Part shown: positions 1 to 64,000 of the stretch, one piece after another
Layout of the letters: each line of letters begins with the position of its first letter
Numbering within the stretch: the stretch's first letter is position 1
Source of the DNA: Brassica napus
Lineage: Eukaryota > Streptophyta > Magnoliopsida > Brassicales > Brassicaceae
Assembly (NCBI RefSeq): GCF_020379485.1
Contig: NC_063438.1
Span: forward strand, 3,968,001-4,032,000
Length of the DNA stretch: 64,000 nucleotides
Direction of reading: 5' to 3'
The notes under the pieces: model-generated
The model's input: the letters and a program-made list of their open reading frames with translations, nothing else
Databases searched by the model: none
What the model was told of the DNA's origin: nothing
Program-made: the position numbers and the translations under genes

Positions 1-270
1 CTAGCAATTTTAGAACATTGATTGTTTTTTTGCTAGAATTTGATTTGATTATCTACAATCAGGGCCTAGGTATAGCTATAATCTAGATGATACCTTTGCC
101 TTGGTCTCCGAAATTTAATTGGTTAATATGTACTATAGAGGTGTGGACTTAATTAAGAAAAAAATATATGTATTGATCATGTAGTTCCAGTGCACAATCA
201 TTGATTGTACTGATTGCTCTACGCTAGAATTATCTGCAATTGACGTTTTTGTGCCTATTGACTTGCTCAG

Positions 271-3130
271 GCAAGCGAAGGATGTGGTTAAAGCTTTGAA
301 AAAGAGGCTGCAACATAAGAGCCCGAGAGTTCAGCAACTTGCACTCACGGTATTGTGACTAGGGACCTTTTGTTCTTTGGCTAGTTATTTTGTTTGGACT
401 CTTTTTGACTCTCTTTTGTGTTAGCTTTTGGAGGCGTTGGTGAAGAACTGTGGAGATTACTTGCACCATCAAGTTGCAGAGAAGAACATATTGGGGGAAA
501 TGGTCAAGATTGTTAAGAAGAAGGTAGGTCTTGTTTAAGGGTTGTATGAATATGTTTTCCGTAGTTGTGAGTCTTCATATTGATTGCTGATGATAACTTT
601 GGATCTTTTTTATAGGCGGATATGCAAGTGAGGGATAAAATATTGGTCATGCTGGACTCTTGGCAGCAGGCTTTTGGAGGTCCAGAGGGAAAGTATCCTC
701 ATTATTATTGGGCGTACGATGAGTTAAGGGTGAGTAACTTGCTTGAAATTTACTTATTATCGGTCACCTTTCATAGACTTGCTTGTGATAAGTTTCCAAG
801 TACTGTGTATTAGTAAAGATAATGGTTTTCGCTGCTACACCTCTTACGGGTTCTTAACCATGTTCTAAACGAAAGTTAGTTTATAGCTGTGGAGTCTTGT
901 TACTATGCGCTTTTGATCTACTGGAGATCTCTATATAGATGCAGATTGTCATTTGCATGGAATTCTTATTCTTATGTTTGCTCTTGTATGTGTCAGCGTT
1001 CTGGAGTCGTGTTCCCTCAGCGTTCACCTGATGCGTCCCCTATAATAACTCCACAAGTGAGTCATCCAGCGGTAAGACAGCCTCAGGGGGCTTATGGATC
1101 ACCGCAAGCTGGTTATGGAGTACCGTATGCTGCTTATGGAGCACCGCCAGCTGGTTATGGACCACCTCAAGCTGGTTATGGAGTACCACCTCAAGCAGGT
1201 TATGGAATGCCTCAAGCAGGTTATGGAATACCTCAAGTGGGTTACGGAATGCCCAGTGGCTCCTCTAGAAGGCTTGATGAGGCAATGGCAAGTGAGGTTG
1301 AGGGCTTAAGGTAAGTCTATTTGTTATGTGGACTGGCAGCAGTTCTAGATTTTGTACATAGTTTTCATCAATTTCAATGCTCTTTTCTTTGTTAAACCGT
1401 AGCTTGTCAAGTATCGAGGCCATGAGGGACGTGATGGATCTCTTGGGCGACATGCTAAGCGCTGTGGATACCAGTGACCGTCAGGTATTGGAATGTGTTA
1501 TACAGCTACATTGAGGCTTTGGGAACGAAATCTAATGTTCTTACCTATGTTTTTCGTATTATGTAGGCTGTGAAAGATGAGGTCATTGTTGATTTGGTCG
1601 AGCGTTGTCGTTCCAATCAGAAAAAGCTGATGCAGATGCTAACCACCACTGTGTTAGTCTTCTATTCTTCAGGAATCACTTAGTATTTAAACATATTAGA
1701 ATGTGTTTGACTTGAGAGGTTCCATTGTTGTGCTAAACAGTTCTTGATTTATTTGGCAGTGATGATGAACTTTTAGGCCGGGGACTCGATCTAAATGACA
1801 GTCTTCAAATTCTGCTAGCTAGACATGACGCAATAGCTTCTGGTTCTCCTCTGCCAGTTCTAGCTTTAAAACCCGCTGATTCGAGCCCAAAATCTTCTGA
1901 AGCTAAAGATTCTAGCTCCATAGCTGGTTCTAGTTCCCCAGTACCCGCCACTGTTTCTACGGGGAAAAGCCCAGTTGATGAGGAAGACGAGGAGGAAGAT
2001 GAGTTTGCGCAATTAGCTCGAAGGTCTGTTTTACAATTGGATTCAGGAACTGTGCATATCATAAACTTTTAGTATTTGACATAGAAATGCTTTGTTGTTT
2101 CAGGCACTCTAAACCACCAGCATCTGTGACTACAGACCCAGCCAGTTCAGAGTCTCATAATGCTCTTGCTCTTGCTCTGCCTGACCCGCCGCCTCCAGTT
2201 AACACCACAAGGGAACAAGACATGATTGACTTATTGAGTTTGGCATTGACGTCAACTCCTCCACCTCCATCCTCTCAACCTGCTCCTCCTCCCACTGTCT
2301 CAGATCAAAACACCCATGTCTATCCGCAGGCTGTGCCACAGTTTGAGAGCTATGTCGCTCCATGGGCACAGCCCCAGCAACCTCAACAGCAACAGCCTCA
2401 AACACATCAGAGCTATTCTCAACCACAACATCCTCAAACACAGCAGGGTTATTCTCAACCTCAACATCCTCAAGCACAGCATAGCTATCCTCAAACACAG
2501 CAGGGTTATTCTCAACAGCAACAGCCTCAAGCACAGCAAGGTTATTCTCAACCGCAACAGCAACAGCCTCAAACACAACAAGGTTATCCTCAAACACAGC
2601 CGCCTCAAACACAGCAGGGATATTCTCAACCGCAACAGCCTCAAACACAGCAGGGTTATTCTCAACCGCAGCACCAGATTCAAACACATCAAGGCTATTC
2701 TCAACCACAACAGATTCAAACACAGCAGGGCACTCATCCGCAGCAGCAAGCTCAGTTCCAGCAGATGCAACCGCAAGCTAGACCTCAGAGTCCATTTGAA
2801 TATCCGCCTCCGCCATGGGCTTCAACATCAGCGAATGCATACTACACTCCACGGGCTAACGCGACTGCGTCATACACAGAGACAAGTGCCGGGAGAACAC
2901 TGCAGCAGTCCAACTCATTCCCCGCGAGAGGCGGAGACCCCCAGGCTACCTCAGCTGCAAGCAATCCAGGTGTCTCTGGAGGACAGAAGCCGTTTGTGCC
3001 ATCGTACAGATTGTTCGAAGATCTGGATGTGTTTGGTAGCACAGAGGGGAAGCACAATAATAAGTCTACCAACAGTAATAATGCTTCTCAGGCGCAGCAG
3101 AGTATGATAGGAGGGAGGAAAATGATTTAA
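271..3130 (+). CDS. TOL6: TOM1-like protein (VHS-GAT), exons 2-9, 5' partial
   Basis: TOL proteins bind ubiquitinated membrane cargo and act as ESCRT-0-like adaptors for endosomal sorting to the vacuole. Exons read as 271-349, 425-523, 616-729, 997-1310, 1403-1484, 1567-1652, 1760-2023 and 2104-3130, all GT-AG and in phase. The first four encode most of a VHS domain (AKDVVKALKKRLQHKSPRV; NCGDYLHHQVAEKNILGEMV; SWQQAFGGPEGKYP). A GAT domain follows (SSIEAMRDVMDLLGDML; ERCRSNQKKLMQML). Exon 5 carries a GYG-x-PQA repeat and the last exon a long Q/GYSQPQ tract, then a conserved C-terminus ending GGRKMI. Exon 1 lies left of the window; exon 2 starts in mid-codon. Sequence and position next to AGT3 fit Arabidopsis At2g38410. 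Bases 1-270 are intron 1. Confidence 0.93.
1090..1260 (+). repeat. GYG-x-PQA coding minisatellite in TOL6 exon 5
   Basis: About nine imperfect 18-21-base units encode (A/V)GYG-(V/I/M)-PQ. It is a low-complexity linker between the VHS and GAT domains that also exists in the Arabidopsis protein as I recall it, with a different unit count. Confidence 0.8.
2370..2760 (+). repeat. Q-rich GYSQPQ coding repeat in TOL6 last exon
   Basis: About a dozen units of roughly 24-33 bases encode variants of QTQQGYSQPQ(H/Q)P. The tract is glutamine-rich, predicted disordered, and stays in frame. Other frames over it are long only because of the repeat. Confidence 0.85.
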
Positions 3131-3882
3131 CATAAGTTTGCACGCTTCGTTATTTTCTCATTTGTGAATATAATGGTGTACAACTGAATGTACATTTTAT
3201 TTTTCCCTCGTTTTTTTTTATCTTGTTTGATTTTAGGATTTGGTATGACATACTGAAACGATTTGATGAGACCATGAGATTTTTTATTTGTCTTCTATCT
3301 TCTTTATCCTTTTGTTGAGTTGTCTGAACTATTGGTTTTGGTGAGAAAGCTTCAGCAGATGGTGAATAATAAGGGACTTGGAAGTGAGAAGTAGGAAACT
3401 AGTCAGTTTCTTGTCTGATTATAAGAGACTTGTTTGGGTCCTGTAATGGGCAGCTGAGACTAGTATCTTAATGGCAGTTTTGCATAGTGGTCGTTAATAG
3501 TGCCATGCTTTTTAGCTATGTTTAAATGGCTGCACCAAGTCTCTCATGAGGTTTTTGTTCATGGGACAACTCAAATGATAGTGGAATAGAACAGGAACAA
3601 GTATGTTAGTGAAAGACCAGGATCTGAAGCTAATTGATGATATTGTCAGGTGGTATGAGCAGGTCCGATTCAGATGTTCCTCCTGTTCTGATTATCTCTG
3701 TTTACGACAATGACCTGATATGTTTGTATCAATGTATTCATTTTGTAGCTTAAGATGGAAGAAAAAAAAAGTTTTACATAAAGAAAAATATAGTGATTGA
3801 GAAGCAACGAGATGTTGGTCCATCAATCATTTTGGTTGTTTAAGTAAAATTACAAACTTATTTTGTGTTTTATTTCTCTTCT
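3131..3882. other. TOL6-AGT3 convergent intergenic region
   Basis: It should hold the 3' UTRs of both genes. Several AATAAA-like signals are present. I see no further gene or element. Confidence 0.6.
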
Positions 3883-6239
3883 TCACATCTTGGACACTGA
3901 ATAGTCCATGGCTTCCACGAGATAATCTGCGTCGTCCTTAGTGAAGCAGAGAGGTGGTGTGATTCTAAACACGTTTCCAAAGAAGCCTCCTTTCCCAACC
4001 AAAACACCAAGCTCTGTAAAAAAAACATTTTTTCATAAATAAACATTTTTTATGTTTGCTAGTTTCACATGAGAAGACTAGAAAAAACGCAAAACCAACA
4101 AACCTTTCATTTGATCCATGATGTGAAGAGTCTCGGCAGTTGCAGGAGTTTTAAGTTTGCGATCACTCACCAGCTCTACTCCAAGCATCAGTCCTCTTCC
4201 CCGTACATCCCCAATAACTACATTACATAAGCATATGCATAAACACAAAGTTCAAGACCAAACTATATATGAAGAGAGAACGTGTGAGAGAGATTTACTT
4301 TCGTGTTTCTCTTTCAGCTGATCGAGTCTTCCTTTGAGATAAGATCCGACCATTGACGCATTTTCCTGAAGCTTGTCTTTCTCAATCACATTCAAAACAG
4401 CTAGACCAGCTGTAGTAGCCACAGCATTCCCACCAAACGTGTTGAAGTAGCATCGACGTGTCAATACTCTTGCAATCTCTGGAGTTGTCACAACTGCCCC
4501 CAAAGGAAACCCATTCCCAATCCCCTGTTTCCGCATCATCAAATAAACAAACAAATCAACACTTTTAACCAGTGTTCTAAAAATCGGTCTAGGCTCGAAT
4601 ATGAACGAAACGATTTTTTCAGATATTCAAAAAATCGGCATAGGCGCCGCCAAAACAATAATCTTCTATAAGACAGCTAACCACTGCCTAGCAGTTTTTA
4701 GAACATTTCTATTATCATTATCAAGAGAACTAAAGTTGGATCAGCTCCAACCTTTGCCATGGTTACTATGTCAGGGACAACATTGTGAGCCTCAAAGCCC
4801 CAGAAATCGCCGGTTCGAGCGAAACCAGACTGTACTTCATCCGCAATGAACAACCCTCCAGCTTTCTTTACAATGTCGTAAGCTGCTGATAAATAGCCTG
4901 GAGCTAGCTCCACAATTCCTCCAACACCCTATTCACATAGGATATTGTCAATGATGAGAGTTGTTACAATTTTTTAAAACTTGTGTTATTATTAATGTTA
5001 CCTGTATAGCTTCAAAAACAAAACCAGCAATGTGTCCGGTCGTGCCATATTGGATAAGATCGTGCAACTCTCTTGCATACTTTTCTCCATCAGAACCAAA
5101 CACACCTCTATATGGATCAGGGTTCAAAGCGTGATGAGTTCCAGTCTATCCACCAGCCAAAAAACAAAAACAAATATTAGATTTGAATATTAGTTCAAGA
5201 AACAAAAGACTCTTAGTACGCACCTGAACCACGTTGAACTTCCACATGCTTTGACCAGTAGCACCCATTGTTCCAGCAGCATTCCCATGATACCCGTTTC
5301 GAATCGAGACAATGTCTTGATATCCAGTATATAACTTAGCCATCATGAGTGCTAACTCATTAGCCTCCGTCCCTGAGTTAGTGAAGAACACAACCTGTTC
5401 CAAATTTGGATCAGACAAGACACACAAAAGAACATAACATGCATGTGTTACGTTACCTTGAGATCACCAGGGAGTTTAGAAGCGAGAGCTTCAGAGAAGT
5501 CAGCAATGGCATGGTTAAGGTAAAGAGTGGTAGGATGCTGGAGACGTTTGATTTGGTCGATGACTGGTTTAACCACATGAGGGTGACAATGCCCACAGTT
5601 CACAACTGCGATACCAGCAAACGCATCTAAGTATCTCCGACCACTCTCGTCGAATAGATATTGCATCTTCCCATCCACTATGTTCAACTGCAACTCCAAA
5701 AGGAAAAATTAAAAATAAGAAAAATATTTGTTTGTTTAACTTAATCAAAACAACAAAGAAGATTCAACAATGATTTAGATTCCACTATAGGTCAGAGAGT
5801 ATAATATACTAACAGTAATAGTTGTAAGGTGCGGATCCGAATAGTAAGATGCAAAATGATCTGAATAGTAACAAAAGCATATAGATGGAGATTTTTGGTA
5901 TTATTACTATTGTGGTGCAATTTGGTTTTAGCCGTTACCATTAGTTCGAAAACGCTATAATATATGTATATATATTGTATCCCAGAGAGACATGATCAAA
6001 AACGTTACAGGCTTTTTGTAGAGGCAAGACGTGTAAGAGCTAAGAAACTCCTTCCTTTGGTTAAGGATGACATCAGCGGAAGGACCTGTATACGGCGGCG
6101 GGATGTACTCAAACGGCGGGAGCCTCCCAAGAAATTCGTCGGAAGCAGCCATTGCCGTCTGAGACGTCGACGAGATGCATCGTCGCAGGAGGGAAATGGG
6201 GATGTTTTGGAACGTACTTTTCGCCGAGAATCTCTGCAT
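3883..6239 (-). CDS. AGT3: Alanine:glyoxylate aminotransferase 2 homolog, mitochondrial
   Basis: Class III PLP-dependent aminotransferase, expected to move an amino group from alanine (or beta-amino acids) to glyoxylate in mitochondria. Eight exons on the minus strand: 6239-6009, 5687-5457, 5394-5224, 5145-5002, 4928-4752, 4524-4299, 4217-4104 and 4013-3883. They sum to 1425 bases (474 residues), close to the family length. The N-terminus ([23 protein letters not shown]) looks like a mitochondrial presequence. Motifs: [57 protein letters not shown], and [16 protein letters not shown], where the PLP-binding lysine sits at the exon 5/6 border. Last residues DYSVSKM. Matches Arabidopsis At2g38400 as I recall it. 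Intron 5 contains a small repeat. Confidence 0.93.
4571..4708. mobile_element. Small inverted-ended repeat in AGT3 intron 5
   Basis: About 135 bases bounded by GTGTTCTAAAAAT and its inverse TTTTTAGAACA, containing AACGAAACGATTTTTT and GGCGCCGCC. A related copy in the other orientation lies at about 33262-33413. Partial ends occur at 1-21 and about 45365-45396. It is probably a non-autonomous DNA element; I could not fix a target duplication. Confidence 0.5.
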
Positions 6240-6361
6240 CGTCTCTTATCTCTCACGATTCTCTCTTGATGAAATATGAAACGTTTGGAGAGACTACGTA
6301 CGAGGTACGACACTGTTTCGATGGTTGTAATGATGATGAGAAGAGAGAGATGACGTTACTG

Positions 6362-6371
6362 TCTATTTAAA
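6362..6371 (-). promoter_or_regulatory. Probable AGT3 TATA box
   Basis: On the minus strand this reads CTTTAAATAG, about 125 bases upstream of the AGT3 start codon, a usual distance allowing for a 5' UTR of about 95 bases. Confidence 0.45.
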
Positions 6372-6374
6372 GAG

Positions 6375-8377
6375 ATTGATGACGCCGAACCTATATGCTT
6401 ACGGCTTACGGAACTTGATTTGACAAATTGGCCTTTTTAACGCATAACTGAAACAATTAGATTATTTATTAGACTATGTTTTAAACACGTACGTTATATG
6501 GAACCATAAAACTAAATTCTGAAAGCCAAATTTTAAAAATTCAAATTTCTAAGCCATATCTTCTAATAATTTATTTTTAATGGTAAGAATCTCAGCAAAA
6601 TAGCGTATTTCTAAAAATATTTGAATATTTAACCTATTAAAACGAGTTCGATCATTTTCAAAAAAAAAATTATTATTAATCATAAATCAGTCTCCGCAAG
6701 TTGGTAACAGAAAACAAAAGATCCTGCAAAATGAAAATATTACTATTTTGTATTCTGTGAATGTTTTTTTTTTTTTTGACAAAGACATTCAGTGAATTAG
6801 TAAACACATGGTAACCGCTGAAATGTACATCTCCACAAAACATTTCGTTCAAAACTCATTTCCACTGATATTTAACCAAGTGTTTTTTTTTTTCTAATTC
6901 TGGAAAAAAAAAACCAGTGTTTATGTTTACATCATCTTTTTTTTTTATATCAAAGATATATAGCTCAACAACTCATATTTCCCCTCACAGTTTCAGTTTA
7001 TGTTACCACACATATTATCAAAAACCTATTGAAAAAGAGAGGCTAAAATTATAATGAATCTTTTTTCCGAATTTCACATATCTAAAAATAAAACGAGTAA
7101 ACGCACGTTCGTACTCCCAACTCATTTTCCTCACGACAGTATAAAGCAGTGTAATGTTTAGTAGTACATGACATCAGTTGTTTCGTAATAGATTTTCTAT
7201 CGTGTTCCGTATTGTAAACGTTATTATCATAATTTGTGTGTTTGGTATAGTACCAAAAAAGTCAAGTAATGCAGTGGTAAATTGGATGGGTGTCAATCGT
7301 TCATGAGATTGATCACCTACGGTCTACAACGATACTATAATTTGTTGTCAATTAAAACTTACAAACTTCAAATGAATATATTCCAAAGATAGGACACCTA
7401 AGTAGTTGTCTTACCTTTTCTTAACGTGTTGCTACAAGTCTCAAAACCATATCACAACATTGTATAATATACTATGTATCGAGATGGAGGGGGTCATATT
7501 TGTATGGGACACGTGATCTGTGCATGCAGTTGCAGTGGAGCTGCGGGTTTGTTTGTACCAATGAAATTAGTTGTTTAGATTATGCGTTGCTTTAGTATTG
7601 TAACCAATACGTCTAAATTTTAATTGCTTGCTGTTTGGCGTGAGCTAACTCACTTAGACCGATGAGCATCAAGGGATGTATCATTATATTTTCTCTATTA
7701 AATAAAGATTGAGGTCATAGACTTTGTTTTCTTTGTCAAAAGTTTGTTTACTACGCACCGAGTTTAAATCTGAATGGACGAATAATTACAGAACTGAAGA
7801 CATTAGTGTGTACAAACGGTTATTGAATACATATACTCTATCAACAGCGTGTGTACAAAATGTTAATAGCATTACATGTATTGTTAGTGTGCCATATTAT
7901 TTTGGTTAATGTTTTTTTGTTGTCGACTTCTAATATCCGTACATTATATTATTTTGTTAGGTAAGTTGGTTGCTACGTGTACATGAGCCTATTTTGCAAT
8001 GGTGTTAGTATCGTTATTTAGCACAGGTAAAGTATGAATTAAGCTGAAATTTTCCAAATCTACCCGCAAGATATGAAAATCTTTTATCGTCAACATTTGG
8101 ATATGAATACATGTGAAAACATCTTAAATATCAAATTTTATGACATTGGAACTATGAAAGATATGGAAGGACACCAAACTAATTGGTTTAGTGACTAAAT
8201 CTTTTTGATCACCTAGTAGATATCTAAAAGATTATGAATTCGATTTCCATTAGAGAAAATATGATAACTATAAATTGGGCTATATACCCTCTCTTTGTTC
8301 ACTTACTTGTCACGCCATCTTCTTCGATTCTTTTAAATTCAATTTGTTATCTCATACCTGCCAAACTCTTCCCGACA
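6375..8377. other. AT-rich intergenic region, no gene seen
   Basis: In Arabidopsis two peroxidase genes and a WEB-family gene lie in this interval as I recall it. I find no trace of them here. A tiny poly(T)-GACAAA insertion sits at about 6763-6785. No open frame shows coding character. Confidence 0.5.
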
Positions 8378-8841
8378 ATGGCTTCCACGTCACGACCAAT
8401 CCTCCCAATCTCCACCTCTCAAACTACTCCTACTTCAAAGTGAACTACCTCGCCGTCGCGACGGCGATCGTCGGGTTCTCTTTGGTGACTCATCCTTTCC
8501 CCCTCGCCTTCCTCCTCTGTCTCCTCGCTTCTTGGCTCTTCTTCTACCTCCTCCGTCCTTCCGATCACCCCGTCGTCGTCTTTGGGCGTACGTTCTCTGA
8601 TATGGAGACGCTTGGGTGCTTGATCTTGTTTAGCGTCTTTGTGGTGTTTCTTACTGACGTTGGATCCGTTCTTGTGTCGGCTGTGATGGTCGGCGTCGCG
8701 TTGGTATGTGCTCACGGCGCGTTTAGGGCTCCGGAAGATTTGTTCTTGGATGAGCAAGAGACGGCAGCTACTGGTTTTCTCTCTTTCCTCGGTAACGCCT
8801 CCTACTCCGCCGCGCCTGCCGTCGTTGCCGCTCGTGCCTAA
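8378..8841 (+). pseudogene. PRA1.B4: PRA1-family protein with internal deletion
   Basis: PRA1 proteins are four-helix membrane proteins that bind prenylated Rab GTPases in the ER/Golgi. The true start appears to be 8378 (MASTSRPILPISTSQT), but that frame stops at 8443. From about 8423 another frame gives the conserved core without a break to 8841: NYSYFKVNYLAVATAIVGFS, two hydrophobic pairs, RTFSDMETLGCL, AHGAFRAPEDLFLDEQE, and the C-terminus SAAPAVVAARA. The roughly 80 residues that precede NYSYFKVNYL in Arabidopsis At2g38360 are missing, and the join shifts frame. An in-frame upstream ATG at 8275 could drive a 188-residue protein with an unrelated N-terminus, so residual function cannot be excluded. 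Confidence 0.75.
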
Positions 8842-10184
8842 GTATATAATCTTGTTTTTATTTCTTATCTTTGCATGTAAGTATATGTTTTACAACTTTT
8901 GTCTAATCTTTAGCTTCTTCAACCTTTACGATCTATAACAGTCTAATTGTGTTGGAAGAGTTGGATCTGTTTTCAAGATTTGAGCTTTGTTTCTCTTGGA
9001 TCTTGTTGAAATAGTAGTCGACCTTTTGTATGGGGATATCCAAAGTTATAAGTTTTTGAACCTCCCCATCATAGAAGCAAATACAATAGGTGATAATGAA
9101 GGTTCTCTAAGATGTTTCGTTGGTAACTGAGTGAAATGAGCTAAGACATGAAAACAGCAGCGTAGGATTTAAATTTTACAAGAAATGATAATTCAAAGAG
9201 AACAATGTGTTTGCCTTATTGGGTGTTTCGTCTAGGTTCTAATAAGGGACTTCTGAATTTGGCTGCTGCGATCAGTCTGAAGATAATGCTTACTTTCCAA
9301 TGGGATAACTACTTTTCACATATTGTTTTTTTGCCAAGGCAATAAACTACGGTTTGAAATGGGAAGACTCCAATTAATGTCAAACCTTGAGGTAACATTG
9401 GACAGAAAAATAATCTAACTTCTCAACATATCTTTGATCTTGTCGTACCATGAAAACAGAATAAGAAAAAAAAACGATATCTTTAACTGCCAACAACATC
9501 GTTTTCTTATATAGTCACTTTAATTTCATCACTTATAATATATTTTCTATAATATATGATCTATGTATAAAGTTTATGAGTTTGGGAAGAGACCAACTTT
9601 CTTTAATAAGTGGGAAAATGTCGAATGGTAACTTGCGCCACAAGCCTGAACTTTTAAAAGGAATGTTTAGTTTGAAGTGTGAATGGCTACGAAAAAGATT
9701 TATACTATTAGGTGACAATCCACCTTAGTTGATATTTAGAGTTTTGGCTTAGGGTACAAGCCACCAATTTGACATCTTCCATAACACAAAAGTTAATAAA
9801 TTATGAAAAAGTCTTTTTTTTTTGTCAAAACAAGTCTTAATCGCAAAGAAATCAAATAACATATAATATCCCAAGTTAATTTTTTTTTACTAGAAAATAA
9901 CGAGCTCGGGAAGAAAGTTTCCTCCAAAAGCAAACACGTCTATCAGTTAAAAATGGAAGATGACAAAATGGTAGCTTGCACAGTAAGCCAAAACCCTAAG
10001 AAGGAAGTTATCAATTGTGAATTGTTCCCCAAAATTTTATAATATATAGTTTTTTTCCAGAAAGAACACGAACAATTCAAAGTCTTAATCGCAAAGAAAT
10101 CGAATCTATATAAACTGGTAAAGGAATATAAAAAGCAAACAAATAAAATAAAATAAAAACCTTATAAAGAGCACACAGAAATCT
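8842..10184. other. Intergenic region between PRA1.B4 and DREB19
   Basis: AT-rich. It contains a short direct repeat (AGTCTTAATCGCAAAGAAATC at about 9833 and 10081) and a micro-insertion at about 9815. No gene recognised. Confidence 0.5.
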
Positions 10185-10230
10185 CACGTGTCCCGCAGCT
10201 GTACATTTGCTACCAGCGCCACGCGTGTTT
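10185..10230 (+). promoter_or_regulatory. ABRE-like G-box plus CE3-like element
   Basis: CACGTGTC at 10185-10192 is followed 25 bases later by CGCCACGCGTGTTT (10217-10230), close to the coupling element CE3. The pair lies about 150-190 bases upstream of the DREB19 start and suggests ABA or osmotic-stress control. This is inferred from motif identity only. Confidence 0.45.
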
Positions 10231-10306
10231 CCAGACGATATTTGAGACAAAGAGCTGTTCACACCTTAATCTATCAGACAGAAATTTCTAGTTTACTGTT
10301 CTTGTT

Positions 10307-10314
10307 TTTATATA
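10307..10314 (+). promoter_or_regulatory. Probable DREB19 TATA box
   Basis: TTTATATA sits about 60 bases upstream of the start codon and downstream of the ABRE/CE3-like pair. Confidence 0.5.
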
Positions 10315-10371
10315 GGTGCCTCCCGTTTTAGCTTTTCCGCATATTTGTTTTGCTGTTTCTGTGTCTAAACG

Positions 10372-11115
10372 ATGGAGAAAGAAGACAACGGTCCAAACCA
10401 GAGCTCCTCTGCTTCTATAGAACCCTCCAGAAGAAGAAGAAGAGTCGCTGAGCCAGTTGATACGACGTTAAGTAGATGGGTGAAGGAAGAAGAGGAGGAG
10501 GAAGGGTTGAAGAGAACCCGTAGGGTTCAAGCCAAAGGTTCGAGGAAAGGTTGCATGAGAGGTAAAGGCGGACCGGAGAACCCGGTTTGCCGGTTTAGAG
10601 GCGTTCGACAAAGGGTTTGGGGGAAATGGGTGGCTGAGATACGCGAGCCTGTGAACCAACGTGGCGGAAACTCGAAGCGTCTTTGGCTTGGAACGTTCGA
10701 TACTGCAGCTGAAGCCGCCTTGGCTTACGATAGAGCTGCTAGTGCCATGTATGGTCGCTATGCCCGGTTAAATTTCCCGGACGGTTTAGTAAACGGTCAG
10801 GATGATGAAATGAAGAAAACGGATGAGGCAGAGAGTTCTAGAAGCTATTGGTTAGAAACTTGCAACGTATCTGAAACAGGTAATAGCGTGGTGGTGGACA
10901 AGAAAGATGGGGAGGATTATTTATATGAAGACTGTATTGAACTTGGTCAAGACAAGATTGAGAAACTTGGTCGTATGGCTGATAACGAGATAGTGAAATC
11001 AGAGGAAGATTACATGTTTGATGGATTTGAATTGGATAAGGGACTGTTGTACAATGAACCTGGTTATTACCATGGAGGTGGATTTGATCCTTATTTAGAG
11101 CACTTCAGGTTTTAG
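10372..11115 (+). CDS. DREB19: DREB2-type AP2/ERF transcription factor
   Basis: Nuclear transcription factor expected to bind the DRE/CRT core (CCGAC) and act in drought, salt or heat responses. Single exon of 247 residues. A basic stretch (SRRRRR) at about 19-24 may be a nuclear signal. The DREB2-group motif [13 protein letters not shown] spans about 61-73. The AP2 domain spans about 74-136 ([47 protein letters not shown]) and has the DREB-type valine in WVAEIR. The acidic C-terminal half ends in YLEHFRF, like Arabidopsis At2g38340. The start is the first ATG after a good TATA box and matches the family N-terminus MEKEDNG. Confidence 0.93.
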
Positions 11116-11754
11116 CAAGGGTTTTTACGTTGCATCATTAAACTGTAGTTTGAAATATTTTCAGCTTTCAATTAATAATATCTTTATCTTGCTGGTAGAC
11201 GTAACTAATTGGTAAACCATGTTAGAATTCTGTGGATCTATTTGTGTGTATATTAATCTGATGTTGGTCATATTACTTGCACATCTCAATTTTTTTAGTA
11301 TGGATTTGGATCAATATTCGTATATTAGTTGACATCTTAATTTTGGACATATATCTGAAATCCTCATAACTCAGGGAAACATAATCATAAAATTCTTAGA
11401 TATGTGAACCGCTTCTATTGTGCTTGTAGCTCATGTAACTTTTATTAACCATCCCCGAGAGAATGCAGTTCAGATGAATCAGATCTATATTTTAACCTGG
11501 AGTTTGAACTGAAATGCTACAAACTCAAAAATTGAAATGAAAAATACAGGGAAAAAAGAAGAAGATATGATATAAGAGAGGTTCATCGGTTCAAAAAATA
11601 TTTCATTTCACTGGTTTAACTAGCACATGATCGATGCAAAAGTTTGGTTTGCTCAAATGTGTAGTGATGTTTATCTGTTGCACGGAAGCCAATATATTTC
11701 ATTCATTTATTCATACATCTTTTAGCTGATACTAGTAGCCAACTAGCCATATAA

Positions 11755-12626
11755 GAGCATCCGCAATGGTGAGGTTTACCATGGAGTCTTTAGGCTTATT
11801 TTACTTTTTTTTTTTCTTTTTCTAATAGTTAAGGACTCTAATCCAATATGTAAGTCTAATGGTGAGTCTCACTTTTGGAATCCTTATTAATAAAAAAATT
11901 ATATTTTAGAAAAAAGTGAAATTAACATTTTTTATTTATAACATGATTTAATAGAAATTTGAAAAGTTGTTTCTAAAAGTTATTTTTTTCAAATTTTTTT
12001 TCAATTTTCTATAGCAATTCTAATCTTTAAATGAGTTTTAAAAGAGGTTTCTATAAGTTTTTTTAAAATTTTTTTTTCAAGTTTCTATAGCAATTCTAAT
12101 CTTTTAATGAGTTTTAAAAGTGGTTTCTATAAGTTATTTTTTTTTAATTTTTTTCAAGTTTCTATAGCAATTCTAATCTTTTATCAATTTTAAAAATGGT
12201 TTTTATAAGTTTTTTTTTTAATTTTTTTTTCAAGTTTCTATAGAAATATTTCTAATCTTTTAATGAGTTTTAAAAGTGGTTTCTATAAGTTATTTTTTTT
12301 TTCAAGTTTCTATAGCAATTCTAATCTTTTAATCAATTTTAAAAGTGGATTCTATAAGTTATTTTTTTTTAAAAAAAATTCAAGTTTCTATAGCAATTTT
12401 ACTCTTTTAATGAGTTTTAAAAGTGATTTCTATAAGTGATCGGAAGACGTTAGCTCCGATGATGATCGGAAAAGAACTTGCCACGTCACTAAGGATTTGC
12501 TCCTTAAAACCTCTTAATTTAGGACTGCTCCTTACCAAACTGAGCTTAGTTAATATATATTATTTTATTTCAATTAATCTAGGATTATGTGCTAAGGACC
12601 CTCAAAATATACCGTTGCAGGTGGTC
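11755..12626. mobile_element. PIF/Harbinger-type MITE, 872 bp
   Basis: The ends are GAGCATCCGCAATGGTG and, inverted, GACCACCTGCAACGG. They are flanked by a direct TAA on each side (11752-11754 and 12627-12629), the 3-bp duplication typical of PIF/Harbinger. There is no transposase. Its interior has been expanded by a tandem repeat (11955-12440). Confidence 0.75.
11955..12440. repeat. Minisatellite of about 76-bp units inside the MITE
   Basis: Six to seven imperfect units contain TTTCTATAGCAATTCTAATC, TTTTAATGAGTTTTAAAAG and TGGTTTCTATAAGTT, separated by poly(T) runs of varied length. Confidence 0.85.
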
Positions 12627-12720
12627 TAACAACTTTTAATTAGCTCGTATAAGTGGGGGGACCATAAAAGATGCTCATATATTTATAATCCATTAACAAA
12701 CTTAAATTTGGAAGTATACT

Positions 12721-12737
12721 TTTTTTTTTGTCAACAA
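12721..12737 (-). mobile_element. 17-bp poly(A)-tailed micro-insertion
   Basis: Read on the minus strand it is TTGTTGACAAAAAAAAA. It is flanked by perfect 14-bp direct repeats TTTGGAAGTATACT (12707-12720 and 12738-12751). That is a retroposition signature with almost no body. Confidence 0.75.
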
Positions 12738-12934
12738 TTTGGAAGTATACTAATCTGCAATATCCCAAAGAATGCATTTTTACGAAATACACTATCTTCA
12801 AAGAATGAGTGTTATTTAGCAGAGTTGGATTTAATAGGCCTAAGAATTATAAAGTACACGAGTAAGCCAGGAAACTGAAACCAGCCTTTTACATCGTATA
12901 TTGGGCAAATGTGCAGAGCGTTTCGTTATAATAA

Positions 12935-13040
12935 TTAAATATTATAGTGTTGCGACGCCGTTCAGCATCAGGCAGAGAGCAGCCTCGCATGACTTGCGGT
13001 CCCAGCAAAATATACAGAAGAAGACCTATCCATCCTTTGA
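12935..13040 (-). pseudogene. Possible MATE-transporter C-terminal scrap
   Basis: An isolated GC-richer patch. On the minus strand it can read KGWIGLLLYILLGPQVMRGC, whose spacing of G, W, GL and V resembles the last helix region of MATE proteins. A MATE gene (At2g38330) lies in this position in Arabidopsis as I recall it. This is short and mainly positional evidence. Confidence 0.22.
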
Positions 13041-13044
13041 CATT

Positions 13045-14412
13045 ATTTACTTCTCGAATACCTGATTATGCACGACTGCACGTTAGTATACAGAAACACT
13101 AATGCGATATGGCAAAGATCATATTACATAATGTTTTGTTTTTGAAAGCATATACATAATGTTTCAAAAAAATATCATATTACATAACAACAGTATAATC
13201 ACTAGACCACGTTGAGAACAAATAATCACATTATATGCCATGGAAAATGATTCTGCTATAGTATAAGCTATATACTGTATACATAAGCATCGAGTCTTTT
13301 TCTTTATTTGTCTATAAGAAAATGATTTTGCTACATGCATGTATTCTCCTTTTTGTTAGTTTCAAATAGGATAGGAGGTGAACCTAAGTTCTGTCCTTTC
13401 AAATATATCGTCTACCTCCACGAAATAGTGATAGTATTTTCGGGAGTCAGCCTTCTAAAGTTATCAGTGTTACATTCAAAATAGTATAAAACGAGCTTAT
13501 ACTAAGTGGTACTTTTAGTGGGCACTAGTAGTTATCTATATATAAGGTCCATTTTTTGTTTGTTAAAATATCTGTAAGGTCCATTAGGATACACTTTCCC
13601 TAGTATGTACAATATACTCATAGAGAGCAACTCTTTAACTCAGGATCACAAATATATGACCACAAAATATATAAAAGGTTCTGCTAAACTTAAATTGGAA
13701 GAGAAGCAAACACATAATGCAAATTAGAAACTAAAATTTACAGATTACCAGTGTTCTCTTTTTTTCTTAAATATTATCTAATTTTAATTCAATAAAGATA
13801 CATATATAGTAAGGAAAGGAGTGTAAGCGTGGATGAAGAACCATCAAGGTCCAAGAAGATAATATACGCTTAAATATAATGAAAAGGCTGAAAATGAAAC
13901 CTATGAGAAGAAAAAAAACGTTACTGTATATAAATATATATATGCATGTTGGCCCACGTGGTTCATGCAGCAGAGCATATCTGTTCCCCACCTAGCCTGG
14001 CCCCAGCCAGAGGCACTACAAAGTAAGTAATTCCTAACAAATCTAAAAGCGAAGGAGAAAATAATTTGCTAATGATATTGCAACTTTGGCGAGTAAATGT
14101 ACGAATACATCTACGTCACTGACTGGGGTTTCGCACTTTCTCAAAATAACTGGTTCTGAAAGTTTTGCCCGGCATTAATCAATCATGCTTTACCAAAACG
14201 CCAATAACAACACTAATTGTAATTAACAAGATACAGATACCTGTCGGTGGCTGACTTCACCGGAGAAAGAGACTAATTTTCTTTGATCAAAGAGAAAAAG
14301 GAAGAAATCAAGAAAAAGGTGGTGATATTAAAAGTGCTAAAGTGAAACTCTAAACAAAATTGATATTGATTTTTGAAGTTGTTGATGTATCTGTGAAAGC
14401 CTTTTTCACTGC
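13045..14412. other. Intergenic region downstream of MIR390A
   Basis: AT-rich with one micro-insertion (13553-13574, flanked by TAAGGTCCAT). The part from about 14000 to 14412 may be transcribed as the 3' portion of the primary MIR390A transcript. Confidence 0.4.
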
Positions 14413-14517
14413 AGTAAGGAGAGCCAATGAAACTCAGGATGGACAGCGCCAAAAATATCGATGTGAATGAGATTATGATGGCGCTATCCCTCCTGAGCTT
14501 TACAGATTCTTCTCTAC
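14413..14517 (-). ncRNA. MIR390A: miR390 precursor hairpin
   Basis: The complement of 14480-14500 is exactly the 21-nt mature miR390 (begins AAGCTCAGG, ends GATAGCGCC). The complement of 14428-14448 is its star strand (begins CGCTGTCC, ends GAGTTTCA), with one base differing from the Arabidopsis star as I recall it. The two arms are joined by a loop of about 31 bases and extended by a paired lower stem. miR390 loads into AGO7 and triggers TAS3 tasiRNA production against ARF2/3/4. In Arabidopsis MIR390A lies between the PYL4 and DREB19 genes, as here. Confidence 0.97.
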
Positions 14518-14618
14518 TTTCTTTTTTCTTGTTACTAAAAATGAAAAATGATAAAGAGACTTGAGAGGAAAGTGATGAAGGTAAGAGGATGGGAGTGGAG
14601 AAGGAGAAGAGGTTGTGT

Positions 14619-14627
14619 TATTTATAG
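14619..14627 (-). promoter_or_regulatory. MIR390A TATA box
   Basis: The minus strand reads CTATAAATA, about 100 bases upstream of the hairpin base, consistent with a Pol II microRNA promoter. Confidence 0.6.
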
Positions 14628-14639
14628 ATAGATGATGCG

Positions 14640-16130
14640 AGTTTAAGGAATTCAAAGGAACACACGTCATCTTCTCTTCGTTGAGCATGAAATAATTCAA
14701 TTGCATATTTTAACAGCAGTGTTTTGGAAGTATTCCTTTTTTTCTGTAACAATTTCTACTTCTAAAATTATTTATTTAAATTTTTAGCTTTTTTGGTGGG
14801 AAAATTATTGCTTTACTTATACTATATAGTCCAGATGTGATTTATTGGATCCCATATAGTAGTTTGTTTGACTTTCATTATTTTCCTCAGGTCCTGATTT
14901 ACAGAAATGAAGGAGGCTAAATTCAAATACATTATAAATGCTTTTGTTGACGAATCAATTTTGGATGCATATATTCTAATACACTATGATATCGTAGTAT
15001 CCTGGACTTTAAGTATATGATTAGATATCAACATTAGTATGTATATATAATTATATATTAGTATTACAGTAGTTTAATGAAATTTTCAGGGACTCAAAGA
15101 TTTGTGTATATCAATGGAAAACTGAAGGTCTAAAAAACCTAGAAACCTATTGAAAGTTATATTAACTTGCTGTTGCTTTTTATTCTTCATAACCATATTT
15201 CTCTAAAGGCCGGTGAAGCTAGTCAACCATCTATTGGGGGTCAAAATTGTTTTAAGATTCTAAGAAGCCAATATTTAGTGTAAAAACTTCTAAAGCTATA
15301 TTGGTAATTGTCCTTGTATGCATGTTTAAGGTCATGAGTTCAAATCAATGTATATAATTATTACCAAAAAAAATTATATAATTTATATGTTTGAGAGCCT
15401 AAAATATTCAGGCACGGCCAGTCCTGTTTGTCTACCACAAATCGTTGATTCGAGATTCAATATATGTAACAATTTATACATCTACAATAGAGATGTATAA
15501 ATATTTAGTGTTAATGATTTTGTTAACAATTCATATAATTAAATGAATGTTAATGATTTTGTTTTGTTTTTTCATTTTACAACATTTGATTTTTTTCGAC
15601 ATTAGACTCAGAAATTCGTACATAATTAATCTGAATATTTTAGGATCAGGTGAGGGCGTCCCCTTTTTGGAGCAACGTCCATATGTTCTAAGTAGCAGGA
15701 GAACTCCCAAATATAAGAAGAATAAAATACAAAAATACACACAAGAATAATCAATAGATATATGTACAGAAATCTTTTTTTTGGGGTGAAAGTACAGAAA
15801 TCTTTTATTGGCTGAGTTTACAAATATTCAATCAGACATAATTCAGTTTCATTTGGCTAAGCTTTTCTTTAGGTCTTTATCATAGACAACAGCTCTCAAT
15901 CAAATAGCCGCTTATATTAATGCTAAAAAGATTTTGGGAAGCACATAAATAAATGAAGAAGAAAGATAGCTGATAATTAGTTGGAGTGTTATTTTGCTAT
16001 ACATGAATTATGTAGTCTCTACACAGTTGTGCACTTGTTCTCTTGTGGTGTCACGACATTGAATTTATGAATACAGCTATGAGCTATCTTAATTATGGAT
16101 ATATATTTATTTTTTTTGATCGAAAAATAT
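14640..16130. other. Intergenic region with transposon remnants
   Basis: A hAT-like end at about 15387-15425 (minus strand reads GGACTGGCCGTGCCTGAATA) resembles the left end of the element at 60714. A micro-insertion at 15779-15791 is flanked by GTACAGAAATCTTTT. The short open frames at 15531-15750 overlap on both strands and show no family signature. Confidence 0.4.
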
Positions 16131-16131
16131 A

Positions 16132-16375
16132 CTCCCTCCGTTTTATATTAAGTGTAGTTGTAGAAAATATTTTTTGTTACAAAATAAATGTTATTTTCGA
16201 CTTTCAATGCAAACTTTATTAATTTATTCAGCAATTTATTTTTTATTTGTTGAAATTTGGCTAGATGTATAGGTAATATTGTTTTTATATAAAAAATATA
16301 CAAAATTAATTATTTCATTAATATGTGTGTACAAACTTAAAATGAAATATAGATGAATATAAGTTTTTTTCCTTG
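16132..16375. mobile_element. Remnant of a CTCCCTCCG-ended DNA element
   Basis: Begins TACTCCCTCCGTTTTATATT, the widespread plant MITE end. The opposite end is not clear. A similar inverted end (GGAACAGAAGGAGTA) occurs near 22660. Confidence 0.45.
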
Positions 16376-16476
16376 GTATATTTTTGCATGTATAGTAGCT
16401 TCAGTCAAACCGAGGTTGGTAAGAATATTAGTATTTACATTCACAATTTTACATCGCGTTTAGAACATTATGAATA

Positions 16477-17082
16477 AGGGCTTGACTGGTTCAAACACAT
16501 CGATAACGGTTACGGTTGCAGGAGTTTGCGGATGCGGATGGTTGCGGTTTCTAGCGATTTTGAGATATTTGTACGACTGGTTCTGCAGTTAAAAATTGGT
16601 GTATTTACGAGAAGCTTATGACTGGTTAACTACCCAATGCAACAATAGTTAAATAATAAATTAACAATATTTACATTTTATATAATCATAAAAATATCAA
16701 GATTTATAATATTATAATATATATAAAAATTATATTTAGAAAGTTATAGTTTTAAATTTTTGAAAATTATAGAAAATATTTTTAAATTTTTTTACAATAT
16801 TAACTAAAATATAATAGATATATTTTAGTATTTTTATAATTCCAATTTAAAATTTTTATTGAATATTTTTATTTTTGGTATTATATTGCTTAAGAAAAAA
16901 TTATCCTGCAGCAACCGCCCGCAACTGTAAACGATAGCTGAAACCATCTTTTGATTTTATGAGATTTAGAGCAATTTAAAGCAGTTTAGAACGGTTTGAG
17001 TGATTGTTGCAAAACACCAACAACCGCTAACAATCACAAAAATTGCGTTTTGCGGGTATAGCGGGGAAACCAGTCATACCCT
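16477..17082. mobile_element. hAT-like non-autonomous element
   Basis: Terminal inverted repeats AGGGCTTGACTGGTT and (inverted) AGGGTATGACTGGTT enclose GCGG-rich ends and an AT-rich core. I found no convincing 8-bp target duplication. The right end has been caught in a later tandem duplication. Confidence 0.55.
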
Positions 17083-17226
17083 AAATCCTATACACTTGAT
17101 TTGGGATATAATGTTATTAGAATATTTGGCGTTCAAGGGATAAATAGATGTCATACCCTAAATCCTATACACTTGATTTGGGATATAATGTTATTAGAAT
17201 ATTTGGCGTTCAAGGGATAAATAGAT
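17073..17226. repeat. Perfect 77-bp tandem duplication
   Basis: Bases 17073-17149 and 17150-17226 are identical by eye. They include the last ten bases of the neighbouring hAT-like element, so the duplication is younger than the insertion. Confidence 0.9.
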
Positions 17227-18110
17227 GTTAAAGGCTCGAGTGAATCAAATTGACATCGTCATGACAATCTAATTTTCTGATGTTATAAAAGAAGTAAAGA
17301 AGTGATTGTTTGGAAATCTGGTTGTTGGCTTTTTAAACTATATAATTTGTTACTGTAAATTAATGGTTGTACCATAATAGAAAGAAAGAGTCAACTTCAC
17401 GTTTCTATCAATTTCATATTTTATTTTAGGATTACATATAATTACTTTCAGAAAAAGAGACTAAACAATCAAAACAAACAAAAAATTTTTTGTAACAAAC
17501 TTTTATGACATTTGGTTTAAAACCATTACAATTATGTTTCTAACTAGCAACGAATTATCAAAAATCCACCTTAAATATTTAATCTTAAATAAACTATATC
17601 AATAATTTTGGATAACAATACCTATGAATTATAAAATCATGAAAGTTTAACCGGTTAAAGTGCGATTTTAAATAGTTAACCAAATGATTAATTAAGCTTA
17701 AGAATATCATTTTTAACAGTTTTATGCGTATTAGAATAAAATAGAAAAATAACAGATAAGAATAAAAATATAGGAATGATGAGGAATAACGAAAAGAGAT
17801 TATTCATTATCAATTTAACGAAGAAAAAATTTGTTCTATTTTACTTTACAATTAAAAAAATGAAAAAAAAAATTATTCTGGTAAAATAATAGAAATATTA
17901 AAAACTATACTATTTTTCTTGATTCCTTTGATTCTTTTGGTCACCGCTCACCAGTTACACCCATGTGAACTTATTGTATTATTTATAATCAAGAATTTGA
18001 GACACCCAAAAATTGAAATATCTTCTATTTTCATCAAGTGTTTGTTTCTATGGAACTTTAAAAATCTTTAAACGAAGCAATTCATAGAATCAGGATAGTG
18101 GGGGAAGCCT

Positions 18111-18491
18111 CCATATAAAAGGAAACAATAAACATTCAAAAGTATAATTGGCCGAAAATTTGCAAAGACATTCACTCTGACAAATTTAACTTCATCTGAT
18201 CAGCTTTTCGTTAAAATGGTCATCATCCGCACATTCTTCAATCAATGGGGGTCTTCATCACTTTATATACGTCAGAAAGAAAAAACGAAGAACGAGTTTC
18301 TTCGATAAATCCAAAAAGGTCGAGATATGATAGAGGAAATAATGGGAGGAAATCGAAACAATTATTGGAGCGTCATTTCAGGGCGGCTTTATGATTCTTT
18401 CCTGCCAACTTTGCAGTTACTCCACCTTCTACTTCGTGACACAGAATTTAATATACACAGCTTTTCATGCACATGTTGCTTTAGGGTATGA
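18111..18491 (+). other. Possible small transcription unit with two short ORFs
   Basis: A TATA-like CATATAAAAG (about 18112) is followed by an ATG at 18216 (30 codons, stop 18306) and a second ATG at 18327 (54 codons, stop 18489; begins MIEEIMGGNRNNYWSVISGR). The patch is less AT-rich than its surroundings. I recognise neither product. It could be a decayed gene, a non-coding RNA or chance. Confidence 0.2.
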
Positions 18492-19056
18492 CGATAACCA
18501 TATTTCGAAATTATCAATAACTTAACTGGTGATATAATTAGCAACGGACCAACATCAAATATAGCTGTTGAATCAATAAACTCTTTTTAATCAAAAAGAC
18601 TTATGTAGCGGTAATGTAGAATGGGTTTAATTTATACAGACAAGAAGAGAATATCAATGACTAACACAATTTCGAATAATTTCATAAGATTTTAGACATT
18701 GCTCCAAACAACAAGAACTTGAAGAATTTTATATTTATTCATATTAAAACCCCCCCCCATTTTTACAACAAGTGTGACTCAACTCAAAATGTTTTGAAAT
18801 CACAAATCTTTTGTGCTAAATAATGAGCATTTTCTTGAAATCAATTAAGGTTCTCGAGAGCAAAACCATGATGCCATACCTTTGTCGAAACTTCAACTTA
18901 GTTTTCATCTGGAATTGATCTAAAGTTGATGAATTAACATCTTTCCCGAGGCTAATTAATCTATACCATTAAATTGAAGGACATAGTTATGGTCAATAAA
19001 AAATGATTCAGCAGTAAAGTACTAGTCAAAAGTACAAAAAAAAAAAAAAACACTAA

Positions 19057-19697
19057 GAGCATTTCCAATTCAATACCTTATTTTAAGGAAGCAAACTTCA
19101 AATGAATTTTTGAGGAGTGAATGCTCTAACCATGAATCGTTAAAAAAATCTTTAATAATTTATTCAGTTGTATTATAGTCATTACTATTAACAAAAATTA
19201 CTAATAATGATAAAACTTCACAAATACAAATAAAATATACATTTAATATATTATACAACACACAATATTTTAATATTATAATAAAAGATAATATAAATCA
19301 TATATAATAAAACAACAACACACACACACAAATTTTAAAAAGTTACATATAAAATACCAAATTACTCAAGCATTATGTAAAATTTAAGTGTTTATGCCAT
19401 TTGCTTAATTTTTGTTAAGTTTGCTAATGTGTTTTTATTATATGTAAGCTTTATTTAATGTATATTTTTTTATTGTATGAACTTTATTTTAATGTTATGT
19501 AATATTTTTTCTATTTATTTTAATTTGGTGTACATAGGTTATTCTAAATAAAGTTTAGTACATGTATTTGTGAAAAGAAATAATTATAAAGACCAAAAAT
19601 AAAATAAAAAGTAGTTTTAAGATTTTGAAGTGAAATTTCAAATTTCACTATTCAAAATCTCAAAATTTGAAGATTTGAAGTTGAGAGTGAGATGTTC
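19057..19697. mobile_element. PIF/Harbinger-type MITE, 641 bp
   Basis: Left end GAGCATTTCCAATTCAA; right end, inverted, GAACATCTCACTCTCAA. Flanked by TAA on both sides (19054-19056 and 19698-19700). No coding capacity. Confidence 0.65.
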
Positions 19698-19905
19698 TAA
19701 AAGCAATTATATTTGAAAAAAGATTCTATTTTTTCTTGTAAAAGGTTAGAGGAAAAAATAGTTCCAATTTTAAATCAAATGATACGAAATAAAGAAGATT
19801 TAGAAGTTAACAAAAGATTAATTGAAAGTTGAGTGAATCAGCTGTACAATTGAAGAGGAATATAACAAAGAAAGAGAAAAGATCTAAGGAGAGTTTCAAC
19901 TATAG

Positions 19906-20230
19906 TTGATTCCATACATCAGGAGCTCCAGGCAAACACCAATCTATACAATCGGAGTAACTACTTGGATTCAAGACTTGGTCTTCTTTCAATGGCCCCC
20001 ATTGCTTTCTGTAAATCGAAGGGTAGCCGTCTTTTCTATACTCCGATAATTGTGTAATGTTTATCATCTGCATGTTAATGCTCGCCTTGTTAACCCATCA
20101 AACACATCTTCTACGACTCCCATCATTTTTGGATCCCACTCTTTTCCATTATATCTTTCTTTATCCATTAAACTAGTTACTCTGTAGCAGTTCTGGTTAG
20201 ATTTCCCTCCCCATTATTCAGCCCTGCATA
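19906..20230 (-). pseudogene. TBL34: Trichome-birefringence-like (DUF231) C-terminal remnant
   Basis: On the minus strand the last frame reads QLSEYRKDGYPSIYRKQWGP, then DCIDWCLPGAPDVWNQL and a stop. These are the TBL C-terminal motifs: DCxHWCLPG plus the upstream TQLSxYRKDxHPSIY block. TBL proteins are Golgi polysaccharide O-acetyltransferases. Just upstream another frame gives DKERYNGKEWDP..VVEDVFDGL, which belongs before it, so the gene is frameshifted. The rest of the reading frame is not recognisable, although 20560-20780 may hold heavily decayed upstream exon. Position between PYL4 and MIR390A fits At2g38320. Confidence 0.65.
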
Positions 20231-20980
20231 AATGCATATCTTTCTACTTGCTATCTTGTATAAGAATGTTGACCAAATAATACAACATCACAATCTTAGT
20301 TTGGCATTGCGAGCATATGCATCAAAAAAGTACCTCACTGAACGTACACGACATAATTTTACTGAACATCAAAAATACAAGAGAGAATATTCAGCATACT
20401 ATTTAGTTTCCAATATCTTAAAACTATTAAAATATTGGAAACTAACTAGTTAATATATTTTCACTACAACAGGAAGAAGAACCAATGTAGTTTTGGTTGT
20501 TGTCAAGTTTTGAATTTTGATTAACATCGATCATATATACGAGCTAGTTTCTTACATATTTTTTGTTTTTGAAGAAAAGGAGTACCAACCATGCATCAGC
20601 ATACTATTTAATTTACCTACAGAAGTCAACTTTATAGTTGCTGGCTATGCTGCATGGAAGAACCAAGTTTTTAACCAGTACAACACTTCCACTTTATCTA
20701 AGATTCAGATTTTTATTTCTCGCATCGATCAGCCAACATACTTTTGTAGACAAGATATCATCAAAACAGTTCCGTAGTATTTGATCCCTGTTAACAATTT
20801 TTCAAACCACCAAAAGAAAACTATACAACTTAGTTTATTAAAGAAAAGTTCATAATCTGATTGAAGCATAAACACTGCAGCCAAAATAGCATAATATATG
20901 TTTTTTTTTTATAAATAGAAAACAAAAATGATATAAAAAAAAACCGTTTGATGGAGCTGGTCGAGAAACAAGTAAAAATA
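20231..20980. other. Intergenic region, possible decayed TBL upstream exon
   Basis: Open frames on the plus strand at 20232-20777 have no recognisable domain. The minus strand around 20570-20780 faintly resembles a TBL internal exon but with several stops. Confidence 0.3.
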
Positions 20981-22099
20981 TTAGCCTTCGTTGGTTTTAG
21001 ACTTCGCCATCTTGCGAGAAGCCATTGCTTTATTATAATGAAGACGGGCCTTTTCTTGAAATTGTGGAGACCTGCAATAATACCACAAAATTAAAAACAA
21101 GACAAATCCGATAACAAGGATAAATAGTCACAATAAGAAGTTTGACGTACATGCGCCTGACTTTGCCACCACCAGTTCGAAGATTCCATCTGTACAGTCT
21201 CTGACGGCCGGCAGCATAGCTAGCACGACAGATTTCACAGCCATTAAAGTTAAAGTGGGCATAGTATTCGTCTCTAAGTCTAGCCATTGTAACCAGAAGC
21301 TTATGACCTCCCAAGTCGCTTCCATTGAGAGATAACGCCGCCTCAATCTCACCACCACGGTTTTTCAGATTAATAAAAGCATATCCTCTGGAAAGACCGG
21401 TTTCACACTCGATGTGAACAAAAACCCTCGTCAACTCTCCACATGAACTGAAATGTTTAGCCAATGCGCTCCTGATCTCATCCCTAGAACCGCTATTATC
21501 AAAACCCGTGACGAATATGGTATGCTCATTGTTTCCCTTTGCATCTTTAGTGCCAAAACAACACTTCTTTTTCTTCTCTGTGGTTTCTTCCGCCTGTAGA
21601 CAAATAAGTAACAAACAAGGATTTCTACTTGCAATTAAAGGGATATAGATCAATCAACTAAGCATTTGTACAAATATTATTAAGACAAAACATCACCTGC
21701 TTCTGCTTCTTCCGATTATTAACTTCTGTCTCCCAATCATCGAACTCTCTTTTGTATGCTAAAAGAAAAAAGAGACACAAGTTCAAAATTTACAGAATGT
21801 AGTTCCGGATAACCTAATTTTCTTCTATAACCACGTAAAAGTAAACATGAGCAGAGGTAATATATGCGTCAAAAAAATAAGAGTATCATTACACACAACA
21901 AGAACTATGGCATAGCAAAGAACGAGAAACTCAATTATTTTTTTACCCTTTTGCAAAGGATCTATGGCTTCATCAGAGGCTTCAGCCTAAAAAACAAAAC
22001 AATAAATTATTAATAGGGAAGAAAAAAAGTGATTAAGAAGAAGAAGAAAATTACATGGGTGGATGAAGTGGAGCATCTCTTGAGCTTGCTCTCGTCCAT
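20981..22099 (-). CDS. RRM-domain protein, nucleolin RRM2-like
   Basis: Five exons on the minus strand: 22099-22055, 21986-21947, 21758-21697, 21593-21151 and 21071-20981, joining in phase to 226 residues. The product starts MDESKLKRCSTSSTH, has a lysine-rich stretch (NNRKKQKQ; EKKKKC), then one RRM: HTIFVTGFDN (RNP2), HFSSCGELTRVF, GLSRGYAFINLKN (RNP1) and ALSLNGSDLGGHKLLV. A conserved tail includes FNFNGCEICRASYAAGRQ and RTGGGKVRRM. The RRM resembles the second RRM of plant nucleolin. A role in nuclear RNA binding is likely but the target is unknown. It does not belong to the Arabidopsis order around PYL4, so it is probably a transposed gene. Confidence 0.8.
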
Positions 22100-22697
22100 G
22101 GATTAATTTAAAAGAGAAGAGAGAGACTGAGCGCGGTTTTGGTTTGTTTCAATAGGGAGGTCGAGGAGATAGCATCCCTAGAAGATCGTCTCCCTTATAT
22201 ATTGGGCGGTGTGAACTGGGCTTTTGCGGGCTTTTGTATGTGATGTCAAGTTGGACATGCAAGTTTTAATGTTTAACTGGATCTCTATCCGTGCAACCGC
22301 ACAAATTTTTGTTTTTATTTATTTTTATATAAATATTTTGTTTTCAATTCTAAATTGGTATATATTATAATATATATGTATCTATCAATTTTTAAAACAT
22401 AATAAGTTTACGGTATATTTTTTCATTAAATAAATTGTTTCAAACCTTCATATGTATTTGTATATTCTTCTATATATATATTTGCAGATTATTATTTCAT
22501 TATTAACATCGTAACTATATATATAAAATAAGTAAAATATTGTTTTATTGCCATATTCAAAATATTGTAACATTTCACAAATTTAGAAAGTTTAAAAAAA
22601 AATTAAAATTTTCGCTTTATAGAATTTTTTTAATAAGCGGGTTTTACCTAGAACATCTTATATTTAGGAACAGAAGGAGTACCTAATTAGACTTTTA
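22100..22697. other. Upstream region of the RRM gene
   Basis: Promoter and 5' UTR of the minus-strand RRM gene should lie in about 22100-22260. Beyond that it is AT-rich with a remnant of a CTCCCTCCG-type element end near 22655-22671. Confidence 0.4.
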
Positions 22698-22929
22698 GAG
22701 CATCTCCAATGTAAAACTTCATTTTTTTTCTCTAAAATAGAGTAAAAGTGAATATGAAATAAAAATGCTTCAATCCTACTTCATTTCTCACTTTATAATG
22801 GAGTGATGAACAAACAAAAATAAATTACTCCATTATAAAGTGAGATATGAAATTGGACTGAAATATTTTTTACTCTGTATTCACTTTTACTTCAGTTTAG
22901 AGAAAAAAATGGAGTGTGATTGGAGACTC
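22698..22929. mobile_element. Fold-back MITE, about 232 bp
   Basis: Ends GAGCATCTCCAAT and, inverted, GAGTCTCCAAT. The whole element folds on itself around 22795-22860 (ACTCCATTATAAAGTGAG and its inverse). TTA precedes the left end but is not repeated at the right, where the element abuts an RRM-gene remnant. Confidence 0.65.
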
Positions 22930-23290
22930 AGCCTGAATGTTCTTGGATCTCACATCAAAAGTGGAGTTCCAAACCTCGATTTTACAATCTCCAATAAAGG
23001 TTGAATTCATCTCCTCCGCTTCTTTACCTTTCTGATCCATATAATGTATCTGAAATTGTATTAAAAAAATCTTAAGTTAGCATTTAATATTAAACAATAC
23101 TACATTTTACAACGAACTGAGAACTAGATGACTTGGAACCTTAAACAGCGACCAGTGTCACAGTTTATAGGAAAAATATCCTCTCGATTTCTCTACACAA
23201 TTTGAGTATTCGTTCCAGTTGTTGCTTGATAACGTCCTCCGGTAAATCATGGTCAACCCCTCTCACGAAAAGCACTCTCCGGCCGCAACT
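22930..23290 (-). pseudogene. Broken second RRM gene copy
   Basis: On the minus strand, 23290 downward reads RVLFVRGVDHDLPEDVIKQQ, an RNP2 strand and first helix of an RRM. It then meets stops near 23165. At about 23050-22940 the frame MDQKGKEAEEMNSTFIGDCK looks like the second half of an RRM exon. No full frame joins them. It is likely a degraded relative of the intact RRM gene 1 kb away. Confidence 0.45.
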
Positions 23291-26200
23291 ACCAATTGGA
23301 AAAATAAAAAGTTACATACCGATAAAACATGGAAAAAGCATTTTACTTGTTAAAAAGCCGCGCAAGATGTAAAGCAAAAAGTAAATATTGTAGGGACTAA
23401 AGCATTTTACATGATATTGTCGAACATATATAATTGTAGGGATAAGCTAAAAAGTAAATAGAATTTTATGAGAGTGCATTATTCACCCACTTAAAATTTG
23501 AGAGAATGAAAGACTGTTAGAATGCAAAAACCTTCAAAAAATGAGAGGATAAGAACCTGTTAGAGATGCTCTAAATTCAAAAAAAAAAAGCCAATGTTGC
23601 TGGAGAAAAACTTCTAATGCACAAAAGAAAAGATTATTACAGGAAATTGGCCTACCTATTTTGTATCTCGAAGAAACTCAAACATAATATATCTACCATA
23701 AGGCTTTGAATGTTACAAACCGTCTTGTTGCACTGCACCGCAATTAATAATAACAAAAATCTTTACATATATCATATATCTATACGTTTTTATAACTGTA
23801 AGAACCGCACCGAAATTGAACCGCTTGTCCCGCACCGTTCAATCCGCAATTACCATCCAGAGCCTAAATCGCTTCGTCTGTAAGTTTTTTTGTCTAACGA
23901 AAACATCAACAACTTTAACAGTCTCTTTAAAGACATTCTTACTACCAATAAAATGGTAAATTTCATGCCAAATTAAAAAAAAAATATATAGTAGAAATTG
24001 ATAGCATATACTTACATATCATCATCGTAGGTGCCTTTGTCCAAATTCGACAAGTAAGATTATGATGCATATGATAGATTAGTTAGCTTTAGGTTTAGAT
24101 TCAGACCAATTTGCTTGAAATAGTTTGTTCAAACTTTCTAGCTCAGCTCCCATTGTTGATTCTCTGAATGTGCTATTATCAACCAGTGAAACTTGTATAT
24201 AATTAAAGATTTGAGTGAGGTATATTTCCCATTTATTATGTGTCAAGTGTCATATATGATGCTGAAACTGTGAAACACCAAAAGAAATGGCATATTGCCG
24301 TGTGCATTGAATTGTTATTACGCATTAGTTGAATTTGCGACCATATACAGACTGGGCTCAAGTTGGATATAGAGGCGGATGCCCTTGGCGCTTGGGTTTT
24401 GATTTTGCCACCAAATTCAACTACAGACCACAGTCATGCTCAAGGTGGTTAGGTCGTCATAGATTTTGGCATAACTATGGGTAGGACCTAGCATCCCCTA
24501 TCTTGTAATGCAGTTTCTTTGTTTTTGTTATTTTCTCGATTACTTTTATCAAACCACAAGGTCGAACCGTGATCTAATACTACTTGTCATTTATATGAAA
24601 AGACTAGGTTCTACCGTGTGGAATATGTTAATCAATGCATAACAATGAATAATTTAAAAATAAATTAAAGGTCTTACTTCTGTTTGGTATTTATAAAAAA
24701 TCACTTCAAAAATATATATGGTAGGAGTTGAGATTAACAGAGTAGATTAATCTAAAGTATTTTCCACGGAAAAAAAAATTAATTTTCCACGAATAATCTT
24801 TGATTATTGGGTTTAAGATCTTTTACATTGCCTAGGACATTCTCTTCTAGATAATGTTTAAAATCAATATAATAAGGGAATTAAGTACAAATGATAAACC
24901 TACCTTAACCTGACCCAAAATGTGTGTCAAAGGCCGTACGTCCATATTAAGTCTCGATTTAAAAACATCATCCGATCGTATAAGAAGACGGTGGAAAGTA
25001 CTAATCTTTTTGCAACTTGTTAATATATTAATTTTTTTGTATTCGATTTCTTTTTGTTAGTTTTCTTCTCTTGAACAAGCGGGAACTTGAGCAATTGGTC
25101 CAATCAAGGTAGAAGAAACGGTGGCGTGAAGGATCTCGAAACACACATCTATTTTATTTTTCTGAATCAGAAGAAAAAGAGAATTTAATTTGCAAATCAC
25201 AGTTAATATGTTTGCAAAATGTTGCAGCTACCCCTGTCCCACTTGCACTGCCAACTCGTTCGCAACGATTTTCTTTATTTTTACACCTTTCATGGCCATA
25301 TTAAGTATGTATCTTATGATTAGTAAGCTTGCTATAATTGTCAATATTTGACGTTCACAATAAATAGTAATTGAAAGTACGAATTACGAAACCTTATTTT
25401 CTTAACGTTTTGATTTCTTTGGTTCTTAAAAAAAAACAAACTGGATAGCTATTCTGAAATTAATTTAAAGTTCTTACCACCATGATGCCCAGAATACATA
25501 AAGATTTGGATAATTTGAAACTTTTGTGAAGTAAAGCAAAGAAGTTGGATGAAAGGTTTTGATCGCTTGAAGCATTATCCCTGAACTCGATTAAGCACTA
25601 AACTTGATTTCGTTGTTTCGCTATGTCGTATTCATTTTGGTGTTTGTTTATGATATTTAGTTATTTACGATATGGACAAGAAAATTGTTGTAAGCATAAA
25701 TTAATATCAAAATCTAAACTAATCCCAAAAACTTTATATATCCAATATTTTTATCACATAAAAGATCAACATGGTTTTAGAATTCAACTTTTCCTATCCC
25801 ATGATAAATTTCCAGTGCTATACTACCATGGTTACATAATTGTGGGAAACGTGGATTATAGTTCTTTTTATGTTTGAACATGGCTTTTGGATTACATTTA
25901 TTGCAAGCATAAAAATATTTTTTTTGACAAAAACAAGGATAAAAAATATAACAACTAGAATCTTTAAAAATTATGTGGATAAAAATGTATGATTTAATGC
26001 TTTAAAACCACTTGAGTATACAAAAAAAAAATCTGTTTAAATGTTGGTATATTCTTTAAGAGGTCACTTGGAACCCAAACGAAACATATCGCGACTCTCG
26101 TTATGTAAAAGGACATGCAACTTGTTGCCAAAAAAAAAAGGACGTGCAACTTGTTATCTTCTCTAATCTATATATTGTTTTATTATTATTAAAATTAATC

Positions 26201-27039
26201 TTATATTTATCAATTGGAAAGAAGCATAAAGAAAGGAGGTGAAGATCAACAAGTTGCAACTTGCATTCCTTTTTTATTGTCCAGAATAAACAGCTTGGCT
26301 TGTTGTGTTACCACTTGCGATTTTTTTTTATTTCATTTTATGTCAGTAACATGTTCATATCTATGCTATATATCAAATGCGTATATGTGTGGATAGATTT
26401 GTTCATTTTAATTTTACCCTTCAATCTTCCATTATAAAAAAACATCAGCCATTTCCACTTAAATTTATTTTCTAACAAGCAATTTTTGATTTTGAAGAAA
26501 TTTAACTTTTCTTGTTTGCAAAAGAAATTTAACTATTTGTTGCACACGTTGTTTGTTTTTAATTTAAAAAACTTAAATATCAATCCTTTTTTAATTATCG
26601 TGGAATCATAAGAAATATAAAAGTTGTAGGAACGATTTAAAATCCTCGAGGAAAGGAAGACTTTATATATCATGCCTAGGTTTAAAGTTTTCTTTGTTGA
26701 CAAAAAAAAAGGTTTAAAGTTTTCTTTAGTCATCGAATTTTCTCAAAAGATGTTTATACATACATAAGTTTGACAAATGTTATGAGCTATATATCCGAGT
26801 CGACTACGCATTGTAATCTTCAGTATATACTTACTGAATGGGGTGGTGAAAGTCCGAATAGGTTCTTTACGGATATAAAGTACAAAACTAAGTAAATGAT
26901 AATAAGATTATGATGCATATGATAGATTAATTTACTAATGTATTTTTTTCACACAATAAGCCGGCAAAAACATAGATCACACGACGGCTTAAAAACAACA
27001 AAACGGCGTCGGATCTAACCAAACTACTCGACCAAACCC
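23291..27039. other. Long intergenic stretch upstream of the RRM genes
   Basis: AT-rich, no gene recognised. It holds three micro-insertions with target duplications (26127-26135, 26508-26522, 26696-26710) and a 27-29-base direct repeat containing AAGATTATGATGCATATGAT at 24056 and 26905. The open frame at 25623-25877 has no domain signature. Confidence 0.45.
26696..26710 (+). mobile_element. 15-bp poly(A)-tailed micro-insertion
   Basis: GTTGACAAAAAAAAA lies between perfect 17-bp direct repeats GGTTTAAAGTTTTCTTT (26679-26695 and 26711-26727). Confidence 0.8.
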
Positions 27040-27666
27040 TCATCGCATGGACGTCTTCTTCATCACCTCCGCCGCAGAATTTTCAGCTATTTTAGCAAGT
27101 GACTGGAGATTGCATCGTACTATAACGTCCACAAAGTCGCATGTCTCTTCCTTCGTGTTCCCTTGAGGCACATCAACGACGTAGGACTCAACAACGACGG
27201 TCCCGGAGATCGGAGAAGGGTGAAGAGTCGTGACAGATCGGTAGTTAGATAACCTATGGTCCCCACCGACGACGCTGAAGCTGATGACGTGACGCTCATC
27301 ATCAAGAATGTCAAGACGCTCGGTAGAGCTCCCGGCGGGTAGGCCAGAGACGACGTGGACTTGACGTAGGCTACCAACGTTACCACCGTCTCCGCCTATA
27401 ACGCTGCAGCTTTTGAGGAAGTGTTTGTAAGCTTGCGGGTTGTCGAAGCGTCTGACGACGGACCATACTGTGGTTATTGGAGCGGAGATCTCTTGGATAA
27501 CAGCTGAGCAACACTGGTTAGGACCAACCTCGTGCGTGTGGAAACGAGCGGCGGTTGTGTCGCGTGAGAGAGAAGGGAAACGTTTTTGAAAAGAAGCGAT
27601 CATCATCGGAATCTGGACGGAGTCTCCGTTTGATACGGCGGAAGAAGGGCGGTGAACGGCTAGCAT
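27040..27666 (-). CDS. PYL4: Abscisic acid receptor, PYR/PYL/RCAR family
   Basis: Soluble START-fold receptor. ABA closes its gate loop, which then blocks clade A PP2C phosphatases and releases SnRK2 kinases. The intronless frame starting [20 protein letters not shown] gives 208 residues, matching Arabidopsis At2g38310 nearly throughout. Key motifs are present: [30 protein letters not shown], the gate loop SGLPA, the latch HRL in [11 protein letters not shown], and the C-terminal helix [19 protein letters not shown] chose 27666 as start from family agreement. An in-frame ATG nine codons upstream (27693) would add [14 protein letters not shown]-like TTTATATA on the minus strand lies at about 27805-27812. 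Confidence 0.95.
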
Positions 27667-27804
27667 GTTGATATGAGATATGTTGACGGTCAATGTTCTT
27701 GTTTTAATACAATCTTGATGGATCTTTGATATGGTTCTTTAGGGTTAAGACAAGATGGAGGATTCAAGAGGAAGATGTTAAGAGAGGAGAAGATGTGATG
27801 TGAG

Positions 27805-27812
27805 TATATAAA
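27805..27812 (-). promoter_or_regulatory. Probable PYL4 TATA box
   Basis: Minus strand TTTATATA about 140 bases upstream of the start codon. Confidence 0.45.
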
Positions 27813-28004
27813 ATGAAGAGCAAAATAACCTTTACAGCGACTTGCTAAAAGTTGGGTTGTGCCCTATGGATCTGAGAGAGAGAGACTTTTTAATGCAGAG
27901 TTCATGTGATGAGTGGTGATAACGTAAACAAAAACATAGCAAGTTGCTCTTAGTGAATTTACGGATATGCCCCTGGCTATCCATAATTCTCGTTTAGTGT
28001 ATTA

Positions 28005-29691
28005 CTAGTACAGCTCCCGTGCTATGCACGGGTGTTAATTATTTATATATACATATATATTCTAAGTATAATATGTGTAAACTCAACAATGAAAAAATAT
28101 ATTTTGAAACGTTAGAGCAGCATTAACGCAAGGGAGAGGGAGAGTGGGTTTTAATTTTTTTTTTTATTATTATTTTTATGTTTTGTCAGATTTTTTAAAA
28201 AAAAAAAAAAATTAAAAATTGACCAATCGCGGGCCGCCACGTATCAGTGGGGCCCGCGAAAAGTGATAGAACCTTACAAACTCACCTCTTACGGAAGAGG
28301 TAGAAGAGGCAGGTTTTAATTTATAGTGGGGCCCACATGATTTTAAACTATTTTTTTTTTGAAGAGTCAGCCTTAGGAGGCAGGGATATTAATGCTCTTA
28401 TAAGGTAAAAATTTGAGGTTTATATCTTACAATAGTCAGATATAAAACATTGAATTTACAATACTGGTAGCTTTACAAAATCATGGAAAAATTTAGTACA
28501 TATGAAAAACAAATTAAGGAAAGGGTTAATAAGGTGAATATACAAATTTTTCATAAGTACAATTAAAATACCAACCTTTGTTTTGTAGATAATTGAAGTT
28601 AGTATCTTTTGTAGTGTTTACCTTATTTGCCTATAAATGCTTTTATTTTCTTTCATTGCATCCTTTACAGTTCTTCATTGTTGTGCTATACTTGCTTCAA
28701 CATTTTTGTTTCTAAAACAATCTACAAATTTAGTTACAGTATTTTATAAGAACAATAAAGCAAAAATTTATATATTGATCAAAGTAAACAAACAAAAAAC
28801 ACATGAATAAAAAAAGAAAGAAAAACCAACCTGATCAGATTAGGTTTTTACCTAGACAGTAGATGAGTCTTCTTGGTTTCCCCTCACCTGAGTTACTTAA
28901 GCTCCATTTGTTGCCTTCTAATTATCCTCACATTTTTCTTCTTGTGGCACGTCTTAAATTTTTTAATTATTGTACGTGTGTTTTAAGATGAATCTCTATC
29001 ACCACCACACAAAATAAGCATTTCTAGTAAATCTAGAATTGATATAATCAACTTTGAAAATATTCAAATTATTGACCTGTTTTGTTTACGCTTATCTTTC
29101 TCATCCAGTGCTGTAACTTTTTCCTATATCTATAAAAGAAAAAGAGGAAAAAACAATATAGCAGATTAGAAGAGATAAATGTTTATGAAAAAGAAATTCG
29201 ATGTGATGCAAATTAGGAATTGAGCATGAAGAGTTTAAGTGTTTTTAGAGTTACTAACCTGGACTTTAACGTACAACCAACATTTTTTTTTTGCAAAATT
29301 ACAACAGCCAACTCGGAGTATGCTTACATTTCGCCAGAAATTATGTTGATGGATACAGAACTGTAGATTTAATACTGTGGATTCGTCGGCAGAAGTTTGC
29401 TTAAAAATTGAAATTTCATTGCATTCTAGGAGAGTTAGAAGCTGTTAAATTATTTACGTTATAGACACTGTGATTCTATTTAGAAAAAAAAGATTAACGG
29501 TTCCAAAAATGGTGAGATCATGGATTTAGTGTGAGAAATTTTAGGGATTTTTTATTTTATCAAAATTTAATATTAATCAGTTAAAAATAAACCTGTTTTT
29601 TGCTTTAATATTTTAAAATTAAATTTTAAAAATATATCCTATGTGTCAAAATCTGATTGCTCATGTGACTTGTAATTTAGTATATAAAGGA
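28005..29691 (-). mobile_element. Non-autonomous Helitron, 1687 bp
   Basis: On the minus strand it begins TCCTTTATATACTAAATTAC and ends in a perfect hairpin (CCCGTGC-ATA-GCACGGG, 28016-28032) followed by AGCTGTACTAG. It sits exactly between a host A (28004) and T (29692), the Helitron insertion rule. No Rep/helicase coding. It contains a nested MITE and lies about 340 bases upstream of PYL4. Confidence 0.85.
28115..28397. mobile_element. Harbinger-type MITE nested in the Helitron
   Basis: Ends GAGCAGCATTAACGCAAGG and, inverted, GAGCATTAATATCCCTG. Flanking TTA on both sides (28112-28114 and 28398-28400). The GC-rich core includes GCGGGCCGCCACGT. Confidence 0.65.
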
Positions 29692-30923
29692 TTAATAATT
29701 TAATAAACAGCATTTTAAAAGTCTTTACATATATCAATGAATTTATAGTTTTCTTACATTTTTTACCACAAATCTGGACGAAATGATGCAATTTTTGAAT
29801 TTTTGATACTTGTCTTGAAAATTTTGAATAGTTAAATCTAAATGGTGATATATCTAAATTCGTGAAAATTGAATTTGGTTTTGAATATAATAACCCTATA
29901 AATAACTAGTTTTTAAAAGTTCAGTTCGGTTGAATATTAATATATTAAATGTAAAGTGTTACAGATTAATTAACGTACAGTTTAAGGTTGAGTATAAAAA
30001 TATATCAATTTTAGTTTTCTTTTGTGTGGATATACAATTACACACAATGAACATTTAAACTTTAGTACTCTGAATCATATTACTACGCTTCCAACACGCT
30101 TCTAGGTAGTTAAATGTAATAGTATTTAATTATATTTGATTATCTTGATGAACGAGTAGATGGAACAAGTTTGTCTGATAAAATTAAATCCTTGCATTGC
30201 GTTGATTAACATATACAGTATGGAATATACAAAGCATCTGCCTCTCGTCCATTTCACGTCACGAGAAAGAGATGCGCTTTCAGATACATTTCATATGTCA
30301 TGTGATGCACCAAATAGGGAGAGAGATCGTCAAAGTGTGTTTGCTAAATGAAGATGATTGAGATGTGGCAAGAGCAACTTTTCAGTAATCATATCATATA
30401 TGTCATATGGTTAATGTGACCATGATGTATCAGATGTTTTTTTTTACTTTGTGCATAAGCCTAAAAAACTAATGCAATTAAGTACGAGAGGTTCTAATAG
30501 GTAACTTCAATCCCAGATCATTTCACCAAGAATTGAGGCTAACACACTTTTTTGAAACACACTTTTTTTTGAAATACTATTGAGAAACACACAATAACTA
30601 AAATCAATAATGTAAATACCTTGGAAACTTAATATATGTGAAATCATAATACTGAGATTTTATACAAAACATTCCAAAGAATACGGCAAGAAAATGAGCT
30701 TGCCTAAGAAAAAATGGACTCCTTGAAACGTGATTAAGGCGTTTTTATAACTTTTTGTGGTCAAGTTGACCTTAATAAAAATATCTTTGACTATTTCTTT
30801 ACTTAAATACAAAACATTTTAAAGAACACGCAAGATCAGGGAGAAGAGCATGTCGTTTCATTAATTAGACGGTGAACGTTGTGCTGTTTTGAGTTGTTCC
30901 GTGGTACAAGTATAGTCTTTCAT
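29692..30923. other. AT-rich intergenic region
   Basis: No gene recognised. The 63-codon frame at 30160-30351 has no family features. The last 150 bases may be the original promoter of the DUF538 gene, now displaced. Confidence 0.4.
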
Positions 30924-31853
30924 AGGGGTGGGCAAAAAAATCGAACCAAACCGATCGAACCGAACTGACTGAACCGAAACCGATTCGAACCAAACCAAAG
31001 TCCATTTCAAATCATTCAGTTGAAGATTTTCCCAACCCGAACGGTTCAGTTCAGTTCAGTTTAAACCGAACCGAACCGATAAACCGAAATGTTTTTATAG
31101 TTATTTAAATTAAAAATATTAGTAATATCAAGATATTAAAATCCTAAATTAAAAATGTTCCCTGCTGCGTCTCTTTTCTGCGTCTCCTACTCTCCTTCCT
31201 GCATATTTTTCCTTTTGGTGGTGTCAATTCTAATAACTTCAAATTCTCTCAAAGACGTGTTCTGTTTTCAATTTTAGTTAGTGAAAAGAACAATATGGAA
31301 TCATCATGGGTGTAGAGTTATAGTAAAAATATAGATAAATACTCGTATAGTATTTGATGATTTGTTGCAAGTTTTTTTTATGATATCACATGAAAGATGA
31401 TTCATTCGAGGCTTTTTTAATTATTAATGCTATAAGAGACGACAATATTGTTTTTTTTTTCTTTTTATTTAGTTAATTTTCGTTTGATTGAATTCTTATA
31501 AAGTTATAAACTATATTTGTAACTTTTTAAAAGGTTTTTATTTTGGTTTTATATTAAATTTAATTTACATACTTAATTTTTTATTATGACCAACGCGATT
31601 ATTTCATGACAACCATACATTTAAAAGATTTCTTGTACAATAAATAAACTAAGAAAAATCTGATGAAACCGAACCGAACTAAACCGAAATACAAACCGAA
31701 CCGAATATAAACCGAACCGAACATAACCGAACCAAAATCGATCCAAACCAAATTTACTATGGTTTACTTCAGCTGAAAAAATTCTAGAACCAAACTAACC
31801 AAACCGAACCGAACTCGAACCGAACCGATAAAATAACCGAAGTGCCCACCCCT
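30924..31853. mobile_element. hAT-type non-autonomous element, 930 bp
   Basis: Ends AGGGGTGGGCA and TGCCCACCCCT. The same ten bases AGTCTTTCAT flank both sides (30914-30923 and 31854-31863), containing the 8-bp duplication expected of hAT. The ends are full of CCGAACCGAA motifs. Confidence 0.75.
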
Positions 31854-31939
31854 AGTCTTTCATCATACGCGTCAAAGTAGAACGCCAAAGCGAGCTAGCA
31901 TCTTCTCTATCTCTCCGGGCGGATTATTACAGAAGAGAG

Positions 31940-32921
31940 ATGGATCAGATAATGAACAAGGTGGGCTCTTATTGGTTAGGACAAAAGGCAAACAAAGAGT
32001 TCAACTCCGTCGGTGACGACTTTAATGTATCCTTCCCTTTCTCTGTCTCTTTCTTTGCTTTTAATATAGTTTCAGTTTATTATTACATAATCGAAAACTC
32101 TGTTGTGTGTTTAATTGAAAGTTCACTGCTTTATCGTTACTCGTATCTTAACTGAAAACCCTTGTAGAAGAAGATTGGTTAAATATATATATGTTTACAC
32201 TTGGTCTTGAATCCCATTTTAGCACTTGTTGTTACAGTTTTGTACTTATTGGGTAACATATCTTGAATAAAGTTCATTACTTTTGGTCTCTATTTCTCTA
32301 ACTACACAAAGTGTCCTGAGTTTGATCATTCTTTCTTGCAGTCATTGTCTAGCAGTATTGAAGGAGGTACCAAGTGGTTGGTCAACAAACTCAAAGGTTT
32401 GTTTTTTTTAACTTCTTCCAGTTCTGAACACAGTATGTAGTTCAGAACTGAGTACTATTATGTGACTCCCCTTCACTCCTTGTAGTATATGTCAAAGTAG
32501 CATTGCTTATAAATTGTTTATTATTGACAATTTGTCTTGTTCTGAAATAGGAAAAATGCAGAAGCCATTACCTGAGCTGCTAAAGGAATTTGGTTTACCG
32601 GTTGGGATCTTTCCACAGGACGCCACAAACTACGAGTTCAACGAAGAGACGGGCAAGTTGACTGTCTTCATCCCTGAGACCTGCGAGGTTGGGTACAGGG
32701 ATTCATCGGTCCTGCGGTTTTCGACAACGGTGACGGGTTACCTGGAGAAAGGGAAGCTAGCTGAAGTGGAAGGCTTGAAAACAAAGTTGATGATTTGGGT
32801 GAAAGTTACTTGTATCTCAGCAGACCCATCAAAGGTGTATTTCACGGCAGGGATGAAGAAAAGCAGGAGCAGAGATGCTTATGAGGTTATACGGTGTGGT
32901 GTTAGTGTTGATAAATTCTAA
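31940..32921 (+). CDS. DUF538 family protein
   Basis: Three exons (31940-32026, 32342-32396, 32551-32921) give 170 residues, the same length as Arabidopsis At5g01610, whose structure is known but whose function is not settled. The N-terminus MDQIMNKVGSYWLGQKANKE and the DUF538 core (LPELLKEFGLPVGIFP; FNEETGKLTVFIPETCEVGY; TTVTGYLEKGKLAEVEGLKT; VYFTAGMKKSRSRDAYE; end VDKF) agree closely. DUF538 proteins have been linked to chlorophyll or lipid binding and to stress, without firm proof. The hAT element ends 86 bases before the ATG. Confidence 0.88.
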
Positions 32922-33404
32922 CTTATGGTACCAATTAATAATAAAACGAATGTTACCAAGTTAGTTTTTTTATGTATGCTTTTAGCACCTTGTGTTAAAC
33001 TAAACCTGGTGAAGCAAACCTTTTACTTATTAATGTGTAAGAATGTTGGTACTTGAATTGTGTTGCAGTAAGCAGAGATCAATCACAAATATTTTACTTT
33101 AGATCGCTCATGGTACATTTTAACAAAACACATAACAAGTAGAGAAGGAAATAGGTACTGTGAGTAGAGGTCAGAGTTTAGTGTTGGTCGTATGAAAGAA
33201 GAGTTTGAAAGCTTCATAAGTTTTGGTAGAATTGTAAATATCCTCAAGTGATAATACCAATGTTCACAAAGTCGTTAGACAGTAATTAGACACTTTATAG
33301 GAGGTTATTGATTAGATGAATCTAAACCATTTTTTTTTATAAAATTATTCACAAAAAATCGTTTCGTTTAAGTTTGATTTGCTGACTATTAGACCAATTT
33401 TTAG
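32922..33404. other. Intergenic region with a small repeat
   Basis: DUF538 3' UTR, then from about 33262 an inverted copy of the small repeat seen in AGT3 intron 5, running to TTTTTAGAACACTGAA at about 33402. Confidence 0.45.
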
Positions 33405-33522
33405 AACACTGAATAATATCAACATAGACTCACTGATACCAACATGAAGTACATGTCAATAGCAAGATGCAAAAAAAAAACAGAACATAGATTTATTGAA
33501 ACAGAGAAAACATAAAACAGTT

Positions 33523-34136
<614 letters not shown>

Positions 34137-34438
34137 TTACTTGGGAAAGAAACCTGGGTCCATCTAAATTATTGAAATGGATTGTGTTCATATCTCAATA
34201 TATTCTCATTTGTAAGGTACTAAAATTTAACATAATAAATAGTAAAAAATAAAAGAAAAATGTTTATTGACTACGCGAAGTATCAACCATCACATGGCTA
34301 ACCATATAAACTAAAATAATGTATACATTTACACGAAATATATATTATACATGATTACATCCCTCAACTTAATGTGTTATGTAGTTAATATCACGAGTTT
34401 AATTTTATTTATCCAAAACTTGATGTGGATATCATATG

Positions 34439-34934
34439 GTGCTGGGTTTGCGGGTTATCCCGCCCTGACCTGTCCCGTCCGCCGTGGATCGAATCATTTT
34501 TTTGATTCAAAAACTCAACCCGCATAAGCCACATACAAATTTTTTTCTACCCGCACCCGCCCCGGCAAAGCCCGTGGGTAATCCGTCAAACCCGTGGGTA
34601 ATATAATTATATTAAAAATAATTGTTATATAGTTAAAAATAATTATTTTTAAAAAATATATATTAAAATAATATATTCATAATTCAAATTATATAAATAT
34701 TTATTATATTTTATATAGTTTTCCAAAAAAAAAAAAAATTTTATTTATTTTTAAAATAAATTTGCGTGTTAACGGATACCTGCGATTCAATTTCGGCTGA
34801 CATGTATCTGCCCCGATTAAAATAATCTCGATTCGCACCCGCGATTAAAAATTTTAAAATTGTTCGAACCGCATCCGCCTCGCGGCGGGTCAAACGAGAT
34901 GGGGCCCACGGGCAATTATTAATATTCCCAGCAC
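34439..34934. mobile_element. hAT-like element nested in the MULE (unit A)
   Basis: Ends GTGCTGGG and CCCAGCAC, with GC-rich subterminal blocks of CCCGC motifs and an AT-rich core. A partner is at 46081-46576. No transposase. Target duplication not resolved. Confidence 0.55.
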
Positions 34935-35164
34935 TAATGTCAGATGTCGTTTAAATCTCCCGCTTTTATCATTTAAAATTTGATGTACCTGACGATAAAT
35001 TTAACTAAATATGAAAGTTATAAAAGATATTATATAATTTTGGTTTTTTAATTATTTTAATATGTTTTGTTATTAACTCTTAATAAAAAATTTGTAATAG
35101 TTTGATTAATTGTGTGATATATACTTATTTGTTCAATTTTTTATTATAAAACTTACTTCATCTC

Positions 35165-36110
35165 TTTTTTTTTGTCACCAAACAAACAGACTCATCATTG
35201 ACTCTGTGAACCAAACTGGTAGCTCTGCATCCATGTGAACGATGAAAGATGATTTTTTTATGGCACTCCGTGCTAGACTATCCGCCTTTTGATTCTCCGT
35301 CCGGGGTACATGAATGATCTCTGAGCTGAGGAAACATGTCTTCCACATCTTTATATCTTCCAGATAACTCTCAAACATCGACCATTCTTCTGGTTCCAAA
35401 ATCATTTTCACCAATTGAGAACAATCCGTAGCAAATGTGACCTGATATTGATATAGACATCGGCCATATTAACGCTTCCGTCTCCGAGTGGAGGGGTGAA
35501 AGACTTGCCCGAATATTCCTTGCACCAAAAAAATCATCAAATCCCTCAAGAATACTATACCAACCATGGCCTGAATAATGATCTTTATCTTTCCACAAAC
35601 CATCTATAAAGCACCAGCGACCTACCCTCCTCGGACAGTGCCTAACCTCAACTTGTTGTGATGCCTGCTGAATATTTTTCACCTGAGCCTCAGCGCAAAG
35701 TTTTGATTCGATCTTCGCAAGATTAAATGTATCTCGTGGGTTCATATCCAAATTACTAAAAATTTTGTTATTCCGACTTTCCCAAATGTACCATAATATC
35801 CACGCAAAATGATGATCTTTCATCTCCAGGATAACCCTCTAGAAAAGATGATCCAAATTTGTGAAGAGAGAACTAGTAGGGAAAAGATATGGGTTTGACG
35901 GTGTCTTTGACAACGTCCAAACTTGACGCGCAGGAGGACATTCAAAAAATACATAATTTATTGACTCATCATCAGCTCCACATCGAGCACAACATATATC
36001 TTCTTGTATTCCTCTCGCTTGCAAATTATTCTTCACAGCTATACACCTTGATATCATTTGCCATAGAAAATACTTTATTTTCGGAGAGCATCTCACCTTC
36101 CAATAAAACG
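35165..36110 (-). mobile_element. 5'-truncated LINE piece: zf-RVT and RNase H
   Basis: On the minus strand: a zinc-binding reverse-transcriptase tail domain (KVRCSPKIKYFLWQMISRCI; CARCGADDESINYVFFECP), then IW-x-SRNNKIFSN, then an RNase H domain (RRVGRWCFIDGLWKDKDHYS; LSPLHSETEALIW). Frames are broken in several places. The 3' end reads TTTGGTGACAAAAAAAAA, a LINE poly(A) tail. It lies inside the MULE and recurs at 46806-47676. Confidence 0.8.
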
Positions 36111-36980
36111 TTTTTAAAAAATAAAATTTTAAACAAAAATTAATGAGTTATTTTATTTATATTTCATAAACAAAAATTACATCTGTTTAAAAATGTATCA
36201 AATAAGTATATATCACACAATTAATAAAACGGATTACAGAAATTTTATTAAAATTTCATAAGAAAACAGATGAAAATCATTAAAAACAAAATTACATAAT
36301 ATCTTATATAAATTTTATATTTAACATAAATAAAATAAATATAATTATATATTTTTAAATAAACTAAAATAAAATTTTTTAAAACACTACTTATCAAAAG
36401 ATGTTAAAACATGTTGATTTTGTAAATTAGATTTTGTTAAAAATAATATTACTCTTTTAAAACATGGATCAAAATATTATTTTGTTAAATTACGATCGGG
36501 TCAATTATATTTTAATTGATGAAACGAGATATTTTAACATTCTCTAACATTTACATTAGTTTTTAGATGAACGAAATTAAACTTGTGATGTGAACTACAT
36601 TAAATCATTAAATTGAGGGATGTTGTCATCCATAACATATATTTCACGTAGTTGGATATACATTAGTTTAGTTTGTATGACTAGCTATATGATAGTCAAT
36701 AATTCATGTAGTCAGCAATCATTTTTCCAAAAATAAACTCTCATCCCATGTTCTCCCTCTAATCTCATTTTTATTTTTCATTTTCCATAGATTTGATACA
36801 AGATTTGGTTTCCAACAAAATTTACAATCCTTACATATTATCTGAGTAAAAATTCTTGTTACGCGCTTATAAAAACAAAAGCAAAAAATGAAGACAAAAC
36901 CAAAATAAAAGTAAAATTAAATTATTTCTACTGTCTTGTTTATGATAAAATAACGTTTTATTTATTAACATGCATAACAT

Positions 36981-37126
36981 TTTTTTTTTTGCTAACCGAG
37001 TATTCTGGTCCCATCGTGGTGGTCCAGACTAGAGATCGAAGTGAGCATGGACCCAAATGTCACCAGGTGGCTCACCGTAAATGGTCTTCGGTTTCGGATG
37101 TTGCAGTTCATATGTAAATTTCACAG
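36981..37126 (-). mobile_element. 146-bp poly(A)-tailed retroelement, unit A only
   Basis: Flanked by perfect 10-bp repeats TGCATAACAT (36971-36980 and 37127-37136). On the minus strand it ends CTCGGTTAGCAAAAAAAAAA. Unit B has the uninterrupted empty site at about 48543-48552. It is a SINE or a 5'-truncated LINE inserted after the segmental duplication. Confidence 0.88.
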
Positions 37127-37567
37127 TGCATAACATATTTTAGTCAACTGAATTAAATTTAGGGTTACGGTTTTAGTGATAACTTATTTATATGAACATA
37201 ACAGTACCTTATATTACAATATTAATATTTAAAAGAATTATAATTACTGGAAGTTTGCGTGATACATCCTAATTAAGTTATTTTGAAGTTACAAGGAATT
37301 ATTGTGAGAAAGTATATGTTATCCGCGCCTTGCCTTTAATGTCATAACTATATAATTAAAAAACTGATAAGAGTTGACCAAAAACAGAAGAGAAAAAACA
37401 AATTTAATAAGATAATTCAAATGTGAGTTTGTACATCATATTTCTGGTCAGAGATAAAAGAAAAAGGTGAATTAATATGGCAGTCAATGAATTGATTAGT
37501 TGTTGACTCCGATTGATTATATATATACCGATCCATATCGATTGAGAAATAGAAGTAGAACTTAACC

Positions 37568-39315
37568 ATGGATACACGTCAAATGATCGTTATATTTTCT
37601 TCTTTGGTTCTCACGCAAATGACCCTAGGAAACATTGATGTTAGATTTTACGACTTCTACTTTGTTTTCCATTTCTTAGTATTTGATTTTATAAGAATTT
37701 TTATTTGCATCAATTTTACAGGAGTTTGATTGTGTTGATATATACAAACAACCCGCTTTTCAACATCCATTGTTGAAACACCACAAGATTCCGGTATGAT
37801 AGTGACCTTGATTTAATCTTTTTTTAACACTACCTTGATTTAATCAAATATGAAATAAATTAGTGTAGACAATTTAGAAATATTTTGACCTATATTTTTC
37901 TCTTAATTTATCTTGTTAACTTTTTTTGCTATGTTTCAGGAAAAATTCACTTCAAATGAAAGTTTTGATAGAAAAAGTAAATATAAAACAACTGATCAAA
38001 GTTGTCCAAAAGGAACCGTGGCAATCTTAAGACAAAGAAGTGAAACTGAGAGTCTTCATCTCGACACAGACGATCATTTCGGCCACCATGTATATCCTTC
38101 TTTTTCTGCCTGTTTTATAGTTTATATTCATCCCTTATTAAAAAATAATAATATTTAGTGTGTTATGAAACATGCAAGACGTGACTTCTATATGTGATAT
38201 ATAATATATTATTGTACAGTTTGCGGTAATGGACACATATCCGGATGCGAGCATCTATCGAGGAGCACAAGCTGATATAAGTATCCATAACCTAACTTTA
38301 CAAAATAATCAATTAAGTAGAAGTCAAATTTGGTTAGAGAATGGACCTCCTGGAGAACTCAACAGCATACAAGTTGGCTGGGCGGTACGTCTTTATAAAC
38401 CTCATACATAATACACATGTAATGGAATCAATACGGCACACATCTCATCACATAGTTTACGTAGGTGCATCCAAGATTGTACGGAGACAGTGCCACACGA
38501 TTTACTATTTATTGGACTGTGAGTAAACTAATACTTTTTCTTAATTATGCTTGTAGATATATAACCATACTTTTTTTCTTTTTTACATAATAATATTGTT
38601 AATATATTGTATGAATTTGTCTTTCATTTATCAGGCTGATGGCTATAAAACCACTGGATGCTATAATACAAATTGTCCTGGTTTTATTATTGTAACTCGA
38701 AATCCCTCGATTGGAAACATTTTTAAACTATCCTCCGTGTATGGTGGTGATAAAACAGTTATTTTCACACCACACGTTTATCAGGTAAACATTTATTTAC
38801 AATATTCTATATGCATGTTATTTAACATTAGTTTTGGGAATGGGGAGTATATATTATATAGTTTCTATCAAATATTTCTTAACAAGGCCAGTTTTCAAAA
38901 AAAAAGAAGAAAATTCTTAACTGTTTTCTTCTTTGCTTCAATATTTATGTAGGACGTCTTTACTCCAGGCTGGGCACTGAAAGTAGATGACGAAATGATT
39001 GGATATTGGCCCGGAGAGCTATTTACACACTTGAAAAATGGAGCTTCTCGGGTGCGTTTTGGAGGAAACACATATATATCTCCAGATGGGATTAGTCCTC
39101 CAATGGGAAATGGTCATTTTCCGCTTAAAGACTATCAAAGGAGTTCGAGTTTTCTTCATGTGAAGCTTACGAATCATAGGTATCAGACAATCGAAGCTAA
39201 AACAATATTAAGGAATGCAGATTCTAGGTGTTTTAGACTAATGGACCGGCGTTACACCAAGGAGAACGGAAAGTCCTTTTCTTATGGAGGAGCAGGTGGC
39301 AGATGCGGTATTTGA
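37568..39315 (+). CDS. DUF239/neprosin-domain secreted protein, copy 1
   Basis: Seven exons: 37568-37639, 37722-37793, 37940-38089, 38220-38384, 38465-38518, 38635-38784 and 38953-39315, giving 341 residues. The signal peptide (MDTRQMIVIFSSLVLTQMTLG) leads into a short DUF4409 part (EFDCVDIYKQPAFQHPLLKH; SCPKGTVAILRQ) and the DUF239 domain (RGAQADISIHNLTLQNNQ; SQIWLENG; IQVGWAVHPRLYGDSATRF; YKTTGCYNTNCPGFIIV; MIGYWPGELFTHL; VRFGGN). The end is GGAGGRCGI. The family relates to neprosin, a prolyl glutamic endopeptidase, but the EVGW-type glutamate is Q and the WWLE-type position is K, so activity is doubtful. Copies 1 and 3 are a recent pair. Confidence 0.85.
37819..37832 (-). mobile_element. 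14-bp micro-insertion in DUF239 intron 2
   Basis: TTTTTTTAACACTA between 13-bp repeats CCTTGATTTAATC. Present in copies 1 and 3 (near 49227), absent from copies 2, 4 and 5. It therefore predates the A/B duplication and postdates the gene duplication. Confidence 0.75.
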
Positions 39316-40471
39316 TGATTTTATATATCTACTGACCAAGACTATCAAATTTACAAAAGAAATACGAACTATTTTCAATACTACAAATCATTTTATTGTT
39401 ACTAAATCACATTTATGTTTCATGTTTTAAATGAGAGAGTATCAATACAAAACAAACACGAGAATATTTAAGTTTTCCCTTTGTCCAGAAACACTGCACT
39501 TATACATATATATTAATATTATCCCGTCATCAAACCAGAATCAATCACAAAACCACAAAGTACAAAGTTTATATTTACAATCTATGTCAATACTCCTTTG
39601 GTTTGTTCCCAGTTCCCTTCTTGATTACAGAAGAACCAAGCTTTAGTCTCGTTCTTTCACACAAAGTTTTGACATTTAAACATCATTAAAGCTGCTAAGA
39701 CATAGAACAGAGGATAAGCTACTACAAACACATGGCAATGTTTCTCAAGGAAGAACTAAACAACTTGGTGATAAAAAAAATTAGAATTCTTTTACTCGGA
39801 GAAAGAAATCTGGGTCCATCTAAATTAATGAAATGAATTATGTTCATATAAATGTATATTCTCATTTGTAAAGTGACAAAACTAACACAATAAATAGTAA
39901 AAAAACTCTCATCCTCATGTTTTCTCTCTACTTTCCATAGGTTTGAGTAAAAGTACTTATTACGTCAAAACAAAAACAAAAGAAAATGAAGACTAAACAC
40001 AAAAAAAAAACGTAGATAGTATGATAGGAATAAGAATGAAAGTAACAAAAAAAGTAAAATAATAGATAACTTGTTCCTTATTATTCCATCCCGGATTTGA
40101 TAGAAATAGTTTTATTCTGTGCTTCCTTGAACTAAAAGGAATGAGAAGAAACATTAAAGAAAAATATTATTTATAAATAGTATCAAATCTAATAAATGAA
40201 TAAGACTTGACCATTCCATTCATTCTTTTGATCTGGACCTTAAACTAGTGTTATCCATTTACTGATAATTACGGAAACGGATAAGAGGTGACCAAAAAAT
40301 ATTTCAACAAATCTAGTAAGAAAATCTAAATATGAGTTTGTAGTACATCACACTTCTGGTAAGAGATAAAAGGCGAATTAATATGGGGATCAATGAATTG
40401 ATTAGTTGTTCACTCCGATTGATTATATATAACGATCAATATCGATGGAGAAACAGAAGTAAAATTTAACA
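39316..40471. other. Spacer between DUF239 copies 1 and 2
   Basis: 3' region of copy 1 and promoter of copy 2, including TTGATTATATATAACGATCA just upstream of the start. From about 39831 it aligns with 51243 and 58821 onward. No other gene. Confidence 0.6.
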
Positions 40472-41227
40472 ATGGATACACGCCAAATGCTCGTTATATT
40501 TTCTTATGTGGTTCTCACGCATATGACCCTAGGAAATATTGATGTTAGAGTTTACGACTTCTACTTTGTTTTCCATTTCTTAGTATTTGATCTTTAATTT
40601 AATTTTTTATTTTTTTTGTATTCATCAATTTTACAGGAGTTTGATTGTGTTGTCATATACAAACAACCCGCTTTTCAACATCCATTATTGAAACACCACA
40701 AGATTCCGGTATGATAGTGACATTGCTTTAATTAAATATGAAATAAATTGGACAAATTAGAAATATTTGACCTATATTTTTCTCTAAATTAATCTTGTAT
40801 CTTCTGTTATGTTTCAGGAAAAATTCACTTCAAATGAAAGTTTTGATAGAAAAAATAAATATAAAACAAATGATCAAAGTTGTCCAAAAGGAACCTTGAC
40901 AATCTTAAGACAAAGAAGTGAAACTGAGAACCTTCATCTAGACACAATCTATCAATTTGGCCACCATGTATATCCTTCTTTTCCTGTTTTATAGTATATA
41001 TTCATCCCTTTTTTTAAAAATGAGTATATATTCCGATCTGGGACTATGAAAGGAGTTCGAGTTTTCCTCATGTGAAACTTACGAATGATAAGTATCAGAG
41101 CATCGAAGCTGAAACACTAATGGGGGTTGCAGATTCTAAGTGTTTTAAACTAATGAGTCGGGATTACACCAATGAGACTGGAAAGTCCTTTTCTTTTGGA
41201 GGACCAGGTGGAAGATGCGGTTTTTGA
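40472..41227 (+). pseudogene. DUF239 copy 2, exons 4-6 deleted
   Basis: Exons 1-3 (40472-40543, 40638-40709, 40818-40967) match the other copies. Within intron 3 the sequence jumps at 41031-41033 (TTC) straight into the middle of exon 7, ending at the stop 41225-41227. About 930 bases containing exons 4-6 and the first half of exon 7 are missing compared with copy 4. Reading past exon 3 meets a stop after nine codons (about 107 residues in all). The short signal-peptide and DUF4409 piece could still be secreted. Confidence 0.88.
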
Positions 41228-41339
41228 TTATTTTATATATGTTCTGACCAAGACTATCAAATTTACAAAAGAAATATGAACTGTTTTCGATACTATAAGT
41301 CACTTTTATGTTTCTTGTTTTAAATGAGAGTCAGTACAA

Positions 41340-44262
41340 AACAAACATGAGAATATTGAAGTTACAGATATAATTGCACTTAAAAGAAGAAGAAGCATCA
41401 CAAATGAAACATAAATAACAAAAAAAAGAAATGGACAAAACAATCTTATTTAGTTTTCCCTTTGTCTAGAAAATAATCTGCACTAACTGTATATTAAGTA
41501 TTAACGTTATGCAGTCATCAAATCAGAATCAAAAAAAAAAAAAAAACAAAGTATAAAGTTTAAATTTACAATTTTATGTTGCTGCTCCTTTGTATTGTTC
41601 ACATTTCCTATCAAAACTTCTTGATTACAAAAGAACCAAGCTTAAGTTTCCCATTGGAATGTTCCGGTACAGATATGAAACGACACTGAAGCATAATAAT
41701 ATTTTTGGTGTCAAAGGAAATGATATTTAGAAACTGATTTTTTTAAAAAAAATTGGTCAAGAATGACATTGGCTTTTGCAGAATGTAAAACCATATAAAA
41801 CTTAAACACGAAAATGTAGATTTATGACTATATTCCTCTCTGGGAAATTAAATAAAATATAAAACTACACGAAAAATATATAAACAAAACAACCAAACAT
41901 TAAAAATCAATAAATTAACAAAATGGTCAAAACTGAAAATTTAAAATCCAAAAATATAAATTAGTCTTCTATCAATTTTATGTATTTAAAAGAACAATTT
42001 TAAGCTATAGTATTCAAAAGTTAAAGCTATAACTATTTAAAAGTTGAGGCTACAAAATATTGAAAATGTTCACACGAAATTTATAACCATCAATCATAAT
42101 ATGCAAAATCCCTATTTTAATTTATTAATTTTATAAATGTCAAGAAATCCTGAAATGATTAGAAATGGAAATAAATATAAAAAACGTAAACTAACAAAAA
42201 AATTTTTTTGCTATCCATACAAAATATTTGGAACTCCTACATAAAAATAACTAAAATATTTTTGTCTTTTAAATCCAGTTTTCAAAGAATTAATTAAAAA
42301 TATATTAAAAATAAAAAATGAAGTTGAGGGTATATGACATGAGAAATTTCACACATAACTTAAAAATAAAATTATGCCAAATCAGCATTTGATTTTATTA
42401 AATTTTCCAAAAATATTTATTTCAAAATAAATAAAAAAGTACTATCAAACAAGGTAAACTAAAAAAAAGAAATTAATATAAAATAAGAAAGAATAACAAA
42501 CTAGAAATCTTTAAAAGAAATTAAATTGATTTATATACTAAATATTTGGAAAAGGAACATAAAATATGTCTTAAAATGCAAGATTTTATATAATGCAAGA
42601 CTTTGAAAGAATATCACTATATGGACTTAAATTATCTAACAATCAACTTTACATGTTTGCTAACTCATTGCAAATTAACATTAAAATAGTTTAACAAAAC
42701 ATAAATAGTATGTCCATAAATTTTCTTATATGATAGGTGATACAAGAATCACATCTTTAAAAAATCAATAAAAATATTAAATTATCAAAATTAAAAATTA
42801 AAATATATAAAAAATAGAAAGTAATTAATGTCTTCAGAAATGTAAAATCTAAAGAATCATATTTATACAATTAAAATACAAATAAAAATAAGAAACTAAG
42901 CTAACAAAGGAAACATATATCCTTCTAAAACTTTAACTTAACTCTTTGGAAATTTAATATCAAACATAAATTCTTTGAAAAAATGTATCCTACAGTATGT
43001 CTAAATATACAAATTATATATATCAAAATAAAATAATTAATTAATATCGAAATAGCTAACCTAATAACAAATTAAAAGAAAATTGCAAGACTCACAATAG
43101 TCACTACAATTATTTAGTGATGACATTCAACCATCTTAATGCTCCAACTATGTTTCAGAGTTTGATGGACTCGGTATTTAAACTTTATATGCGTCACTTT
43201 GATGCATAACTCATCACCATAAACATGTGAACCATCTAAAATGCGACTTTGAAATGATGAGACAGAATGTTTGTATGCTAAGAGAAGTAAGTATCCTTTT
43301 GCTACGGAGAGTGTAGAGTATTGAGGGCATTATGTTTATTCTGAGGAGTATCCACATACTCAATGAAAGTTAAAGCAATTGCTTAATGGCATATATAATT
43401 ATATTATTCTCAAGGACTACATGGATTTGATATCATATTTCTCTGAAAATTCAACACAAAAATGTTTAACTAACAAAAAAAAAAGGAACATACATTATGT
43501 CTTATAAAACTGTAAAAAGTTCCAAAGATTTTGACAACCTAAAAGCCATAATTCTTGACAAACTTATTTGTAATAGTTAGGGATAGAAAATGTCCACTTA
43601 GGGATAGTTACCTGGTTTTTAAATAAATATGAAAAGTTGAAAGATATATAATAACTAAAAGATTGATGTTCAGTCGTATAAAATGTCAAAGCATTCTTAT
43701 TAAATTATAATTTTACGCAAATATAATATTTCTAAAACGTGTTGGAAAATTTAGTATTTTTATAAATTAGTTATTAGTTAAGAAAATATCTCACATTTCC
43801 AGTAACTTCTATAAGAAATCATGTTTGAAAATGCTATCTCTTTTCAAACTCTAAAATACTATTTTAGCATTGTTTTCACAATTATCATACTGAGAGATAC
43901 ATTTAGAAAAGGAAGTAAAATGATGACTTCGTAATTCAAAACATATTATGAAAATATAAATACAATATTTGATGAAGTGTAAGCTCTGACAAACATAATT
44001 CAATCACAATTTTTTTTTTTGCTAAACTTTCCACCACAATTTTCAAAATTTGTGCTTTGCATAATGCCGAATGCAAAATCAGGTTAGGTTCTTAAAATTT
44101 ATGTATTTGATTGTCATTCAGTCAAACAATAAAATGATAAAGACCAGTAGAAAAACAGAAAGCATAGTTAAAGTTAGAAAAAGTATAATTCAAAAACATA
44201 ATTTTTTATTTATTTAAATAATTATTTATTATATATATATATATAACAAAGGTATATAGGTC
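41340..44262. repeat. 2.9-kb non-coding block of unit A
   Basis: Very AT-rich; no open frame or element with clear ends. It aligns closely with 53735-56636, with small indels only. It includes a poly(T)-GCTAAAC micro-insertion near 44012 shared by both units. Its last 40 bases hold a TATA-rich stretch that may be the promoter of the CC-NLR fragment. Confidence 0.75.
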
Positions 44263-44309
44263 TCTTGTTTTGGAACTCTCTTTCTTGTTTTGGAGCTCTC
44301 TTTATAACT

Positions 44310-45221
44310 ATGGGAGGTTTTTTCTCTGTTCCCTTGTCAGGTGATCAAGTATCCAAAGATGTTTCTCACGTTTCGTGCTTCAAACCGAACTACATTAATA
44401 GTCTCGAGGAGAAACTCGCAGCTATGCAGAGAGACATGGAAGAGCTCAAGGCAAGACAAACTGACGTGTTGAGAAGGGTCGAGAGCGAAGAGGAAACCAG
44501 AAGTACGCAACGGACTGCAGAAGTCAAGGTATGGCTTAAAAACGTTGATAACATCAGTAGGCAAGTCAGTTATCTGATTAACAATAGCGCTGCCGAACTT
44601 CAAAAGCTGTCTCGTAGTGGGTTATGTTCCAAGAACTTAAGATCCAACTGTGGTTACGGGGACAGGGTGGCTTTGATGTCGAAGAAGCTCAACGATCTCA
44701 AATCTGAAAGTGTTACTAAAACGGCTGAAAAGGAGAACGTTACTCTGGACGCTAGCGCTATAGAGGAGCTGCAACACTTGGAACGACCAGACAGCTTAAA
44801 GAGAGACATCTCCTCAGGCTCCGCTTTGAAGAAACTGTTTAGCGCTCATGGGTTGGCGTATCGCATCGAAGAGTTATGTATTAGAGATCTTCAGAGAGAC
44901 GAAGCACATCTAGTTTTGCCGACAACGATGGAGCAGCTCCGTAAGATTGGTGTAGAAAGGTGTCCAGCACTGAGAAAGCTTCCACTTAGTTCTGGGAGTT
45001 GCGTTGGTGGTGATGAACTTATCATCAGTTACAGTGATGATCTATGGTTGGAGAGAGTTCAGTGGGAAGATAAAGCCACTGAAGAACGTTTCTTGCTCTG
45101 CTGTGAAAAGGTATTTAACTTTTCCATAACTAACAAAGTTCCTTTAGTCTTTTTTTTTGGTATCCTCAGACTAAAAGTTTGTGGTCTTCTTTGCTTGTGT
45201 TAGGTCATCATGCCCTACTAG
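44310..45221 (+). pseudogene. CC-NBS-LRR derivative lacking the NB-ARC domain
   Basis: Exon 44310-45110 then, after a GT-AG intron, 45204-45221, giving 272 residues. The start MGGFFSVPLSGDQVSKDVSH resembles the acylated N-terminus of RPS5-type CNLs, with glycine 2 kept and the usual cysteine replaced. A coiled coil follows (LEEKLAAMQRDMEELKARQT; LRRVESEEE; VKVWLKNVDNI), then SGLCSKNLRSNCGYGDRV. Where NB-ARC should begin, the chain passes into LRR-end sequence (AIEELQHLE; MEQLRKIGVERCPALRKLPL; WLERVQWEDKATEERFLLCC). No P-loop, GLPL or MHD motif exists. The frame is open throughout, so it may make a CC-LRR protein. It could be a relic or a natural decoy or signalling fragment. Confidence 0.7.
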
Positions 45222-45387
45222 CCAAGAGACCTGTGAAGCAAGGCGGTGCAAGTGTTCTTTAATATCCTTTTCTGCTTACTCTGTCGATTGCTTAGACTTC
45301 TTATCTCAAAATGTAAGTGTTTGTATTGTGGAGACTTGATTGTAATGTATTTTGATAAGAAATTGTTAGACGATAATTAGGCGCTTT
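45222..45387. other. 3' region of the CC-NLR fragment
   Basis: From about 45365 it holds a truncated copy of the small repeat seen at 4571 and 33262 (GATAATTAGGCGCTTTAGAA). Confidence 0.4.
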
Positions 45388-45537
45388 AGAACACTGAATG
45401 ATACCTTAAAGGTCCAATATAAAATAGGTCATAGACTCACTGAGACCAATAGAAAGTCGGTAAAACAAAGGCCTACAAGTCTAAGACTAAGGAACTCAGT
45501 AGCAAGAAGCAAAAAAAAAAAAAAACAGAACATAAGT

Positions 45538-45778
<241 letters not shown>

Positions 45779-46080
45779 TTACTTGGGAAAGAAACCTGGG
45801 TCCATCTAAATTATTGAAATGGATTGTGTTCATATCTCAATATATTCTCATTTGTAAGGTACTAAAATTTAACATAATAAATAGTAAAAAATAAAGGAAA
45901 AATGGTTATTGACTACGCGAAGTATCAATCATCACATGGCTAACCATATAAACTAAAATAATGTATACATTTACACGAAATATATATTATACATGATTAC
46001 ATCCCTCAACTTAATGTGTTATGTAGTTAATATCACGAGTTTAATTTTATTTATCCAAAACTTGATGTGGATATCATATA

Positions 46081-46576
46081 GTGCTCGGTTTGCGGGTTAT
46101 TCCGCCCTGACCTGCCTCGTCCGCCATGGATAGAATCATTTTTTTGATTCAAAAACTCAACCCGCATAACCCACATACAAATTTTTTTCTACCCGCATCC
46201 GCCCCGCCAAAGCCCGCGGGTAATCCGTCAAACCCGTGGATAATATAATTATATTAAAAATAATTGTTATATAGTTAAAAATAATTATTTTTAAAAAAAT
46301 ATATATTAAAATAATATATTCATAATTTAAATTATATAAATATTTATAATATTTTATATATTTTTCCAAAAAAAATTTAAATTTATTTATTTTTTAAATA
46401 AATTTGCGTGTTAACGGATACCCGCGACTCAATTTCGGCTGACATGTATCCGTTCCGATTAAAATAATCTCGACCCGCACCCGCGATTAACAATTTTAAA
46501 ATTGTTCGAACCGCATCCGCCTCGCGGCGGGTCAAACGAAATGGGGCCCACGGGCAATTATTAATATTCCCAGCAC
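46081..46576. mobile_element. hAT-like element nested in the MULE (unit B)
   Basis: Counterpart of 34439-34934, with a changed left end (GTGCTCGG). Confidence 0.5.
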
Positions 46577-46805
46577 TAATGTCAGATGTCGTTTAAATCT
46601 CCCGCTTTTATCATTTAAAATATGATGTACCTGACGGTAAATTTAACTAAATATGAAAGTTATACAAGATTTTATTTAATTTTGGTTTTTTAATTATTTT
46701 AATATGTTTTGTTATTAACTCTTAATAAAAAACTTGTAATCATTTGATAAATTGTGTGATATATACTTATATGTTCAATTTTTTATTATAAAACTAACTT
46801 CATAT

Positions 46806-47676
46806 CTTTTTTTTTGTCACCAAACAAACAGACTCATGCTGACTCTGTGAACCAAACTGGTAGCTCTGCATCCATGTGAACGACGAAAGATGATTTTTTT
46901 ATGGCACTCCGTGGTAGACTATCTGCCTTTTGATTCTCTGTCCGGGGTACATGAATGATCTCTGAGCTGAGGAAACATGTCTTCTACATCTTTATATCTT
47001 CCAGATAACTCTCAAACACCGACCATTCTTCTGGTTCCAAAATCATTTTCACCAATTGAGAACAATCCGTAGCAAATGTGACCTGATATTGATGTAGACA
47101 TTGCCCATATTAACGCTTCCGTCTCCGAGTGGAGGGGTGAAAGACTTGCCCGAATATTCCTTGCACCAAAAAACCCATCAAATCCCTTAAGAATACTATA
47201 CCAACCATGGTCTGAATAATGATCTTTATCTTTCCACAAACCATCTATAAAGCACCAACCCAAAGTTTTGATTCGGTCTTCGCAAGATTAAGTGTATCTC
47301 GTGGGTTCATATCCAAATTACTAAAAAATTTATTATTCCGACCTTCCCAAATGTACCATAATATCCACGCAAAATGATGATCTTCCATCTCCAGGATAAC
47401 CCTCTAGAAAAGATGATCCAAATTTGTGAAGAGAGAACTAGTAGGGAAAAGATATGGGTTTGACGGTGTCTTTGACAACGCCCAAACTTGATGCGCAGGA
47501 GGACATTAATAAAATACATGATTTATTGACTCCTCATCAGCTCCACATCGAACACAACATATATCTTCTTGTATTCCTCTCGCTTGCAAATTCTTCTTCA
47601 CAGCCATACACCCTGATCTCATTTGCCATAGAAAATACTTTATTTTCGGAGAGCATCTCACTATCCAATAAAACGC
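46806..47676 (-). mobile_element. LINE piece, unit B copy
   Basis: Counterpart of 35165-36110 with RNase H (WCFIDGLWKDKDHYSDHGWY) and part of the zinc-binding domain. It has an internal 83-base deletion and further frameshifts. Confidence 0.75.
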
Positions 47677-48987
47677 TTTTAAAAAATAAAATTTTAAACA
47701 AAAATTAACAAAATTAATGAATTATTTTATTTATATTTTCATAAACAAAAATTGCATCTGTTTAAAAATGTATTAAATAATTATATATCATACAATTAAT
47801 AAAATGGATTCCAGAATATTTTTAAAATTTCATAAGAAAAGAGATGAAAATCATTAAAAACAAAATTACATAATATCTTATATAAATTTTATATTTAACA
47901 TAAATAAAATAAATATAATTATATATTTTTAAATACACTAAAATAAAAATGTTAAAACACTACTTATCAAAAGATGTTAAAACATGTTGATTTTGTAAAT
48001 TAGATTTTGTTAAAAATAATATTACTCTTTTAAAACATGGATCAAAATATTATTCTGTTAAATTACGATCGAGTCAATCATATTTTAATTGATGAAACGA
48101 GATATTTTAACATTCTCTAACATCTACATTAGTTTTTAGATGAACGAAATTAAACTTGTGATGTGAACTACATTACATTATTAAATTGAGGGATGTTGTC
48201 ATCCGTAACATATATTTCACGTAGTTACATATACATTAATTAAGTTTGTATGACTATCTATATGATGGTCAATACTTAATGTAGTCAGCAATCATTTTTC
48301 CAAAAATAAACTTTCATCCCATGTTCTCCCTCTAATCTCATTTTTATTTTTCATTTTCCATAGATTTGATACAAGATTTGGTTTCCACTAAAATTTACAA
48401 TCCTTACATATTATCTGAGTAAAAATTCTTGTTACGCGCTTATATAAACAAAAGCAAAAAATGAAGACATAACCAAAATAAAAGTAAAATTAAATTAGTC
48501 TTACTGTCTTGTTTATGATAAGATAACGTTTTATTTATTAACATGCATAACATATTTTAGTCAACTGTATTAAATTTAGGGTTACGGTTTTAGTGATAAC
48601 TTATTTATATGAACATAACAGTACCTTATATTAAAATATTAATATTTAAAAGAATTATAATTACTGGAAGTTTGCGTGATACAATCCTAATTAAGTTATT
48701 TTGAAGTTACAAGGAATTATTATGAGAAAGTATATGTCATCCGCGCCTTGCCTTTAATGTCATAACTATATAATTAAAAAACTGATAAGAGTTGACCAAA
48801 AACAGAAGAGAAAAAATAAATTTAATAAGATAATTCAAATGCGAGTTTGTACATCATATTTCTGGTCAGAGATAAAAAAAAAAAAGGTGAATTAATATGG
48901 CAGTCAATGAATTGATTAGTTGTTGACTCCGATTGATTATATATATACCGATCCATATCGATTAAGAAATAGAAGTAGAACTTAACA

Positions 48988-50730
48988 ATGGATACACGTC
49001 AAATGATCGTTATATTTTCTTCTTTGGTTCTCACGCAAATGACCCTAGGAAACATTGATGTTAGATTTTACGACTTCTACTTTGTTTTCCATTTCTTAGT
49101 ATTTGATTTTATAAGAATTTTTATTTGCATCAATTTTACAGGAGTTTGATTGTGTTGATATATACAAACAACCCGCTTTTCAACATCCATTGTTGAAACA
49201 CCACAAGATTCCGGTATGACAGTGACCTTGATTTAATCTTTTTTTTAACACTACCTTGATTTAATCAAATAAGAAATCAATTAGTGTAGACAATTTAGAA
49301 ATATTTTGACCTATATTTTTCTCTAAATTAATCTTGTTACCTTCTGTTATGTTTCAGGAAAAATTCATTTCAAATAAAAGTTTTGATAGAAAAAGTAAAT
49401 ATAAAACAACTGATCAAAGTTGTCCAAAAGGAACCGTGGCAATCTTAAGACAAAGAAGTGAAACTGAGAGTCTTCATCTCGACACAGACGATCATTTCGG
49501 CCACCATGTATATCCTTCTTTTTCTGCCTGTTTTATAGTTTATATTCATCCCTTATTTAAAAAAAAAATATTTAGTGTGTTATGAAACATGCAAGACGTG
49601 ACTTCTATATGTGATATATAATATATTATTGTACAGTTTGCGGTAATGGACACATATCCGGATGCGAGCATCTATCAAGGAGCACAAGCTGATATAAGTA
49701 TCCATAACCTAACTTTACAAAATAATCAATTAAGTAGAAGTCAAATTTGGTTAGAGAATGGACCTCCTGGAGAACTCAACAGCATACAAGTTGGCTGGGC
49801 GGTACGTCTTTATAAACCTCATACATAATACACATGTAATGGAATCAATACGGCACACATCTCATCACATAGTTTACGTAGGTGCATCCAAGATTGTATG
49901 GAGACAGTGCCACACGATTTACTATTTATTGGACTGTGAGTAAACTAATACTTTTTCTTAATTATGCTTGTAGATAACCATACTTTTTTTCTTTTTTACA
50001 TAATAATATTGTTAATATATTGTATGAATTTGCCTTTCATTTATCAGGCTGATGGCTATAAAACCACTGGATGCTATAATACAAATTGTCCTGGTTTTAT
50101 TATTGTAACTCGAAAACCCTCGATTGGAAGCATTTTTAAACTATCCTCCGTGTATGGTGGTGATAAAACAGTTATTTTCACACCACACGTTTATCAGGTA
50201 AACATTTATTTACAATATTCTATATGCATGTTATTTAACATTAGTTTTGGGAATGGGGAGTATATATTATATAGTTTCTATCAAATATTTCTTAACAAGG
50301 CCAGTTTTCAAAAAAAAAAAGAAGAAAATTCTTAACTGTTTTCTTCTTTGCTTCAATATTTATGTAGGACGTCTTTACTCCATGCTGGGCACTGAAAGTA
50401 GATGACGAAATGATTGGATATTGGCCCGGAGAGCTATTTACACACTTGAAAAATGGAGCTTCTCGGGTGCGTTTTGGAGGAAACACATATATATCTCCAG
50501 ATGGGATTAGTCCTCCAATGGGAAATGGTCATTTTCCGCTTAAAGACTATCAAAGGAGTTCGAGTTTTCTTCATGTGAAGCTTACGAATCATAGGTATCA
50601 GACAATCGAAGCTAAAACAATATTAAGGAATGCAGATTCTAGGTGTTTTAGACTAATGGACCGGCGTTACACCAAGGAGAACGGAAAGTCCTTTTCTTAT
50701 GGAGGAGCAGGTGGCAGATGCGGTATTTGA
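48988..50730 (+). CDS. DUF239/neprosin-domain secreted protein, copy 3
   Basis: Seven exons: 48988-49059, 49142-49213, 49358-49507, 49637-49801, 49882-49935, 50048-50197 and 50368-50730, giving 341 residues, nearly identical to copy 1. Visible changes are T-to-I and E-to-K in exon 3, R-to-Q in YRGAQ, N-to-K and N-to-S in exon 6, and G-to-C in the exon 7 stretch TPGWALKVDD. All splice sites and the stop are intact. The same two presumed catalytic glutamates are replaced (Q and K). Probably a secreted, catalytically altered neprosin-like protein of unknown role. Confidence 0.85.
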
Positions 50731-51963
50731 TGATTTTATATATGTACTGACCAAGACTATCAAATTTACAAAAGAAATACGAACTATTTTCAATACTACA
50801 AATCATTTTATTGTTACTAAATCACATTTATGTTTCACGTTTTAAATGAGAGAGTATCAATACAAAACAAACACGAGAATATTTAAGTTTTCCCTTTGTC
50901 CAGAAAACACTGCACTATACATATATATTAATATTATCCCGTCATCGAACCAGAATCAATCACAAAACCTACAAAGTTTACATTTACAATCTATGTCAAT
51001 GCTCCTTTGGTTTGTTCCCAGTTCCCTTCTTGATTACAGAAGAACCAAGCTTTAGTCTCGTTCTTTCACACAAAGTTTTGACATGTAAACATCATTAAAG
51101 CTGCTAAGACATAGAACAGAGGATAAGCTACTACAAACACATGGCAATGTTTCTCAAGGAAGAACTAAACAACTTGGTGATAAAAAAAATTAGAATTCTT
51201 TTACTTGGGGAAAGAAATCTGGGTCCATCTAAATTAATGAAATGAATTATGTTCATATAAATGTATATTCTCATTTGTAAAGTGACAAAACTAACACAAT
51301 AAATAGTAAAAAAACTCTCATCCTCATGTTTTCTCTCTACTTTCCATAGATTTGATACAAGTTTTGGTTTCCGCCCATTTTTACGGCTCTTATATATTAT
51401 CTGAGTAAAAGTACTTATTACGTCTTATAAAAACAAAAACAAAAGAAATTGAAGACAAAAACACACAAAAAAAAAACGCAGATAGTATGATAGAAATAAG
51501 AATGAAAGGAACGAAAAATATAATAATAGAAGACTTGTTCCTTATTATTCCATCCCGGATTTGATAAGAAATAGTTAATTTTTCTGTATTTCCTTAAACT
51601 AAAAGGAATGAAAAGAAACACTAAAGAAAAAATATTCTTTATAAATAGTATCAAATCTAAGAAATGAAGAAGACTTGACCATTTCCATTCATTCTTTTGA
51701 TCACTATTTGGACCTTAAACTAGTGTTATCCATTTATTGATAATTACAGAAACGGATAAGAGCTGACTAAAAAAAATTTCAACAAATCTAGTAAGAAAAT
51801 GTAAATATGAGTTTGTAATACATCACACTTCTGGTAAAAGATAAAACGCGAATTAATATGGGGATCAATGAATTGATTAGTTGTTCACTCCGATTGATTA
51901 TAGGGCCCCTTGATTATATATAACGATCAATTTCGATAGAGAAACAGAAGTAAAAATTTAACA
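50731..51963. other. Spacer between DUF239 copies 3 and 4
   Basis: Aligns with 39316-40471. It keeps about 45 bases near 51350-51400 (TTTGATACAAGTTTTGGTTT) that are lost from the corresponding places before copies 2 and 5 but retained before copy 1 (36789). Confidence 0.6.
51894..51918. other. 9-bp duplication around GGGCCCC
   Basis: TTGATTATA-GGGCCCC-TTGATTATA, where copy 2's promoter has a single TTGATTATA. It looks like the scar of an element that made a 9-bp target duplication and then left, 46 bases before the copy 4 start. Confidence 0.6.
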
Positions 51964-53637
51964 ATGGATACATGCCAAATGCTCGTTATATTTTCTTATG
52001 TGGTTCTCACGCATATGACCCTAGGAAATATTGATGTTAGAGTTTACGACTTCTACTTTGTTTTCCATTTCTTAGTATTTGATCTTTAATTTTTTTTTTT
52101 GTATTCATCAATTTTACAGGAATTTGATTGTGTTGATATATACAAACAACCCGCTTTTCAACATCCACTGTTGAAACACCACAAGATTCCGGTATGATAG
52201 TGACCTTGATTTAATCAAATATGAAATAAATGGGACAAGTTAGAAATATTTTGACCTTTATTTTTCTCTTAATTTATCTTGTTATTTTTTTGCTCTGTTT
52301 CAGGAAAAATTCACTTCAAATGAAAGTTTTGATAGAAAAAATAAATATAAAACAAATGATCAAAGTTGTCCAAAAGGAACCGTGGAAATCTTAAGACAAA
52401 GAAGTGAAACTGAGAGCCTTCATCTCGACACAGTCGATCAATTCGGCCACCATGTATATCCTTCTCTTCTTTATATATATAGATATTCATCCCTTTTTCT
52501 GAAAATTAGTATATATTCATTCCTTATAAAAAAATAATACTGTATAATTCAAACTATTCAGTGTGTTATGAAACTTGCAAGACGTGACTTTTATACATTA
52601 TTGTACAGTTTGCGGCAATGGACGCATTTGCGGATGAAAGCAACTATCGAGGAGCACAAGCAGATATAAGTATTCATAACCTAACTTTACAAAATAACCA
52701 ATACAGTAAAAGTCAAATTTGGTTAGAGAATGGACCTCCTGGCGAACTTGGCTGGGCAGTACGTCTTTATAAACCTTATACATAATACACATGCAAATGG
52801 ACCCAATACGGCACACCTAATCACATATTTTGCGTAGGTGCATCCAAGAGTGTACGGAGACAGTGCCACCCGATTGACTATATATTGGACCGTGAGTAAA
52901 CTACTACTTTTCTTAGTTATGTTTGTATCTAACCCTACTTTTTATTCTTCTTACATAATACTAATACGAATAATATATTGTATCAATATGTCTTTCATTT
53001 ATTAGGGAGATGGCTATAAAACTGGATGCTATAATACAGAATGTCCTGGATTTATTATTATTACTCGAAAACCCTCGGTTGGAAGCATTTTTAAACAATC
53101 CTCTGTGTATGGTGACAAGCCAGTAACTTTCACACCACAAGTTGTTCAGGTAAACATTTATTGACAATCTTCTATACGCATCTTATTTGATATAAGTTTT
53201 GGGAATGGGAGTATACAGTGTATATAGTTTCTACCAAGTATTTCTTAACTGTTTTTCTTTTTGCTTCAATATTTTATGTAGGGCTTTGGAAACTGGGCAC
53301 TGACAATAGACGACGAAATAATTGGATATTGGCCCGGAGAGCTATTTACACACTTGAACAAAGGAGCTTCTCGGGTGCGTTTTGGAGGAAACACATTTAT
53401 ATCTCCAGATGGGATTAGTCCTCCAATGGGAAATGGTTATTTTCCGATCGATGACTATTCAAGGTGTTCGAATTTTTTCATGTGAAACTTACGAATGATA
53501 AGTATCAGAGCATCGAAGCTGAACCAACAATAGGGATTGCAGATTCTTATTGTTTTAAGCTAATAGATCGGGATTACACCAATGAGACTGGAAAGTCCTT
53601 TTCTTTTGGAGGACCAGGTGGAAGTTGTGGTGTTTGA
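51964..53637 (+). pseudogene. DUF239 copy 4, frameshifted in last exon
   Basis: Exons 51964-52035, 52120-52191, 52304-52453, 52609-52758, 52838-52891, 53006-53149 and from 53282 all join in phase. Exon 4 lacks 15 bases (NSIQV in relatives) without breaking frame, so the motif before GWA is gone. In exon 7 one base is missing near 53470-53480 compared with copy 5. The frame then reads CSNFFM and stops at TGA (53483-53485). The remaining sequence to 53637 still encodes the family C-terminus (DYTNETGKSFSFGGPGGSCG) in the shifted frame. The product would lack about the last 55 residues. Confidence 0.85.
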
Positions 53638-53734
53638 TTATATTATATATGTTCTGACCAAGACTATCAAACTTACAAAAGAAATATGAACTATTTTCAA
53701 TACTTCAAATCACTTCTATGTTTCATGTTTTAAA

Positions 53735-56636
53735 TGAGAGTCAATACAAAACAAACATGAGATATTGAAGTTACAGATATAATTGCATTTAAAAGAAGAA
53801 AGAAGCATCACAAATGAAACATAGATAACAAAAGAGAAAATGACAGAACAATCTTATTTAGTTTTCCTTTTGTCTAGAAAACACTCTGCGCTAACTGTAT
53901 ATTAAGTATTAACGTTATGCAGTCATCAAATCAGAATCAAACAAAAAAAACAAAGTATAAAGTTTAAATTAACAATTTTATGTTGCTGCTCCTTTGGTTT
54001 GTTCACATTTCCTATCAAAACTTCTTGAATACAAAAGAACCAAGCTTAAGTTTCCCATTGGAATGTTCCGGTACAGATATGAAACGACATTGAAGCATAA
54101 TAATATTTTTGGTGTCAAAGGAAATGATATTTAGTAACTGATTTTTTTAAACAAATTGGTCAAGAATGACATTGGCTTTTGCAGAATGTAAAACCATATA
54201 AACTTTAAACACGAAAATGTAGAGTTATGACTATATTTCTCTCTGGAAAATCAAATAAAATATAAAACTACACGAAAATATATAAACAAAACAACCAAAC
54301 ATTAAAAACAATAAATTAACAAAATGGTCAAAACTGAAAATTTAAAATCCAAAAATATAAATTAGTCTTCTATCAATTTTATGTAATTAAAAGAACAATT
54401 TTAAGGTATAGTATTCAAAAGTCAAAGCTATAACTATTTAAAAGTTGAAGCTACAAACTATTGAAAATGTTCACACGAAATTTATAACCATCAATCATAA
54501 TATGCAAAATCCCTATTTTAATTTATTAATTTTTTAAATGTCAAGAAATCCTGAAATGATTAGAAATGGAAATAAATATAAAATAACGTAAACTCACAAA
54601 AAAATAATTCTTGCTATCCATACAAAATATTTGGAACTCCTACATAAAAATAACTAAAATATTTCTTAAAACTATTTTTGTCTTTTAAATCCAGTTTTCA
54701 AAGAATTAATTAAAAATATATTAAAAATAAAAAATAAAGTTGAGGTTATATGACATGAGAAATTTCACACATAACTAAAAAATAAAATTATGCCAAATCA
54801 GCATTTAATTTTATTAAATTTTCCAAAAATATTTATTTCAAAAAAAAAGTAATATCAAACAAGGTAAACTAAAAAAAGAAATTAATATAAATAAGACAGA
54901 ATAACAAACTATAAATCTTTAAAAGAAATTAAATTGATTTATATACTAAATATTTGGAAAATGAACATAAAATATGTCTTAAAATGCAGGATTTTATATA
55001 ATGCAAGACTTTGAAAGAATATCACTATATGAACATAAATTATCTAACAATTAACTTTACATGTGTGCTAACTCATTAAAAAGTAACATTAAAATAGTTT
55101 AACAAAACATAAATATTATGTCCAAAATTTTTCTTATATGATAGGTGATACAAGAATCACATCTTTAAAACATCAATAAAAATATTAAATTAACAAAACT
55201 AAAAAGTAAAAAAAAAAAATAGAAAGTAATTTATGTCTTCAGAAATGTAAATCTAAAGAATCATATTTATACAATTAAAATACAAAAAAAAACATATATC
55301 CTTCTAAAATTTTAACTTAACTCTTTGGAAATTTAATATCAAACATAAATTCTTCGAAAAAATGTATCCTACAGTATGTCTAAATATAAAAATTATATAT
55401 ATCAAAATAAAATAATTAATTAATATCGAAATAGCTAACCTAATAACAAATTAAAAGAAAATTCCAAGACTCACAATAGTCACTACAATTATTTAGTGAT
55501 GACATTCAACCATATTAATGCTCCAACTACGTTTCAGAGTTTGATGGACTCGGTATTAAAACCTTATATGCGTCACTTTGATGCATAACTCATCACCATA
55601 AACATGTGAAACATCTAAAATGCGACTTTGAAATGATGAGGCAGAATGTTTGGATGCTAAGAGAAGTAAGTATCTTTTTGCTACGGAGAGTGTAGAGTAT
55701 TGAGGGCATTATATATATTCTGAGGAGTATCCACATACTCAATGAAAGTTAAAGCAATTGCTTATTGGCATATATAATTATATTATTCTCAAGGACTACA
55801 TAGATCTAATATCATATTTCTCTGAAAATTCAATACAAAAATGTTTAACTAACAAAAAAAGGAACATAGATTATGTCTTATAAAACTGTAAAAAGTTCCA
55901 AAGATTTTGACAACCTAAAAGCCATAATTCTTGACAAACTTATTTGTAATAGTTAGGGATAGAAAATGTCCAGTTAGGGATAATTACCTGGCTTTTAAAT
56001 AAATATGAAAAGTTGAAAGATACATAATAGCTAAAAGATTGATGTTCAGTCGTTTAAAATGTCAAACCATTCTTAATTAAATTATAATTTTACGCAAATA
56101 TAATATTTCTAAGACGTGTTGGAAAATTTAGTATTTTTATAAATTAGTTATTAGTTAAGAAAATATCTCACATTTCCAGTAACTTCTAAAAACAAAATCA
56201 TGTTTGAAAATACTATCTCTTTTCAAACTCTAAAATACTATTTTAGCATTGTTTTCACAATTATCATACTGATAGATACATTTAGAAAAGGAAGTAAAAT
56301 GATGACTTCGTAATTCTAAACATATTATGAAAATATAAATACAATATTTAATGAAGTGTAAGCTCTGACAAACATAAATTCAACCACAATATTTTTTTTT
56401 TGCTAAACTTTCCACCACAATTTTCAAATTTTGTGCCTCGCATTATGCCGAATGTAAAATCAGGTTAGGTTCTTAAAATTTATGTATTTGATTGTCATTT
56501 AGTCAAACAATAAAATGATAAAGACCAGTAGAAGAACAGAAAGCATAGTTAAAGTTAGAAAAAGTATAATTCAAAAACATAATTTTTTTATTTATTTAAA
56601 TAATTATTATATATATATAACAAAGGTATATAAGTC
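53735..56636. repeat. 2.9-kb non-coding block of unit B
   Basis: Counterpart of 41340-44262. No gene or element boundary found apart from the shared micro-insertion near 56393. Homology ends at about 56636; in unit A the CC-NLR fragment follows at this point. Confidence 0.75.
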
Positions 56637-57634
56637 TTTAGGCAGTTCTCTCAAATAGTCATTTTTAAGTTTTTGTCACAAAAATAGCCCACAAGAAAAA
56701 ACATGACCAAAATAGTTTTTTTTTATTTGAAATTTTTAATATTTATTATTTATTTTTAAAAATTTGAAACCATATCCCCAAAACTCTATCTCTTAACTCT
56801 AAACTCTAAGTCTAGATTAGTTAAACCTAAGATAAAGTTTTATTTTTACCCTTTAATAAAACTTATTTTGGTCATTTTCTTCATTGAATATTATTTTTGT
56901 GACAAAAACTAAAAAGAATTATACTAGGGAATTTCTCAAAATCTTTTACCATTTAATAAAAAATGTATTTTTCAAAATATCTTTTTATTTATGGTAAACA
57001 TGAATAATGGTACCAAGAAAATGATAAACATGAAAATTCCCGCATTAAACTATATGTGTCATAATAATCAACATAACTAGAGACAATTTGCAAGTAATTA
57101 ACAATTATGCTTGAAAATTCTATTTCATCAATAAACATCACCTAAATGAAAAGTTAAACATTCTAGATAAAAGAAACCTAGAAAAAAGCCAAATCAATGC
57201 AACAAAAATGAAGTTAATAAAATAAAATATTATATTTTACATACGTATAATTCATATTATGTTGTAACCTATTAGATTTTGTTTTAGTAAAGTTAATATT
57301 GCACCGTCAAACATATAAAAAATCGTTTCAATCCTAAAACCACATTTAACAACCGATTTCAAATTGATGACATAAACTTAGAAAGATATCTGTAAGTGTC
57401 TTGAGAACTTTTCTTACTATACATTTATGAGTCCGTTTTTTATTAATGATACACTTTTGATTTGTAAAAAAAAATTAGATGATTCAAGCCACATACCCAA
57501 ATAAAACAATAGCTCTAAATTGACTATACTAAATATAAAATTAAATATAATATAAATGCAACAATTTATATATAAGTAAAAATGGTAAATATTTCAAAAT
57601 ACACAATCCGCGCGAAGTGGAGAAAAGTCTCTAG
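56637..57634 (+). mobile_element. Helitron-like remnant with 3' terminus
   Basis: The 3' end reads CCGCGCGAAGTGGAGAAAAG then TCTCTAG followed by T, a Helitron terminus with a weakened hairpin. The 5' end is not certain; the start given is simply where unit B homology stops. Confidence 0.5.
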
Positions 57635-58820
57635 TATATTTAATAATAACTAAGTTAGTTGGAGGAGAAATAATAGGAAATTAAATTAATGTATTAGTCC
57701 AACCTAGATTATTTGCAAGTAGATAAAACGTTATTATATCTTAATAGTATTGATGATTATATGTCCATATTTCTTTTACAATCCTTTTGAAGCAGATCAA
57801 TATTGACTTTATTATTATTATTGATATTTTTTTTATCACGAAAATGCCTTTATTATTGATATTGATTGATGACAATAACCAAATGCTTTTATTATTGATT
57901 GATAAAATATAATTAAAAAAAAGGAATAAGAAAACAAATAAAGAGTGCATTGATAATATGCTCCAAATCTCAAATTTTGGTTTCCACGTTTTAGATTTTG
58001 GATTCCAAAGAAAATTACTTTTCGCACATCAATCTGGATTCCCAAAATCTTCTACTTCATGATGTAACTTGTTATTTTTCATCCATACCAAAAAACTTAG
58101 ATTTATCTTAGATCATCAAAGAGATTGACAAAATGTTCTCCGGTCTGAAAAATAATTTTTTTATTGTGGATCCCTGAAACATATTTGAAACCATAATAAG
58201 ATTTTGAAGATAGTATAATTAAAGTAGACTATAAAAAAATATGTAAAAGTCACGTACATGAACACATATGAAATATGTTTTTTATGCTCTGAAGATGTCT
58301 CATTATGTCATGTGCCTAACTCCTTCCGAAAATAATATGATGAATTGGTTAAAAGAATTCAATGCGGTGTTGAAACGTGAATTTTCCTTTTCATGAGTGA
58401 ACTTTCCTTTTCATGAGTTGGCCATGTGTATTGCAATGACTTCATAAAACAGGGTGCATGAACCACTTTGGCAATTTTTAATTGTTTTGTCTCTCTGGAT
58501 AGGTTTTATTTTCGTGAGATTCGTGAGACATGCGATGTTCGTGAGATTTGTGAGACATGCGCTTATATAAGATGTAATAACAAGTTGATATTAGGGTTGT
58601 TTTGGTACGATGGTTTATTAATAGATTTAAATGGTTCAATTATATAATAATGTCACCAATTTATAGTTAGAGTAAAAACCGGATACATATATAAGGTGAA
58701 ATATTTGTCACGGGCTGTTATAATATACAAGGAAAGATCAAAAAAAATAATAAAAAGAAAGGGTGCAGTAACATTTCATAGATAGATTTTTTTGGACTAT
58801 TTTTCTTTTATTAGTATAGA
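57635..58820. other. Spacer ending in a Helitron 5' terminus
   Basis: No gene. It holds a micro-insertion (57829-57850, flanked by TATTATTGATATT) and a 27-bp tandem repeat at 58511-58563 (TTCGTGAGATTCGTGAGACA and onward). The last bases, read on the minus strand, are TCTATACTAATAAAAG, a Helitron 5' end, directly followed by T at 58821. Confidence 0.5.
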
Positions 58821-59454
58821 TTATGTTCATATAAATGTATATTCTCATTTGTAAAATGACAAAATTAACACAATAAATAGTAAAAAAAACTCTCATCCTC
58901 ATGTTTTCTCTCTACTTTCCATAGATTTGAGTAAAAGTACTTATTAAGTCAAAACAAAAACAAAAGAAAATGAAGACAAAACACAAAAAAAAATACGTAG
59001 ATAGTATGATAGGAGGAATAAGAATGAAAGTAACGAAAAAAGTAAAATAATAGAAAACTTGTTCTTTATTATTCCATCCCGGATTTGATAAGAAATAGTT
59101 TTATTCTGTGCTTCCTTAAACTAAAAGGAATGAGAAGAAACATTAAAGAAAAAATTCTTTATAAATAGTTTCAAATCTAAGAAATGAAAGACTTGACCAT
59201 TCCATTCATTCTTATGATCTGGACCTTAAACTAGTGTTATCCATTTACTGATAATTACGGAAACGGATAAGAGTTGACCAAAAAAAATTTCAACAAATCT
59301 AGTAAGAAAATCTAAATAAGAGTTTGTACATCATACTTCTGGTAAGAGATAAAAGGTGAATTAATATGGATATCAACGAATTGATTAGTTGTTGACTCCG
59401 ATTGATTATATATAGCGATAAATATTGAGGGAGAAATAGAAGTACAATTTTAAA

Positions 59455-61613
59455 ATGGATACACGTCAAATGCTGGTTATATTTTCTTATGTGGTTCTCA
59501 CGCATATGACCCTAGGAAACATTGATGTTAGAGTTTACGACTTCTACTTTGTTTTCCATTTCTTAGCACTTGATCTTTTAAGATTTTTTTTTTTGTATTC
59601 ATCAATTTTACAGGAGTTCGATTGTGTTGATATATACAAACAACCCGCTTTTCAACATCCATTGTTGAAACACCACAAGATTCCGGTATGATAGTGACAT
59701 TGCTTTAATAAAATATGAAATAAATTGGACAAGTTAGAAATATTTGACCTATATTTTTCTTTAAATTAATCTTGTTATCTTCTGTTATGTTTCAGGAAAA
59801 ATTCACTTCAAATGAAAGTTTTGATAGAAAAAATAAATATAAAACAAATGATCAAATTTGTCCAAAAGGAACCGTGGCAATTTTAAGACAAAGAAGTGAA
59901 ACTGAGAGCGTTCATCTCGACACAATCTATCAATTCGGCCACCATGTATATCCTTCTTTTCCTGTTTTATAGTATATATTTATCCCTTTTTTTTTAAAAT
60001 GAGTATATATTCATTCCTTATAAAAAAAATAATTCAAATTATTCAGTGTGTTATGAAACTTGCAAGACGTGACGTTTATACATTCTTGTACAGTTTGCGT
60101 TGATGGATGCATCTTCGTTTGAAACCATCTATCGAGGAGCACAAGCTGATATAAGTATTCATAACTTAACTTTACAAAATAACCAATACAGTAAAAGTCA
60201 AATTTGGTTAGAGAATGGACCTATTGCCGAACTCAACAGCATACAAGTTGGCTGGGCGGTACGTCTTTATAAACTTTATACATAATACACATGCAGTGGA
60301 ACCAAGACGGCACATCCCATCCCATATTTTGCGTAGGTACATCCAAGAGTGTATGGAGACAGTGCTACACGATTGACTATATATTGGACTGTGAGTAAAC
60401 TAGTACTTTTCTTAGTTATGTTTGTATCTAACCATACTTTTTATTCTACATAATACTAATACGGATAATATATTGTATCAATCTGTCTTTCATTTATTAG
60501 GGAGATGGCTATAAAACTGGATGCTATAATACAGAATGTCCTGGATTTATTATTATTACTCGAAAACCCTCGATTGGAAGCATTTTTAAACAATCCTCTG
60601 TGTATGGTGACAAACCAGTAACTTTCACACCACAAGTTATTCAGGTAAACATTTATTGACAATCTTCTATATGCATCTTATTTGACATTAGTTTTGGGAA
60701 TGGGAGTATACAGACTGTGCCGTGCCTAGAGTATTAGGAGCCTAAGGCAAATTTGTCCAATTTTTTATTATAGATAATAATACAAATTCTAATACTAGTC
60801 TAACAATAATTTTTAATACAAAATCTAAATAAAAGTTGGTATTTTGTTATTTTAGATTTTGAAGTTATTTTATAAAAGGAAAATTATAGAAAGTACCAGT
60901 GAAAATATAATACTTTTGATGGGAAAAAAAAATATAATTTTTAAACTGACAAAAAAAAAAATTCAACGTACAAAAAAAAGAAAAAACTTGTGTCTATGAC
61001 AATAAGTGAAACCAGAGGAAAAGGTTTGAATTATTTAGAAGAAAACATAGGTTTTCTTTTCCAGTAAGCCACTAATTACATTATCATTTTGCTAATGACT
61101 ACAAATATGGGGCCCCTAAATTTCCTAAACCAAGTGGGGCCTGAGGCTAATACCTCAAAACTTATACCATTGGCACGCCTATGTATACAGTGTATGTAGT
61201 TTCTACCAAGTATTTCTTAACTGTTTTTCTTTTTGCTTCAATATTTTATGTAGAGCTTTTTTGGAAACTGGGTACTGTACGTAGACGACGAAATAATTGG
61301 ATATTGGCCCGGAGAGCTATTTACACACTTGAACAAAGGAGCTTCTCGGGTGCGTTTTGGAGGAAACACATTTATGTCTCCAGATGGGATTAGTCCTCCA
61401 ATGGGAAATGGTTATGTTCCGATCTATGACTATGAAAGGAGTTCGAGTTTTCTTCAAGTGAAACTTATGAATGATAAGTATCAGAGCATCGAAGCTGAAA
61501 CACAAATGGGGGTTGCAGATTCTAAGTGTTTTACACTAATAAGTCGGGATTACACCAATGAGACTGGAAATTCCTTTTCTTTTGGAGGACCAGGTGGAAG
61601 TTGTGGTGTTTGA
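59455..61613 (+). CDS. DUF239/neprosin-domain secreted protein, copy 5
   Basis: Seven exons: 59455-59526, 59614-59685, 59796-59945, 60094-60258, 60337-60390, 60501-60644 and 61254-61613, giving 338 residues with no break. The signal peptide is MDTRQMLVIFSYVVLTHMTL. Later motifs are DCVDIYKQPAFQHPLLKHHK, CPKGTVAILRQRSETES, YRGAQADISIHNLTLQNNQ, GYKTGCYNTECPGFIII, IIGYWPGELFTHL and the end GGPGGSCGV. It is closer to copies 2 and 4 than to 1 and 3. Intron 6 is enlarged by a 469-bp hAT-like insertion. Presumed catalytic positions read Q (IQVGW) and Y (NWVLYVDDE). Confidence 0.83.
60714..61182. mobile_element. hAT-like element in intron 6 of copy 5
   Basis: Flanked by 8-bp direct repeats GTATACAG (60706-60713 and 61183-61190). 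Ends ACTGTGCCGTGCC and, inverted, ATAGGCGTGCC. Copy 4 has the empty site at 53214-53221. No coding. Confidence 0.75.
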
Positions 61614-61880
61614 TTATTTTATATATGTTCTGACCAAGACTATCAAATTTATAAAAGAAATATGAACTGTTTTCAATACTACAAATCACTTTTATGTTTC
61701 TTGTTTTAAATGAGAGTCAGAACAAAACAAACATGAGAATATTGAAGTTACAGATATAATTGCACTTAAAAGATGAAGAAGCATCACAAATGAAACATAA
61801 ATAACAAAAAAAAAGAAATGGACAAAACAATCTTATTTAGTTTTCCCTTTGTCTAGAAAATACTATGCACTAACCGTATA

Positions 61881-62722
61881 CTAGATGTTTGGTCCGCTAG
61901 TGTTGGGTTAATCGTTTTACATTATATTTTTATTAATTTAGAAACTAGCATGATAATTAATTATTTATGTTTTTAAAAAAATAAATCAAACATCAATATA
62001 TATATATATATATTTATTATTGTGTTGAAATTTTACATTCAAATATTAGAAATATTTTAGGAGATATCTTTATACAAAATGTTTTGTTGATTAATATTTA
62101 ATTATAAATTGTTTATATGTTATTTTCTAACTTTTATAATTGAAAACAAAATTACTTTAAGAGAACAACACAATATATCAGAATTATCTTATTTAAAAAT
62201 TCTAAAATTATTAATAAAAATTCTAAGATAACAACACAATATATAAGAATTATCTTATTAAAAAAATTCTTATATTATTAATAAAAATTTGTTTTTAATC
62301 ATATAATTAATTATATATAAACTCATTAAGGGTAATATTGACTTTAACCACTTAATTATTTTAAATTGTTTTTATATCTTATTTTTAACTTTTATAATTG
62401 AAAAATATGCTTTAAGATAACAACACAATATATAAGAATTATTTTATTTTTAATAAAAATTAATATTATTAATAAAATCGTATATGATTAAATAATTAAT
62501 TATATATAAAATTCATTAAGGGTATCATCGTGTTTGATCACTCTAACTTTCAACGTGAGAGTTGTTGTTAAAATTTACTTAGCAAATAATAGTATAGATT
62601 CGTTTTTGATTATATAATAAATTATATATTAAATTCGTTAAGGATAGTATAGATATTGACCGCTCTAACTTTCAACGTGAGAACTCCGTTGTTAAAATTT
62701 ACTTCGCAAATAATAGTATAAA
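61881..62722 (-). mobile_element. Helitron with duplicated 5' terminus, 842 bp
   Basis: On the minus strand it starts TTTATACTATTATTTGCGAA and ends GGACCAAACATCTAG, placed exactly between host A and T. Unit B shows the empty sequence near 53898. A second 5' terminus (TCTATACTATTATTTGCTAA) ends at about 62599, inside the element. Confidence 0.8.
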
Positions 62723-63508
62723 TTAAGTATTAACCTTATGCAATCATCAAATCAGAATAAAAAAACAAAGTATAAAGTATATATTTACAATTTTATGTTT
62801 CTGCTCCTTTGGTTAGTTCACATTTCCTATCAAAACTTCTTGATTATAAAAGAACCAAGCTTTAGTTTCCTATTGGAATGTTCCGGTTCGGATATGAAAC
62901 GACATTGAAGCATAAAAGTATTTTGGTGTCAAAGGAAACTGTTTTTTTTTTGTTCACTAGGAAACTGATTTTTAAAACATTGGTCAATACAAAACAAACA
63001 TGAGAAAACTGAAGTTAAACATACACTTGCACATTAAATATATATAAGAAGAATGGTATTTAGCAAAAAAAGAAAATATATAAGAGGACAGACAAATAAG
63101 AAGCATCATAAAGAAGAACATCACAAAGTGAAACACCTTTAAGAAGAACAAGACATAACAATAATTTTTCTTTTTCATTTCTCCCTTTGTCCAGAAAACA
63201 CTATGCACTATATATATATATCTATATATATATTAATCTTATCCGGTCAACAAACCAGAATCAATCACAAAACCACAAAATATAAAGTTTTTATTTACAA
63301 TCTATGTCGCTGCTCCTTTGGTTTGTTCCCAGTATATAGTTCCCTTCTATCAAAACTTCTTGATTACAAAAGAACCAAGCTTTAGTTTTCCATTGGAGTG
63401 TTCAGAATGGGTATGAAACGGCTTTATAAGCATAGTGTATCTGTTGTTTCAGAGGGAAGAAGCTCTTGCCGTAGTTCAGGAGATAAATAAGATTGCACAT
63501 TAGTTTGT
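62723..63508. other. Intergenic region before the ETO1-like gene
   Basis: Aligns with the 3' flanks of the DUF239 copies up to about 62960, then contains material similar to 50880-51060. Two micro-insertions: 62942-62958 (flanked by AGGAAACTG) and 63050-63075 (flanked by ATATATAAGA). Confidence 0.5.
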
Positions 63509-64000
63509 CTATGGTTGTGGTTCGCGTGCTTTGTTATAGAGGTCGATGGTATCTGTGTGGTTGGGATCAAGACTCAGAGCTGCTTCACAGTCTCTGATAG
63601 CCTCTGCGGATTTACCCATTGAATCATAGAATGCTGCCCGTAGATGTAACAGTTGAAGGTCAGGTTTAAAGGCTAAGGCTTTCGACAGCTCCTCAATGGC
63701 TTCGGTTTCTTTATGGTCATCCATTAGAACTGTAAACACAGGTTTCATTAGAAAAACAGAAGTAAGAAACAAGGAAGGACTGTGAAACTTAGCGCACCTG
63801 CGGCTCTGTATCTGTACGGGTACGTTCTCAGAGGATCTAGCAGTGTGGCCATCCCTAGGTCGCTCTGTGCCATCTCTCGGTCACAATACTCTGACCGCTT
63901 CTCAAAGGCAGATGCATTGTTCCGAGCTTTCTCTATCAGCTTCGTCATCTCATCGTAAGCCCATTTCCTTTGGTGTTTCAGATGGTACACACGAGCTAGC
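63509..64000 (-). CDS. ETO1-like protein, C-terminal TPR exons (partial)
   Basis: ETO1 and its homologues EOL1/EOL2 are BTB-TPR adaptors of CUL3 ubiquitin ligases that degrade type 2 ACC synthases and so limit ethylene production. Two minus-strand exons are seen: from the window edge 64000 to 63798 (LARVYHLKHQRKWAYDEM; KRSEYCDREMAQSDLGMATL; LDPLRTYPYRYRAA), then 63729-63509 (VLMDDHKETEAIEELSKALA; LQLLHLRAAFYDSMGKSAEA; end NKAREPQP). They join in phase as A-VLMDD. Helical TPR repeats and the terminal AREP motif fit the family. The start lies right of the window. I cannot decide between ETO1, EOL1 and EOL2; an eS4 gene nearby suggests EOL2. Confidence 0.88.

Follow-up and report, generated by a model that had tools for sequence, protein, structure and literature searches.

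What placed the very short, A-tailed inserts that lie between direct repeats in this stretch of plant DNA? In the 64-kb window (the whole stretch analyzed here), about eight such inserts hold little beyond a poly(A) tail between two copies of a target site, and this density of roughly one per 8 kb stands out as a notable feature. We propose that the inserts are very probably scars of target-primed reverse transcription (TPRT) left by L1-type LINE machinery. An endonuclease would nick the target, mostly between a pyrimidine and A; a poly(A) RNA would prime at the nick; reverse transcription would halt after the tail and 3 to 17 further bases; and staggered second-strand cleavage with fill-in would duplicate 11 to 20 bp of the target. 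The enzyme, the RNA template, and the early stop are the parts of this scheme that we infer.

Insert structure and empty sites

The strong inserts have bodies of 3 to 17 nt and carry four to nine A's outside the repeats. At the seven independent strong loci, the direct repeats measure 11 to 20 bp, in keeping with the variable target duplication of TPRT (about 4 to 20 bp). The inserts are as follows.

12705..12751, minus strand: micro-insert GTTGAC-A9 (12721-12735) between 16-bp exact direct repeats
13543..13585, minus strand: micro-insert at 13554-13574 whose A-rich tail is interrupted, flanked by exact 11-bp direct repeats
15764..15806, minus strand: micro-insert TTTCACCCC-A4 (15779-15791; 8 A including shared ones), flanked by exact 15-bp direct repeats
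26107..26155, plus strand: micro-insert GCC-A6 (26127-26135), flanked by 20-bp direct repeats that differ at 1 position
26678..26727, plus strand: micro-insert GTTGAC-A8 (26696-26709) between 18-bp exact direct repeats
37805..37845, minus strand: micro-insert AGTGTT-A7 (37819-37831) between 14-bp exact direct repeats
49225..49266, minus strand: paralog of the insert at 37805, with an A8 tail (49239)
57815..57863, minus strand: micro-insert AGGCATTTTCGTGAT-A6 (57829-57849) between 14-bp exact direct repeats, without a paralog
59971..60019, minus strand: micro-insert CATTTT-A7 (59989-60001), flanked by 18-bp repeats that differ at 2 positions

Seven of the ten loci that the preliminary description had offered as examples (12721, 13553, 15779, 26127, 26696, 37819, and 57829) are thus well supported. 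Of the others, 26508 holds in part, 62942 lacks support, and the paralogs of 63050 contradict it, as detailed below.

The window's duplicated segments do not include the loci to the left of 33 kb. Elsewhere, paralogs within the window display the empty site for two tiny inserts and for one insert of 146 bp. The insert at 37805 (13 nt plus the 14-bp duplication) is missing from three paralogs (near 52203, 59697, and 40734), and the site near 52203 is a letter-perfect single copy of the target; the copy of this insert at 49225 was, most simply, inherited by descent. The insert at 59971 has counterparts at about 40993 and, in diverged form, at 52490, with empty copies near 38130 and 49550. The longer insert is the following.

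36971..37136, minus strand: 146-bp insert with the 3' end GTTAGC-A10, flanked by direct repeats of 10 bp (TGCATAACAT) and with its empty site at 48544

The observed empty sites hold the target in single copy and lack none of its bases. The 37805 and 59971 inserts divide the paralogs identically (A and C versus B, D, and E), and it is possible that, at both tiny loci, a prior insertion was lost through recombination between the repeats in one paralog group. Neither the 59971 insert nor the 146-bp insert had figured in the preliminary description.

Tail types and the template

One piece of a LINE within the window bears on the source of the inserts.

35165..36147, minus strand: LINE piece truncated at its 5' end, with zf-RVT and a weak RNase H-like match; its 3' end reads GGTGAC-A9

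The 5' limit given here is that of the open frame rather than a mapped end. A second LINE copy ends at 46807, and no clear target duplication was visible by eye around the piece. With short A-runs as the reference, TAGC precedes A-runs of at least 7 in 5 cases out of 123, where 0.44 would be expected (uncorrected p 0.0001), and TGAC does so in 4 out of 123, where 0.56 would be expected (uncorrected p 0.003). Within the window, TAGC is the motif at the 3' end of the 146-bp insert, and TGAC is that of the LINE piece. The inserts had originally been read as products of LINE retroposition with extreme 5' truncation. TPRT-type retroposition is well supported by the tail order, the in-window empty sites, and the A that starts the duplications; a LINE RNA truncated in this way is a plausible source.

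It is also quite possible that TPRT acted on SINE RNA or polyadenylated mRNA, making the inserts tail-only SINE or processed-pseudogene insertions; the likelihood of such templates overlaps with that of our preferred explanation, which allows for either kind of template. The bodies GCC, AGTGTT, TTTCACCCC, and AGGCATTTTCGTGAT are diverse, as expected of mRNA 3' ends, and at 3 to 17 nt they are too short for assignment to a source. The 146-bp insert holds a 32-codon open stretch for which Pfam gave no match, and two of eight window frames gave none. Against these templates stand the recurrence of the TGAC and TAGC tail types, the match of TGAC to the LINE end, and the identity of all six body bases between the two GTTGAC inserts (A8 and A9), a body that nevertheless differs from the in-window LINE end GGTGAC. 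A search for LINE relatives in viral contigs returned 118 pattern-matched stretches, none of which was confirmed, and a second search returned no matches.

Order of tail and body and the nick site

The window was scanned for poly(T/A) runs flanked by direct repeats. TPRT predicts an order in which the tail adjoins one repeat and the body lies at the opposite repeat; the mirror order, with tail and body swapped, is a control built into the scan. The chance baseline came from 300 runs of simulated sequence, 100 for each of the Markov orders 1, 3, and 5. Across the whole window, 14 matches with a score of at least 9 (about 12 independent) have the poly(A) tail at the downstream copy of the duplication and the body on the other side, as in TPRT, versus none in mirror order; at a score of at least 11 the counts are 8 (7 independent) and 0, and at a score of at least 8 the mirror count is 3. 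Hence, the earlier figure of at least a dozen loci is reached when weak matches are counted, and seven independent loci remain at the stricter score. The excess that had been anticipated over random sequence is clear, with simulated means of at most 0.48 matches at a score of at least 9 and at most 0.04 at a score of at least 11 for all three Markov orders.

With bodies of up to 25 nt, the one-sidedness is kept for minimum runs of 6, 7, and 8 (no mirrored matches at scores 9, 11, and 13). For the same bodies and a score of at least 9, a minimum run of 5 gives 15 TPRT-order matches versus 1 mirror match, and a minimum run of 4 gives 28 versus 5. When exact repeats of at least 13 bp were counted with spacers of 6 to 35 and free composition, leaving out tandem and coding arrays, the T's lay at the left or the A's at the right in six of eight independent cases by our own count, the T-rich 26495 being counted in.

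The first base of the duplication is A in eight of nine oriented inserts (p of about 0.001). In our own reading, a pyrimidine/purine step lies at the nick in eight of nine, A at position -1 being impossible by construction because the repeats were maximally extended. Such a site is of the L1 endonuclease type, in a sample that is small and chosen: the nine exclude the paralog 49239 and the weaker 59987, 62942, 30548, 30563, and 60924.

Repair of double-strand breaks by NHEJ, polymerase theta, or fill-in synthesis, giving short tandem duplications with filler in which the T-runs arose by chance or through later slippage, strikes us as improbable. Break repair does leave small tandem duplications and fillers in which a short insert lies between two flank copies, as here, but a poly(A) tail and a one-sided order are not expected of them. 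Two tailless cases in the window may be of this origin, namely, GGGCCCC between 9-bp repeats at 51894, which is absent in four paralogs, and, at 15509, a spacer flanked by 16-bp repeats. Break repair as a source of short duplications is also a topic of published papers, with mention of insertions in rice. For the tailed class, however, break repair predicts neither a side for the T-run, as against 14 versus 0 at a score of at least 9, nor any tendency of the duplications to start with A, as against eight of nine.

That fitting cases were merely picked from a window rich in T-runs and short repeats, as its composition (68% A+T) and the failure of 62942 and 63050 might suggest, is refuted for the strong set by the empty sites in paralogs and by the absence of any TPRT-order match with a score of at least 12 from 300 simulated runs, versus 7 observed, and chance may account for single weak matches.

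Body lengths

A further scan, with three arrays masked, low-complexity sequence filtered more strictly, and one mismatch allowed, extended to bodies of up to 2,000 nt. At a score of at least 11, it found 8 matches with bodies of up to 25 (0.03 expected), none with bodies of 26 to 200 (about 0.5 expected), and 8 in TPRT order with bodies of 201 to 2,000 (two being paralogs of one site) versus 0 mirrored; the mirror count was 0 at every length up to 2,000. In simulations, bodies of 201 to 2,000 at this score gave a mean of 2.2 to 3.0 and a maximum of 6, with a maximum of 8 in mirror order. Bodies of up to 25 hold most of the excess over chance at this score. For bodies of up to 25, 26 to 200, and 201 to 2,000, respectively, the TPRT and mirror counts were 9 versus 0, 3 versus 2, and 9 versus 9 at a score of at least 10 and 11 versus 0, 4 versus 4, and 28 versus 23 at a score of at least 9. 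The near equality of the two orders at scores 9 and 10, together with the simulated counts, indicates that chance accounts for most of the longer set, of which a few inserts may be real. Unmasked, with bodies of up to 60 or up to 200 nt and minimum runs of 6 to 8, the scan gave 10 to 19 TPRT-order versus 4 to 8 mirror matches at a score of at least 11. Since the mirror count fell to 0 on masking, most of these mirror matches would have lain on the tandem array at 11.9 to 12.4 kb, the mask and the filter having been changed together.

It is conceivable, if somewhat unlikely, that tail-only insertion forms a separate mode that dominates plant retroposition, rather than the short end of a continuous range of lengths. 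In that case, most of the TPRT events here would stop within about 20 nt beyond the tail, followed by clean joining, and the uncounted scars could add to intron length and give rise to poly(A) microsatellites genome-wide.

Relationship to known insertions

Among the tabulated human L1-mediated insertions, four rows (121 to 124 of Table 1) are tail-only “pA” insertions with tails of 35 to 120 A; three of these carry deletions without target duplication, and one has a 6-nt duplication (PMC4859970). The inserts described here resemble these rows in their poly(A), little or no body, and L1-endonuclease-like sites but differ in having 4 to 9 A's outside the repeats and duplications of 11 to 20 bp. 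They are also comparable to the 5'-truncated LINEs and processed pseudogenes of that report in the 3' poly(A), the target duplications (4 to 20 bp there), and the pyrimidine/purine cleavage site, whereas the L1, Alu, SVA, and pseudogene inserts of stated size in rows 58 to 124 of its Table 1 span at least 90 bases, versus bodies of 3 to 17 bases here (PMC4859970). The mechanism is not new, because tail-only insertions are already known from the human cases tabulated there (PMC4859970). Searches for plant reports of tail-only inserts, made with narrow phrases over titles and the starts of abstracts and with partial coverage of the subscription literature, found none.

Tail-only scars look like the smallest traces possible for LINE-type retroposition, and they are readily overlooked. 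If about one scar per 8 kb were typical of the genome, which extrapolates from a single window of 64 kb, plant genes would be touched by LINE enzymes far more often than repeat annotation suggests. Scar number and length spectrum would provide a direct tally of early-stopped reverse transcription, which bears on the 5' truncation of LINEs, and the mirror-order count is a simple internal control that could be used to score any genome.

Weaker and rejected candidates

Two of the previously named examples have repeats but show no empty site in their paralogs.

62933..62967, minus strand: repeat-bounded candidate at 62942, with 9-bp repeats
63040..63085, plus strand: repeat-bounded candidate at 63050, with a 10-bp AT-rich repeat

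The first was rejected as an insert: its paralogs at 41.7k and 54.1k read GGAAATGATATTTAG.AACTG (the dot being A or T) and show no single-copy target, so its repeat may be partly old. The second is probably no insert, as its A-run aligns with A-rich paralog stretches near 41.4k, 53.8k, and 61.8k (about 69 to 70% identity).

Several further loci were graded weak, namely, 30548/30563, 60924, 6752, 26508, and 44010. At 6752, where the range given in the preliminary description starts, an 11-bp repeat with 1 mismatch was seen by eye, and the T-run does not adjoin it; 26508 has a 13-bp exact repeat but a T-rich spacer without an A/T run of 6. The candidate at 44010 is shared with the paralog at 56392, with no empty counterpart in the window.

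44005..44043, minus strand: weaker candidate GTGGAAAGTTTAGC-A7 between 9-bp repeats

Tail and body order

The window is 68% A+T over its 64,000 bases. Of eight frames submitted to Pfam, six have matches (two to neprosin and one each to a Bet v 1-like domain, AP2, aminotransferase, and RRM), a gene content consistent with a plant. We inspected the ten examples listed in the preliminary description, along with the start of its range (6752), at their own coordinates and listed exact direct repeats with spacers of 6 to 40 across the window. Under target-primed reverse transcription (TPRT), the tail abuts one repeat and the body lies at the other; on the plus strand, this predicts a T-run abutting the left repeat with the body to its right or an A-run abutting the right repeat with the body to its left. 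The mirror order constitutes a built-in control, because composition and local repetitiveness are equal. With 129 T-runs and 150 A-runs as input, each six or more long, the scan returned 14 predicted-order matches at a score of at least 9, 11 at a score of at least 10, 8 at a score of at least 11, and 7 at a score of at least 12; the mirror order returned 3 at a score of at least 8 and none at 9 or above. Simulated sequences (Markov orders 1, 3, and 5, 100 each) averaged no more than 0.48 matches at a score of at least 9 and no more than 0.04 at 11 or above, both below the observed counts. Among the 14, 37819 and 49239 are paralogs of one insert and 30548 and 30563 overlap each other, leaving about 12 independent matches, 7 of them reaching a score of 11; hence, the earlier estimate of at least a dozen loci holds at the lower threshold but not at the higher one. 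For bodies of up to 25 nt and a score of at least 9, minimum runs of 6, 7, and 8 gave 14, 12, and 11 matches versus 0 mirrored, while minimum runs of 5 and 4 gave 15 versus 1 and 28 versus 5. The original observation is largely right.

Size classes

A masked scan for body lengths of up to 2000 (score of at least 11) yielded 8 matches (7 independent) with bodies of up to 25, none at 26 to 200, and 8 at 201 to 2000, with no mirror-order match in any bin. Simulation predicted 0.03, about 0.5, and 2.2 to 3.0, respectively; the excess is therefore overwhelming in the tiny class only. A small number of the longer matches may likewise be genuine inserts. At a score of at least 10, the middle bin holds 3 predicted-order versus 2 mirrored matches. 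Middle sizes could also be scarce because longer inserts are selected against where genes are dense. A tandem array at 11947-12437 has T-runs within its units; when left unmasked, it probably raises the count of tailed matches whose spacers are longer.

Empty sites in paralogous segments

The following segments, together with a larger duplicated block (33894-36985/45536-48558), offer a natural set for indel comparison inside the window.

37352-63434, tandem set of five related segments with identities mostly of 80-98%
about 37.4-40.0k, segment A
39.8-44.3k, segment B
48.5-51.4k, segment C
51.4-56.6k, segment D
58.8-63.4k, segment E

Copy A, the sole one of the five submitted to Pfam, encodes neprosin (PF03080). 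The insert at 37805-37845, which lies about 12 bases beyond a GT that by visual reading is a putative 5' splice site, is present in A and C; D has an empty site with the same flanks and one letter-perfect copy of the 14-bp target, and B and E each have one diverged target copy. A second tiny insert (59971-60019 in E) is present in B and E, in diverged form in D, and absent from A and C. As both cases split A and C from B, D, and E, gain in one paralog group and loss in the other are indistinguishable without an outgroup; in either case, the insertion came first at both loci. A 146-bp insert (36971-37136), flanked by 10-bp repeats and ending in GTTAGC-A, is missing at 48544, where the counterpart is 95-98% identical on both sides; a 32-codon open stretch within it has no Pfam match. 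Two listed examples are not upheld by the in-window paralogs: those of 62942 give no clean single-copy counterpart, and the A-run of 63050 occurs in paralogs too.

Target site and template

Nine inserts could be oriented (12720, 13552, 15775, 26130, 26702, 36971, 37819, 44010, and 57827), omitting one paralog and the weaker matches 59987, 62942, 30548, 30563, and 60924. With these weaker matches left out, the duplication begins with A in eight of nine (34% expected; p about 0.001). By visual reading, eight of the nine have a pyrimidine before the nick and a purine after it; by construction, the -1 base can never be A. The same target-site asymmetry is described for human L1-mediated events in PMC4859970. 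The TPRT reading of the micro-inserts is well supported.

The 5'-truncated LINE piece (35165..36147, minus strand, bounded 5' by its open frame) encodes a zf-RVT domain (Pfam E 2.4e-17) and gives a weak RNase H-like match that scores 20.9 bits, under the 21.6 cut-off. Its 3' end is GGTGAC-A9, and GTTGAC followed by A8 or A9 is read exactly in two micro-inserts. With identical hexamers counted once, 123 of 163 A-runs of at least 7 were kept; TAGC precedes 5 (0.44 expected) and TGAC precedes 4 (0.56 expected). No other 4-mer in this test was stronger, uncorrected for the number tried, and both motifs were first flagged in this same sequence by the preliminary description. TAGC ends the 146-bp insert and TGAC the LINE piece, which supports retroposon 3' ends as templates; the 4-mer test does not separate LINE RNA from SINE RNA or mRNA. 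Of the LINE retroposition originally proposed, the TPRT mechanism is well supported, but 4-mer enrichment and GTTGAC do not establish a LINE RNA template over the other two.

Tail-only insertion is already known from human disease loci, accounting for 4 of 67 rows (58-124) of a table numbered to 124 (PMC4859970). We found no plant report in the literature searched, which does not prove absence in print; the density and tiny size class of the micro-inserts merit a whole-genome count.

Neighboring structures

Not all repeat-bounded inserts in the window look retroposed. At 51894-51918, GGGCCCC lies between 9-bp direct repeats (TTGATTATA) with no tail and is missing in four paralogs, and at 15509-15563 a 16-bp exact direct repeat encloses a 23-bp AT-rich spacer, also tail-less. 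Both fit break-repair duplication with filler; the former could be such filler or a DNA-transposon footprint. Inverted-repeat arms surround the LINE piece (34255-34418 with 36727-36561; 35006-35141 with 36323-36189), as if it had inserted midway into a larger inverted-repeat element.
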